Source: Sipunculus nudus | Lineage: Eukaryota; Annelida; Sipuncula; Golfingiida; Sipunculidae | Reading direction: 5' to 3' | NCBI GenBank assembly: GCA_026874595.1 | Contig: CM049306.1 | Coordinates: forward strand, 29,193,519 to 29,257,518 | DNA length: 64,000 bases | Shown: one piece after another, positions 1 to 64,000 of the stretch | Position numbering within the stretch: position 1 is the stretch's first letter | Layout: every line of letters begins with the position of its first letter | Made by a program: the position numbers and the translations under genes | Notes under the pieces: generated by a model | Told to the model about the DNA's origin: nothing | Databases searched by the model: none | Seen by the model: the letters and a program-made list of their open reading frames with translations, nothing else

Positions 1-2270
1 AACAGATTTTGATCTAATTTTGGGTATACAATTTAATTTTGATAAATTAAAGATATATTACTGGAAATAAGTCCATAGCTTTAAAATGTTTTGTTTTAAG
101 TGATCAAATATCTTTCCTGATTTTTTACAAAATGCATTATGTTTGAGCCCATAACTTTTTTTAAATCATATAACACAGACCTAATTTCTGACATGTACAT
201 AGGAACTATATAGAGGAATATTTATGCTAAATATGAGGAAAAACAGGTGAGTGGTTTCGTAGTTAGGCTGTCCTGAAATGTGAAAATAGTTTTTTTAATA
301 AAAAATTGAGTTTTTTCCTTAATTTCTCATAGGATCAAAGTCGCAAAGACCCTGTTTCAGCTTGGTAGGAGATCTTGGGGACATCTAACATTATGCCAAC
401 AACGTTGGAATATAGAGAGCTGCATTGAATGACCAACAGTGACCACAGTGGACTGCTTGACAATGTAAGGGAATACAACAAGAGCCTCCAAAAAAATTCA
501 ATAACTAGCCTAATTTTGCAGCTTTTATTTTCAAATTTCAGATTTTAACTGATTAAATCCTTATTTGTACATGCGGTGAAAATTAGATCCACAGTACTTA
601 CAGGAAAAAAAACGTGCCATGGTCAAAGTTGGGCAAAATTTAAGGTACCAATTTTTTATTTTTGTTAATATTTTAAAAAATTTAAAAGATTTTGATCTTA
701 TTTTGGGTATACAATTTAATTTTGATAAAATAAAGTTATATTACTGGAAAAAAAAGTCCATAGCTTTAACATGTTTTGTGTTAAGTGATCAAATATCTTT
801 CCTGATTTTTTTCCAAAATGCATTATGTTTGAGCCCATAACTTTTTAGCTCAGCTGACTATAAGTCATCTGAGCTATAGTCATGGTCCATTGTCCGTCGT
901 CCGTCCGTCTGTCAGTCCGTCCATCCGTCTGGATGTCCGTCCGTAAGACTGGCACGTTTCAACACCGTTGGACCTATGAATCTGAATTTCGGCATACAGT
1001 TAGATGTCCCCATAATCTCCTACCATGCCAAAAATTGGGTCAATAGGACTTCGTTCCTTTGAGATATTAAGGAAAAACCTCAATTTTTTATTAGAAATCT
1101 ATTTTCACACTTCAGGACTGCCTAATATCAAAACCACTCATCTGGTTTTCTTCATATTTACCATAAATATTCCTCTATATAGTTCCTATGTACATGCCAG
1201 ATATTAAGTCAGTATTATATAATTTAAAAAAGTTATGGGCCCAAACATAATGGACTTTGTAAAAAAATCAGGAAGATATTTGGTCACTTAAGGCCAAAAG
1301 TGTTAAAGGTAGGGACTTTTTTCCAGTAATACAACTTTAATTTATCAAAATTTAATTGTATACCAAAAATTAGATCAAAATTTGTTAAATTTTTTTAAAT
1401 ATTGGCAAAAATATAAAATTGGTACCTTAAATTTTGCCCAACTTTGGCCATGGCACGTTTTTTTCCTGTAAGTACTGTGGATTAAATTTTCACACCATGT
1501 ATACATAAGGATTTAATCTGTTAAAATCTGAAATTTGAAAATAAAAGCTGCAAAATTAGGCTAGTTATTGAATTTTTTTGGAGGCTCTTGTTGTATTCCC
1601 TTACATTGTCAAGCAGTCCACTTTGATGACTGTAGGTCATTCAGTGCACATCTCTATGCTCCACAGGCTGTTGACATAATTTTAGATGTCCCCAAAATCT
1701 CCTACCATACCGAAAATTGGGTCATTAGGACTTTGTTCCTTCGAGATATTAAGTAAAAAAAACTATGTTTTCCATAAAAAAAAAGCCATTGTTACACTTC
1801 AAGGCCACCTAATATCAAAACCACTGATCTGTTTTTGTTCGTATTTAGTATTCCCATTCTTTTATACATTTTCTATGAACATACAAAAAATTAGGTCAGT
1901 ATTGGGTATTATTTTGAAGTTATGGGCCGAAACATAATGCAATTTTTTAAAAAATCAGGAAATATATTTACTCACCTAACATGAGAATTGCTGAACCTAG
2001 AGACTTTTTTTCAGGAATATAACTTTATTTAATCAAGATTCAATTGTTTACCCAAAATTAGTTCTGAATTTTGCAAATTTTTCAAGTTATTAGCATAAAT
2101 AAAAAATCAATACCTTAAATTTTGTCCAACTTTGGCACTGTTGATTTAATTTTCCCAGCATATATGCATAAGGATTTAATCTTTTAAAATCTGAACTTTC
2201 AAAAGAAATTGATTGGAATGAATAGCTTTTATTCATGTTTTCATACACCATGTCAAGTGTTGTTTACATC
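1..2270. repeat. P-family repeat mosaic with inverted arms
   Basis: No gene is seen here. Blocks of one AT-rich repeat family occur in both orientations. Roughly 470-840 is the inverse of about 1218-1625, and roughly 160-400 is the inverse of about 990-1215. Bases 1-165 repeat the block at 660-845 in direct orientation, and 1686-1930 is a further diverged copy. Near the centre, at 847-875, lies the hairpin made of AGCTCAG and CTGAGCT arms that marks the 3' end of P elements, here in reverse orientation. It is followed by CCGTCCGTC-type simple repeats. The arrangement looks like two or more oppositely oriented insertions. The related blocks at 5760-6165 and 29541-30252 confirm a dispersed family. 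Confidence 0.7.
847..875 (-). repeat. P-family 3' terminal hairpin (inverted)
   Basis: A 29-nt imperfect inverted repeat with outer arms AGCTCAG and CTGAGCT and inner arms TGACT and AGTCA around a 3-nt loop. The same hairpin occurs at 6130-6158, 18217-18245 and 30220-30248, always next to a run of A on its outer side and next to CCGTC-like repeats on its inner side. Confidence 0.75.
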
Positions 2271-3519
2271 TAGCCCACCTAGTAGTACAGCCTTCACTTG
2301 CATTATGTAACCCACCCCAGGCAGCTTACCTTGGCCCAGCTTGGCCACTACTAGCAGGCTTCCCCTCTGCCCTGCACTCATCCCCCCCCCCCCCCAGCTG
2401 GTGCATAAACTAGATGAATGTTATAATTTTTCTGTATTTTATTTTATTCTTGGACATGCTACATTTTAGATTTTGTATTGAACCACCAGGGTTACAATGA
2501 TTAAAGTGTACATTTAATTGTGTCCACAAAGTGGTGTATTGCTGTGAAAGTGTGGATGTTCATGAGATAAGTAATTCCTTACTTCAGAAGAGTAAAAACT
2601 TCACCAGGTGTGAAATTGACTATTTATTCCAGTAATAAATTAAAACTGGGATAGTAATTAGCACAATGATATTGTTTGTCCCTCATTCAACCAACAGTGT
2701 GTATACTTTATTTGAAAAGATGTTTTATTTTTATCAAATTTACTGAATCTTTTATTTTATTTTGGTGAATAAAATTAAGCATGTACTGAAAACTCCTATG
2801 TGCAAAACTTTTTAATAGTGATTCAAGGAATATTCTTGTAGATGCCATGTTGTGGCATTATTTTCTTTTAAATTCAGTTTAAATATTTATGATTTAAAAA
2901 TAATAAAATATATGTGTATGCATAATATGACCCAATATGAGCTACACTCTGGATATATAATGATTGCAACTTTTGCAACAATTCTAATATTTTAACTTAT
3001 AGTTTCAGTTTTTTACTCTGTATATATAATGATTGCAATTTTTGCAACAATTCTAATATTTTAACTTATAGTTTCAGTTTTTTTATTAAAAATTTATAAA
3101 ACATGTAATTAAAAAAAATGATTCAGATAAAAACTTCTTAATGGAAAAAGTGGATATGCTAAAAAATAGGCTTATATATAAACTTAAATGCATTATTCCC
3201 TTGAAAGTGAAATAAAGGTATTAGTCCATTCTGTTCACTTGCCTGTCCATCTGTAAATTTTCATATGCATCACAGTATCTCAAAACTTTTACTGTTTTTC
3301 TTCATGACAGTCTTGTCAGAGTATTAGTTTGCAATCATATATTTAGAACTTTACTATAACCAAGTAGGAGGGCCCCTTTCCTCTTAGCTTTTCATATTCT
3401 TATATAAATGAAAAACATTACAATAGAATATTTCTACATCCACCTTTGTGCTGCCCTCACTTTTCCCTTCTCTCGAACCCCATCCCAAAGTCAGCCTCAG
3501 TAAGCAAGAACAAGATGAA
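2271..3519. other. Intergenic, AT-rich, one tandem duplication
   Basis: No gene or known element was recognised. There is a C run near 2384-2397. A 69-bp segment is tandemly duplicated at about 2947-3015 and 3016-3084, the two copies differing at only a few positions. The rest is AT-rich single-copy-looking sequence. Confidence 0.6.
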
Positions 3520-5232
3520 CTAGAATACGGGTAGTCGACAAGCGACTACTTGTATCCGCCTAAATCAGAGTGGAACGGGTGAAGTGTTGCATATCAGCAT
3601 GGATGTCTGCAGCCAAATTGTGTATGTAGGTTGCGCTACCTACCAAAAAATCCAGAAAGCCGTCCAAGTTGTATACATATGCAAAATTTAAGGCAGATAA
3701 GTCAAACCACTATATTGTATATGAGTGATTTTTGCCCTTGGCAGACAAACAGATGGACGCTGTGCCAAAAAGGGTTGCAGGTGGCGCCACCAGTTTAGCG
3801 TATGATAAAGAGCTTTGTGAGAACTATACACATGCAAAATTTTGGCCCAATCGGTCAAACGGTTCCCTAGATATGAGCTTGGATGTCTGCAGCGTAAACT
3901 TGATTGTAGGTGGCGCCACCTGTCATAAAATCAGAAAAGCTATCCAGGATGTATAAGCATGCAGAATTTCAGGTGAATTAGTCAAACCACTGCAGAGATA
4001 TGAGTGATTTTAACCCAAGGCAGACGAACAGCTGGACACTGTGCAAACATGGTTGCAGGTGGCGCCACCATTTTTTGTGTATGTTATAAAGCTCTCCAAG
4101 GGCTACATTTGTGCAAAAAAATTTTCCTGATCGGTCAAACGGTTCCTGAGATATGAGCTTGGATGTCTGCAGCGTAAACGTGAATGTAGGTGGCGCCACC
4201 TGTCATAAAATCAGAAAAGCTATCCAGGATGTATACGCATGCCAAATTTCAGGTGAATTAGTCAAGTCACTGCAGAGATATGAGTGATTTTAACCCAAGG
4301 CAGACAAACAGATGGACACTGTGCAAACATGGTTGCAGGTAGCGGCACCATTTTTGGTGTATGTTATAAAGCTCTCCAAGGGCTACATTTGTGCAAAAGA
4401 ATTTTCCTGATCGGTCAAACAGTTCCCGAGATATGAGCTTGGATGTCTGCAGCGTAAACGTGAATGTAGGTGGCGCCACCTGTCATAAAATCAGATAAGC
4501 TATCCAGGATGTATACGCATGCCAAATTTCAGGTGAATTAGTAAAGTCACTGCAGAGATATGAGTGATTTTAACCCAAGGCAGACGAACAGATGGACACT
4601 GTGCAAACATGGTTGCAGGTGGCGCCACCATTTTTGGTGTATGTTATAAAGCTCTCCAAGGGCTACATTTGTGCAAAAGATTTTTCCTGATCGGTCAAAC
4701 AGTTCCCGAGATATGAGCTTGGATGTCTGCAGCGTAAACGTAAATGTAGGTGGCGCCACCTGTCATAAAATCAGAAAAGCTATCCAGGATGTTTGCGCAT
4801 GCCGAATTTCAGGTGAATTAGTCAAGTCACTGCAGAGATATGAGTGATTTTAACCCAAGGCAGACGAACAGCTGGACACTGTGCAAACATGGTTGCAGGT
4901 GGCGCCACCATTTTTGGTGTATGTTATAAAGCTCTCCGAGGGCTACATTTGTGCAAAAAAATTTTCCTGATCGGTCAAACCGTTCCCGAGATATGTGGGT
5001 TTATGTGTGGAAACAGACGCACAAACGGACGCAGAGCCCAGAGGAAAGGTCAGAGGTCAAAACAAAATCAGGGCGCAGCAGTTCACATGTGACCCGAACA
5101 TAATCCCGGGTTTCGGAAAATTCCGCCCAGCGGTTACGGAGGAGTTCTCCGGAGACCTACGCGGCGGCGGCGGCGGCGGCGGCGTCCAGCTGAAAACATA
5201 GTATCCGCAAAACTCTGTTTTGGCGGATACAA
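3520..5232 (+). mobile_element. H element 1 (hairpin-ended, tandem internal repeats)
   Basis: The 5' end starts CTAGAATACGGG and contains a perfect 7-bp hairpin, GTAGTCG and CGACTAC, at 3531-3549. This is followed by TGTATCCGCC. The interior is a tandem array with a period of about 280 bp, best seen from 4059 to 5000. Each unit carries two GGTGGCGCCACC palindromes spaced alternately by about 130 and 150 bp (for example 3780, 3909, 4059, 4189, 4469, 4619, 4749 and 4899). Near the 3' end is a (GGC)n run at 5160-5183. The element closes with a 30-nt hairpin at 5201-5230 whose arms are GTATCCGC-AAAAC and GTTTTG-GCGGATAC. No transposase ORF is present. Short ORFs inside change frame between units because the period is not a multiple of three, so it is non-coding and non-autonomous. 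Confidence 0.8.
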
Positions 5233-5744
5233 TCAGATATATACATACTTTAATATTTTGTATAACTATTTGTCCCTAGGTACCTATGTACATGCCAGAA
5301 ATTATGTCAATATTGTGTAATATGTAGACATAGTGGGCATCACAATAATGTACCTTGTCAAGACTAAAGAGATATTGTGTCATACAGTCACAAATTCATA
5401 AATCACTTCATCAGCATAGTTAATCATAACATCATATCTGTCAAATTGAAAGCTTGCAGACTACCATACACTTTAGATCCTTCAACAAATAGCCTTATCA
5501 TCATTCTACTACTGCTTATTATTGCTGTCATTGCATTCATATTTGCTCAAATATATCACAATTTTCAACCCGTCCTAAATAAATAAAAAATAAACCCCTA
5601 TATTTTACTCTATTAATCCATCAGTCAGGTAATTTCATTTATCATTTACTCACATAATAGATTACATTCCTTTATAATAGCCCAACATGTCCATGATATT
5701 CATAAGCTTTATTGACTCGATATAGTATCACAGTGGAGAAACAT
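5233..5744. other. Intergenic spacer
   Basis: AT-rich DNA between H element 1 and P-type sequence. A 69-codon ORF at 5377-5586 has a hydrophobic stretch but no conserved features or supporting context, so I do not call it a gene. Confidence 0.5.
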
Positions 5745-6165
5745 TTAAAGTCCAATCACGATCAGCTGAGCGCCGTGACCCATGGGTCCCTTGTTTAAAT
5801 TATATAATACAGACCTAATTTCTGGCATGTACATAGGAACTATATAGAGGAATATTTATGGTAAATATGAGGAAAAACAGATGAGTGGTTTCAATATTAG
5901 GCAGTCCTGAAGTGTGAAAATAGGTTTTTAATAAAAAACTGAGGTTTTTTGTTAATTTCTCAAAGGAACGAAGTCGCAAAGACCCAGTTTTCTGCTTGGT
6001 AGGAGATCTTGGGGACATCTAACATTATGCCGAATTTGGATTCCTAGGTCTTACGGTTTTAAAATGTGCCACATCTACGGACGGACAGACGGACAGACTG
6101 ACGGACGACAGACAATGGACCACGACTATAGCTCAGATGACTTATAGTCAGCTGAGCTAAAAATC
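5745..6165. mobile_element. P-family element ends back to back
   Basis: At 5762-5800 lies the inverted P 5' end: the motif TCAGCTGAGC, then the palindrome GACCCATGGGTC, then CCCTTGTT. Directly next to it begins a second P segment in plus orientation that ends at the 3' hairpin 6130-6158. The body, about 5800-6060, is the same sequence as blocks at 160-400 and 990-1215. The two ends have opposite orientation, so this is a junction of two copies rather than one intact element. Confidence 0.65.
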
Positions 6166-6584
6166 TAAAACAATAAAAATTGAGATAAAGTCTGAGAAGA
6201 AAAGGTAACATATGGTTGGTTGATATGATTGGTTTGAACTTATGAGTAAAGAATTACTTTTATTATACCAAATTTTTATTTTCACTTTTAGAAATTTTAT
6301 ACAGTTGCAAGATGACTAACATGTCTGGTACACAGTATCAATGGCTGGGGATGGGGTACAAAGGTGTGGGGGGATGGTAGGATTTACAACATCTATGCAT
6401 TAATATACAACATACATACAGGATACATGCAAATTAATTAATCAGTGCCTTATGCTTACTACAGGCATGATTATTGCATAATAATGATGGCTCTGAGTGA
6501 CAATGAATCTAAACAAAACTTAAAATATTATATAAACAATGAATGGGTTTAAAATAAAGACCTGGGAATATAAGCGAAGCATTT
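6166..6584. repeat. Dispersed repeat shared with 25440-25870
   Basis: The sequence following the P hairpin (AAAATCTAAAA, then TATGGTTGGTTGATATGATTGG, and further on TTACAACATCTAT) has a diverged match at about 25440-25870, again beside a P-family end. The match fades after about 6440. No coding potential is seen. Confidence 0.5.
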
Positions 6585-7088
6585 AATCTAATTCACACTG
6601 TTTAAATATGAGAGATTTGTGAAGGATCAGTGAGATATGGTCTGATGCTCCTGGCCTCATGCATGACTGGCTACATGGGGACATACCTAGAACGAGACAT
6701 GGGGTTTCTCTGATTAGCAAAATCCTGAACTTACACTAAACATGTTAGTGAGTGATTAAGACATGATCAGGGGAGGGTTGTGAAGTCCCGTGTAACACCA
6801 GGTCTCACCAGTACAAATTATGTCAGTCCCCTGAGTATGAGCTGATCATGGTCTGAGACAACATACTGATGATATCAATATAAATATCATACAATCTGAT
6901 CCTAAGGCATTCATGATCCTTGCTCTTATACTGTACACATCTGATTTACATCCAACTCAACTGCCACCTACATATTGATTGTGGATTAAATTACTTTCCA
7001 CAGCAACGTACTGTAACTTTCACTTTGTAAATACTAGTGATACAATACACAGTCAAACAGAACTACAGCACTGGTTGAGTGAGGCATT

Positions 7089-8216
7089 ATGAAGTTCTTC
7101 AAGAGTCAAGTTAGTGGTGCTGGCAAGCAGCAGTACCAACAAAGTAGCTCAAAGACAGCCGCTGTCACAGCGTGTAGTCTACTGTGTATCCCTCTGACTC
7201 AACCAAAGAAGGCGACCTCATGCAGCACCAAAACAGCACTTGGGGACTGCTCCAGACAGTCGCCACTGGGAGCCCTACAACCTCCTGAACAGACTCATGT
7301 TTCAGCTGTGAATCCTGCTGATCTTACTTCACTTTGGGGGACACCAGCAACTGTCATTGACACCAAAACCTATGATGGTTCTACTGAGCTGTCAGCCAGC
7401 AACTACACTGATGACACAAAGTCAGCCAGCAACTACACTGATGACACAAAGTCAGCGAGCAACTACACTGATGATACAAGGCCAGAGATGGACCGGTCTG
7501 AGACCTGCCTTACCAGTGACATGATCCTCCCTGAACCTGACAAGGTAAAACCTGATGTCAGTACCATACAAGAAGCACCAGAAACCAGTCTACATGTCCA
7601 GTGCTCAGGAGAGAACATCAGACTTCCTGTGTCCAGCAGCATTAGCTACCCAAGAACCAGCTCCACCAGTGAGGCCAAGCGCCATCAGCACCCTAAAATC
7701 TGTGACATGAGTACCATTTCCTGCTGTGATAGTACCATGGACAATTACAGCCAGGAGCAGCCTGTCACTGGAGTTTCTGGTGTGTGTGACAGATTCCTAG
7801 GCTGTGACAGCTCAGCAGCAGCCAGTGACAGTTTGACTGATGTCACCTCCCACAACTTGGATAAAACCTTCATCATCCCCAGAGAGCAGGACAGAAGCCT
7901 ACACAGTTCAGGTTCTTCCCTCATGGAAGCTGCTCATCCTTCCTGGCTGACAATGAGCATGCTGGACTTGAACCTGGCTGTACCTGATGTTAAGAGGATC
8001 AGGAACACAGCAACATCCCGTCAGCCAGTGTTGTTTGTCAGGTCTAGAGGTAGTAAAGATGTGACACAGCCCACACAGGGTACCAGTAACCTGAGCTCAG
8101 AGGGAAAGTTTACACAGGAGTCACTCAGGAAGTTGGCAAAGAAGATGAAGAAGTTCAGGAACAGCTACTACAGTCATAGAGCTCATGCTGATGTCTGTAC
8201 ACTGGGACACTTGTAG
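7089..8216 (+). CDS. Uncharacterised Ser/Thr-rich protein, copy A (375 aa)
   Basis: Single open frame of 375 codons with no intron seen. I do not recognise the family. The protein is rich in Ser, Thr, Asp and Pro and looks largely disordered. A 10-residue unit (S-A-S-N-Y-T-D-D-T-K) is repeated three times at residues 102-131. The most conserved part between the two copies is the C-terminal third, which ends with a basic segment (KFTQESLRKLAKKMKKF, then NSYYSHRA) and CTLGHL. There is no signal peptide and no membrane segment. The start is chosen because the paralogue aligns from the same ATG and the upstream identity includes GAGGCATT just before it. It lies on the strand opposite to HTRA2. 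If the missing HTRA2 exons are further left, it lies inside that gene's intron. It could be the last exon of a longer gene, but the conserved upstream flank shows no other exon. Confidence 0.6.
   Translation: MKFFKSQVSGAGKQQYQQSSSKTAAVTACSLLCIPLTQPKKATSCSTKTALGDCSRQSPLGALQPPEQTHVSAVNPADLTSLWGTPATVIDTKTYDGSTELSASNYTDDTKSASNYTDDTKSASNYTDDTRPEMDRSETCLTSDMILPEPDKVKPDVSTIQEAPETSLHVQCSGENIRLPVSSSISYPRTSSTSEAKRHQHPKICDMSTISCCDSTMDNYSQEQPVTGVSGVCDRFLGCDSSAAASDSLTDVTSHNLDKTFIIPREQDRSLHSSGSSLMEAAHPSWLTMSMLDLNLAVPDVKRIRNTATSRQPVLFVRSRGSKDVTQPTQGTSNLSSEGKFTQESLRKLAKKMKKFRNSYYSHRAHADVCTLGHL
7392..7481 (+). repeat. In-frame 30-bp tandem repeat, three units
   Basis: Three direct 30-nt units lie inside the ORF at 7392-7421, 7422-7451 and 7452-7481. 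Each encodes a Ser-Ala-Ser-Asn-Tyr-Thr-Asp-Asp-Thr-basic decapeptide. The paralogue at 19590-20657 has one unit, so the array expanded after duplication or contracted in the other copy. Confidence 0.9.
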
Positions 8217-8270
8217 TAGAGGTTCTCACTTTAAATCGACTGCTCCTCATTCAGTATAATTGTACAATGT

Positions 8271-9049
8271 AATAACAGAACTTCTTATATTTCTCTTACA
8301 TTAACTGTCTTTATGAATGATATTTGTTACTGATTCACCGGTTGTTTTATGCACTACTTCATGTTACCTTGTAATTAAACACTTGAAATATTATTTGCCT
8401 GCTTGTTAACTATGCGTGAAAGATGTGTGTGTGAGTATGCCTGGCTGTGTGATGTATATGTACTTATCAGTTAATTCAGATTTTTACATATTTAAATCAT
8501 TACATTTACAGGTCTGTTAATTTACCTTGGCTGTGTGTGTTTGTTTGTGTTTGTCACTTAGCAGGTTAGTTCTCAGCAAACACTGACACATCAATAAGAT
8601 AAACAGATTTACTTAAAGTAATCTGCTTGTGATACAATATTGTTGATCAGAAAATAAAATTGGTCAATATTATATTTCAAGATATTTTTTTATACAACTT
8701 TGCAGTCTTAAAAACTCTTGACAACTGCCAACAGATAATACATAAGTTCATCTTTGACCAATGTTGAATATGACAAAATAAAGATTATCAAATTTAATAA
8801 AGAACGCACACTGTCATTATTTCATTTGGATTCCTGAATATTCAAAATTCAACAAGGCCTACAGGCCTAAGGCAAACCTGTGCAATAGGATATATATCAG
8901 GTATAATGCTACCATGCTGGACTATTACTTTTCAAGTACACTTGTGACATGTATATGTACAATGCAATGTACAAACTAAACACTTTGAACCTGAGTATAA
9001 GCATCAAGTACACAAACATCACTCCTGAAAAACTGGCATGGATGTACAC
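8271..9049. other. 3' flank and intergenic DNA
   Basis: AT-rich. Possible polyadenylation motifs for the upstream gene are AATTAAA near 8370, ATAAAA near 8654 and AATAAA near 8776. Otherwise nothing is recognised. Confidence 0.4.
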
Positions 9050-9544
9050 AACATAAAACTAGATATTTCCTGGCACCGCAGGTGCAATGGTATCCCCAGA
9101 CAATTAACACCCCCCCTCCCCCAAACCTTGAAGAATTGGATCCCATCTTTAATTCAGATGCAGAGACTGACACTTGGCAAGCCATCATGGTTTCTTGTAA
9201 GTATGGGCATATTTAAGGTAAAGGTTACTCTCATAGGAGAGGTCATGATCCAAATTGAAATATATCTCATTCCGTAACCCATGTCTATATACATGTTATG
9301 AAAGAAATCTGTCCATTAGTTTTCAAATTATCATGCTCACAGTGCTGCAAAGTGGCAATGGTGGGGTATTACAAGTTGCAAAAGCAAGAAAATGACACAA
9401 GGTGGCGTCACCTGTATTCTGCAGAAGACAAAACAATCAAAGATTAAAAAAAAAATATTTATTTAAAAATTAAAATTAAACAAAATTTTTTTTTAACTTA
9501 AAAATATATATATGCATAATATGAAAGAAATCTCCCCAATTCCC
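9050..9544 (+). repeat. Left part of a tandem-repeat element split by DIRS DNA
   Basis: The sequence contains ACAAGGTGGCGTCACCTGT (near 9400) and the block TTAGTTTTCAAATTATCATG (near 9318). Both recur at about 14130-14800. This shows that the DIRS-like DNA at 9545-14122 sits inside an array with a period of about 380 bp. No coding potential. Confidence 0.6.
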
Positions 9545-9815
9545 TCCCTGTGTTGGTGGTTTTGTTAGTAAACTGTTGTGAGCTTTTCTGTATTAATGAG
9601 AATTTTCTCTGTTAAAGTTTATACGCCAGAGTAAGCCAACCGAAAATTTTCCCTTATTGGGCCTATTATCGCCCATCCCGCCTCGTTCCCGTGTATCTAG
9701 GTCACACTTCCGTTTCCTGTAATCACTTTTTTGAAGGCGGAATGAAGTGGACTGGGAGGAAGCGTTGTTTGTAATACAGAAAAGCTCACAACAGTTTACT
9801 AACAAAACCACCATT
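9545..9815. mobile_element. Short DIRS-terminal derivative with inverted ends
   Basis: A 270-bp unit whose ends are inverse copies: GGTGGTTTTGTTAGTAAACT on the left and its complement at about 9795-9813. The interior at 9590-9735 is the reverse complement of the terminal repeat on the right side of the large DIRS element (13945-14085). It looks like a solo or deleted DIRS end that is itself palindromic, placed just outside the larger element. Confidence 0.6.
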
Positions 9816-11729
9816 CACAGGGACGGAATGGGGGGGTTTTATTACTTAAACATAATTGTGAGCTGTTTCTGTATTAATGAGAATATAACAGATGAACCTT
9901 GGGGAGGGGATACCTACCGGGATACCTAAGACGAAAAGAGGAGAACATCACAGCAGTGATGAAGCAGACGAAGACGTCGTCGCCGGAACAGATGTAGGAG
10001 TCGAGGACGGTCTGGAGAACTGTAGGACCTCACCCGCCGAAATCACCGCGCCCAAGGAATAAGGGCCCGAAGCTTGTAACGTGACATCCGACAGATAGAA
10101 GCGGGGAAGGTAGAAGGCTACATCAAATAGCCTTTCTTGACCAGTTGGTTCGGGGAAATCCCCGATTAATGGGCCAAAGACGTAGAAATGGCCCTGACGT
10201 CATGAGCATTGACGGGAAGCTGCTCCAATGATGACTGAGAAGCAGATTCCTATGCTGAGACAATGGTAGCTTTTAGCCAGGCACTAATGGAGATAGGGTT
10301 AATTTCTTTGTTTGAAGTAGTGACTTTCGTTGAAATAAACAACTTCTTGCGCCCCCCCCCCCCCCCCAATTTGAATGAGTAGCTTTAAGATAGTTACGTA
10401 AAGCACGAACAGGGCAATGTTAGCCCTGTAACGGTACTGTCCATTAGGGAGGGCCAGAACGTGCCAAGGTAACGGAGGAACATCGAATGATGGTTTTGCT
10501 TATAAATTCCGTAGGGAAATGTAAGGTGGCCAATGAACCGTCTGCCACAAATTGTGGAAATTGCGAATCGGCCACTAGGGCATGAAGCTCAGAGTGGCGA
10601 CCAGCAGATGCAAAAGCAAGGAGGAAACCGTTTTCCGAGACAAATGCAGAAAATGCAACAAAGAAGCGGTACCTAATGGAGTCCGCGGAGGTGATGAAAG
10701 ACAATGTCCAGACGCAAGGAAGGAGGGACAGAGCGAGGATGAGAAGCGCGGCATGTACCCCATGATAAATCCGTCACCAACAGATGACGGAGGACACGAT
10801 CGTGACTCCGCGGACGGAGGACCGACAGAAGGGCGGCACGATAGCCACGAAGAGACGGTTAGGATAAATGGTTATCCAGTAGGAATGAAACAAAGAATTC
10901 AAAAAGCGCCGCAAGCAACAGATCTAAAGGAGATTCCATGGGCAGACGCCCAGCCGGTGAAGAGACGTCACCAGGAGTCAGAGATGTGGTCCGAAGAACG
11001 GCGACAGGGAGCCGAGGCAAAGAGAGCAGCCGGACGTGAAAGGACCTGATCCTTGAGATGACCGATGAGAGTACGCATGCGCACAGAGGGCACGACCAAA
11101 TTGGACGACGTGCTTGTGGGAACGACGGGAGATCGAGCTGGAGCGTTAGAATAAGCGGTGGTAGTGAGAAAAGCGAGCGCCACAGAGGAAACCAGGGAGT
11201 CGCAGGATGAATGGAAGGATGAGGAGGAGATCTGTCTGGTCCGCACGGGACAGACGGAGGAGGATACAGCGGATGAGACGGGGCACCGGAAAGGCATAGA
11301 GAAACCGGTGAGACCAAACGGATGGCGGGTGGGCGGGGAGACAGTCGTGAGGGCAACGAAGACGCGTCACGGTAGGAACGAGGACTGGGGGAGGAGAAAA
11401 TTGAATAGATCGAGATCCGGACGCCCCAGTCGAGTGAAGAGACACTGAAGTACGGAGAGCGGAAGGACGAAGGGCAGAGGTGGATACACGGGGCGATGTG
11501 AAAGGGGGTCTGTTATAAAGTTTGATACGCCCGTAAGATGAGACGCTCGGATCGAGGCCCGTAGCATTATACAGAGATCGAACAAGAGGTAGGTCTCCTG
11601 CATCAGTGAGGGAGACCGAGTACCGCCCTGCCCGTTTATATATGCCACCACCGTGGTGTGGTGGGTCAGGACGAGTATGTGACGGCCTAGTAAGCAGCGG
11701 GGACCAACGGGAGATCGCGCAACGGACGG

Positions 11730-12320
11730 CTAGAAGTTTGAGGACATGGATATGAAGGAGGCGTGCCGACGGGGACCAGACGCCCGAGGCGCAGAGAACT
11801 GCCATATGGGCACCCCAACCGAGGAGAGATGTGTCAGTAAATACCGTACAATCGATCCCCTGAGAGAAAGGAACTGCCTGAAGGAGAAAGGAAAGGTCCA
11901 GTCAGGGGCAAAGGGTCCGCCACGTACGTTGATACGGGAGGACCGCAGGACTAACTGAACGGAGAGGGAGAAGGCCGTGAGTGCGTAGGAGAGACTGAAC
12001 TGGATGGAGATATAACTGACCGAACGGAACAAAACGGCGGCCCAGGTGAGAGTGCCGTGAAGAGAAGCAACGGCACGAGAATCGATACGGCAAGACGCAA
12101 GAAAGGAACGAATATGCGTCCTGAGCTTGAGAGCAAATGCGCGCTGTAGAGATGCAGTCCCTGACGCAACATCGAGAGTCACACCCAGAAACTGTAAGGA
12201 TGGGGTGGGAGTGAGCTGGGACTTCACTGTATAGACAAGAAAGCCAAGGTTCCTGAGTAATTGAGCACCGGGGAGTGGTGCGCCAGTAAGAGAGAGCGAT
12301 CGGCCGCATGGATAAGCCAA
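11730..12320 (-). pseudogene. DIRS RT/RNase H continuation
   Basis: The minus frame carries QLLRNLGFLVY and then LQFLGVTLDVASGTASL, which match the region after the RT palm in DIRS and other retroelements. Further downstream in another frame (about 11367-11651) is RLGRPDLDLFNF, close to the G-x-P-D-x-D-L-F motif at the end of DIRS RNase H. Frame changes separate these pieces. Confidence 0.6.
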
Positions 12321-12385
12321 TCGTCTAGGTAAGCACAGATAGGCCCTGGGAGCAGAGGTAACGAGTGACCGTGTGGTCGACTTCG

Positions 12386-12956
12386 CTATTCCCTACAGCG
12401 TAAAAATCCAGGGCCCACACTGATCCCTAACTGAGGCACGTAATATAGACACGCGGTTCTGGAAGGCGAATCTAAGAAACGGTAGGGATGACGGATGGAA
12501 GGAACGTTACAATAAGCATCTGTAAGGTCTAATTTTGAATGCCCAAACCCTCCGACTGATAATGCAGAGAACCGCATGAATATTGAACATGCGAAAGGGC
12601 GGCGAGTTAATGACTGAACAGAGACGCTTGAGATCGATAATCGGGCGCCCCCGTCTGTGCTGTTTCGGAACCAGCAAAAGACGAGAGTAAAATCCCCGGG
12701 TGGAAGGGGAACCTTGAGAATTGCCCTCTTGTCGAGCAGAGACTGAATGGCCTCCTCCAACGCCAGAAGTTTGATCGGATCGGTGTAAGGCTGAGGGTAG
12801 AACGGTTGCAGGGTGACTGGAGGATCGTGCAAAAACGTAAAACGGAACCCGAACTTGATTGTGCTGAGAACGTTGTGACGTTATGCTCGCCCAAGCAGGA
12901 AAATAGGTTGCTTGGACAAGCGCCAACCGGACCGAATGAGTCATTTCTGGGTCCAA
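12386..12956 (-). pseudogene. DIRS reverse transcriptase fragment, frameshifted
   Basis: The frame opening at 12956 reads LLLVPKQHRRGRPIIDLKRL, the RT finger motif R-P-I-I-D-L-K. It ends near 12510. The frame opening at 12832 first reads ALEEAIQSLLDKRAI and later KLDLTDAYCNVPS and then YYVPQLGISVGPGF, corresponding to the palm region. The motifs come in the expected order but in different frames, so the gene is broken. The catalytic YxDD-like motif is not clearly visible. Confidence 0.65.
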
Positions 12957-13616
12957 CCTCAGCGCTAGGAACGACCGTGAAAAGGCTGTGCACGACTGGT
13001 ATGGCCGGAAGGACGGGACGACGGAGCTGGGGCCCGATGAGCCGATGAGAGGGCCGTACAGGAAGGCCGCGACCGCGGAATGTGGTTAGACGGGCGCGGA
13101 GGAGGGGTTGCCGACTGGGAGCGGACGGCCGGCCAAGGATCGCAGAACAGCCCGCCGGAGCAGCAGGAATCACAGGAAGCGAGGGCGGCTGAAATAAAGT
13201 GGAAGCAGGAGGGCCGGAATTACCTACCTCAGCTCTAAGAAGCCCCAAGGAATCCAGCGGGACAGCAACAGCCGGCTCCGTAGACAAGGAAGGAAGCCTG
13301 CGGGAGGCCGATGGGGAGGGCAGTTGTCGAAGTCAGAGAACCGGGTTGGAGAGGCAACCGGGCAAGCGGAGGCGGGTCTAGCCGAATCGTCTAGATCCAA
13401 CATCATTGAAGAGCAAATACGTGAGAGTTTACTCAAAATGGTATAAGCGGACTGGGGTCCGAATGTGATGAAAATAATAGGAAAGATTTTTAGCGGTAGA
13501 ACTACTGGGGAAGTAATTCACAGGTTGAAATGGATGGGGAACGTAACACGGACTGTTGCATCCACCTAAGGTAGGATCCCCCCCCCCCCCGGTGGGAACA
13601 ACGGGACCAGATAAGG

Positions 13617-13822
13617 TCACCGTGTTCGGGGAACCCCTACAACTGGGGAATGGGACCAGGCATGGAACATGGCCCACTTGTCAGAAGACCATGTCTGACA
13701 ATAGAAGCAGGGATCTGCAGGGCCCCAGCAGATGTCATTGTGTGAACGGCAGGTGAAACAAGTGGGTGAGAATCCCAAGTGGGGATTAAGTAACCACAAG
13801 AAGAACAGTAAGGGGTCTCCAT
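13617..13822 (-). pseudogene. DIRS Gag-like Cys-rich segment, frameshifted
   Basis: Two overlapping minus frames together give a cysteine-rich module: YCSSCGYLIPTWDSHP in one frame, then CFTCRSHNDICW and PCFYCQTW in the next. Spaced Cys pairs with a DSH/THP motif are usual near the start of DIRS Gag proteins. The switch of frame near 13770 shows a frameshift, so no intact product is expected. Confidence 0.55.
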
Positions 13823-14122
13823 GGCGGGAAGGGAAAAAGAATCACTACTTACAATTCAGTTGGCAAACCCGACTGTACAAACCAAAACAGTGGAAGAATC
13901 GCGCAGAGCGTGATCACACGACCATCATGGCTGACGCCAGAAGAAAGAGTGATTACAGGAAACGGAAGTGTGACCTAGATACACGGGAACGCGGCGGGTT
14001 GGGCGATAATAGGCCCAATAAGGGAAAATTTTCGGTTGGCTTACTCTGGCGTATAAACTTGAACAGAGAAAATTCTCATTAATACAGAAACAGCTCACAA
14101 TTATGTTTACGTAATAAAACTG

Positions 14123-15380
14123 TCATTTAGTTTTCAATTTATCATGCTCACAGTGCTGTCAAGTGGCAAAGATCTTATGTCAATTTGATTTTTGGACCAA
14201 TCCATGCATCCCTAAGTGAGATATTAAAGTTTCCATCATTTCAGCGTTATCGCCTCTGTGACCTTGAAAAATGCATCAAGGTCATCCATGTTCGAACTTG
14301 GCCTAGCCTTTGATAAGATGCATCAAACCTGTGGGTTTGGTGACTGTACCTCAAATTTTATTGCGTTAACATCATTTTAACAAGAAAACGACACAAGGTG
14401 GCGCCACCTGTCTTCTGCAAAAGACAAAGCTATCCAAGATCTTCAGTCAATTTGATTTTTGGATCATTCCATGTATTCCTTACAGAGATATTAAAGATTT
14501 TGTGTGAATTTCACCAAATATGGGAATATTCTAAGTCAAGGCCACTCTCATAGGAAAGGTCATGACCCCATTTTAAATAAACATCATCCCATAACCCATA
14601 TCTATATATATGCATAATATAAAAGAAATCTGTCCATTAGTTTTTCACTTATAATGCTCGCAGTACTGTCAAGTGGCAGTTTTGGGGGTATTTAAAGGCA
14701 CAAAAACAAGTAAAGTACCTCAAATTCTTACAAAGTTATTGCGTTAACATCATTTTAACAAGAAAACAACACAAGGTGGCGCCACCAGTTTCTGGAACAT
14801 GACAACCCTATCCATGATCTACGATCAACTTGATTTTGGGATCAATCCATGCAAGATTTCTTGAGATATTTAAGAATTTGTATGATTTTCCCCAAAATTG
14901 GACCTATTCAAGGTCAAGGACACTCTCCTAGTATAGGTCATGACCTCATTTTAAATAGGCGTCGTCCTCTCACCCATATCTATACATATACCAAGTTTGG
15001 TAAAGATCAGTAAAATATTTTTTTATATTTAGTTATTGCGCTAACAAGATTCATATGTGGCGGCGGCGGCTGCAGCAGGACCTTCACAAAAAAATAGTAA
15101 ACCCTGACTTTGCCTAGGATACAATTAATATAGGTGGCGCCACTTGCTTTGTATATGATGAAGCTTTTGATATGTTTAGCTATGGCCAATTTCAAGCTGA
15201 TATATCAAATCCCTCCTGAGAAATAAGCAGGTACATACACGGTGCAAAAATTATTGTAGGTGGTGCCACCAGTTTTGTACACAACAAAGCTAACTGATAT
15301 GTATAGAAATGCACAATTTCGGGGCAAAATTACAGGCAGATACATCAAACCTCTATTGCGTCAGGTGCACTGGGCTGACC
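14123..15380 (+). repeat. Right part of tandem-repeat element with GGTGGCGCCACC
   Basis: Continues the array seen at 9050-9544. Units of about 380 bp are recognisable from GGTGGCGCCACC at 14397-14408 and 14775-14786, each followed by about 50 bp of similar sequence ending in GATCAATCCATG or a near match. A different unit type follows at 15130 and 15250, also with GTGGCGCCAC or GTGGTGCCAC. A (GGC)n run at 15059-15070 recalls the GC-rich run near the 3' end of H elements. Confidence 0.65.
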
Positions 15381-15999
15381 AAGCTCAGCTCAGGCAGGTA
15401 ATTGCATAGGCTGTACTGACTAAAACTTTTCCTGTTGCCAAATCTAAAAATAGTTGGCAGACAGTTATAGTTTACAGACACAGACACAATCTTGGCCTGT
15501 TGGTAAATCTCTTTACACATACTGAAAGACTTAAGCTACAATGCTTTTTTCAAGCTGACATATAAGTTGAATATGGACACCAATTATTTATGTTGCCTGT
15601 ATAGCTCTGTTTATATACCCACAGAGCTCAGTTAATTAATACAATAAATTTACTATCTTTGTTTACCAAAGTATCTCAGAGTCAAATAATGTGGTCAAAA
15701 GACAAAGGTCCAACAATTCGTTCAAAAATCAAATAAGTAAACTTGAACAAGGCCTAAATGTCATTTTTGTGTATTATACAGAACTTGAAACAAAAGTTTA
15801 ATATAAAAGACTATTGGATCCCCTCAGTCTGATATAGGCTTACTGGGCCAAAAGACCAACTTCAGCTTTCTATGACAGATCTGTTTTTATACTAATGAGA
15901 GACCATTACAGTAAGATAACATTTGCGAAAAGGTTAAACTATTTGGCTGACAGTTTCATCATAAACATTTCTAATGTAGTGGCTGAAAGAGGCTGAGTT
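15381..15999. other. Intergenic, nothing recognised
   Basis: AT-rich sequence without long ORFs, tandem repeats or element ends that I can identify. Confidence 0.5.
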
Positions 16000-16800
16000 T
16001 TTTGCAACAAAAAAAAATAGGTCAATGTAGATGGCACCAAAAAAACCTCAATATCTTATATGACTCATGTGACCAACATTTGCACAAAACTTGGTGATGC
16101 TAGCTCCTGTTGTTTCTGAGATTGTAATGTTAGTATGCTTACATGGCCAAATGACTAAGTTCATATTCCCAAAACTCGGTCAAAATTCATTGAACCCAAA
16201 GCACTTGAATAAACTTGAGAGAGCTTATCTCTGGGATCATTTCTGTAAAATACTGAACAATTTAGCTGAATGAATTTTTCAAAGTTTTTAGCTTTTTCCC
16301 CACGTGAAAAATGTAAGCTAATGCAGGTGGCACCACAAAACTCTCAATCCCGTAACATTTGACATGTGACTGATTTTTGCAGAAAATTTTGGAATGCTAG
16401 CTTCTGCTCACACACGGTTCCTGAGAAATTATGGGTCAATGTACTGATTACCAATGACACCCTGTACAAAAAAGGTTGATGCAGGTGGTGCCTCCAATAC
16501 CTTAATTTCAAATATGACTCATGTCACCAACATTTACAAAAGATTTGGTGATAATAGGTAAAGCCATTTCTGAGATTGTAATTTTAGTATTTTTTTTTAA
16601 AGGTTTTTTTTAAGCTTTTTCCCTGTAAAATCTAAGTCAATGCTGGTAGCCAAAAAATAAGCTCAATCCGATAGAGTTCAACATGTGACTGAATCTTCCA
16701 TAAAATTTGGCAGTGCTAGCTCTGACGGTTTTAGAGATAGCATGAGTTTAAGTAAGGATAATAGACAATGGAGGACGGACGACATTGTGCCATCACAGGT
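16000..16800 (+). repeat. Tandem repeat block, about 240-290 bp units
   Basis: Three diverged units contain TGCAGGTGGCACCAC or similar, CTCAATnnCnTA, GTGACnnA and TTTTGCACAAAA(C/T)TTGG(T/A)GATGCTAGCT. They start near 16015, 16310 and 16475, with a shorter fourth near 16640. The block ends with GGACGGACGACATTGTGCCATCACA, a style of ending shared with other repeats in the window. Confidence 0.6.
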
Positions 16801-16919
16801 TAGCTTAAAACTCATTTGTAATAAACTTTAAACAAAATGAACAAAGACTGACACAGACCTTCAAAATGTAACTGGTTTCAATATCTAGTGTACAATTTCA
16901 GGACAATCTGTGCAGTAAA
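16801..16919. other. Short spacer between repeats
   Basis: AT-rich DNA between the tandem block and P element 3. Nothing recognised. Confidence 0.4.
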
Positions 16920-18250
16920 AGACTTTAAAACAAGTGACCCAGGGGTCATGATGCTCAGCTAAGTAGGAAGACATTCACAAAAAGAATTTTATCAACAGAA
17001 TGCAAAATTTTGTAAGTGGTATCCTAATTCAACTGAAGCATAGCTCAGAAGATATGATTAACGGAGACTTTTTTTCTGGTTTCCAGAAGATTTATCATGG
17101 ACCTTCCTGAATGTCAAGTTAGAAGATTCAAGGTACAATGGTAACCATTTGTGCCCTGTTAACAGATGATCCCATCTTCGAAGGTCTAAAAAATAGGAAA
17201 AAAATGCGTAAAAATTAGAAAAAATCCAGGTGGTTCTACCAGTCTACAAGAACTGATGTAACACTCCATGATGAATGTGCATGCAAAGAATCATAGTGAA
17301 GAATGCACAAGTTCTTCAGAAACTGGAGGTTTTGTATCAAATTTTAAATTATATTGAGGGATATTTACAAGCCCTATAGCTTGAAGGATATGGGGAACAG
17401 AGACCTAATTTCAGGTTTCTATGGAGATTATACCATGGACCTCTCAGGATGTCAAGTTAGAAGTTTCTAGGTCCAATGGTTAGGTGTGTCCTGTTAAGGG
17501 ACAACCACATCTTTGAAGGTCTTAAAAATAGAGAAAACAATACGAAAAAAAAATGGATAGAATCCAGGTAGCACCACCAGTCTGCAGGAACTGAGGAAAC
17601 ACTCCATGATGAATATGAATGCAAAGAATCATGATGATCAATGTGTTAGTTATTCAGATACTGGAGCTTTTGTTTAATTTTTTTAAAATTATTTTGGTAG
17701 GTATTTCTGAGCCCCATAGCTTGGAAGATGTGGGTAACAGAGACTTAATTTAAGGTTTCCAAGGAGATTTTTTATGGACCTCCATGGATGTCAAGTTAGA
17801 AGATTCCAGGTCCAAAGGTTACGATTTGAGCACTGTTAATATACGACTGCATCATTGAAGTTCTCAAAAATAGAGAAAAAAATGCATAATAATTAGAAAA
17901 AAAAACAGATTGAGCCACCCTCCTGCAGGAAGTGATGAAAAACTCCAGAATGAATATGCATGCAAAGAATCATGGTGATCAATGCATCAGTTGTTCAGAT
18001 ACTGGAGCTTGTGTGTCAAATTTTTTATTATTCTGGAGGGGTACTTCTGAGCTCCATAGCTTGGAGGATTTGGGGAACAGAGACCTAATTTCAGGTTTCT
18101 TAGGAGATTTTTCATGGACCTCCCTGGATGTCAAGTGAGAAGATTCCAGGTCCAGAGGTTAACATTTGTGCCTGGTTAACAGACGGACAGACGGCCGAAC
18201 AAAAGGTGATTGCTATAGCTCAGATGACTTTCAGTCAGCTGAGCTAAAAA
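16920..18250 (+). mobile_element. P element 3 (near full length)
   Basis: The 5' end is ACAAGTGACCCAGGGGTCATGATGCTCAGCT, a mutated form of the GACCCATGGGTC palindrome followed by the GCTCAGCTGA motif. The 3' end is the AGCTCAG/CTGAGCT hairpin at 18217-18245. Between them are about four units of about 320 bp, each with CCTAATTTCAGGTTTC, ACCTCC(C/A)TGGATGTCAAGTTAGAAG and an element like GCAGGTGG/ACCACCAGTCTGCAGGAACTGATG. This is the cleanest P copy in the window. No protein-coding capacity. The same monomer occurs in inverse orientation at 48085-50845. Confidence 0.75.
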
Positions 18251-18384
18251 TATCCCCTTTAATGAAGAAGACTTAATTAACTAAAGATGATGATGGAATT
18301 ACAATAAAGTTAGGAACAAACTTTTATATGAACTGATCGAATATTCTTTTGTTAGAACCTCTTAATGTTACTCTTACACTAAAT

Positions 18385-18418
<34 letters not shown>

Positions 18419-19074
18419 GATATATATATGATGTTCGTTTTGTATACTGCTTAATGCATCATTTTCATATCATTTGGCTTTGAATTTATCTTTTGTGTCA
18501 CATATTTATGTGTTATGTCAATTATGAAAAAAAACTTTTCCTTTTAAAGTTGTAAACTGACATTTTTTGTTAATCTCTCCAGCACTTTGCCAGAATGAAA
18601 TGAGCTTCATACTAGTATTTTTTTATGATTATATAAGATACAGCAAAATGGAGTATAAACTCAAATGCAATATTACTTTGAGAACATTTACTTTGATCCA
18701 TTCGAACCAGGATCTAGTGGCTAATGCAGTCCCCTCACCACATGCATAAATCAGAAGTATCAGAAAGTGATGCCATAATTAATCCCAGGTTTCTGCAAGA
18801 AAACTCTTTTGTATGCAAACTAAATGCAGGACTAAAAAGACCTAACTCCACTAGCTTTGTAGTTAGCTTGCAGGCATTATAAATATGCACATAAGGTGAT
18901 GAAAACTGCCAAAATTATGAAAAGAGACTGAGTGGCTTTGCACTGACTGTGAGTAAAAATATTGTTTGGTAGTGGAGGCCTTGAATAACAAAGAAACAAA
19001 ACAGTGAAACTGAAAATATGGTACAACCAAGGTAAACTTTAATCATCTCAATATGAAGAGAAGTAGGGAACTAA
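18251..19074. other. Intergenic with TA microsatellite
   Basis: A TA-rich simple repeat lies at 18384-18429. The remaining DNA is AT-rich and shows no gene. Confidence 0.55.
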
Positions 19075-20700
19075 TCATTCATATTCACACTGCATAAACA
19101 TGACAGATTTGTCAGATATCAGGGTGAAATGGTCTGATGCTCCAGGCCTCATGCATGACTGGCTACATGGGGATATACCTAGATCAAGACACAGGGCTTC
19201 TCTGATTAGGAGAAGTCTAACCTTACACTAAACGTGTCAGTTAGTGATTAAGACATGATCAGGGGAGGGTTATGAAGTCCTGTGTAACACCAGGTCTCAC
19301 CAGTACAAATTCTGTCAGTCCCCTGAGTATGAGCTGATCATGGTCTTAGTCCACACACTGGTAATATCAATATAAATATCATACATTCTGACCCCAAGGC
19401 ATTAATGGTTTTTACTCTTTGCTGTACACATCTGAATTACAACTCTCTAGGTTAACTGCCAAGTACATATATAGTTTGTGGACTGATTTACTTCCTATAC
19501 ATTATACACTATCAAAACTTTCACTTTGTGATCACCAGTGATACAATACATCATCAAATAGAACTACAGTATTAGTACAGTGAGGCATTATGAAGTTCCT
19601 CAAGAGTCAAGTTTGTGGTGCTGGCAAGCAGTAGTACAGACAAGGCAGCTCCAAGACAGCCACTGTCACAGCATGTAGTCTACTGTGTATCCCTATGACT
19701 CAACCAAAGAAGGCAACCCCATGCAACCCCAAAACTGCACCTGGAGACTGCCCCAGACAGTCACCACTGGGAGCTCTCAATACTCCTGAAAATACGCCTG
19801 TTTCTGCAGTGGATCCTACTGATCTAACTTCACTGTGGGGGACACCAGCAACTGTCATTGACATTAAAACCTATGATGGTTCTACTGAGCTGTCTTCAAG
19901 CAACTACACTGATGATACAAAGTCACAGGTGGACAAGCCTGAGACTGTCCTTACCAGTGATATGATCCTCCCTGAACCTGACAAGGTAAAGCCTGATTTC
20001 AGCACCATACAAGAAGAACCAGAAACCAGTCTACATGTCCAGTGCTCATCAGAGAACATCAGACTTCCTGTCTCTAGCATCATCAGCTACCCAAGAACCA
20101 GCTCCACCAGCCAGGCCAAGTGTCATCAGCACCCTAAGTTCTGTGACATGAGTACCATTTCCTGCTGTGACAGTACCATGGATAATTACAGCCTTGAGCA
20201 GTCTGTCACTGGAGTTTCTGGTGTGTGTGACAGATTCCTAGACTGTGACAGCTCAGCAGCAGCCAGTGACAGTTTGACTGATGTCACCTCCCACAACTTG
20301 GATAAAACCTTCATCATCCCCAGAGAGCAGGACAGAAGCCTACACAGTTCAGGTTCTTCCAATATGGAGGCTGCTCATCCTTCCTGGCTGACAATGAGCA
20401 TGCTGGACTTGAACCTGGCTGTACCTGATGTTAAGAGGATCAGGAACACAGCAACATCCCATCAGCCAGTGCTGTATGTCAGGTCTAGAGGTAGTAAAGA
20501 TGTGACACAGCCCACACAGGGTACCAGCAACCTGAGCTCAGAGGGAAAGTTTACACAGGAGTCACTCAGGAAGTTGGCAAAGAAGATGAAGAAGTTCAGG
20601 AACAGCTACTACAGTCACAGAGCTCGTGCTGATATATGTACACTGGGACACTTGTAGTGGAGGTTCTCACTTTATATGAACTGATCCTCATCCAGTATAA
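19075..20700 (+). repeat. Duplicated segment, copy B
   Basis: Counterpart of 6585-8270 with the same order of conserved upstream blocks, ORF and first 50 bp of 3' flank. The two copies lie about 12.5 kb apart in the same orientation. Confidence 0.85.
19590..20657 (+). pseudogene. Ser/Thr-rich protein, copy B, with early TAG
   Basis: Aligned to the gene at 7089, the equivalent ATG is at 19590, but codon 15 is TAG (19632-19634) where copy A has CAG. Downstream the frame stays fully open to the same stop, with no frameshift. A shortened 320-aa product could begin at the ATG at 19695. The decapeptide repeat is present once. The C-terminal part, with the basic KLAKKMKKF segment and CTLGHL ending, is almost unchanged from copy A. 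A single nonsense change with an otherwise clean frame means either a very recent pseudogene, use of the internal start, or an assembly or population variant. Function is unknown. Confidence 0.6.
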
Positions 20701-21045
20701 TATAGTTATCCAGTGTTTGTTCAGCAACAGTATGTATGAAAGTATAAGGTTTGTTTGTGATTGATGCACTTGTTGATTGATCACTTGTTAATTTCACTCC
20801 CTAACTAAACATTAAATTTGTTTCATACACACTTGACTTTATTCTTTGTGTGAATGTATGTTTTTATGACTGCATGTGAACCTGTAAATGTGCTTTGTTC
20901 GTATATCAAATTAATCCTGGAACATGGTGGTCTCTTTACAGCTTGCTAGGTGTTATAATGCAGGTAAAAGGTAAAGGTTTGGGTTTATAGTCAGATATCA
21001 CCGAAGATGTCAGTCACATCTGACTTAACGCTTTAGCCCTCCAGG
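20701..21045. other. Intergenic, nothing recognised
   Basis: Spacer between copy B and the SINE candidate. No exon with HtrA PDZ similarity is visible on the minus strand here. Confidence 0.4.
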
Positions 21046-21315
21046 ACTTTCAGGCCTGTTCATTCTTTCTAGGCTCCCTTGGGAGCATACAACCAAAGCA
21101 GCCATAACAGGTATTGGAAGGTTTTTCGTTCTACATTTGCCTGCTGCCCATGACTAGTACCATTTACCGGTACTCCTGGGTTGAGAGAGCACACCCTTGT
21201 GGTAAAGACTTTGGCTCACAGTCTTAGGCAGATGACAGAGCAGAATGTGAACCCATAACCTTGCAGTCACAAGTCCAGCATCCAAACTATCACCTCAACA
21301 CTCCTTAATGACAGA
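21046..21315 (-). mobile_element. tRNA-derived SINE candidate
   Basis: Read on the minus strand, the segment near 21300-21220 contains GATAGTTTGGATG, which fits an A box, and about 30 nt later GGGTTCACATTC, which fits the B box of RNA polymerase III promoters. The head resembles a degenerate tRNA. The body continues to about 21046. It lies in HTRA2 intron 5 in the same orientation as HTRA2. No poly-A tail or clear target duplication was identified, so the call is tentative. Confidence 0.45.
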
Positions 21316-21494
21316 CAATCCACATATCACCGCATATAACATATACTGCAATTCAAAGAAGGGGTTAAACTGTCAATGATATCTGATTTCCCAAAAGGCT
21401 AGATAATATCCTGGTACTAAACTGGTTGCATGTGAGTTTGACATTCAAACCAGAACTAGGTCTCCACTACCGGTACTTGACTTGTGCCACTTAC

Positions 21495-21609
21495 CTCGTT
21501 TTTCTAATTTTTGAGCTTTCTCTAAGAAAGTTTTTGCATAGTCTGCAGGAATAGCAAATGAGATGCCAGTGGTAACCTTCAAGGTGCTGATACCTATAGC
21601 TTCTCCCTC
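21495..21609 (-). CDS. HTRA2: HTRA2 exon 5
   Basis: Acceptor CTGCAG before 21609, donor GAG/GTAAGT at 21494, 115 nt, ending in phase 1. Encodes [21 protein letters not shown] and the helix leading to LEKR. The next exon (linker and PDZ) is not found between here and position 1. Confidence 0.92.
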
Positions 21610-24600
21610 CTGCAGTGAAATATACATTTCATTACCTCATAATGCCTAAAGTGTTGTCAGCAATATGTATGGTAAGCAGGAGTTCAATGAGTATATTTGA
21701 GGTATATTATATGAATAAATGTAATTTTTCAAATATTATAGAAAAAAATATTATTGTTTACATTAACACAATAAAGAGTGAGAAAATATTAAACACAATA
21801 ACAAACAGTTCTCAACATCTTTAAATTAATTACCAATGTGGACATATTTTATTGCAATCATAGCCAGTAAAAGTTTAATTTTATCTAAACATTATCCCAA
21901 TCCTCTATTTCTGATTACATAATCACAGCGTACACAAGAAATAACATAATACTATATATTTGTAATATTTACCAAATTGACTAGAGGTCCTCCCGAGTTT
22001 CCAAACTGTAAATACAGAGGGGAAGATATTGACATTATAACTGAGAGACATTCGAGCATTTGGTATTGTCATACACAATTGGGCTTGTATTGTTTCAAAT
22101 ATGTGGCTGAAAAAAAATATGTCCAAATATGACTTGTACAGATTTAAAAGGATATAAAAAGAATGTGTAAGGCAGTTCTTGAAAGCTTCAACTGCTGACA
22201 TGAATGATTCAGCTTTATCCTGAGATGGAAAACATGATAACCCGTCAAATGTGTATGATAAGATAAACGAGCACAGATAAACACTAATGAGAACATATGT
22301 GACAGGTTATACAATAATTATTGGGTAAAGTATTAAAAATATATTACTATAAAGGAAATACACAATGAGACATCCTGACTTACATTAATGACGGCATCTG
22401 TCTGTATGTAACCAATGTCCTTGTTGTGAATGCCTAGTTCTTTACTCTCTCTGTGTACAGTGCTAACAATTCCTGCGGTCACAGTGTTGCTCAGTTGAAA
22501 TGGACTGCCAATAGCCACCACCCATTCACCAGGCCTTACCTGGCCTGAAGCACCAAGCTTTAACACTGGTAAGTTAGTCTGAAAATTATCAAAATGACAC
22601 TAAAGATACATAAATATATAAATGTTTCTAGTGCTGGTCTACCGCCCTGGTATATATTTAATTTTGCTGTTTAAGTGATTTTCCTAATAATGTAATAAAA
22701 CACATTAAAGGCATCAATTCATGGTCCAATTTATTGTTAAAATACCATTGCATGAATTTCTACATTTGATTTTGACATTTTTTGGTTTAACAGACTTTTC
22801 TTTGTTTAAAATAAAATAAAGCTGGACTCCCTGTTCTTTACATATAACAGGTTAATCTCCAAAAACAATTTCCAAAATAAACTATTATTGAACTGAAGTG
22901 CTGATAAAATTTTACAAAAGGCAATAAACACCCTTATTACCTCTTAAATACAACTAGAATACAGGTAGTTGACAAGCGACTATGTGTATCTGCCGAAATC
23001 AGAGTGGGACGGGTGAAGTGAGGCATGGATTGAGTGGCATTGATTGAGTCTGCAGCCAAAATGTGTATCTAGGTGCCACCACTTGCCACAAAATCTAGAA
23101 AGCTATCCAAGTTGTATACATATGCAATATTTTAGGCAGACAAGTCAAACCACTGTTTGTAAATGAGTGATTTTATCCCACAGCAGAAAAACAGAAGGAT
23201 GCTGTGCAAAAATGGTTGCAGGTGGCGCCACCAATTTTGTTTATGATAAAGAGCTATGTGAGATCTATACACAAGCAAAATTTCAGGGGGATATGTCAAA
23301 CCAGTCCTGAGATGTTAGCATGGATGTCTGCAGCGTAAACATAAATGTAGGTGGCGCCACCTGCCACAAAATCTTGAAAGCTATCCAAGTTGTATACATA
23401 TGCAATATTTCAGGCAGACAAGTCAAACCACTGTTTGTAAACTAGAATACGGGTAGTCGACAAGCGACTACGTGTATCCGCCAAAATCAGAGAAGGATGG
23501 GTGAATTGAGGCATGGATTGAGTGGCAAGGGGAAATAGAGTTACATGTGTTACATATTAGAATTGATCTCTGCCACATAAACATGATTGTAGGTGGTGCC
23601 ACCTGTTATTTGAACGAGAAACTATCCAAGATGTATACACATGCAAAATTTCATGTGGAAAAGTCAAACCACTGCAGAGATATGAGTGATTTTATCCCAC
23701 AGCAGACAAACAGATGGACGCTGTGCAAAAATGGCTGCAGGTGGGGCCACCATTTTTGTGTATGTTATAAAGATGTTCAAGGGCTACATTTGTGTATAAT
23801 TTTTTTCCTGATTGGTCGAACGGTTCCTGAGGTATGAGCTTGGATGTCTGCAGCATGAACGTGAAGGTAGGTGGTGCCACCTGTCATAAAATCAAGAAAG
23901 CTATCTAGTATGTATACACATGCCGAATTTCAGGTAAATTAGTCAAACCACTGCAGAGACATGAGTGATTTTAACCTAAGGCAGACAAACAGATGGAAGC
24001 TACGCAAAAATGGCTGCAGGTGGTGCCACCAATTTTTGTGTATGTTATAAAGGTGAATTAGTCAAATGACTGCAGAGATATGAGTGATTTTAACCCAAGG
24101 CAGATGAACAGATGGACACTGTGCAAGCATGGTTGCAGGTGGCGCCACCTTTTTTTGTGTATGTTATAAAGCTATCCCAGGGCTACATTTGTGTAAATTT
24201 TTTTCCTGATCGGTCAAACGGTTCCCGAGATATGTGGGTTTATGTGTGGAAACAGACGCACAAACAGACGCTGGGCAGAGAGGAAAGGTCAGAGGTTAAG
24301 GTCACTTGGTTAGGCACCAGTTCACATGTGACCCGATAATTTGGCGGATACAATGAGTGATTTTATCCCACAGCAGACAAACAGAAGAATGCTGTGCAAA
24401 AATGGTTGCAGGTGGCGCCACCAATTTTGTTTATGATAAAGAGCTATGTGAGATCTATATACATGCAAAATTTCAGGGGGATATGTCAAACCAGTCCTGA
24501 GATATTAGCATGGATGTCTGCAGTGTAAACATAAATGTAGGTGGCGCCACCTGCCACAAAATCCAGAAAGCTATCCAAGATGTATATACATGCAAATTTT

Positions 24601-27600
24601 TAGGCAAATAAGTCAAACCACCACTGAGATATGAGTGATGTTATCCCACGGCAAACAAACTCAGGGATAATGTGCAAAAATGGTTGCAGGTGGCGCCACC
24701 ATTTTTTATGTATCTTATAAAGCTATCCAAGGCCAACATTTGTGCAAAATTTTTAGCCTGATTGGTCAAATGAGTCCAAAGATATGTGGGTTTATTGTGT
24801 CAAAACACACACAGATGAACGCATTGGAGGGGGAAGGTCAGAGGTCAACCCTAAAAATTTTGGCACCAGTTCACATGTGATAATAATGTAAAGTTTTGGA
24901 AAAATCTGTCCAGTGGTCTCAGAGTTCTATTCCGGAAACAAACCCCGTGGCGGCGGTTGAACCTGGTCAAAAACATAGTATCTGCAAAACTTTGTTTACG
25001 CGGCTACAATTATTTGAGCAGTCTTTCCATGCATGCTTAAGCCATGTGTGAAAAATTGTTGACAATATTTTTCTACCATATTAATTGAACATTAACATAT
25101 ATAGAGTGCTACATACTGCTGCTATTTTAATTGTTGCCAGGTCAGACACAGGATCCACTGCCTGGACATGTCCAGTGAAGGAGCGCCCATCATGAAGCTT
25201 GACAACCACATTTTGCTTATTAGCTACAACATGAGCATTGGTTAAAATTAAACCATCTTCCCTGATTATGAAACCTGATCCATTTGACAAGGCCACTTGA
25301 TTTCCATAGTAGGGATGTCTGAAAAATATAAAAGCATACTTCCTTACTTACAACCATATCATAAATGCAACATATGAAAATATACACCCAAACAAGGGAC
25401 CCATGGGTCACTCTGCTCAGCTGAAGTTGACCTTGAAGGTAAAAATCTAAAATATTATCAAATGGAGAAAAAGTGTGAGAGGAAGAGGTAATATAGGCCA
25501 TGGTTGGTTTATATGATTGATTAGTATTGATGAGCAAGAAATTGTTGCAAATAATATTTTGTGACCTGACCATGTGTTTCCTAATGTTGAAACTGAAGAA
25601 TGTGAGCAGTTTTTGAACAAATGATCTGTACTATTACCATGATCATTAGTTGGCTCACTGATTGTTTACATTTCAGTAGTTTACAAATGTTTTTCAATTG
25701 AATGTTTTTTTATAATAAATATTATTAAATATATGTTTTTTTTTTATTTTATTAAATGTATACAGTTGAAATGTAACTAATGTCCCTAGTCCACAGATGG
25801 GACTTGGTGGTGGTGGGGGGGGGGGAATGATGGGAGTTACAACATATCTGTATTATTATAGTGTATATACATAGTATTTCCACTTAATTCAATAATGTTT
25901 ACAGGATAAAGAAGTTCATTCATAATTACTTAATATTTAAAAAAGGACAGACATACTGGTACACAAAAGCTGATAATATATGAAGTTTCAATTATTTCTT
26001 AATTCAGTTATCATATCAATTTTTTTTAAATTTAACATCTGCAAAAATACACAAATGAATATATAATTTGCTTTAAATTTCAGACTTTAATAGCTTAATT
26101 CCAAACACATACAGTATATGAAAGTTATTTCAACAGTGCTTATAGGAAAAATTTCATAATTAATATATATTTAATGATAATGGCGAGATGATGGACAGAG
26201 CTGATCACTTTTTGTTCCAGTCTCGTAAGGCAAGGATATTTCAATAAGATCAAATCCTATTATTGCTTGCCGGAATCAAAGATTTCGGCAAGCATATTGG
26301 TCAGTTGCATATGTCTGTTTGTCTGTCTGTTCGTGAATAGAGATATTTCGAGATTTCATTCATCTTGCGCCAAAGGCCACATTATTGCAGGAATCTTTTT
26401 GAAACTGACATATCATAAGTCCTACACTAGTATCTCGAAATTGTTTTTCATTTTTTGAATATGGCTGCTAGGGGGCGCTGTAAACGACCCTCACACATAT
26501 ATCATTACATTGGCCATATCTCTAAAACCCAAAGCCTTAATTACATAAACTATAGCTTATTTTTTTCCTCTGAGTCTTCTCCATAAACTGATAATGTCAT
26601 CTGGTCTCAATCTTGTGTCACTTTGTCAGTGTGTCTGTCTGTTTCTCAGTTGTCCTGAAATTCGCCTGCTTGCTGGTTCTTGCGTCTCACAATAGCATTC
26701 TACAGGCCACAGTTTTTAAAGAAGCATTTGAAAACTGATGCATATTATGTTTTACAGAAATATCTCAAAAAGTATTTTTCATTTTCCGGATATGGCTGCT
26801 AGGGGGCGCTGAACTCGAACCTCTCCCAACATATCATGCTTTGGCAATATCTCCAAAACTATAAACCTCAGTTACATAAACTGTAGTTTTTTTTCTTCCT
26901 TTGAGTCTTCTCCATAACCTGGAGTAGTCACCTGGACTCAATCTTGAGTCACTTTGTCAGTGTGTCCGTCTGTTTGTCAGTTGTACTTAGATTCGCCTGC
27001 TTGCTGGTTTTTGCGTCTCACATATAGCATTCTATAGGCACAGTTTTGACAGAATCCTTTTGAAACTATTACATCTTATGTCTTACACTAATATCTAGAA
27101 ATACATTTTTCATTATAGGGATATGGCCACTAGAGGGCGCTGCACATGACCCTCACACACATACCATTGTATTGGCCATATCTCTACACCCAAAGCCTCA
27201 GTTACATAAACTATAGCTTATTTTCTTCCTTTGAGTCTTCTCCATAACATGATTAAGGCATCAAATAAAAAGGCAAAATAAAGAACAAATGTTTGAATTA
27301 GATCCTCAGTTTTTTTATTATAAATTTATATTTCTATACATTTCCAATATAACATATATATGTGAATATAAAGGTTCATAATTCTAATTATGATTCATAA
27401 TTCTAAATTGATTCATCATAAATCTCAATCTTGTCAGATAACACCATATCATGCATACAAATGTTTATTCATTTTTTACCTCAAAAATATATCTTTTAAA
27501 ATTTGCAAATCAATAAATATCTAAAATAATACCTTATTCAGATTTCACAATTTTAAAGTGTGCCTTTATCTATTCATAATTTGCATCATGTTTTATTAAT

Positions 27601-30600
27601 GTATGCATACTGATGGGTTTAATTATATTTGTTAAAATCATTTTAAAGACAAGATGTGTCGGAACGACACGAATGCCCCCGCCTGGGGCAAATTAGAAAC
27701 ATTTGTAAAATTTTTAAACATTTTTTAAGTTCAGGAGGTGTCGTATGGTCAAAAGTAAGTCAAGAAGGGCAAAATGCAAACTTGATCTGTAACGGGTCAT
27801 TATCAAGCAACACACCAAAAATCATGCAGTATATGCAGGCATTGTGAAAAAAAGTCCATACATGTGCATTTTCCATAAAAATTTCTGTCTTTCATGAAAT
27901 TTTCTATGTTTAGGAGCCGTAAAACAATCAAAAGTAGGTCAACCGGGACGAAACGCAAACTCAATCTGTAACTGTCATTATCTGCCCACACATAAAAAAT
28001 CAGGGTGGTATCTGCAGGCAATGGGGAAAAAAAGTCAGTACATATGCATTTGTTATAAAAATTTCTATTTTTCATGAAACTTTCTATGTTCAGGAGCAGT
28101 CAAATGGTCAAAAGTAGGTCAACTGGGACAAAACAAGAACTCGATCTGTAACTGGTCATTATCTGCCTACACACCAAAAATCAGGCCCGTATCTGCAGGC
28201 ACTGTGAAAAAAATTCCATACATGTGCACTTTTTTATGAAATTTTCTATGTTAGAGCACCGTCAAACGGTCAAAAGTAGGTCAACTGGGACAAAACATGA
28301 ACTGAATCTGTAACTGGTCATTATCTGCCCACACACCAAAAAATCAGGCCAATATCTGCAGGTATTGCGAAGAAAAGGCTGTACAAGTGTATTTGTCATG
28401 AAAATTAATATTTTACATGAAATTTTCTATGTTCAGGAGCCGTAAAACAGTCAAAAGTAGGTCAACTGGGATGAAACGCGAACTCCATCTGTAACTGGTC
28501 AATATCTGCCCACACACCAAAAATCAGGCCAATATCTGCAGGCATTGCGAAAAAAAAGTCCGTACATGTGTATTTGTCATGAAATTTCATATTTTTCATG
28601 AAATTTTCTATGTTCAGGAGCCGTCAAACGGTCAAAAGTAGGTCAACCGGGACGAAACGCGAACTCGATCTGTAACTGGTCTATATCTGCCAACACACCA
28701 AAAATCAGGCCAAAATCTGCAGGCATTGCGAAAAAAAGTCTGTACATGTGTATTTGTCATGAAAATTTCTATTTTTCATGAAATTTTCTAAGTTAAAGAG
28801 GCATAAAACGTTCAAAAGTAGGTCAACCAGGACGAAATGCGAACTTGATCTGTAACTGGTCATTATCTGCCCACACACACAAAATCAGGCCAATATCTGC
28901 AGGCACTGCAAAAAAAGTCTGTACATGTGTATTTGTCATGAAAATTTCTATTTTTCATGAAATTTTCTAAGTTTAGGAGCCGTAAAACGGTCAAAAGAAG
29001 GTCAACGGGGATGAAACGCGAACTCGATCTGTAACTGGTCCATATCTGCATACACACCAAAAATCAGGCCAATATCTGCAAGCATTGCGAAAAAAAGTCT
29101 GTACAACTGTTTGATTACAGAATGACGGAAGGACGGACATGGGTAAAACTACATGCCCCGGCCACTTTGTGGCGGGGGCATAAAAATGGATTTCTTTAAA
29201 AATGCTAAATTAGCACAACATGGCATCTTCTATATTACACCTTGAATTACTTTTTCAAGGAAAGTTTTTGTATATTTGAATGGAAACAGCATTACAATTA
29301 AGGAGAAACTTTGTTTTGGCAGATACAATTACTGCATAACACTTGGTGGGTTGGGTTTGGTGGGGGGGGGGGGGGGGGGGGGAGGGGGATTGGGGTGGTG
29401 ATATATGAGAATAACTGTATACCTGTCACAGCAGGGGATCTCCCCAAGTGTAACAAATCAGAAACCCTGGCATGGCTGACTTGCAGTGACCTGGAGTGGG
29501 ACGCTGCATCTGGACAAAGCAAATGACTACAACAGAGCCTCAAGAAAAAAATCAATAACCTGCCTAATTTTCAAGCTTTTATTTTCAAATTTCAGATTAA
29601 ACAAAGTAAATACCTAAATTTACATGCTGTGAAAATCCAATAATGAAATAGTACTCACAAGAAATAACCGGCCATGGTCAAAGTTGGGCAAAATTTAAGG
29701 TACTGATTTTATTTTTATGCTAAGAACTTAAAAAAATTACAAAATCCAGATCTAATATTGGGTTTACAATTGAATCTTAATTAAACAAAGTAATATACTT
29801 GGGAAAAAAGTATCTAATTTCAATATTCTTAATGTTAAGTGAATAAATATTTTTTCCTGATTTTTTACAAAGTCCATTATGTTTGGGCCCATAACTTATA
29901 AAAATTACACTTAACAGACTTAATTTCTGGCATGTATACAGGAAATATATTCGAGATTACTTCTTGTAAATATTAAGAGACACAGATATGAGGTTTTGAT
30001 ATTGGGTAGTCCTGAAGTGTGATAGCAGGTTTTTAATGGAAATTTGAGGTTTTTTTACTAAATATTTAGAAGGAACGAAGTCATACTGACCCAATTTTTG
30101 TATGGTAGGAGATTTTGGGGACATTAACTGTATGCTGAATTTTGGATTCGTAGGTCTAACGTTTTCAAAATGTGCCAGTCTAGCGGACGGACGGACGACA
30201 CACAATGGACCATGACTTTAGCTCAGATGACTTATAGTTAGCTGAGCTAAATATTGAAAATATGATAATATTTAAGGAGCATCATTACTTAAGACAGTAA
30301 CATAACCAACTTGCTTACAAAAACTTGCCAGTGTTAACAAATTTCTGAAAAAGAGAGGGACATGAAATGGTTAATACTTTCTGACAATTCCTTTGAAAGT
30401 TGTGGCCAAAGTTGCCCACTGGACTGAGCTGTTACATTTTACACATCATCTTGTAACATTGTGCTTTACATTTCCTGGCTTTGATCTTGTCTGTCTATTA
30501 CTGTTGTGCTTCACTTATTGGTATATATTAAGTCACAGTTAGATAAGAATTATAAACTTATGTGATCATCAGTCTGGCTCTGTGATTGTAGTGACCTATG

Positions 30601-33600
30601 TATAAGAATTATTAACAAACCTTAATGTAAAAGCATCCTCTGCCATACATGGTTCCCAATAGCCATGCACATGCATGTATTGATTAAGATTTATATCATT
30701 TAACATATTTAAATAATTAATTAGGCATCTTCTTTAAATATCAATCTAAACCTGTGATATTTACTCAAGTGTATCACATTGGTACCAGTACATCACACAA
30801 GCCAGTTACCTTTAGAGGTATTGTATAATTATATCAGCTTCTGACCTAGGAATCGGCAGGCAGCTGGGTTATAGGCCCCCTAAAACCTGTTTTCAGCAGA
30901 GCAGTGCCTAAAACCTGCCCAAAACTGCATAAAATAGGCTATAACCTGTCTAAAACTGCCTTTCACTGCCTAAAACTTTAGGTACCCCAAGGAGATTTAA
31001 TAAGATGGAGTAAGCACTGGGATCAATATCCAGCATCAAAGGTACACATGTTGCAGCCCCTGATGTTTTACTGCTGCTGCCTATTGTACCAGCAGGGGAT
31101 GTTCATTGTATTTTTGGTCTATCGTTGTCCGAATGGGAATATATTTGAAAAAAACTAGATGTGTCGGAACGACACGAATTTTCCGACACGAATGCCCCCG
31201 CCTGGGGCAAATTAGAAACATATGTAAAATTTTGAAAAATTTTTTCAGTTCAGGAGGTGTCGTATGGTCAAAAGTAGGTCAACAAGGGCAAAATGCAAAC
31301 TCGATCTGTAACGGGTCATTATCAAGCAACACACCAAAAATCATGCCAGTATATGCAGGCATTGTGAAAAAAAGTCCATACATGTGCATTTTCCATAAAA
31401 ATTTCTGTCTTTCATGAAATTTTCTATGTTTAGGAGCCGTAAAACAATCAAAAGTAGGTCAACCGGGATGAAACGCGAACTCGATCTGTAACTGTCATTA
31501 TCTGCCCACACATAAAAAATCAGGGTGGTATCTGCAGGCACTGAGGAAAAAAATCAGTACATATGCATTTGTTATGAAAATTTCTATTTTTCATGAAACT
31601 TTCTATGTTCAGGAGCAGTCAAAAGGTCAAAAGTAGGTCAACTGGGACAAAACAAGAACTCGATCTATAACTGGTCATTATCTGCCTACACACCAAAAAT
31701 CAGGCCCGTATCTGCAGGCACTGCGAAAAAAGTCCATACATGTGCACTTTTTTTATGAAATTTCTATATTAGAGCACAGTCAAATGGTCAAAAGTAGGTC
31801 AACTGGGACAAAACGTGAACTCGATCTGTAACTGGTCATTATCTGCCTACACACCAAAAATTAGGCCAATATCTGCAGGTATTGCGAAGAAAAGTCCGTA
31901 CATGTGTATATGTCATGAAAATTTCTATTTTTCATGAAATTTTCTATGTTCAGGAGCCGTAAAACAATCAAAAGTAGGTCAACTGGGACGAAAGCGAACT
32001 TGATCTGTAACTGGTCAATATCTGCCCACACACCAAAAATCAGGCCAATATCTGCAGGCATTGCGAAAAAAAGTCCGTACATGTGTATATGTCATGAAAA
32101 TTTCTATTTTTCATGAAATTTTCTAAGTTTAGGAGCCGTAAAACAGTCAAAAGTAGGTCAACCGGGACGAAACGCGAACTCGATCTGTAACTGGTCTATA
32201 TCTGCCCACACACCAAAAATCAGGCCAATATCTGCAGGCATTGCGAAAAAAGGCCGTACATGTGTATCTGTCATGAATATTTCTATTTTTCATGAAATTT
32301 TCTATGTTCAGGAGCCGTATAACAGCCAAAAGTAGGTCAACCGGGACGAAACGCGAACTCGATCTGTAAATGGTCATTATCTGCCCACACACAAAAAATC
32401 AGGCCAATATCTGCAGGCATTGCGAAAAAAAAGTCCGTACATGTGTATTTGTCATGAAAATTTCTATTTTTCATGAAATTTTCTAAGTTTAGGAGCCGTA
32501 AAACAGTCAAAAGTAGGTCAACTGGAACGAAACGCGAACTCCATCTGTAACTGGTCATTATCTGCCCACACACCAAAAATCAGGCCAATATCTGCAGGCA
32601 TTGCGAAAAAAAGTCCGTACATGTGTATTTGTCATGAAATTTCTATTTTTCATGAAATTTTTTAAGTTTAGGAGCCGTAAAACGGTCAAAAGTAGGTCAA
32701 CCGGGACGAAACGCGAACTCGATCTGTAACTGGTCTATATCTGCCCACACACCAAAAATCAGGCCAATATCTGGAGGCATTGCGAAAAAAAGTCCGTACA
32801 ACTGTTTGATTTCGGAAGGACAGAAGGACGGAATGAAGGACATGGGTAAAACTATATGCCCCGGCCACTTTGTGGCGGGGGCATAAAAATAATTTAATTT
32901 GATATTTTATTCAAGGGGAAAGGCTGTTCTCCTAGACCTAGTCTACACTTTCAGGGGTGGGCTTATGCTAGCCGCCTGCAGCGACAAAGGTCTTGCACCG
33001 TTAACGGACGACTGTTTGGTAGCCTACCCATATATAGAGATAAGTGGTGTTTGACAAATAAGATCGTATTTTCCAGAAAAGGCAGTTTTATTTCCAGTTT
33101 CACGGAGGGGTAGACATTAAAACTACTTCACCATGGCGAAAGAATCTTATTTTCAATACAACTGCAACATATTGGCAACTGTAAGTACATTTTACTTTAG
33201 TTATTGTGTATTTTGGTCTAAGAAGACATCGGTCGTATTGCCCAAACCTGCCATGACAGAAGCAGTTAGAATGTACATGTATTTGTAGCGGAAACAATGT
33301 TTTGTGTACTGGTCCCGTTTTATAAGAGTTATAGGCTTTGTTAAGCAGGGAATGTATGCAATTAGCTCTCATAACAGAATTTTGTCTTTACAAAATTTGA
33401 TACTCGAGTTACTGAGGGGGTTTTCTCCCATTTATAGACACAGATCATACAGAGGTTGGAATCCCACCCAAGTGCATACATGGGGTGGTGACTATAAAAT
33501 GTACTCTCAGATATATCTAACATTTTATAGTCAAACTTGGTGGCTAGGCTTATATACCTGTCATCCAGCTTCACCATGTACCAGTTGAATGAAGCTTATA

Positions 33601-34845
33601 TGGTTTTAGCAGCTGTGTGCTCACTGCACTGATACTTTTTACAAATATTAGTGAAAGTTTCAATGTGTATTTTATAAAATATAATAAATATTACAGAGCC
33701 ACTATAAAAGCGGGCTTCACTTCTACTGAGGAACATGAAAATATAAATAAAACTGTCTCCTCTAATTCCGCTATTTTAACTCCTACTTCTCCCTGTAGAT
33801 GTCCCTGCACTCATATCAACTCTTGTAACACAAACAACTACTAAACATCAGAAGTCGCCAGAATCAGGAATCAATCTACGATCTGTAGACTAGGAGCCCT
33901 ACACGCTACTAAGTGAGCTGTGAAGACAAGATACCAGCAGGAGCGAGTTTTGTTCATTTATATCTGCGATTGAAGCGCCATCTATCGCAAAAATGGGGAA
34001 CCATTTGAACAGGAGAATTAAGTTTAAGGGGGGGCTCCGCCCCCACACCCCTGTTCTGACGGGGAACCTAGGTTCCCCGGACACCTCTAATATAATAGAC
34101 TCCAGTTATGAGCAAAATTAAATATGGGAATTCTCAGGAAAATACTATGTTTGACTATCGGCCTTTGTCAGGAAACAATTTATTATGCGACACCCATTGT
34201 GCAAAAGGTACCAGCTGTAGGCTGCAGCTCGGTTTCTATAGTTCCGCCAATATTACACATCAATTATTATATATTATATAAATAGTGATCATACAATATT
34301 AATTAAATATCTATCAAAATCTATTTTCAGTTTCAAAGTTTCCTATAAAAAAAGTTGTGCTCTAAACTGAAAATAGATAATTATAATGTCCTGTTTTGCA
34401 ACATAAGTAATAATACAGTCGTGACAGTCAGTAATAATACTAATATTTTTTTTCTAAGACAGGGGCCCTTGTAGGTAGGTAGCTGGTCATTCCTAATTAA
34501 TTTGGTAACGTACCTTCCTTGTATCTCAATATGGACTACTGCTGGAGCTGCTTTCTCCACGACATCCGCTATAAAGTTGTAATGTTTTGCTTTTGATGTA
34601 CTGCTTGTGCTGTCAGTTTCAATTACGTCAGCTGCATCTACTGCTGGGACTATCGTCGAGAAGGACTGGTAGAGTTTCCCTCCTATAACCCCCACTGACA
34701 GGCCTATTCCGAGTACTTTGCATGTCTTAAACGTCCGTCTGACAGAGGTAGCAGAATAGGAAGAATATTTGAACTGTAAACATTTAACACACTGCCTTTG
34801 TGCCGTTAGCAGACGACACACGCCTTGTCTCATGGGCGCCGCCAT
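21495..34845 (-). CDS. HTRA2: HtrA-type serine protease, HTRA2/Omi-like (partial, 5 exons)
   Basis: Five exons join in frame: 34845-34514, 25318-25117, 22578-22384, 22005-21973 and 21609-21495, giving residues 1-292. The N-terminus is basic and Arg-rich (mitochondrial presequence style), followed by a short Gly/Val-rich hydrophobic stretch at about 44-56. The trypsin-like domain then shows His140 in TNAHVV, Asp170 in VSDLATIKI and Ser247 in GNSGGPLV, the complete catalytic triad. The context [19 protein letters not shown] and [18 protein letters not shown] is characteristic of the animal HtrA family. HTRA2 is favoured over HTRA1/3/4 because there is no signal peptide or Cys-rich IGFBP/Kazal region. 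Known members are mitochondrial intermembrane-space quality-control proteases, and some bind IAPs after processing. The C-terminal PDZ exons are not visible in the window. Introns 1 and 2 are packed with repeats. Confidence 0.9.
21973..22005 (-). CDS. HTRA2: HTRA2 exon 4, 33-nt microexon with catalytic Ser
   Basis: Acceptor TTTACAG directly before 22005 and donor GTAAAT at 21972. Only 11 codons: [11 protein letters not shown], including catalytic Ser247 and the oxyanion-hole glycine. It keeps phase 0 on both sides and joins VIN to EGEAIGIS of exon 5. It is too short to appear as an ORF and is easily missed by gene finders. Confidence 0.93.
22384..22578 (-). CDS. HTRA2: HTRA2 exon 3
   Basis: Acceptor TTTTCAG before 22578, donor GTAAGT at 22383, 195 nt, phase 0 at both ends. 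Encodes [24 protein letters not shown] and [12 protein letters not shown], all standard HtrA protease core segments. Confidence 0.93.
22954..25012 (+). mobile_element. H element 2, interrupted by a nested H element
   Basis: The 5' end is CTAGAATACAGGTAGTTGAC at 22954. The 3' end near 25012 has GTATCTGC and CGGCTACAA, a decayed version of the terminal hairpin. The internal units carry GGTGGCGCCACC at 23221, 23350, 24411, 24540 and 24689. A second complete H element (23442-24351) is inserted at a TAAATGAG site. Lies in HTRA2 intron 2. Confidence 0.75.
23442..24351 (+). mobile_element. H element 3, nested in element 2
   Basis: Begins with the intact CTAGAATACGGGTAGTCGAC end and 7-bp hairpin, and ends at GGCGGATACAA. 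The host sequence reads CTGTTTGTAAA before and TGAGTGATTTT after. The same host sequence without insertion (CTGTTTGTAAATGAGTG) is present at about 23150-23167 in the neighbouring unit. This fixes both boundaries to within two bases. The CGG-rich part is missing, and the 3' hairpin has lost its left arm. Confidence 0.75.
25013..25080. other. Intron spacer
   Basis: Short HTRA2 intron 2 sequence between H element 2 and exon 2. Nothing recognised. Confidence 0.4.
25117..25318 (-). CDS. HTRA2: HTRA2 exon 2 (His and Asp of the triad)
   Basis: Acceptor TTTTTCAG/A at 25319-25320. The first base completes Arg111. The exon reads HPYYGN, then [21 protein letters not shown] with His140, and ends [11 protein letters not shown] with Asp170. 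Donor GTATGT at 25116. Length 202 nt, ending in phase 0. Confidence 0.92.
25390..25870. repeat. P-family 5' end plus shared repeat
   Basis: Palindrome GACCCATGGGTC at 25398-25409, then TIR motif GCTCAGCTGA at 25415-25424. The following 400 bp resembles 6166-6440 rather than the P tandem units. No 3' hairpin follows, so this is a partial or chimeric copy in HTRA2 intron 1. A G run lies near 25814-25827. Confidence 0.6.
25871..26254. other. Intron sequence, AT-rich
   Basis: HTRA2 intron 1. No element ends or exons seen. Confidence 0.4.
26255..27265 (+). mobile_element. J element: 5' hairpin and about 330-bp internal repeats
   Basis: Starts at a hairpin, GCTTGCCG and CGGCAAGC, at 26266-26292. 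Three units follow, each with GATATGGC(TG/CA)CTAG(A/G)GGGCGCTG, at about 26459, 26789 and 27119. Each unit also has CCTTTGAGTCTTCTCCATAA and TGTCAGTGTGTC. No ORF of note. No 3' hairpin was found, so the right end is approximate. Confidence 0.6.
27266..27649. other. Intron sequence, AT-rich
   Basis: HTRA2 intron 1 between repeats. No coding or element signals seen. Confidence 0.4.
27650..29185 (+). mobile_element. K element 1 (hairpin-ended, about 180-bp tandem units)
   Basis: 5' hairpin GTGTCG and CGACAC at 27656-27670, then the motif ATGCCCCCGCC at 27673-27683. The interior has about eight tandem units of about 170-180 bp, each with AGGAGCCGT(A/C)AAAC, AAAAGTAGGTCAAC, CGATCTGTAACTGGTCATTA and ATCAGGCCAATATCTGCAGG. 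The 3' end is a 29-nt hairpin at 29153-29181 whose right arm GGCGGGGGCAT is the inverse of the 5' motif. No coding capacity. Lies in HTRA2 intron 1. Confidence 0.8.
29186..29540. other. Intron sequence with long G run
   Basis: Contains a G run of about 24 at 29359-29382, flanked by TGGGTTGGGTTTGG. Otherwise unremarkable. Confidence 0.5.
29541..30252 (+). mobile_element. P-family element, 3' part
   Basis: Matches the blocks at 500-840 and 160-400 in the same relative order and ends in the AGCTCAG/CTGAGCT hairpin at 30220-30248. The 5' palindrome is absent, so it is truncated. HTRA2 intron 1. Confidence 0.7.
30253..31154. other. Intron sequence with short degenerate repeat
   Basis: At about 30880-30985 the motif CCTAAAACTG or ACCTG recurs every 10-20 bp. 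This is a short degenerate repeat without telomere-like regularity. No gene is seen in the remainder. Confidence 0.45.
31155..32888 (+). mobile_element. K element 2
   Basis: Starts CTAGATGTGTCGG with hairpin GTGTCG and CGACAC at 31161-31175, followed by a small internal duplication of the CGACACGAAT segment and then ATGCCCCCGCC. About nine units of about 175-180 bp follow. The terminal 29-nt hairpin is at 32856-32884. Nearly collinear with K element 1 and about 2 kb away in the same orientation, both in HTRA2 intron 1. Confidence 0.8.
32889..33132. other. Intron sequence, nothing recognised
   Basis: HTRA2 intron 1 between K element 2 and a candidate short exon on the plus strand. Confidence 0.4.
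33133..33180 (+). CDS. Candidate first coding exon (16 codons)
   Basis: A start codon in a strong context (CTTCACCATGGCG) is preceded by an in-frame TAA 15 bases upstream. It opens a 16-codon frame, [16 protein letters not shown], that runs directly into a consensus donor GTAAGT at 33181. The exon ends in phase 0. I cannot identify the gene or find a matching second exon. It lies in intron 1 of HTRA2 on the opposite strand. It could be a nested gene, an old duplicate or chance. Confidence 0.25.
33181..34513. other. HTRA2 intron 1, proximal part
   Basis: No clear exon. A GC-rich inverted motif, GGGGGCTCC and GCCCCC, followed by GGGGAACCTAGGTTCCCC lies at 34026-34080. These two adjacent perfect palindromes probably belong to a small repeat. 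A 75-codon ORF at 33617-33844 is unsupported. Confidence 0.4.
34514..34845 (-). CDS. HTRA2: HTRA2 exon 1
   Basis: Encodes residues 1-110 and two bases of codon 111. The donor is AAG/GTACGT at 34513. The frame is open further upstream to an ATG at 34950, but MAAPMRQG at 34845 is preferred because it starts a presequence-like region. The longer version would add 35 residues of unlike character. After the hydrophobic stretch comes [11 protein letters not shown], where AVDA (residues 68-71) sits where an IAP-binding tetrapeptide would be expected. Confidence 0.85.
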
Positions 34846-35555
34846 TATCAACCTTGAGTCGAATAAGTGATCTACCCAGTCATCTAGTATTATTGTGTCT
34901 TTTATCTTGTAACTACGATCCTGGTGGCACAGGTGGCATGTGCGATTCAATATACAGAAAAATGTGACAAAAATTCACCTAAAATTAATGGGTCTATTAA
35001 ATAAGTGACAGAAACGAAAAACTGTATTAACTGAAAATTACTTCATTGATTTTTTAAAAGTAGGCCCTATAATTAAAATTTACAAGTAAGACTATAGTGA
35101 TCCCAATTATAATATTTTGTGTCTAAGTCGATAAGCGCCTTCCATATTCTGTGGTAATGGTTTCATATATCTGAAAGGAGTATAGAGCCCGGGTCCCCCA
35201 GTGTGTAATTCTTAGCCTTACGCCAAGACAAATAATCTGTATACCGCATCCCGTGCTCCAAGTAAACGGACCTTGTCTCTCTCTTTATACTCTTTAATAT
35301 ACTACAATGCTGAAGATTAAAGAAAAAACTGCCGATGAAAAAATCTAAGCCTACAACGAGATGTTCGATTTTCGGGAAATAATTATAAAATGATAAGCTG
35401 GTTATTTTCAGTTACTCAAATGATTTTTTTTCCTGCTGAATGTCAAACTGTACGTATTTATGCATAAATACATGTATGTAATATTCCTGAATCGTTTTTG
35501 TCATAAAGATTTCCAAAGGTGGGAAAGGGGGGGGGGGGGGTTACATTGGTCCACA
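34846..35555. other. Upstream region of HTRA2
   Basis: The 5' flank of HTRA2 on the minus strand. The frame continues open to 34950. No TATA box is evident. No gene recognised. Confidence 0.4.
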
Positions 35556-35765
35556 GCAGGGGCGGATCCAGGATTAAGGAAAAGTATGGGTCCAACCCAG
35601 GAGGACTAATGAAAACCCTGCAGAAAAGGTCGGGGGGGGGGGGGGGTTGTTAAGCCGGAAGAATTGGTCTGAAACCCTTAAAAAAGGCTGCGGCGGCTAA
35701 AAAAAAAGGGGGGGGGGGGTCCATGCAGACCCCCTGGACCCCTCCCTTGGATCGCTTCTGCACTG
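35556..35765. mobile_element. MITE with GGCGGATCCAGGA end, copy 1
   Basis: A 210-bp segment starting GGGGCGGATCCAGGATTAAGG and ending TTGGATCGCTTCTGC. The ends are imperfect inverted repeats. Two G runs lie inside. The copy at 37612-37825 matches along its length, including CCCTTAAAAA and GCGGCTnnAAAAGGG. Confidence 0.65.
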
Positions 35766-36217
35766 CAACTGGAACTTTATCTACAAATTTATTATGTAAT
35801 ATCCCCTTGAAAAAGTCCCTTTTCACTGATCTGGTCATTTGAACAGAATGGTTAAGTCTTGCGACTTTTAATTTACATAACATTTTTTTCGAAGTTCAGA
35901 GAAGTCTAAAACTCAAGTAATTTAAACCCTGAAACTGAAACATTGTGAATTAACTTTCTTCAGCCCGTGCATAGCGTTAAAAATAATTAATGCACCAATT
36001 ATTTAAGAAAAAGAGCTTTAGGTTGGGATATCAAGACAATGTACTTTTATTATTATTTTTCTTTTTTAGCTTTCATTTTGCACAAAAATCAATGTTCATG
36101 GTTAATTTAATGGGGTTTTTTTTCAGTGTGTCCGCTACAGTTCTGAAGAAATGCCCATGTCAATTTTTGTCGTAGGCCCAATTTACATGCATTTATCATC
36201 TTGGCCGTAGTGACAAA

Positions 36218-36274
<57 letters not shown>

Positions 36275-37611
36275 GTAACTGATACACTTCTTTTCATATA
36301 ATTAAACTGAAAATCTGACATGACTGCTACGATTTTAAGTTTGAAAATATACTAATAAAATGAATTAACAAATGCATAGGTGCATATGGTGCCACCAGTA
36401 AATACTAGTATATAACACTGCTAAATGTTATCCATGGTCCACTTACCACATTTCAAGGCAAGCAGCATACATGCACGCCTATCTTAGATATGTTGTCGAA
36501 AGTAGGAATTTCAACCCTGAGTGAAGAGTTCTTGTTCTAGTTTGTAGTTTCTGCTTTGGTGGAGGTCTTTGCTCTCTGAGTGCTTTTCTAGTTTTATAAT
36601 ATAAAAATGCGTTTCCTTAGGCATTTTAAATTTTTTATTTATGATATTTCAACCTCCCATTCAGGATATATACAATAGATATGCATGGTCGTAGAACCCC
36701 TAACGATGAACGCCCGAAATTCCAGGCTTTAACCAGATATGTTTACTTGCTACGTCTATCCAAGGCGAAACTATCTCGGCACTGGATTAATTACAGCGCC
36801 GCAGAGAGGGGCGAGCCATGCTTTCAGGACAGCGTGTACACTTAGGTTCGCTGTGTTCAGCTCTGTTATTACACTGCTTGGTGCATTGCGCAAAATAACA
36901 ACAATGCCGACGTGATACCACTGCCGCCGTAGATGTATTATCGGCACGTTCGTCAAAAAGCCTTTATGTAATTTTTCGTGTCGTTCAAAACCGTATCTGA
37001 TCACAGTCGCTTGAATCCATATTTAAAGAGGATATGGAAAGAAAGCGATAGAGCATAGGATAGTTGCCTGTTTTGAACACCTCTTTTGTGATATTCACGA
37101 ATTCGTATAGTCCGTACCTAAGGCATGGCGCTATACTACTAGTGCACAGTTCAATTCGTCAATTTCTCGATAAAATCACACCCACATATAGGGATTCAAG
37201 CGGCTGTAATTTGACTTAACATATTAGAACTGCCATGACTGTTCTATGGTTAATTTTTGGCAAGATTCATAATAAAAGGATTTACGGTAACAGATTAATA
37301 GTAGGCCTACATGCATGGGTATCATGTCAATCTGATAAATAGGTTTTCGTCACATCTAAATCCATCATCGTTACGATGTGTGCATGCTATGTATTTCAAA
37401 ACATCACAGATGGGTCAGACGGTAAATCAAGTGTAATCATCGAATGGACTTTGGTCAGTCAGGCTGTTGTGAAAACTGTAAAACTTTAAAGTTAATTAAA
37501 ATTTAAAATTAAAATTAAATGATAAACTTCTTTCCGCTCACCGGAAATGAAGGATGTATACCTCCCTCCGAATTTTATAGGCCTACGTATACCTCCATCC
37601 GAGAGATGCTT
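35766..37611. other. Intergenic with TA microsatellite
   Basis: A (TA)n array of about 50 bp lies at 36221-36270. Around 36375-36480 is a short repeat with GGTGCCACCAGT similar to units elsewhere. No convincing gene. Confidence 0.5.
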
Positions 37612-37825
37612 AACAGAGGCGGATCCAGGATTAAGGAAAAGGAAAAGTCCGACCTAAGAAGACTAACGTGAAAACTTTGACAAGGTCCAAAGATGCCCGG
37701 GGGGAGGGGGGGGGGGGGGTGGTGGTTCAGGCCGAAAAAAATGGTTTGAACCCCTTAAAAAGATTGCCGCGGCTGGAAAAGGGGGAGTCCGGACCTCCTA
37801 GACTTCCCGGATCAGCTTCTGCTTA
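37612..37825. mobile_element. MITE with GGCGGATCCAGGA end, copy 2
   Basis: Left end CAGAGGCGGATCCAGGATTAAGG, right end CCCGGATCAGCTTCTG. TTA is present on both sides and could be a 3-bp target duplication. A G run lies inside. Same family as 35556-35765. Confidence 0.65.
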
Positions 37826-38078
37826 CCCTGGTTAACGCGAACTGAAAATGTGGCACTTTCTGGGCTAATGATCGTAATGCATGGTGGGGGTTATACAGGT
37901 GAAACTTGCACGTTTAATATGGGGTGCCAAATTTTGGTCTCTCTGCTCTCCGGCCATCCAAGATCAGACTTCTAGATCGTTCCGCTGGACCGTCGTCGGG
38001 ATCACATCCCTGAAACTGATTAAGTTTATACTGGTTGCCATCATTCCCAGTGTTTACGCACCGTAGGCCATCCTCAGC

Positions 38079-38166
38079 ATGGTCGAAAACCCAGACAACG
38101 TAGTCGGCCAGGCACGGTTAATTCAACAACAAGCACTTGATGTGTGGTTGAACAAACCGGATAAAA
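38079..38166 (+). CDS. Orphan gene exon 1
   Basis: 29 codons plus one base. Donor A/GTAAGA at 38167. The stop codon TAG is in frame 15 bases upstream. The donor phase matches the two-base start of exon 2. Confidence 0.6.
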
Positions 38167-41100
38167 GTAAGAATTACATTCCCTCTTTTCTCCTTTCAGC
38201 TTGGTAGGCCTAATTTCTATAGGTCTTTTCAGGTGTGTGCGTGTGTCATAAAGACGTTATTTACCGAGCGTAGGCCTACATAGCGTATACACAGCGTCAT
38301 CAATCGATCTATGTGTAATTTGGTATATGTTCAATATACCATGCAATTTTATCACAAGTGGAACAAGCTGTGATAAAAACAGTAAAACACTTTAAGTAAT
38401 AAGTAATTCGCAATTAACGGTAATTATGTGTAGGCTAGAAGTTCCGGTGAAATGTCATTATGTAAGACTGAAACTGGTCACGGGAGCTGATTTTTTCGAG
38501 TCGGGCGTTCCATTAATCAATTGGGTTCTGTTCATTGGCCTGACAGCAGAGTACCAGACAGCCTATTGGCTCGACAGCCGAGCGGTCCACAGCCGCCGGA
38601 CCTATGGGCTTTTGTCATTTAGGCCCTAGACAAATCAAATGCCTTGTTGATACCACTACCAGCTTCCTTCGTTCGCTGTAAATACGTGGCGGGATGGGAC
38701 TTCGCGGGCCTAAAGGCGTATCATTTATTTACGTAAATTCCCTGGGCATTGCAGGAAATGGCCTTAAGCACTTATTAAATTGATGGCTTATATGTGAAGG
38801 TATAAAATAACATTAAGTTTTGTGGGTATAATCAAGTCACTGGACGGTCGGGCATGAAAGTGTAATCACATCCAATTATACTGCGATGAATTAAATATCA
38901 ATAAAAGCATGTAAAAGCAGAATCATGCATGACAAGTATATATACCTTAATATGCTGTCTAAGATAAAATGGATTAAAATACTGAATCGTTGATTGAAAA
39001 TAAGTTTAAAAGGAATGGCTACTATTGCAGCAGGACTATTTTGTTTTGTCTATGGCAAATTGATTGATTTTACTCTATAGGCTCTTCTAAAGAGTTATTG
39101 CTACCGGCAGCTGCAAACATCACTGTAAACTATTTTATTTTATTAAAAATTGTTAAAATGCTTCTTGTATGTTCTCTTAAGGATCTAGAGATAACCCACC
39201 GGGCCTACTTATAAATACTGGCTGTCAGAATGAAACAATGAAGCATACTTATATACAAGCTCTGCCACAATGCCCTGGCTATTCTGCTAAATGTGCACTC
39301 ACACAATGACAATTGACTTACACAGGTCAGCTGATTTTTTTCTGCTTTATTAATACAACCCTTTTACTATTTATTACAGATGACATGGTGTTTTACCCAG
39401 CTGAGAAGGATCAGGCTTATGATATGATTTACCAGCATACTGATACTGAGGCTGACCAGTGTCTTAACGAAGATGACATGCTCGGTCACGTGACTGCAGT
39501 TCTAGGCTTGGAGGAGGATGAGCTCAGGGTTATGTGTCAACTGACGGAGAACCGCTTCTTGGCAAAAACCTCAGCAATCAAGGATGGTCATCTTCAGTTT
39601 CTTGTTATTGATTCCACAGCCAAGGACTTTATAGGGCTTCAATTTTCCTGGAGCTTACAGTTCTATTATTCCCATTTTGGTTTTGGCAGAACAAAAAAGG
39701 GGGGCCGTCCTGTACCTTCTGCTGATTCTATTATCTTCCGTTGCTGGAAAAACCAGAACGGCAGCAACTTGTTGGTGCTTGGTCCTGCAGAGAGAGGCTT
39801 GACCGCCCATGTTCTGTCAGCGGTCCCTGCCGCTAAGCTGTTAGACTGCAATCAACGTATCATACAGGCAAGTCATGGCATTTCCCAATATGTTGAGATA
39901 ATAAAAAACAGATGATAGCAAAAATGTAATAATGACAAACCTGTGAAATATCAATGACTTAATATCATAATTTCGTTGTAATTGTATAAAACTTGACTCA
40001 GCCTATGGCTCACTATTTTGTATACAGTGGAACCTCTTCTAAGAGCACCTCCTATTTTCGGCCATATACGGGCAGTCCCTTGACATTATTTCCCGATATC
40101 TACAACCTCCCTACTAATGATAACTCTCACTTGCGGGCAAATTGTCCGGTCCCGTTAGTGTCCGTAATTCGGAGGTTCTACTGTATGTACATGTAGTAAT
40201 GAGGAGATTGGAGTAATCTAGACAGGCTGACTTTTCGGTACCCGAAAGAACCTGCATGTACCAGGGACAGTTTTCTATCCCTGCATGTAGAGTGACAGCG
40301 GCAGCATTATCTTGCCTAATCTTTGCTTGCAGCAGTGACTGAAAATGATTATATCTGTAAAGTTTGAGAGTTAGTGTTTACAGATACATCCAATATTTAT
40401 CATCTTGTTATCCAGCATATTCCCGTTAAGAGTAGCTTTCAAACAAGCTCTTTTTAAATGCATAATTTGCACCTCATTGCATTGATCAGTATTTTGTATT
40501 TTATTCTATCAAACTGAATAATAATTATGCGACTGAATCTCTTAATTTCTTTTAACTCGTAGAAGAATTTGTCAAATCTTTGACTTTGGGTCCCATTTTC
40601 TAGCTCAGTTAGGTTATATAAGTAACATAGGATATAACAGAATTATTTTATTTGCTTTTAGGATTTCCACATAAATCTTAGCATTGAGGACCCAGACGAG
40701 CAGAATGGAGGGCTTTTCTTCCTTCAAGATGGCTGGCCATCAGCTATGGCCTTTGACCCCCGACCTGGACATGAAAACGAGGTCACACTCATATGCAGCT
40801 ATCAGCTGGACTATGCAGTATCAACTACATGGAGGGATGGGTTCTTACTGAGGTATAACCTTCAAATAGACGAAATCATGGTAACTTACACAGTACTATC
40901 AATGACAGATCTGTGTCTCCAGTATCTTATGGATGGACACCAAGTTGCGTGCTTGCAAAATGAAACACAAGGCAGGCAATTCAGCGAGGAGAATGCCAGG
41001 TGGAAAATTTGGATTTTCAACACAGACAACTTAGTGCCTTTGTACACAATTCCCCTATACTCACTGTTATCGGGTTCTAATTTAGAATCTATTTTAATGA

Positions 41101-41411
41101 TGTATTCTGTAGACCAAACACATGTCGCTGTACTGTCTTGGAGGGTAATGGACTCAGAGGACACGGCGGAATCCCCAGGACATTCAGAATGGGTGTTCCA
41201 TATCCATGGCAACAAGGTCAAAAATAAGATAAATTTAGGATGGGTTAGAATATACAGAACACCATTCCTCAGACGACTGCTTACGCTCAAACAATGGTGT
41301 AACATAGCAATACTCTCCTCTTGCAAGGGAAGACCTGTGGACTCATTGCCGCTCCCGGATGCCTTAAAACATGCACTGTACGGCTCACAACAATATATCA
41401 GTTATATATAG
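38079..41411 (+). CDS. Uncharacterised three-exon gene (441 aa)
   Basis: Exons 38079-38166, 39380-39867 and 40662-41411 join to an uninterrupted 441-codon frame. I do not recognise the family. The start is fixed by an in-frame TAG at 38064. Exon 1 is short and acidic/polar (QARLIQQQALDVWLNKP). Exon 2 begins NDMVFYPAEKDQAYDMIY and continues with mixed alpha/beta-looking sequence. Exon 3 is Trp- and Tyr-rich with short hydrophobic strands (WKIWIF, SWRVM, SEWVFHI) that suggest beta structure. There is no signal peptide or membrane span, so it is probably intracellular. Intron 1 is GT-AG. Intron 2 starts with GC. Length, phase agreement and sparse repeats in the introns support a real gene. An exon similar to exon 1 lies at 54399. 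Confidence 0.7.
39380..39867 (+). CDS. Orphan gene exon 2
   Basis: Acceptor TTATTACAG before 39380. 488 nt ending in phase 0 at ATACAG. The donor is AG/GCAAGT, the usual form of a GC donor. The alternative GT at 39872 would break the frame into exon 3. Confidence 0.7.
40662..41411 (+). CDS. Orphan gene exon 3 (terminal)
   Basis: Acceptor TTGCTTTTAG before 40662. Reads DFHINLSIEDPDE in phase 0 with exon 2 and runs 249 codons to TAG at 41409-41411. A polyadenylation signal follows at 41635. Confidence 0.7.
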   Translation, partial: DFHINLSIEDPDEQNGGLFFLQDGWPSAMAFDPRPGHENEVTLICSYQLDYAVSTTWRDGFLLRYNLQIDEIMVTYTVLSMTDLCLQYLMDGHQVACLQNETQGRQFSEENARWKIWIFNTDNLVPLYTIPLYSLLSGSNLESILMMYSVDQTHVAVLSWRVMDSEDTAESPGHSEWVFHIHGNKVKNKINLGWVRIYRTPFLRRLLTLKQWCNIAILSSCKGRPVDSLPLPDALKHALYGSQQYISYI

Positions 41412-41634
41412 ATATCGCAAAAAAGTTGATATGAATGATCCTCTGATGTATCTTTCAATTTTAGTTTGTTTTCCCAGAGCTGATCAAATTCCTTAGCTGT
41501 ACCAGTATTCCACAGACTGTTCATCATATTATATATCAAATGCATTTTACAAGTCAAAACAAGTCGTATAAATCCATATACAAAGCTCAAATGGTGTACC
41601 TAATTTTATCTTTGTAATATCTGATCAGATTCAT

Positions 41635-41640
41635 AATAAA
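41635..41640 (+). terminator. Polyadenylation signal AATAAA
   Basis: AATAAA 224 bases after the stop codon of the orphan gene, followed by a GT-rich stretch (TATGTGTGTATGTGTGTT) that fits a downstream element. Confidence 0.5.
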
Positions 41641-41740
41641 TATATGTGTGTATGTGTGTTATGATAACCATATTGCTGACTAGAATGTTTGACAGGAGCA
41701 TTACCGTGTTAGTAGAAAGGTGTTCAGTTCTTCAGAAAAC

Positions 41741-42240
41741 TAGGGACCCATGGGTCTCGACGCTCAGCTGAATGGATAGGTTTATGAGCTTTTTCAAAAT
41801 ATGGGTCCTGTGATCAGTTTGAAGCCAACCTGTCTACCCATACTGGAGTTGTCATTTGGAAACTAATATGTAGACAGATGGCCCCTGAGACTGACCTTTC
41901 GCCCAAAAATCCATAATTTTCTTCCACTCTTGGCAGGTGGGTAATATCTGGAAGATTGAAGGTTTTGGATGAAATGTTTGGCTTAAAATACATAAACAAT
42001 CTTTTTAAAGAAGTTGGTCCTGTGATCTTGACCTTCGACCTCATGGTCCCAAAAACAAAAGAGTTCTTGCGTTAGAGGGCGCCCATATATAAGTCAGATT
42101 TGAAATCCATAAGTCAATCCAAACTAGAGTTGTCATCAGGAAACAAATCTGACGGACATTCAGAGAGACGAACATACGGACGGAAAGGGTAAATAATATA
42201 GGGCATCCGCTTATTCAAACGGGGCCTAATAATCAAAAAG
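41741..42240 (+). mobile_element. P-family 5' end fragment
   Basis: Palindrome GACCCATGGGTC at 41745-41756, followed by GCTCAGCTGA at 41762-41771. The body reads GTCCTGTGATC twice and ends in GACGGACATTCAG and GACGAACATACGGACGG simple repeats without the 3' hairpin. Confidence 0.6.
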
Positions 42241-42720
42241 AGGTTTCAGGGCACAGTTGAAACCACATTTCCGAATCTGCTAGTATCAGTGTATAATTTG
42301 GCAGTCTCAAAATAAAGGGAAAAAATGCATCTAAAATAGAAAAAATATAGGTGGCGCCATCAGTCTTCTGCAACTGAAGGATCTAGTAATGATCAATAAA
42401 CACACCAGGTTTCAAGACACTAAGTGAAACTACAGCTGAGAAACTGACATGATTGCTGTCATTTGTCGGTCTCAAAAATAGAAAAAAAATTTTTTTTTAA
42501 ATGCAGGAGGCGCCACCAGTTTTTCCGAAACTGACATAACTAGTCATGATCAAAATCAAGGCAAGATTTATGGCAATCCATGCATTAATTATCAGGATAC
42601 TGAAGGTTTTGTATCAAATATTATTTAATCTGGGGGAGTATTTACAAGCCCCATAGCTCAAAGTATAAAGGTCGCACTGACCTAATTTCATGATTCCTAG
42701 GAGATTTTTATTGACCTCTG
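42241..42720 (+). repeat. P-type tandem units with GGCGCC palindromes
   Basis: Two units at about 42300 and 42470 read AAAATAGAAAAAA, then GGTGGCGCCATCAG or GGAGGCGCCACCAG, then TTCTGCAACTGA or TTTCCGAAACTGA. They are related to the P units at 16920-18250 and 48085-50845. Short unsupported ORFs only. Confidence 0.55.
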
Positions 42721-42814
42721 TTGATGTTCACTTAGAAGTTGAACCACACAATGATGAACTCTCGTGCATATATGTATACTGCCACTCAAGAGTAAGGAAA
42801 GAGGTGCTTTCGAC

Positions 42815-43120
42815 TCGAAACGAATCTCTTCTGTTTGGGCACTGTGGGAGGGCCGGGACTACTTGTCTCAGCTGGCAAACTTTAATTTCAAAATGTGTTA
42901 CATTTCAAGGAAACACCTTCTGTTCACATTCCACATACGCATGCTTACAAAATATTACTAATTCCGTAAAGTTCTTGCCACAAAAACACCCATGTTTATG
43001 TAATTTGATAAGAAACAATTCTTATCCAACACACATGAACGGACTACATTGTCCTTTTCACTACATGTATACCTACACTTCTGGTGTATTTAGAAGCCAC
43101 TTACGGTGCTTTGTGGGGTC
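42815..43120 (+). repeat. Dispersed 300-bp repeat, copy 1
   Basis: Matches 43622-43920 in direct orientation. Shared blocks are ACGAA(T/C)CTCTTCTGT, ATTCCGTAAAGT, CATGTTTATGTAATTTG and GGTGTATTTAGAAG. A 164-codon ORF crosses it but is not preserved in the second copy, so it is not called as a gene. Confidence 0.6.
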
Positions 43121-43621
43121 TTGTGAGTCCGAGCCTGCGCAGTGTGTGAAGAAATGTTACAATTTTTCTTATGCTTATGCTTAGAACGAAAGTGGCAAGT
43201 ATTATAGTACAACAAATGAAATCATGTGTGATCAGATCCTATTTTCTGTTTTCTTGCAAATTTCTAATAATAACATTATGATGTCAAGTTAATACATTAT
43301 AGATTATAAACCAATTTTACGGTATCGACCATAAAGATTCACAATATCATGTAAATTCCTGTTTATATTTGTGCCTAATTCCACGTTGACTATATAATTG
43401 TCTAACCTTACAAAGGATACAACGAGTGAGTTTGCACGATTATAAAAACTTAACTTTTTTTTACCAAAGGTGCCATAACGCAGCTTCCAGGAGCAAACAG
43501 CTGACACCCCAATCAAGGTCGCCGTTTTGCATTTTCGAACCTGTGACGTCATACTTCCCCTTCGTCTATTTAGATGGGTGACCATGCACCCTTCTCCCTA
43601 AGGTAGTTTCTAAATTCTAAT
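43121..43621. other. Spacer between repeat copies
   Basis: No recognisable gene or element. A 93-codon minus ORF at 43304-43585 lacks support. Confidence 0.4.
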
Positions 43622-43920
43622 CTAAACGAACCTCTTCTGTGAGGGCACTGTGAGATGTGAGAATACTTGTCTTAAATGTTAAATTTAAAAATCACTATCT
43701 TGGAATGTTATATTTTCAGGAAATGCCTGTTTATTTTTCACGTGCACATGCTTAAATAAAATATAACTTATTCCGTAAAGTCCTCAACACAAAACATCCA
43801 TGCATGTTTATGTAATTTGCCTTGAAACACTTATTATTCAAGGGACTACATTGTCTTCTTCACTACATTTATACCTACGCGGCTGGTGTATTTAGAAGGC
43901 CCGGTGCATTCTGGGATTCA
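43622..43920 (+). repeat. Dispersed 300-bp repeat, copy 2
   Basis: Second copy of the repeat at 42815-43120, about 800 bp downstream and clearly diverged. Confidence 0.6.
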
Positions 43921-45255
43921 GATTTTGACTCTAACAATCCCTTAACAGCAGAGTCGTACTCTAAAAATGACTCAACAACGTCGATCATGAGGTATAAACT
44001 CGTCTATATTTTAAACATATCATAGGCGGTCCTTTTTATATTTTTTTTTAAATATCGTGGTGCCTAAAATAACATGAAACAATCTAACTAAAGAAAAACC
44101 AGGTGGAACGGAGTTCTCGTAGTATATATAATAGGTCATAATTATTACGCTCCCACTTAAATTGTCATTCTTTATCAATCTATTATAGCTTTATTTTTTT
44201 TTATCGTAGCCATTTTGCTGTCTGTATTAAAACGGATACGGCACAGACAATAACCCAAGCATGGAACGCCCTATATTACCTGTGTTCTTACATATATAAA
44301 CGACGGAGTATATACACGAAATCGGTTCCTGTAAATAAGTTTGCTAACTGAGATGTCACAGTGCATGACAATCACTCTTATTTTGTTAGAGATTTTTTTA
44401 ACCACATCAATCCAGTCAAATCAAACGTAACCTCTATACATGGTTAGAATAGACATGCCCAGCGTCGAAATTAAAAATGTAGTTTTAGGGTAAACAGTTT
44501 GCCATGAAATGTGTATTATCACAGGCTATTAGTATATTTTGACTGAATACAAAGGTTCCCAGCAACACCATCCCGCCACAGGCGCATATACACTTTTCAT
44601 ATATAGTCATAAAAGGGTTTTCACAAAAAAGCGTTTGAACAGAAACCCTCTGTTAAACGGCTCTTTTGGCAAAATGGTTTCTGTTATTTAGTGGAAACAT
44701 TTTCTTAAACAGAAACCCTTTCAGAACCCTTTGAAAACCCTTTATTTTTTACAGTATATTTCTTTTATTAACTCGAGTTCACCTGTTTTATACGTTGTTA
44801 TGATACTGTGTGTGAGTTAAGAGAGTCCATGTGTGTCTGTACTATAAGAAGACTGCCTGACCCGATCTTCAGAATGCCCGAAATCGAATAAAAAGGGAAG
44901 AAACATGAAAGAAGATACAAGGTTTGGCAGCTTGAGTAAATCTTGATTTGTGAAGTTGAATGGTACAGCATCCAGTGACAGGGCTGTGTTATGGCACTGA
45001 TCGCGCCCATTGTAATCTTTTTTGCCACTTGTGTACAGGAGTTAGCAAAAATAAACACAAATATACTAGTTGTCAAATATATATTATAAATAAAAAAATA
45101 AAAATTAATAATTGGCAGTAGCAGTAACACTGCAGTGCTGGGTAGGGACACGCCCACTAAATTGACTAACTAATGTGGCCAGCCTTCTGCAGGGTATAGC
45201 TAGTCACAGATTTTCTTGGAAAGATGAGTCCTCATTTATCTCAGTAATTGCCATA

Positions 45256-45256
<1 letters not shown>
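43921..45256. other. Intergenic with a small inverted cluster
   Basis: At 44605-44750 the words AAAGGGTTTTC, AAACCCT, GAAACCC and AACCCTTT recur in both orientations, suggesting a foldback MITE of about 150 bp. Nothing else recognised. Confidence 0.4.

Positions 45257-45309
<53 letters not shown>
45257..45309. repeat. (TA)n microsatellite
   Basis: About 50 bp of TA repeats followed by ATT/ATC repeats. It adjoins the 3' tail of the minus-strand LINE and may derive from its terminal microsatellite. Confidence 0.85.
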
Positions 45310-45311
<2 letters not shown>

Positions 45312-45419
45312 TTTATTATTATTATTATCATTATTATCAAACCATTTTTATATAGCACTCTTTTCACCCAAAGAGTGTACAAAAGTGCTTTAAAATGTAC
45401 ATTTTATTGTATATAATAA
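45310..45419 (-). mobile_element. LINE 3' tail
   Basis: Contains TATATAGCACTCTTTTCACCC and AAAGAGTGTACAAAAGTGCTTT, a self-complementary 3' end style seen in many CR1/L2-like elements, followed on the minus strand by a simple repeat. Separated from the LINE body by H element 4. Confidence 0.5.
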
Positions 45420-46384
45420 CTGGAATACGGGTAGTCGACAAGCGACGTTTATCCGCCGAAATCAGAGAGGTACGGGTGAAGTTGGGCATGGATTGAATGG
45501 TATGTCACACGACTCCTGAATAAGGACCACTTGAATTACGAGAAAAGGGCATTAATCTATTAAAAGAAAACAGGTAAGTAGGTGGCTTCACCTGTCTGTT
45601 TTACTAGATGGATGGACATGCCAAATTTCAGACCAACACATTCAACCATGCACTCCTGAGATAAAAGTAATTTGACCCAAGGCAAACGTACAGATGGACG
45701 CCAAGCAAAAAATACTGCATGTTGCGCCACCATTATTGAGTACGAGATGGTGGTATATAAGATCTATGGATATGCACAATTTCAGGCCAATCTGGCTGAC
45801 CACACCTAAGAAAAGGGCATTAATTAATTCAACAAAAGCGGGAAGGTAGGTGGGGCCACCTGTCTGGTTTACGGGAAAACTTTCGAATTTTTACCAAAAG
45901 CAAATGTATGAATGGACGCCACGGGGAAACGATTGCAGATGGCGCCACCAGTCTTGAGTATAAGATGGAAGAGTTCAAGATCTATGGATATGCACAATTT
46001 CAGGTAAATACAGCAAATCACTCCTGAGAAAAGGGCATTTATGTATTCTGCGAAAACGGGAAGGTAGGTGGCGCCACCAGTATAGATAACGAGGTGGAGA
46101 GATCCAAGATCTATGGACATGCTTAATTTCAGCTCAAAAATATTGAAGTACTCGTGAGACATGGGCTGTTATCTAAAAGACACCCACATTCGTACTACAC
46201 AGAAAGGATTGCAGTTGGCGCCACCTGTTTTTGTTACACACAAATACATAGGTGAGGGACAACTATGCCGGGTTTCGGAAAGATCGTTCCAAGGGTCTCA
46301 GAGGAGTTCTCCGGAAACGAGCGCGGAGGTGGGGGAGCCGCGCAGAAACATAGTATCCGCAAAACTCTGTTCTTGCGAATACAA
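45420..46384 (+). mobile_element. H element 4, inserted in the LINE
   Basis: 5' end CTGGAATACGGGTAGTCGAC with hairpin arms GTAGTCG and CGAC; 3' end GCGAATACAA preceded by GTATCCGC. Internal units carry GGTGGCGCCACC at 46077-46088 and decayed versions at 45722, 45849, 45939 and 46216. Diverged in the body but intact in layout. Confidence 0.75.
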
Positions 46385-47345
46385 TAAACATTAAAAACCT
46401 ATATAGCTGATTATCAAAGGACTACAATGACTAAAACTTATGAAGTATAAACTGATTAAACAATGAAAATACTAAGAGATTAAAAAGCGATTGACGAGTC
46501 AGAGTAAAAATTACAACTATGAATTAAGAACACTGGTAGAAGTAAAAAGTTAAAAATCATTTAAACAAATATATATAAATATATATTACGTACAACTATG
46601 AAGAATTGCAGTAAATGTGCATGAAGGTTCAAAGTGGATCATGAAAAATAAATTTAAAGAAACTTTTTGAAACTAAAAGGTTTCTTGCATCTGTAATGAT
46701 GCTAGAAAGTTTGTTCTAGGGCAGCATAACTGAAACACCATAGGTTTTAGTCATTATTTTTTTCGTGACTGACCTTTCAAGGCATTATAGGTCAGAACTA
46801 ATAGCTTGTATTGTATTCTGTCACGTTTTGGGAGCCAGTGTAAGTCTGCTAAAATAGGGGTTATGTGACAGTGACGGGCTGTTCTTGAGACTATATACTA
46901 CATTTGTGTTCTGAACTCTTTCTAATTTATCAATCTGAAAACTAGGCAACCCATAAAGAATATTGCAATGGTCCAGTCAGGACTTAACTAGTCCATGTAC
47001 AAGCGAATTTGTGACATTGTTATTAAGGTAGTGCCTAATCCGTCCAATCTTACGTAATTGTGTGTAACCTGCTCTGCATATTGAATTTACTTGTTTTTCT
47101 ATATTCAGGGTATTATCAAACACATCACCAAGGTTCCTTACTTGCGCTTTTGAAGACACCAAAGAACCACCTACATTGAGGGTTAAAGTGTTCAAATCTT
47201 TTAAAGTGTGTATTGAGGAGAAGATGATTACTTCCTTCTTATTGCCATTCAGTTCTAACATATTTCTTTGAATCATTGTGTCAGTCTCTATTACAAGATT
47301 CTCTAGGTAAGAGACAATGTCTGGTTGAATTGCTCTACTATTCGG
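46385..47345 (-). pseudogene. CR1/L2-like LINE reverse transcriptase, C-terminal part
   Basis: The minus frame at 47276-46977 reads MLELNGNKKEVIIFSS, LNVGGSLVSSKAQVRNLG, IEKQVNSICRAGY and LRKIGRIRHYL. This is the segment after the YADD box in CR1/L2-type LINEs. Further downstream, near 46860-46770, ADLHWLPKRDRIQYKLLVL and ALKGQ appear, the usual C-terminal motif. Stops interrupt it. The upstream half of the same element is at 50846-51790. Confidence 0.75.
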
Positions 47346-48084
47346 TTAAAATTAAAGGTATACTAAGATAAGACAAGATAAGATTAATTAGCCTTCAGTT
47401 CAAGGATTTTGTTGTTAATTTGCAATTCATGATATAAAAATAAATAAATAAATATAAAAAAATAATATATAAAAAAATAACACAGAACCTATTTGACTTT
47501 GCATGTAAAAATAAGCATGTAGAATGGATAAAACAGAGAATTCTGCAGCTAAAAAAGACAATCTAAAACATTAAACATCTAGAGGGTTGCGAGGTAATAA
47601 GTTTAATACTGTATGGCACAAGAGATTTTTTAAGGCGAGTAGTTCTACAGAATGTTCCATCTAAGCGTTTACCTGAAGGTAAAAAACTGAACTCTCAATA
47701 CATGGGATGTATTGTGTCGTTCATGAGCTTTGCTATGAAGGCCATTGATTTGGTTTCACAAATTTCCTGGTGTCTGGCAATAGAAGGACTAGTTATTCTA
47801 CAATTTATCTTCCTGGTATTATTTAGCAGTTTCTTTAACTTATCAGATATATTTGTAAGCCAGCACTCCAGTGAACAAGTTAGGACACTGGAAATGACAG
47901 AATTATAAAACATGGTAATAATGGTCTTGTCAATATATAGCCTTCTCAGATAATAAAGGTAATATAATCATTTGTTTTCTTTCTTGGATTGATTCAACAC
48001 ATGTTCTTTCCAATTCAGATTTCTGTCAAAAATATGTCCTAAGTATTTAAATTTGTCTACAATATTTACATCTTAATTTTAGGT
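47346..48084 (-). mobile_element. Second LINE 3' fragment
   Basis: The minus ORF 47913-47695 reads MFYNSVISSVLTCSLECWL and RHQEICETKSMAFIAKLMND, HPMY, the C-terminal end of another LINE RT, where Y-N-S-V-I-x-S-V-L is a common motif. Its 3' end has (AAAT)n at about 47441-47456. Related to but distinct from the surrounding LINE, into which it is inserted. Confidence 0.6.
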
Positions 48085-50845
48085 GGCAACTGGGTTAAAT
48101 ACACAATTTAATCTCTCCGGGGCTCCGAAGTACCCCCAGAATAATGGAAAATTTGATACAAAAGCTCAAGTAACTGAACAACTATTGCATTGATCACCAT
48201 GATTCTTTGCATGGATATTGATCATGGAATGTTTCATCAGTTTCTGCAGCCTGATGGCGCCATCTGTATTTTTTCGATTTTTACGATTTTTTTTCTATTT
48301 TGAGACCTCTTTAAGAGGCGGTCATCTGTTAACAGGGCACAAATCTTAACGACTGGACCAAGAATCTTGTCTCTTGACATGCAGGGAGGCCCATGAAAAG
48401 TCTCCTTTGAAACCTGAAATTAGGTCTCTGTTACCCATATCCTTCAAGCTATGGGACCGAAGTATACCTCAGAATAAAGGAAAATTTGATACAAAGCTCT
48501 AGTATCTGAAATACTACTGCATTGATCGCCATCATTCTTTGCATGAATATTGAACATGGAGTGTTCCATCAGTTCCTGTAAACTGGTGGTGCCACCTGTA
48601 TTTTTTTTCGAATTTTCACACATTTTTTTCTCTATTTTTTGAGGCCTTTAAATAAAGCCTCATCTTTTAACAAGGCACAAATCGTAACCTCTGGACCCAG
48701 AATCTTTATGCTTGACATCTAAAGAGGTCAATGAAAAGTTTTCATCGATACCTGAAATTAGGTCTCTGTTGCCCATATCCTCCGAGCTATTGGGCTTGTA
48801 AGTACCTCTAGAATTATTAAAAATGTGATACAAAAGCTTCTGTATTTGAATATTTAATTCATTAATAGCTATGATTCTTTGCCTGCTTTTTTTATCATGG
48901 AGTGCTTCATCAGTTCCTGTAAACTAGTGGCTCCACCTGTATTTTTTTTCGAATTTTCACGCATTTTTTTTTATTATTGAGACCTTCAAATGAAGCAGTC
49001 ATCTGTTAACAAGGCACAAATTGTCACTGTTTGGCCTAGAATCATCTTACTTGACAACCAGGGAGGTCCATGACAAGTCTTCATGGAAACCTGAAATTAG
49101 GTCTCTGTTACCCATATCCTCTGAGCAATGGGGCTCGTAAGTACCCCCAGAATAATTTAAAATAAGATTCAACAGCTTCTGTATTTGAATAACTAATACT
49201 TTGATTGCTATGATTCTTTGCATGCTTTTTGCTCATGGAGTGCTTCATCAGTTCCTGTAGACTAGTGGCTAACCACCCCCCCCCCCCCCCCCCCCCCCAT
49301 GAGGCATGTTGTTTTCAGTGCCATCTTCTGTCATCGTCGTCCTCATCTGTAGGATATCTTGTAAACGCGTTAACTTTTCAAGGTCTGCATATTTTCCGCC
49401 AAAATTTGAAACACTCAATTGTGAGGAGTTTGAAAACCAGTGACCTTGGCCTTCATATTCAAGGTAAAGTCTGCCGAAATGTGAAATTATTGTGAACCCC
49501 ATAACTTTTGAAGTTTTCCACATTTTCCCCTCAAATTTGGTACACATATTGTTCCTGCCAATTTCTTGGAAAATTTAGAAAACCGGTGACCTTGACCATC
49601 ATCTTCAAGGTCAAATCTGCCAAAGTGTAAATTTTTTTAACCCCATAACTTTTGAAGTATTAAACATTTTGTCCTCAAATTTGGCACAGCAATTGTTCCT
49701 ACTTAAATCAAGGTCAAGTTAAAAAAAACTGACTTTGACCATGATCTTCAAGATCAAATCTGCAGAAATATGACATTTTTGTGAACCTCATAACTTTTGT
49801 AGTATTTCTAATTTTGTCCTCAAATTTGGTACAACAAATTGTTACTACCAAGCTCTCAGACGAATTTGAAACCTGGTGACCTTGACCAGGATCTTCAAGG
49901 TCAAATCAGTGGAATTATAGTTATTGTCTTGTGGACGAGATAACTTTTGAAGGGCTGCATATTTTCCTCAAAAATTTGAAACACTCATTGTTCCTACCAA
50001 AATCGTGGACGTGATAGAAATCCTGTGACCTTGAACCTTGATCTTCAAGGTCAAAACATATGCAATTCTAGGCTTATTGTGACCCCAATAACTTTGTAAG
50101 TACTGAAGATTTTCTTCAAATTTGACACACCAGTTTTTCTGCCAAAATGTCATCAGAGTTCGAAAAGCAGTGACCTTGACCTTCAAAGTCTAATCTGCTG
50201 AGATCTAGATTCATTGTTTTGAGATATTGCATATTTTACCCCTTATGTTTTGGGATGAACCATCGGGGGAGACATATATCTGTTTTGCACTGCAAAAACA
50301 GAGCCATTCTAGTTTCGACTTTTTTAACACATTTTTATGTCTATTTTTGAGAACTTCAAATGAAACAGTTGTCCATTAACAGGGCACAAATCATGAATGT
50401 TGGACCTAGAATCTTCTAACTGATATCCTTAGAGTTCCATGAAAAATATCCGTGGAAAATTGAAATTAGGTCATGGTTAACTATATTTTGTAAATTAGGG
50501 GAGAAAACATGAGCACCAAGTGAGTCAGGTGGGGTACAAATTGTCTCCATTTGGCCTAAAATCCTCATACATGACTTTCAGGGAGGTCCCTAAAAATCTC
50601 CTTGGAAACCTGATATGGGCTTCATTCTAACCCATTTTCTACAAGCTGTGTGAAAGAACTTGATTTTTACACTAAATTTGTCAGGAGGACATGAATGGTA
50701 GCAGCTGCATGTAGATTTAGGTTACTCTAACATATATTTAAGGGCTATTGGCAAAATACATGATTTTGACTCAGGGGGTCTTTTTGCCCATTGTTTAAGG
50801 CTCCTTGAATTCAGCTGAGCGTCATGGCCCATGGGCCACTTGTTT
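48085..50845 (-). mobile_element. P element 7 (inverted), carrying an inserted Q element
   Basis: Its 5' end is at the right: AACAAGTGGCCCATGGGCC and GCTCAGCTGA in reverse at 50811-50844. About four or five units of about 330 bp follow to the left, each with GATTCTTTGCATG, CATCAGTTCCTG, (G/C)ATGGCGCCATCTGT or GGTGGTGCCACCTGT, and CCTGAAATTAGGTCTCTGTT. A separate element (49271-50310) interrupts one unit. No 3' hairpin is visible at the left edge. Confidence 0.65.
49271..50310 (+). mobile_element. Q element: C run, about 148-bp units, 3' hairpin
   Basis: Begins after CTAGTGGCTAACC with a C run (49274-49298). Six units follow with GTGACCTTGACC, TCTTCAAGGTCAAATCTGC and CCCATAACTTTTGAAG. Ends with GGGGGAGACATATATCTG and a hairpin formed by TTTTGC and GCAAAA, then TCTAGTTT. 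It splits a P unit, whose sequence resumes with CGACTTTTTTAACAC. Confidence 0.6.
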
Positions 50846-51790
50846 ATAGTTCTTAGGGCCAAAAAACTGACCTTTGGGGTATACCATATATACTTCGTCA
50901 CTACAGGTTTAGACTGTTCATCATTAACACAAACAATTTTATGTCTTTCAGTGAGGTATGATGTTAGTCATGCCAGTGGTTTCCCTGAAATACCAAAATC
51001 GTGTTTGAGACGTAAAAGCAGTGTCTTATGATCAATCGTGTCAAATGCAGCTGACAAATCAAGAGGAACGACCACAGACGCACGGCCTTGGTCACGTGAT
51101 TTTAGAATATCATTTTGTAATCTTAATAGGACAGATAAAGTTGAGTGGTATTTTTGATAGGCTTATTTAAAGATCTCATGGCGTTTCTTGGTTGAAATGT
51201 GCCGCTCAATCAACAACCTTTTCTATGACCTTGAACAAAAATAGGAGGTTCGCCACTGTTTTTTTGGTTTTTTTTTTTTTTAATTTAGTACATCAGGAGC
51301 AAGGTCTGGCTTCTTTAAATAGGGTCTGATATGAGCACACATGAAATATCCATGAACATAGCTGATATCCATGACGTATTGATAATCTTGGTTATGAGAT
51401 GAAGAAGTTCATTTAGACATTTCTTTATCAACAAAATAGGAACAGCATTTACATCGCAAGATTTGTCTGGGTATTGGCTAATAAGAGTATATATCTCTTC
51501 CTGTGTAGAAGGTACAAAAATACATAAAAGTTGGATTTATTATGAAGATTCATGTTGTGTATCCATGGTTGGATTAGAACTAGTCTGTAGATTACTCCCG
51601 ATGGTAGGTCTATCTATCATTTGTATGAAAAAGTCACTGAGCCTTTGTGCAAAATTTTTCTCTGGGTGGACCATTAGGTAGAAAGGCAGATTACTGCTAT
51701 CCTTCAAAATATTTTTTATGATCCTGTATATTTCTTTTATAGCATGACCACACTCCTCCAGTTTGTTTAAATAGTAGGATTATTTGGCTT
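50846..51790 (-). pseudogene. CR1/L2-like LINE reverse transcriptase, N-terminal part
   Basis: Minus-strand reading gives FVPSTQEEIYTLISQYPDKSC, KKCLNELLHLITKIINTSW, then VVVPLDLSAAFDTIDHKTLL and RLKHDFGISG, followed by a decayed GxPQGSxLGP region. These are the RT palm motifs (A-F-D-T-I-D-H). In-frame stops show it is dead. The element continues at 47345. The YADD portion is missing at the break. Confidence 0.75.
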
Positions 51791-51834
51791 GTCTGAGGAG
51801 ACGATTCATGACGGCACATTGATTTCTATGTATC

Positions 51835-52330
51835 TCATAATCAATGGTCAGCCTCCGTGTTACAAACACGCAGAGCCATAAGAAGGTGTTAAAAAGCCGT
51901 ATGCGAGGTACTGCGACTGTGTGCCGGTATGTTTGTGCTGAGGAAACTTTTGTATAAGGCATACCTGAACTGATATTGTGAAAGAATAGGCATAATATTG
52001 CTCCAATATGTTCCTTTAAGGATCCAATCACCTATGACGCATGTTGAATTCACACGATAAATTGATGACTTCTTCGCTTTAAAATAAATCTGTACCAGCC
52101 AAAATATTGCCTTATAACCGTTTGCTTACTCCTGTAAACGAGTGTTAAAAAAGTGGACCGGGGGCGATCACAGGTGTCAAAATAAACACAGCGCGTGGGG
52201 CCGTGTGCCTCGCGGATCCACAACATGGGTAAATGGTCAGCCCCCGTGTTATGATCAGCAGAGTGCAATAACGGAAAGACCTATCCCTCAGTACAGAAAC
52301 ATTTGAATGCTGTCTGAATAAATGGAGCAA
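51835..52330. repeat. TTAAAGGG-type MITE halves, order B then A
   Basis: Part B (51840-52020) contains ACAAACACGCAGAGC, GTATGCGAGGTACTG, GAACTGATA, AAAGAATAGGCATAA and ends TCCTTTAA. Part A (52026-52300) contains AATCACCTAT, CTTACTCCTGTAAACGAGTG, GTGGACCG and AAACACAGCG. In the copy at 53165-53680 the order is A then B. Confidence 0.6.
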
Positions 52331-53164
52331 ATCACGGTGCTTTTACCAACTTATGAATAAGAAAGAAATAAACAATGGATAACTTAACAATTTAATTGCT
52401 AGGGAATAAAAAAAATCTCTGACAAAAATTAAGATTTTACAGCTCGGAAGGGGGGGGGGGGGGGGGGGGGGAGGCTCGGGCGCCCCCATTCTCCTCACGT
52501 GAGGTCTCGTCTATATGAAGGGGATAGAATTCTGCCATTCAATGTACACAAAGCACAATTTTCAGTCAAACGCAGTCACCTGCCAATGGAAACTTAAAAT
52601 AATGAAGGCATTTGAGCAAAAATAGAACATACATTGAACCCATTCATATCAAATATAACGGTTAGGCCTATAAAGAATATGATTGTCTGTTTTATTAAAT
52701 GCTGTAAAACTCGGGGAACTACATTGCGCGCAGTATCGGTGACGTAGTGGTGTAAATGTGTACAAGCAATAGCACGTGCCACACGGTTTGAGAATATGTG
52801 TTTGGTAAAAGTGCACGATTCTGGGGTGACAGGTGACGTCCAGGTGCATGCATGTGGTCCGCCATGTTTATGGTACACTAACAGTGCATGGTTGCCTCGG
52901 CCGATTGATCAACATTCAAGATCAAACACGCTGAAGTTCTGTGTCGTGTGCACATCCCCTTTGCACGGATCTATCACTGTCTCAATAGACCTTGATCCTG
53001 TATGGAGGTTGCCCCCCCCCCCCCCCCCCCCCCCAACTGGATCCGCCACGTACGTACATGGGCCTGCCAACTGTCAAAAAGTGGGCGTGGCATATTACCT
53101 CTTGGGTTGTCAATTGAAAAGTTCCCTGATGAATTTGGCAGTTTGTAACAAGGATCAAATTTAA
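52331..53164. other. Intergenic with long G and C runs
   Basis: G run of about 22 at 52450-52471; C run of about 22 at 53012-53034. No gene recognised. ORFs in both strands are unsupported. Confidence 0.45.
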
Positions 53165-53680
53165 ATTTTAAAGGGGCCTAATCACCTATATAAGGCATGT
53201 TGACATAACAGAAAAAATTTCTTACTCCCTCTAAAATAAATGTGTTCCAGCCAAACCGATGATTGCCCTGAAACCGTCTGCTTACTCCTGTAAACGAGTG
53301 TTAAAAACAGTGGACCGCGGGCGCGATCAAAGGTGTCAATGTAAACACAGCGTTGGACTTTGTGCAACGCTGAGCCACAACACCTGCCAATCATGAGATA
53401 CCATGACTGACTTGGTCCCAAAAATGTATTCCATGTTTAAGCTGGCTGAAAATTTGCGAGTTGCTGCTCACAATCGGACCTCCGGTCATGCGGCATTGTT
53501 ATGGTTAACAGACACACGTGGACTGTGTTTACAAACACGCAGAGCGATCAGAAGGCGTATGCGATCGAGGTACTGGCACTTTGTGCCGGGATGGTTTTGC
53601 TTGGAAACTTTAAGTAAAACTGAACTGATAGTGTAAAAGAATAGGCATAAGATTGTTCCTGAGTATGTCCCTTTAAGAGC
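53165..53680 (+). mobile_element. TTAAAGGG-ended MITE, complete copy
   Basis: Left end TTAAAGGGGCCTAATCACC at about 53168, right end GAGTATGTCCCTTTAA at about 53677, forming an inverted TTAAAGGG(G/A)C end. The interior has parts A and B seen at 51835-52330. A third fragment is at 59508-59570. No coding capacity. Confidence 0.6.
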
Positions 53681-54398
53681 AAACACGACTAATATTTCTT
53701 AATCTATGTCTCCATAATAATGCATCCACAATATATACCCACGTGAATATAAAGTTTATGCCTTGATAACAGTAAATAGCAACCTGTGGCATATGAATAT
53801 TCATAGTCAGTATTTCGCTTAGCGACCTTGACACGTTCTTTGGCAATATCATTGACATACTGTGCTGGCTAACTAAATGTGTCTATAAATTCTCAGCTTA
53901 TAAAGCTGAAAATAAAAATTTTATTAGTTGTGCTTATAAATTATGTAAAAATTGTATTATCTTTATTAAGTATTTGGATTGCAAATAATGAGTTGAACTA
54001 AACAATATAATATTATGAAATCAAGATTGAGAATAATACGTCGAGGTATTTAGTCTATGGTGTTTAGCCCTGTCAACCTGGTGCGCAGCATGTAAACACC
54101 ACAAGCTGCCCCCTAGTGTCGCAAGTCGTTATCAAGTTGTTCACTTGTCAGGAACAGGTGTACCTTGTCATGTCACTTCAGTCTTGGTCTGGACAAAGGT
54201 GTACCAAACACTCTTTTTTTCAGTTTAAAGCATATGCATAATACTGCATTGAAATATTCAACAGATGATAATTTATCAAGTGATTCCAGATGGGTTTTTT
54301 TTGCCTCAAATTCGAGTTTAAAGGATTGGGTCTTTCCTACCGAACTGGACTCGGCTTTCATCAGCTCTACACTTCTCTGATCACTGCTGTTTGAGGCA
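53681..54398. other. Intergenic or promoter region
   Basis: AT-rich sequence upstream of the candidate exon at 54399. No further exon found. Confidence 0.4.
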
Positions 54399-54486
54399 AT
54401 GCAAATGGAAGAGGACCAGGAGCACGCGATTGCTGAAGCAACGTTCTTAGAGCATCACCGAATAGATGACTGGTTCAACACCAAGA
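54399..54486 (+). CDS. Candidate first exon, paralogous to orphan gene exon 1
   Basis: ATG at 54399 with an in-frame TGA at 54378 opens 29 codons plus one base: MQMEEDQEHAIAEATF, LEHHRIDDWFNTK, then donor A/GTAAGC at 54487. The length (88 nt) and donor phase are the same as in the exon at 38079-38166, and the ends DDWFNTK and DVWLNKPDK are alike. No further exons of this gene are visible to the right in the window, though a 1.1 kb hAT element lies immediately downstream. It may belong to a gene that continues beyond the window or be a remnant. Confidence 0.45.
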
Positions 54487-54540
54487 GTAAGCCTTAAAGT
54501 TCAAGCCAGCTGTTCAACTACTTTTCTACAAGATTACAAT

Positions 54541-55616
54541 CAGGGTTGGATTTTTTTACTGTAAAAAAAACTGTAAATAACTGTAAAAAATGTTATTATC
54601 ATAAAAAAATTGCAAAAAAAAAAAACTCAGTTTACACTTAGATGTTTATTTGAAACCTCTCACATATTAAGTTGATTTATATTACGATGTAATATGTGTG
54701 TACACAGCATTATTTCCCACAAACTGAGTCATATATATACATAATCAGTTCTAACATTCACTGTGTAAGTGAATACTTTAAAAGTGTTCAAGATTAATAG
54801 TCAATATCATCGCTCCCTCTCAGAGCCTTATTGCAACATGCTTGTTGCGGAACCCACAACTGTGATAACATGATGGAGAGGAGGGACAGCGAATCGGAAA
54901 TCAGGGTCTTGGGATGAGACGAGCAAAACGCTGGCTTTGAAAGCTTTCTTTGCTCCCAGTCTGTTTCTCACTTAAGTGCAGGGGTTTTTTGTACCCAATG
55001 GCTGTCTCTTTTTCATTGTTGTTCCATACAGTGCTAGCAAGGTGTGTTCACAAAAAAAAAGTAGGGATTGACAACTTGCCAGGCATCAGAGCCTGACAGC
55101 CAGTGACACTGTATTAATGCTGTCAGGAATCCCTGTTTATACACCTGTCACTGGGCTCCTGGTGCTGTAAATAGACAGTAGCTGACAATAAGGGGCATAA
55201 GTCACCCCTGTCCTTGAATAAACAGATGCCCAGCCCAAGCCTGGTGGCAGTTGACACTGGGAAACCATGCCCCAGAAGGTATTTATTTAAGCACCAGCCA
55301 GTCTGTAGGCCATTGCCCCTTGACATGATTAGTGCATGATCCCTATACCTCTGGTATGATGTACCTTGGCCTTGGTCATTTATGAAGTTTATATTGTTGA
55401 TTCATTGGTATGACTAAACAGAAATCCAACATGCAACTAGGTTTTTTACAGTTTTTTATACATGGGTGTAAAAAACCAGTTCTGTACCTTGCATTTGTAC
55501 ATTGGATAATTTAAGAACTATTTTGTATCACTTAACAGAAATCCCACATGAATCTAGGTTTACATGACGTTAATTAATGGTGTAAATAACTCAGTGTAAA
55601 AAACTTGCCAACCCTG
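54541..55616. mobile_element. Non-autonomous hAT-type element with 8-bp duplication
   Basis: The left end CAGGGTTGGATTTTTTTACTG and the right end CAGTGTAAAAAACTTGCCAACCCTG are inverted repeats. Both are flanked by the identical 8-mer ATTACAAT (54533-54540 and 55617-55624). An 8-bp duplication and a CAGGG start are the signature of hAT transposons. It is 1076 bp and has no transposase-length ORF. It lies 55 bp after the donor of the candidate exon at 54399. Confidence 0.8.
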
Positions 55617-55624
55617 ATTACAAT

Positions 55625-56345
55625 TGATTTCTTGCTTACTCGATTGAGTCTAGGTAATTATCTTAACAATGCTTATGTGATGGATGTATGCCTCTTCAAG
55701 TTATCCTGTAAAAAAGTTGTTTATAAATCTACAACAGTTCACTGAAGCCTGTATCTCACTGGGCTGTGACAGCTTTGTCACAAATTGCGAAAGCATTGGT
55801 GAGAGAGTCTAAAAAGTGTCTTTCAACATTCGCGGCAGTTCTAAATTTCCCCGTGTGATTCGCTAAGTGTCGCTAAATTGTCGCACAAATTTTGGACATG
55901 TTAAAAAAATTTGCAAAACAAAGTTTCTGGCAAAATAGTTGCAGAGGTGTAGCTGGTGTCTCAACTTGAACTATTCTCAATTTAGTTTAGCACAAGTCAG
56001 AATGTGCAAGAACTGCAAGACAACTTTGAGAGGGGTTTGCAACCCATGCATTACTACATTGCGAATATTTGGAGATTAAAATAAGAATCTGATATTCTGA
56101 TTGCAAATTGTTGTGTGAATATTTATAAGAAAGTGTTGCAAATGTCTTGTGAACATCACACGACATTCGCATCAGGGGTAAACTAACTCCAGCAGGATTT
56201 TGGGCCAAACATTCCTATGATGTTCACAAACTTGTAAGTACAATTCAGTGTGATTGCAAGTATAAAATGTCCCTAGTTTGCGTATTCTCTTGCAATTGCT
56301 GTGTCCAATTTATTGCAAGGCTGTTGCAGCCCAGTGGTAACAGCC
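55625..56345. other. Intergenic, nothing recognised
   Basis: No ORF with support and no element ends identified. Confidence 0.4.
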
Positions 56346-56530
56346 TTAAGGGTGTGCACCCGGTGAGACGCATCCCGATAAGACGTACGTCCCAACAGAC
56401 CGTGCGATAAAACGCAGGGCAGCAGGACGCACTATATAAACAATGACGAGTGGCCGGTAGGACGCACTCCATAAACATCGCCCCGTCACCAATTAGGCGT
56501 GTCGTGCTGCGGGACCCGGCGTGTTTACCT

Positions 56531-57000
56531 CCTGCCCGTCTACGTCTCTCTTTCAAAAGTGTATTTTTATTACTAAAACTACGCTAAACGAACCCTGCGT
56601 GTATACTTTCTGCCCGTCTACGTCTCTCTTTCATAAGTGTATTTTTTATGACTAAAACTACGCTAAACAAACCCTGCGTGTATACTTTCTGCCCGTCTAC
56701 GTCTCTCTTTCATAAGTGTATTTTTATGGCTAAAACTACGCTAAACGAACCCTGCGTGTATACTTTCTGCCCGTCTACGTCTCTCTTTCATAAGTGTATT
56801 TTTTATGACTAAAACTACGCTAAACGAACCCTGCGTGTATACTTTCTGCCCGTCTACGTCTCTCTTTCATAAGTGTATTTTTATGGCTAAAACTACGCTA
56901 AACGAACCCTGCGTGTATACATCCTGCTCAGATACGTCTCTCTTTTATAAGTGTATTTTTTATGACTAAAACTACGCTAAACGAACCCTCCTGAGTAACA
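56531..57000 (+). repeat. 77-bp tandem repeat, about six units
   Basis: Units of 76-78 bp with GCCCGTCTACGTCTCTCTTT, CATAAGTGTATTTTT, ATGACTAAAACTACGCTAAAC and GAACCCTGCGTGTATAC. The first starts at about 56535 and the last is truncated near 56990. The two middle unit types, differing in TTTTTATG versus TTTTATGG, alternate, which suggests a two-unit higher-order repeat. Confidence 0.85.
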
Positions 57001-57089
57001 CCTATGATCGTCACCACAGCTGAGTCTGTGAATTCATCTGGAGTCAATCAGTAGTAAGCCACAAACATTAATTATAAGTCATTAATTAT

Positions 57090-57770
57090 AATTCCCTTCC
57101 TCCTTCGCTCCTTCCATCCTTCTTTCTTCCCTTCGTTATCTGATTCTTTCTTTCAGTCTTTCTTTCTTTCAGTCTTTCTTTCTTTCAGTCTTTCATTCTT
57201 TCCTTCATCCTTCCATTCGTTACATGATTCCTTCTTTCTTTCTTTTTTTCTTTCTTTCATTCCTTCTTTCAGTCTTTCTTTCTTTCTTTCAGTCTTTCTT
57301 TCTTTCTTTCAGTCTTTCTTTCTTTCAATCATTTTTTCTTTCAGCCTTTCTTTCTTTCAGTCTTTCTATCTTTCTTTCAGTCTTTCCTTCATCCTTCCCT
57401 TCATTACATGTTTCTTTCTTTCTTTCTTTCAGTCTTTCAGTCTTTCTTTCCTCTTCCGGTCTTTCTTTCAGTTCTTTTTTTTCTTTCTTTCTTTCTTTCT
57501 TTCAGTCTTTCTTTCCTCTTCCGGTCTTTCTTTCAGTTCTTCTTTTTTTTTCTTTCTTTCAGTCTTTCTTTCTTTCAGTTTTTCTTTCTATCAGTCTTAC
57601 CGTATATCCTTCATTCTTCCTTCGTTACATATTCTTTACTTCTTTCTTTCTTCCTCCGGTCTTTCATTCAATTTTCTTTTAGTCTTTCTTTCTTTCTTTC
57701 TTTTGTCTTTCAGTCTTTCCTTCATTCTTCCCTTGTTACATAACTCTTTCTTTCTTTCTTTCATTTATTT
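57090..57770 (+). repeat. CTTT-rich pyrimidine tract
   Basis: About 680 bp of (TTTC)n broken every few units by CAGT (TTTCAGTCTTTC), with duplicated sub-blocks such as TTCCTCTTCCGGTC (57458 and 57520). The long Phe/Ser ORFs here are an effect of the base composition. Confidence 0.9.
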
Positions 57771-59040
57771 TTGTCTTCTGGTTTTACATTAAGTTTACGG
57801 TTGGTTGATGGAAGATGGGTATTCATTAGCGGTTCTTTATGGACTCAATTAGCGGTTAGTAGGAACTCAAAGGTATAATTGTTATTCATCATTCACTATT
57901 CAGCGGTTTCAACACATAGACTGACCCGTGAAATAAAAAAAACACACACACACAATTTATAGAGGAATCTTCAATCAGCAGGATAGTTTTTAACACTGCG
58001 GTTTCAACATGCAGACACACGCGAGAAATTAAATATACACATACAATTTGGAGAGAAATCATTTTCAGGATAGTTTTATGGTCCACACCAACCGCGGCAC
58101 TTAATTTGTTCCAAAATAGGTCACCCGCCACCGATCGTACTAGAGCGGATGATACTAACTGAATACTACGCACAGGTAGTATTTTCATGTTAACAAAATA
58201 ACAACCAACCTCATTTTTTATTCTATAAAGTTATTTTTTCTCATAAAATTGTTGTCTATTTATAATGTCTTTTATTCGGAATGTGGTCCTGTCCGAAGTC
58301 GAATATAATCAAAATATGTAAATATTTATTCTTTCCTTAATACATTAAGTACCTGTAAGAGATCAATATAAATGATTCATCATCCAGAAACCTTTGATCG
58401 ACATTTTTCGTCCATTAATTAAAGGTTCATTCTTTGAACTGTACGAGTGGCCGCGTCGGGTGAATGGTTTCTCGTGACCGCGTTTATACTGCGGCTTCGC
58501 TGGTCTCTGGTGAGCAGTTTGTTCATGTTTGAGCAGACTTGATATGTTCTCACGACATGATATACATACTTATAATAGTGAAAATTGTAACAGGAATATG
58601 GAAAATAAAGTAAGATGTTACACGTTTAACCTATAATTATCAGTCATTTAAACCTTTGGTTAGGCCAATAAATTGGAGAAGGCTGATGGGTTAACCATAC
58701 CCGGAGTTTATCACTATTGAGGGATGGTCGTACTTTAAGCCAAAATAATGCTCTAATTAACAATAAAATTACTAAATATTTTGTCAAACTTCAGTTAAGT
58801 AACACAACGATATAAGTGCATGAGGGTTATATAGTAATAATGGATAACACAGACATACTAGGCATTAACGTGTGCTGATTTGACGTATGTTGCATTGATC
58901 ACAGAGCTTAATGATTTCCCAAAGTGACCCAAGAGAGGGTTTACTTACGAAAGTATAATTAACTTTTATTACTTAGTCTTTCTGTTTTAGTAAGTGTAAA
59001 GTTTAGACAGTCAGACGAGTGATACATGTACTCTTATTTT
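57771..59040. other. Right interior of the TTAA-flanked element
   Basis: AT-rich. A short duplication, CAGCGGTTTCAACA(C/T) and TGCGGTTTCAACATG, lies at 57901 and 57999. No ORF with recognisable domains. Confidence 0.4.
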
Positions 59041-59133
59041 AACAATACGTCCTATCGGGATACGCTTCAGTGGGTACGTCCCGGCGGCCTACGTCCCAAA
59101 AATCTGCGTCTCACCGGCCTGTAGTCGCCTTAA

Positions 59134-59953
59134 GCTGTAAGTAAATGCAGCACTGTTGACCACCCATGTGTAAGTTGTAACATAAGGTGGTTGGTAATAT
59201 GGTAAGACAGTCCTTGCAAAACACCCTTTCAGCAAAACTGGTTTGTCTCATCTGCCACTTGTATCATCCCAAGACACTTTATTCTGATTCGCTCTGCCGC
59301 TTTATTAACATCAACATTTGTGAATTCCACAACAAACCTGCCAGCCCTGCCACTTGATGTCCTTGTTGAATGTTTGAATTGTTTTGGCAGCCCCCCCCCC
59401 CAACATCTTATAAACATATGGATATAATAAAAAAAAATAGCCTATGTATGATTGGAACCAGCTTATTTCTGGCATATTTTTATAAAAGGTTCAAGGGATT
59501 ATATCTTTAGTAAAAGGGACATAAACAGGAGCAATATGTTATGCCTATTCTTTTACACTATTATCACTAACTTTAGTAACCAGCCTAGTACGCATATATA
59601 TACATGTTCAACATTCATAATTGACATCAACATTTCTATAGCAGATCATACAAGGCACATATTACAGAACAAATACACATTAATACATGAAAGTAAACAT
59701 CTCAGATCTTTACCTATCAGAGCCAAATGGTGAATACACAATCTAATTAATGCCAGACAGATTGTTAATCAATTCACCTTCACAGGCACCTTGAGAGTTA
59801 GACACATACTAATTACGGTAACTCTTAATGCCTGATGTTACATGAACCTTGTGCACTGGAATATAAAACATTGGCATTCCAAATTATAAACCTAATTATA
59901 ATAATAACATTTAATCTGTGAAACACTTTGATTGTGAAACCAGGAATGATAGT
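59134..59953. other. Intergenic with MITE fragment
   Basis: 59508-59570 is an inverted fragment of the TTAAAGGG MITE (AAAAGGGACATA, ATGCCTATTCTTTTAC). A short C run lies near 59392. Nothing else recognised. Confidence 0.45.
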
Positions 59954-59974
59954 TCAAGTTACATTAATGAACAA

Positions 59975-60935
59975 ATAGTCCAACCAAGCTGCAATGATCA
60001 TGCACCCATAGTCCAACCAAGCTGTAATGATCATGCACCCATAGTTCAACCAAGCTGTAATGATCATGAACCAATAATCTGACCAAACTGTAATGATCAT
60101 GCACCAATAGTCAGACCAAGCTGTAATGATGATGCACCCATAGTTCAACCAAGCTGTAATGATGATGCACCAATACTCTGACCAAGCTGTAATGATCATG
60201 CACCCATTGTCAGACCAAGACCAAGCTGTAATGATATTGCACCAAGTCTGACCAAGCTGTAATGATCATGCACCCATAGTCCAATAAAGCTGAAACAATC
60301 ATGCACCAATAGTCCGACCAAGCTATAATGATCATGTACCAATAGTCTGACCAATATGTAATGATCATGTACCAATAGTCCAACCAAACTGTAATAATCA
60401 TGCATCTATAGTCAGACCAAGCTGTAATGATCATGCACCCATAGTCCAATAAAGCTGAAATGGTCATGCGCCATTAGTCAGACCAAGCTATAATGATCAT
60501 GTACCAATAGTCTGACCAATATGTAATGATCATGTACCAATAGTCCAACCAAACTGTAATAATCATGCATCTATAGTCAGACCAAGCTGTAATGATCATG
60601 TACCAAAAGTCTGACTAAGCTTTAATGATCATGCACCAATAGTCTGACCAAGCTGTAATGATGATGCACCAATAGTATGACCAAGACCAAGCTGTAATGA
60701 TCATGCACCAATAGTCTGACCAAGCTGTAATGATCATGCACCAATAGTCTGACCAAGCTGTAATGATCATGTACCAATAGTCAGACCAAGCTGTAATGAT
60801 CATGCACCCATAGTGCAACCAAGCTGTATTGATCATGCACCAATAGTCTGACCAGGACCAAGCTGTAATGATCATGCACCAATAGTCTGACCAAGCTGTA
60901 ATGATCATGCACCCATAGTCCAACCAAGTCCTACT
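59975..60935. repeat. 33-bp minisatellite, about 29 units
   Basis: The unit is GACCAAGCTGTAATGATCAT then GCACCAATAGTCT. Most copies are 33 bp. A few carry an extra GACCAA duplication or lack a few bases. The core ATGATCAT is a palindrome. On the minus strand it gives an 11-residue open repeat (D-Y-W-C-M-I-I-T-A-W-S), but there is no gene context and the frame shifts repeatedly, so it is not called coding. A block of six units (about 60290-60400 and 60480-60590) is itself duplicated. Confidence 0.9.
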
Positions 60936-60949
60936 GGCCTGTGGTTTGT

Positions 60950-62517
60950 CCTTTGACAAAAAAAGAAGGGTAATTTTTGTATGCCCTTTTATTTAAGCCT
61001 GTTATTCACATGTAGAAAAATAGATAAGTAGGTTTAATATAAGCAATCAGCATAAATGTAAGTAAATACAATGACATGGTTAACTGACATGCACCTTGGA
61101 TGGCACTAAAAGTTTTTAAAGAAAACATTTATCTTTAGTGCCACTTATAGCTGTCAATGTGATAACCAAGGAGGAAATTTAACAATATAGGGTTAAATTA
61201 AATTATCGTAAAAATAGACCATTCATTTTTATTCATGAATAGATAAAGTATTTAATAATCACATTATTACATCAAGACTGATCACAGTTGTTGGTAAATA
61301 CAATATGGTAAACAAATTTATAATCGATTTATAAATTTAAGAAAAATAAATCTTGACTAGTTATTTACTGACTAGAAAATATCACATTTTATAATACTAA
61401 AAATCCAATGTGAAAATTTAACTAGTAATTACACAAATTACAATTATAACTAGAAAAACAAGTTAAATAAATAATGATACCTTCATAAAGGTTAGCATTA
61501 TACTCAAAAGTGTATTCAGAAGACATGAGAATATGAAGTAAAATTATACAGACTTAAATTTTAAGTCAGTCTCCTCACAAGAAATAAACTATGAAAACAT
61601 TAATGTTCTGACTAAATACTACCCTGAGTAAAAGAAAAGTACATATAATACCCTTGACTTGAAAAGTAAATAATAAAAACCTTGATAGATTAACTTAGTC
61701 ATATTACAGCTCTGAGTTGTTGGCATTACAATGTAAAAAAAAACACAAATTCACTGTTTTCATTTGCCTGAATATTACACATTAGGTAAAACAATAAAAG
61801 TTATTGTTTTTACAGTTTTCTGAATTGATTAAAACAATGATTGGTTGTTTTCTTTCAAAATCAATGAAATTGATTGTAATTTTGCATAATCATTTAAAAA
61901 CAATTATGTATGCACATGCAAAAAATCAAAATAACCTGTCAGAGATATACAAACACAAAGTAACGAACAGCATCAAAACAGAACCTTGTGCAGCCAACAA
62001 TGGTCCGAAGGCAACTCCATGTGCAGGTGGATTGATGGTTTCATTATGAATACCAGTGTACATGTCAGACTTCTTACTAGGGCCAATATTGTAGGTCCTT
62101 CAGGCATGGCAAAATTGGGCAAACAATCTTTTCGTTCACCCGCAGGTTACCCAAACTGGATTTTTGTTCACCTAAATTCCTGGACAAAGCTATGGAAATT
62201 GATGAGGTTTATATGGTATAGAGACTGCTGTACAGGGGGTGTGTTTGTATGCTGGAATAGCCAAAAGAAACTGGGTTGTTCTCAATTGCAGTACTGAAGA
62301 ACTTTGTGACAATGACAAATTCCGTCGCTTTAATTTCCCATGAAAATCAGCAGTTGCAAGAGTTTGTATGCATTCCCATACGGTTTCTCCAGATATAGTT
62401 TGGCCTCACTGCTCACTCACGGGGCAAGTTCTTCTTCAAATGCACTTCAAAGAATCGACATTAAACGAGTGATCATTCAGTGTAGTGGGTGCAATAATCA
62501 CTCTTGTCTATGAGTTG
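60950..62517. other. Intergenic, AT-rich
   Basis: Very AT-rich to about 61900, then more balanced. ORFs of 81 and 103 codons near 61804-62297 have no recognisable features. No element ends found. Confidence 0.45.
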
Positions 62518-63702
62518 CTGTATCAGCCAAAACATAATTTTGCGGATACTATGTTTTCAGCCCACCGCTGCCACTGCCCCGCCACCGCCGCCGCCGCCCC
62601 TGCTGCCGCTGCATAGGTGTCCGGAGAACTCCTCCATAACTGCTGGGCGGAATTTTACGAAACCTAGGATTATGTTCGGGTCACATGTGAACTGCTGCGC
62701 CCTGAATTTGTTTTGACCTCGTGACCTTTCCTCTCTTGAGTGCATCCATCTGTGTGTCTGTTTTGACACATTAATCCACATATCTCGGGAACAGTTTGAC
62801 AATCAAGAAAAAAATTCTGCACAAATGTAGCCCTTGGATAGCTTTATAACATACATAAAAAATGGTGGTGCCACCTGCAACCATTTTTGCACAGCGTCCA
62901 TCTGTTCATCTGCCTTGGGATAAAATCACTCGTATCTCAGCATTGGTTGGACTTATCCACCTGAAATTTTGCATGTGTATACATCCTGGACAGCTTTCTT
63001 GATTTTATGACAGGTGGCCCCACCTACATTTATGTTTAGGCTGCAGACATCCAAGCTCATATCTCTGGAACCATTTGACTGATTTGGCCAATATTTTGCA
63101 TGTGTATAGATCTCACAGAGCTCTTCATCATACACAAAACAGGTGGTGCCACCTGCAACCATTTTTGCACAGCGTCCGTCTGTTTGTCTGCCGTAGGATA
63201 AAATTACTAATATCTCTGCACTGGTTTGACTTATCTGCCTAAAATTTTACAGGTTTATACATCTTTGATTGCTTTCAGGATTTTGTTGCAGGTGTCCACC
63301 TACATTTATGTTTACGCTGTAGACATCCAGCTCATATCTCTGGAACTGTTTCATTGATTGGGCCAAAATTTTGCATGTGTATAGATCTCATATAGCTCTT
63401 TATCATACGCAAAACTGGTGGTGCCACCTGCAACCATTTTTGCACAGCGTTCGTCGGTTTGTCTGCCATTAGATAAAATCACTCGTATCTCAGCAATGGT
63501 TTGACTTTTGCATTTGTTTACAACTTTGATAGCTTTCTGGATTTTGTGGTAGGTGGCACAACCTACATACACATTTTGGCTGCAGACATCCATGCTTATA
63601 TGCAACACACCTCACTCAATTTCCCCTTGTTACTCAATCCATGCCTCACTTTACCCATTCCACTCTGATTCCACTCTCGCTTGGCGACTACCCGTAATCT
63701 AG
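62518..63702 (-). mobile_element. H element 5 (inverted)
   Basis: The 5' end is at the right (CTAGATTACGGGTAGTCGCC in reverse, 63683-63702). The 3' hairpin is at 62520-62549 with GTATCAGCC and TGCGGATAC arms. The CCG/CGC-rich tract at 62565-62612 corresponds to the (GGC)n of element 1. Units carry GGTGGTGCCACC (62864, 63142, 63418) and GGTGGCCCCACC (63013). Same organisation as elements 1-4 with more point changes. Confidence 0.75.
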
Positions 63703-64000
63703 TTATAACTTATATTGATAAATTTCAGACATGATTATGGATTAGAATTGTTTTTTTTTATTTCTTGAAAATCAGCAAAAATATCAAATATCATATTTGG
63801 ATTATCAGTTTTTTTTTAGATTATCAGTTTTTTTGGAATTTTGATGCTGACACTTTGACTACAGGGACCCCACCGGCCGACATCATTAATTTCCAATGAC
63901 TTCATTATATAGCATATAATTTAAAATAAAAAATCAGAGAGAAAATGATTAGTACAACAATTTCAATAAATATCATTGAACCTTTGTTTTTTTAAAACAC
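63703..64000. other. Window end, AT-rich
   Basis: AT-rich spacer. GATTATCAGTTTTTTT is repeated twice near 63800. Nothing recognised. Confidence 0.4.

Follow-up and report, generated by a model that had tools for sequence, protein, structure and literature searches.

The repeat families H, K and P, found in a 64,000-nucleotide stretch of Sipunculus nudus contig CM049306.1 (hereafter, the window), are very probably non-autonomous members of the Helentron branch, with K arising by a deletion of ~10.7 kb and its tandem array representing the 5′ leader of its coding parent. The class named in the original prediction, HINE-type Helentron derivatives, is upheld for K by two two-ended parent loci, for P by the 3′ ends that coding copies carry, and for H on structural grounds. 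The accompanying idea of one rolling-circle machinery has to be abandoned, as K and the subgroups of P go with Helentron proteins that are clearly distinct, and H is without an identified partner. The link between K and its parents and the origin of the array are the new part of this work.

Layout and reading direction of the elements

On the strand opposite to the one initially read, H, K and P share one layout: a T-run, a 5′ subTIR closing a 12–13-bp hairpin with a 3-nt loop, a GTCC-like stretch, an array, a 3′ subTIR, a palindrome, and CTAG or CTTG, followed by TT. What had been described as a 5′ palindrome with CTAGA is the 3′ end of the element; the supposed 3′ hairpin with A residues represents the 5′ end, which follows the target T-run. 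Subterminal inverted repeats, a 5′ complementary repeat and a 3′ palindrome are present in all three families, the exact inverse subTIRs measuring 10 bp in H, 11 bp in K and 10 bp in P. Reading the correct strand should aid the annotation of such families.

The motifs themselves sit at the positions originally given and exceed chance. With at most one mismatch, the window contains 14 H motifs, six K motifs and four P palindromes, against means of 1.49, 0.23 and 0.09 in 100 dinucleotide shuffles of the window, some motif matches not being element ends. A scan for the layout (arm, palindrome and CTWG, with the inverted arm 0.2–5 kb off and starting a hairpin), which was designed with the motifs already known and hence was not blind, returned four matches on both strands of the window, representing three elements (H 3520–5231, K 27650–29181 and P 847–5793), and none in single-strand scans of 20 shuffles; it misses K 31155–32884 and the decayed copies. 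The proposed tandem-array interior holds for H and K and fails for two P copies, which are ~4.9-kb composites with other insertions; one of them, P 25393–30248, retains a broken endonuclease remnant.

K elements and their coding parents

Two complete K elements (HINEs) lie on the minus strand of the window. The first (27650–29181), nested in P 25393–30248, has a CTTG end and is 83% identical to positions 1–1243 of a coding parent; the second (31155–32884) has a CTAG end and is 85% identical to positions 1–1236. This parent (C3:41766495-41778497; 12,003 bp) carries, in order and on one strand, the K 5′ end (33/33), a gene with a Rep domain, and the 3′ end of K (33/34). Between the ends are frames of 964 (bearing the Rep domain), 189 and 877 aa; in addition to Rep, DUF6570 was found, and the endonuclease end is 33–40% identical to P-type endonucleases. 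Positions 85–1243 are occupied by an array of 6.5 units of 180 bp. The short K copies correspond to the first ~1.24 kb of the parent, array included (83–85% identity), joined to its last ~50 bp; they are internal-deletion derivatives, their array being inherited from the parent. At a second K locus, on C5, the ends are 12,384 bp apart by coordinates. The parts of this locus that were read contain a Rep match, a K 3′ end after the endonuclease, and a K 5′ end ~0.3 kb or less from the place predicted by the C3 parent, and the positions of Rep and both ends correspond to those in that parent; the array follows the 5′ end.

In the mechanism that we propose, a Helentron protein with Rep, PIF1-like helicase, AP-type endonuclease and protease domains would nick both element ends, and one strand would then be copied into an oligo-T target. 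Short copies would retain what is needed in cis, namely the hairpin of the 5′ subTIR and, on the 3′ side, the subTIR, the palindrome and the terminal CTWG. The hairpins may be recognized by Rep; that unrelated end sequences adopt the same hairpin shape makes this idea testable. K arose when a 12-kb Helentron lost the ~10.7 kb separating its array from its terminal ~50 bp. The K tandem array is thus the parent's own 5′ leader, so that a satellite-like array can spread genome-wide via short derivatives inheriting it, without separate capture into each copy.

P elements and P-type Helentrons

A P element with both ends (847–5793, plus strand) is inserted in another P, uninterrupted relatives of its target being present in Helentron locus L028 and in P 25393–30248. 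The recipient is seen as the 5′ part of an outer P (5794–6158, minus strand) that continues below 847, its 3′ end not having been found. A short P element (16931–18245, minus strand) contains an array of ~340-bp units. The composite P 25393–30248 (minus strand; 5′ end 47/50, 3′ end 27/32) holds, in addition to the K element, a possible fourth family, the 5′ hairpin of which (26264–26296, plus strand; 14-bp stem, loop of 3) is followed by GTCT repeats and a 331-bp array. Directly before the 3′ end of this composite lies what is left of a decayed Helentron endonuclease of the gamma type (25471–25662, minus strand; 59% identity over 64 aa, E = 7e-18). Two further copies were found without a 5′ end, namely a P 3′ end with CTAG (41740–41771, minus strand) and a beta-type P element (48120–50842, plus strand; 3′ end 50811–50842), for which 48120 marks the array start only, and the final ~126 bp of which are 83% identical to the beta Helentron L011.

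The connection of P to coding elements was assessed in 54 Helentron loci taken from 143 Rep matches, some loci giving two matches; flanks of 1.8–3.2 kb were covered at 50 loci and of 3.2 kb at four 20-kb loci, and ends farther off are missed. At an identity of at least 75%, P-type 3′ ends lie downstream of the Helentron genes on the coding strand at 20 of the 54 loci, versus two of 54 on the other strand, the expectation from the genome density of P 3′ ends being roughly two per strand across the 54 loci. In four P-type Helentrons, the 6–15 kb read ahead of Rep (15 kb for a gamma locus) contained no P 5′ end, and none was found upstream in the C17 locus. The expectation of full-length relatives with Rep and the same ends was borne out in full for K (both ends, two loci) and at the 3′ end only for P; for H, no such relative was found among the 54 loci.

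In the A-type and P-alpha parents, Pfam identified Helitron_like_N, PIF1, OTU or Herpes_teg_N, and Exo_endo_phos. The P-alpha endonuclease match falls under the Pfam cut-off (23.1 of 24.5 bits); the Rep domain itself scores well, and GDFN, LID and SDH endonuclease motifs are present at many loci. In A-type Helentrons, long arrays follow the stop codon, and no 3′ end was found within the stretches read. P comprises two subtypes that are unlike in both palindrome arms, GACCCATGGGTC and GGCCCATGGGCC; although exact, the P 3′ palindrome shows no folding advantage over shuffled sequence (z = +0.70 and −0.48). Some of the 20 coding-strand P matches may be chance neighbours, as at loci L012 and L014, where P ends occur on either strand.

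H elements

The complete H element (3520–5231, minus strand), situated inside P 847–5793, has both ends exact, with the 5′ end at 5231 and the CTAG of the 3′ end at 3520, and its array (3591–4995) is built of 280-bp units. Its 5′ subTIR and hairpin (5199–5231, minus strand) form paired stretches of 8 and 5 bp, separated by a single unpaired base and closed by a loop of 3, with a DNA fold of −10.9 kcal/mol (z = −7.97). At the other end, the palindrome GTAGTCG/CGACTAC (3531–3549, minus strand; 7-bp stem), formerly regarded as the 5′ hairpin, is accompanied by a 3′ subTIR (3551–3560, minus strand) that is the exact inverse of the 5′ one. An outer H copy (22954–25009, minus strand; 3′ end 36/41, 5′ end 35/40) is interrupted by an inner H (23442–24352, minus strand). 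Another H element has degenerate ends (45420–46384, minus strand; 3′ end 30/41, 5′ end 36/40), and one in the opposite orientation has a decayed 3′ end (62518–63702, plus strand; 5′ end 36/40, 3′ end 24/41; array 62850–63507).

No H ends tied to a coding element were found in the 54 loci chosen from the 143 Rep matches (flanks mostly 1.8–3.2 kb): the sole H-end match, at L052, is about at chance level and is located on an H array. An H parent was also looked for in two further stretches and not found. The lack of an H partner in the 54 loci is what one would expect if H belonged to another mobile system and had acquired this layout by convergence; this is unlikely, however, given that the hairpin geometry, the placement of the subTIRs and CTAG|TT are common to H, K and P. 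We favour H as a putative HINE-type Helentron derivative, as suggested by its structure, and it would move in the same way as K and P.

Insertion sites and alternative origins

An empty site for K, within a gamma Helentron, differs from the filled one by +2 T, and the P-in-P empty site by about +3 T, as read from diverged relatives. At these two sites (one K, one P), there is no target duplication beyond 2–3 T; longer duplications, which the original prediction had named as evidence against it, were thus not seen. In the 3′ flanks of P, TT follows CTWG in 20 of the 20 sampled cases, the first T alone being forced by the pattern. For H, the target context, taken from flanks only, is TT. The 12 P flanks set apart as not nested show a GC skew of −0.168.

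These observations bear on a possible MITE origin, in which the elements would derive from a cut-and-paste (DDE) transposon bearing short terminal inverted repeats. The 10–11-bp inverted repeats close to both ends agree with such an origin, but only at one end does the repeat form the terminus, lying ~20–30 nt inside the element at the other, no duplication of fixed length accompanies the two insertions, and the Rep-domain gene lying between the K ends of the K parent largely refutes it for K; overall, we consider MITEs very improbable. Equally slight is the probability of canonical Helitrons (Helitron1), with 5′ TC, a 3′ hairpin, CTRR and A/T insertion: they would account for the palindrome followed by CTAG at the 3′ end of H, K and some P, yet are refuted by a 5′ end other than TC, common CTTG, the TT in the 3′ flank, inverted subTIRs, and an endonuclease in the examined parents. 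That the hairpins are merely satellite parts and the arrays, which fill most of H and K, spread by recombination rather than transposition is scarcely credible, being refuted by the T-run insertions with empty relatives and opposed by ends common to coding elements and by P flanks of which 15 of 20 match none of the remaining flanks in the sample (five lie within P-type repeats).

Relation to known elements

The Helentron derivatives described here resemble several known systems. Cg_HINE of Crassostrea gigas is similar in having, on its 5′ side, a subTIR with a complementary repeat and a GTCC-like microsatellite, then an array (units mostly 140–180 bp), a 3′ subTIR with a palindrome, and a T-rich target without duplication (PMC7492417). 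Array-bearing HINEs are thus already known in bivalves, where, going by the description, Pearl elements, DTC84 and MgE also carry short central arrays (PMC7492417). In that report, Cg_HINEs could not be related to autonomous Helentrons, and whether their array was captured or intrinsic was left open (PMC7492417); here, in contrast, the parents of K are identified, and the array is present in them. DINE-1/HINE elements and Helentrons share subTIRs, a palindrome near the 3′ end and a TT target with a variable number of T, as well as parents with Rep, helicase and endonuclease that give rise to internal-deletion derivatives, whereas their end sequences differ, as judged by description rather than letter by letter (PMC4067079). 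FoHeli of Fusarium (Helitron2-type) likewise has asymmetric inverted repeats, and each end of FoHeli1 and FoHeli2 bears a hairpin, but the end sequences and target differ (PMC5148889). In the same source, the endonuclease is what distinguishes Helentrons (PMC5148889).

Copy number and strand concordance

Searching the 1.43-Gb genome by pattern yielded 14,317 H, 4,822 K and 42,072 P 3′ ends (61,211 in sum), and no 3′ ends with reversed-pattern controls. In the window, the intervals assigned to H, K and P amount to 28.6%. The large genome share originally proposed for these families is plausible, judged from counts of 3′-end patterns and not from bases, and H, K and P may be currently active.

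Whether the host chromosome directs the strand of Helentron insertion, such that different families within ~100 kb share strand beyond chance, was tested with Helentron families alone, over the initial ~28 Mb of a single chromosome; we regard this as a doubtful proposition. Such a bias could arise if Rep pasted single strands into one replication-fork template, like IS200/IS605 in bacteria. The 20 P flanks show no A/T skew (−0.022), and a preference for T-rich strands therefore fails to account for the strand choice. Strand agreement was found in only 18 of 38 pairs of H with H (2–100 kb), and was not significant for beta P against H (10/16) or against one exact P 3′-end variant (15/25). The intended control repeat, a LINE 26-mer, had one genome match at up to three mismatches. 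Exact H 5′ ends and the exact P 3′-end variant, the site list of which came out as the same 100 listed sites when re-derived with the reverse complement, agree in strand in 54 of 73 pairs at distances of 2–100 kb, against a shift null of 0.495 (p = 0.0007, the lowest value among 18 cross-tests). This variant's copies also agree with one another across hundreds of kb.

Shared layout and terminal folds

Three families of array-bearing repeats, H, K and P, classed as HINEs (non-autonomous derivatives of Helentrons), follow one order when read on the reverse strand: a T-run, a subterminal inverted repeat (subTIR) that opens a hairpin, a tandem array, the inverse subTIR, a palindrome, CTAG or CTTG (CTWG), and TT. 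This is also the published order of HINE parts; in K and P, a short GTCC-like stretch lies between the 5′ hairpin and the array. The motifs described in the original prediction are present where it placed them and are more frequent than chance, and its tandem arrays are real, with units of 280 bp in H, ~180 bp in K and ~340 bp in one P copy. Its assignment of 5′ and 3′ ends, however, has to be reversed; the Rep gene of the K parents (coding Helentrons with K ends), lying between the K ends on the reverse strand, fixes the direction of the elements independently.

Folded as single DNA strands and compared with shuffles, the 5′ ends of all three families adopt a common form despite their unlike sequences: a 5-bp inner stem carries a 3-nt loop and is set off from a 7–8-bp outer stem by a single-base flaw, which is a bulge in H and a 1×1 mismatch in both K and P (z = −7.97, −4.99 and −5.37 for H, K and P). 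One of two further P copies retains this form and the other has a bigger internal loop. The 3′ palindromes are weaker than the 5′ hairpins in H and K (z = −2.94 and −2.59), and those of both P forms fold no better than shuffles. A possible fourth HINE-like family (26264–27252, plus strand), nested in the P copy at 25393–30248, begins with a flawless hairpin of 14-bp stem and 3-nt loop (26264–26296) and also contains GTCT repeats and an array of 331 bp; no 3′ end was located for it. A relative of its start occurs at a Helentron locus on chromosome C4 (L003/L004).

Search for coding relatives of K, P and H

The original prediction called for Rep-coding relatives with the same ends; these were found with both ends for K, with the 3′ end only for P, and not for H among the loci sampled. 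On chromosome C3, a K 5′ end (33/33 positions) and a K 3′ end (33/34) delimit a 12,003-bp element whose main frames are 964, 189 and 877 aa long, with a smaller pair of 185 and 152 aa; between the K 5′ end and Rep, no K 3′ end was detected at ≥65% identity. In this parent, the 180-bp array spans positions 85–1243 (6.5 units), and weaker kin of the unit (67–73%) occurs near the 3′ end of the element (~11686–11791). Of the two K copies in the window, the one of 1,531 bp matches positions 1–1243 of the parent at 83% and the one of 1,730 bp positions 1–1236 at 85%; the 3′ ends of both align with its final ~53 bp, where the longer copy shows a small duplication. Judging by these alignments, K is therefore an internal-deletion derivative of the parent, from which its array was inherited. 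A second K locus, on chromosome C5, is known from both ends and a Rep match, with ~10 kb between the ends outside the sequence read. Here, the endonuclease is followed by a K 3′ end, the Rep match has one stop, and a K 5′ end followed by the array lies at most ~0.3 kb from the spot predicted by the C3 parent.

The Helitron Rep domain PF14214 has 143 matches in the genome, with open frames of up to 2,426 aa. In the 3′ flanks of 54 loci picked from these matches (144,850 bp), P-type 3′ ends (≥75% identity) occur on the coding strand at 20 loci and on the opposite strand at 2, both of them among the 20; genome density would give about 2 per strand by chance, a rough expectation since the thresholds of the two counts differ. 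K ends were found on the coding strand at 2 of the 54 loci and H ends at 1, with none of either on the opposite strand. Sites belonging to one subgroup have a common sequence upstream of the P end and differ past CTWG. P palindromes come in two types, GACCCATGGGTC and GGCCCATGGGCC, distinguished by both of their arms.

In the P copy at 25393–30248, a decayed endonuclease end (59% over 64 aa) adjoins the 3′ terminus, which suggests that this element may be a deletion derivative as well. No P parent 5′ end was found in the stretches read upstream of P-type Helentron genes, nor any H parent among the 54 loci and further stretches. A-type Helentrons, a subgroup for which the sequence read stopped short of the 3′ ends, remain candidates for the H parent. 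Long tandem arrays follow the stop codon in A-type Helentrons (L001–L006, with frames of 2,229–2,426 aa, L017, L023, L035–L037, L042 and L054). One H element occupies the same place in two copies of a P-alpha Helentron (L007/L008 and L032), which suggests that the H travelled as part of the Helentron. Our limited survey of titles and abstract openings found no literature tying a bivalve HINE to its parent.

Putative mobilization and target sites

One A-type and one P-alpha parent encode DUF6570, an OTU or Herpes_teg_N protease domain, Helitron_like_N, PIF1 and Exo_endo_phos, the last slightly under the Pfam cut-off in P-alpha, whose frame seems broken close to the C-terminus. An account of these elements sets Helentrons apart by a Rep/helicase with a C-terminal endonuclease, and names OTU proteases as a further product (PMC4067079). 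Most likely, the Helentron Rep/helicase/endonuclease would work in trans on short elements that retain both ends; the strand chemistry of H, K and P movement we infer from their class. Bacterial HUH transposases bind flawed hairpins, to which the 5′ hairpins of H, K and P can be likened, and we hypothesize that Rep may read the hairpin shape.

Where K entered a gamma-subgroup Helentron, the empty site reads ATTTTTTCTTGTTG and the filled site ATTTTTT-element-TTCTTGTTG. A P inserted in P has ~3 T more than its relatives, and an H inserted in H displays no visible long duplication, its T number being uncertain. TT follows CTWG in all 20 P flanks sampled.

Copy number and strand orientation

Pattern counts over both strands of the genome gave 14,317 matches for the H 3′ end (30 nt, ≤3 mismatches), 4,822 for the K 3′ end (34 nt, ≤3 mismatches) and 42,072 for the P 3′ end (pattern with N places, ≤2 mismatches), and the same patterns reversed as controls gave none. 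Exact H 5′ ends number 3,251; of the 69 that lie within the initial 21 Mb of one chromosome, at least 35 have a listed H 3′ end on the same strand 0.3–4.5 kb downstream, against 6 of 69 in other arrangements among the H 3′ ends listed. In a source touching on bivalves, the rolling-circle share averages 5.91% (PMC10294476).

Long same-strand runs indicated by a first test were dropped, as the site listing behind it was incomplete, and orientation was retested on exact lists of H 5′ ends, beta P ends and one P 3′-end variant, the last confirmed by reverse complement. Strand agreement of the P variant is regional: its pairs share a strand in 10/13 cases at 2–20 kb, 18/23 at 20–50 kb, 17/23 at 50–100 kb, 30/40 at 100–200 kb and 124/175 at 400–800 kb. 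Between H and the P variant, 54 of the 73 pairs within 100 kb are concordant (p = 0.0007, the smallest of 18 cross-tests), as are 33 of 45 within 50 kb (p = 0.02) and 95 of 148 within 200 kb (p = 0.04). H pairs showed no strand agreement (18/38), and nothing significant emerged for beta P with the P variant (15/25) or with H (10/16; 23/36 within 200 kb, p = 0.05). Over the whole genome, the exact P variant is almost evenly split between the strands (1499 plus, 1394 minus); in C1:64037–27601282, it counts 25 minus and 3 plus in 0–3 Mb, and 12 plus and 2 minus in 24–27 Mb. In IS200/IS605 elements, orientation is described as linked to the replication fork (PMC5371812). In the window, the span 21448–34974 holds five copies of H, K and P, all on the minus strand, and the possible fourth family, on the plus strand.

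Other features of the window

Exon-like frames on the minus strand at 21448–34974 apparently belong to an HtrA-type serine protease gene, with Trypsin_2 at 25084–25347 and the frames at 21448, 22336 and 34384 assigned by eye. Remnants of a LINE reverse transcriptase (46980–51779, minus strand) are split by the P copy at 48120–50842; RVT_1 at 50971–51162 is below cut-off and the rest was recognized by eye. A 26-mer from this remnant has a single genome match at ≤3 mismatches. The frames at 7083–8213 (377 aa) and 19635–20654 (340 aa), similar by eye, have no Pfam match at E 0.01. A block at 10000–14000 (GC 0.54) has strong GC and AT skew and several overlapping long frames, and ~29 units of 33 bp form an array at 59967–60928.
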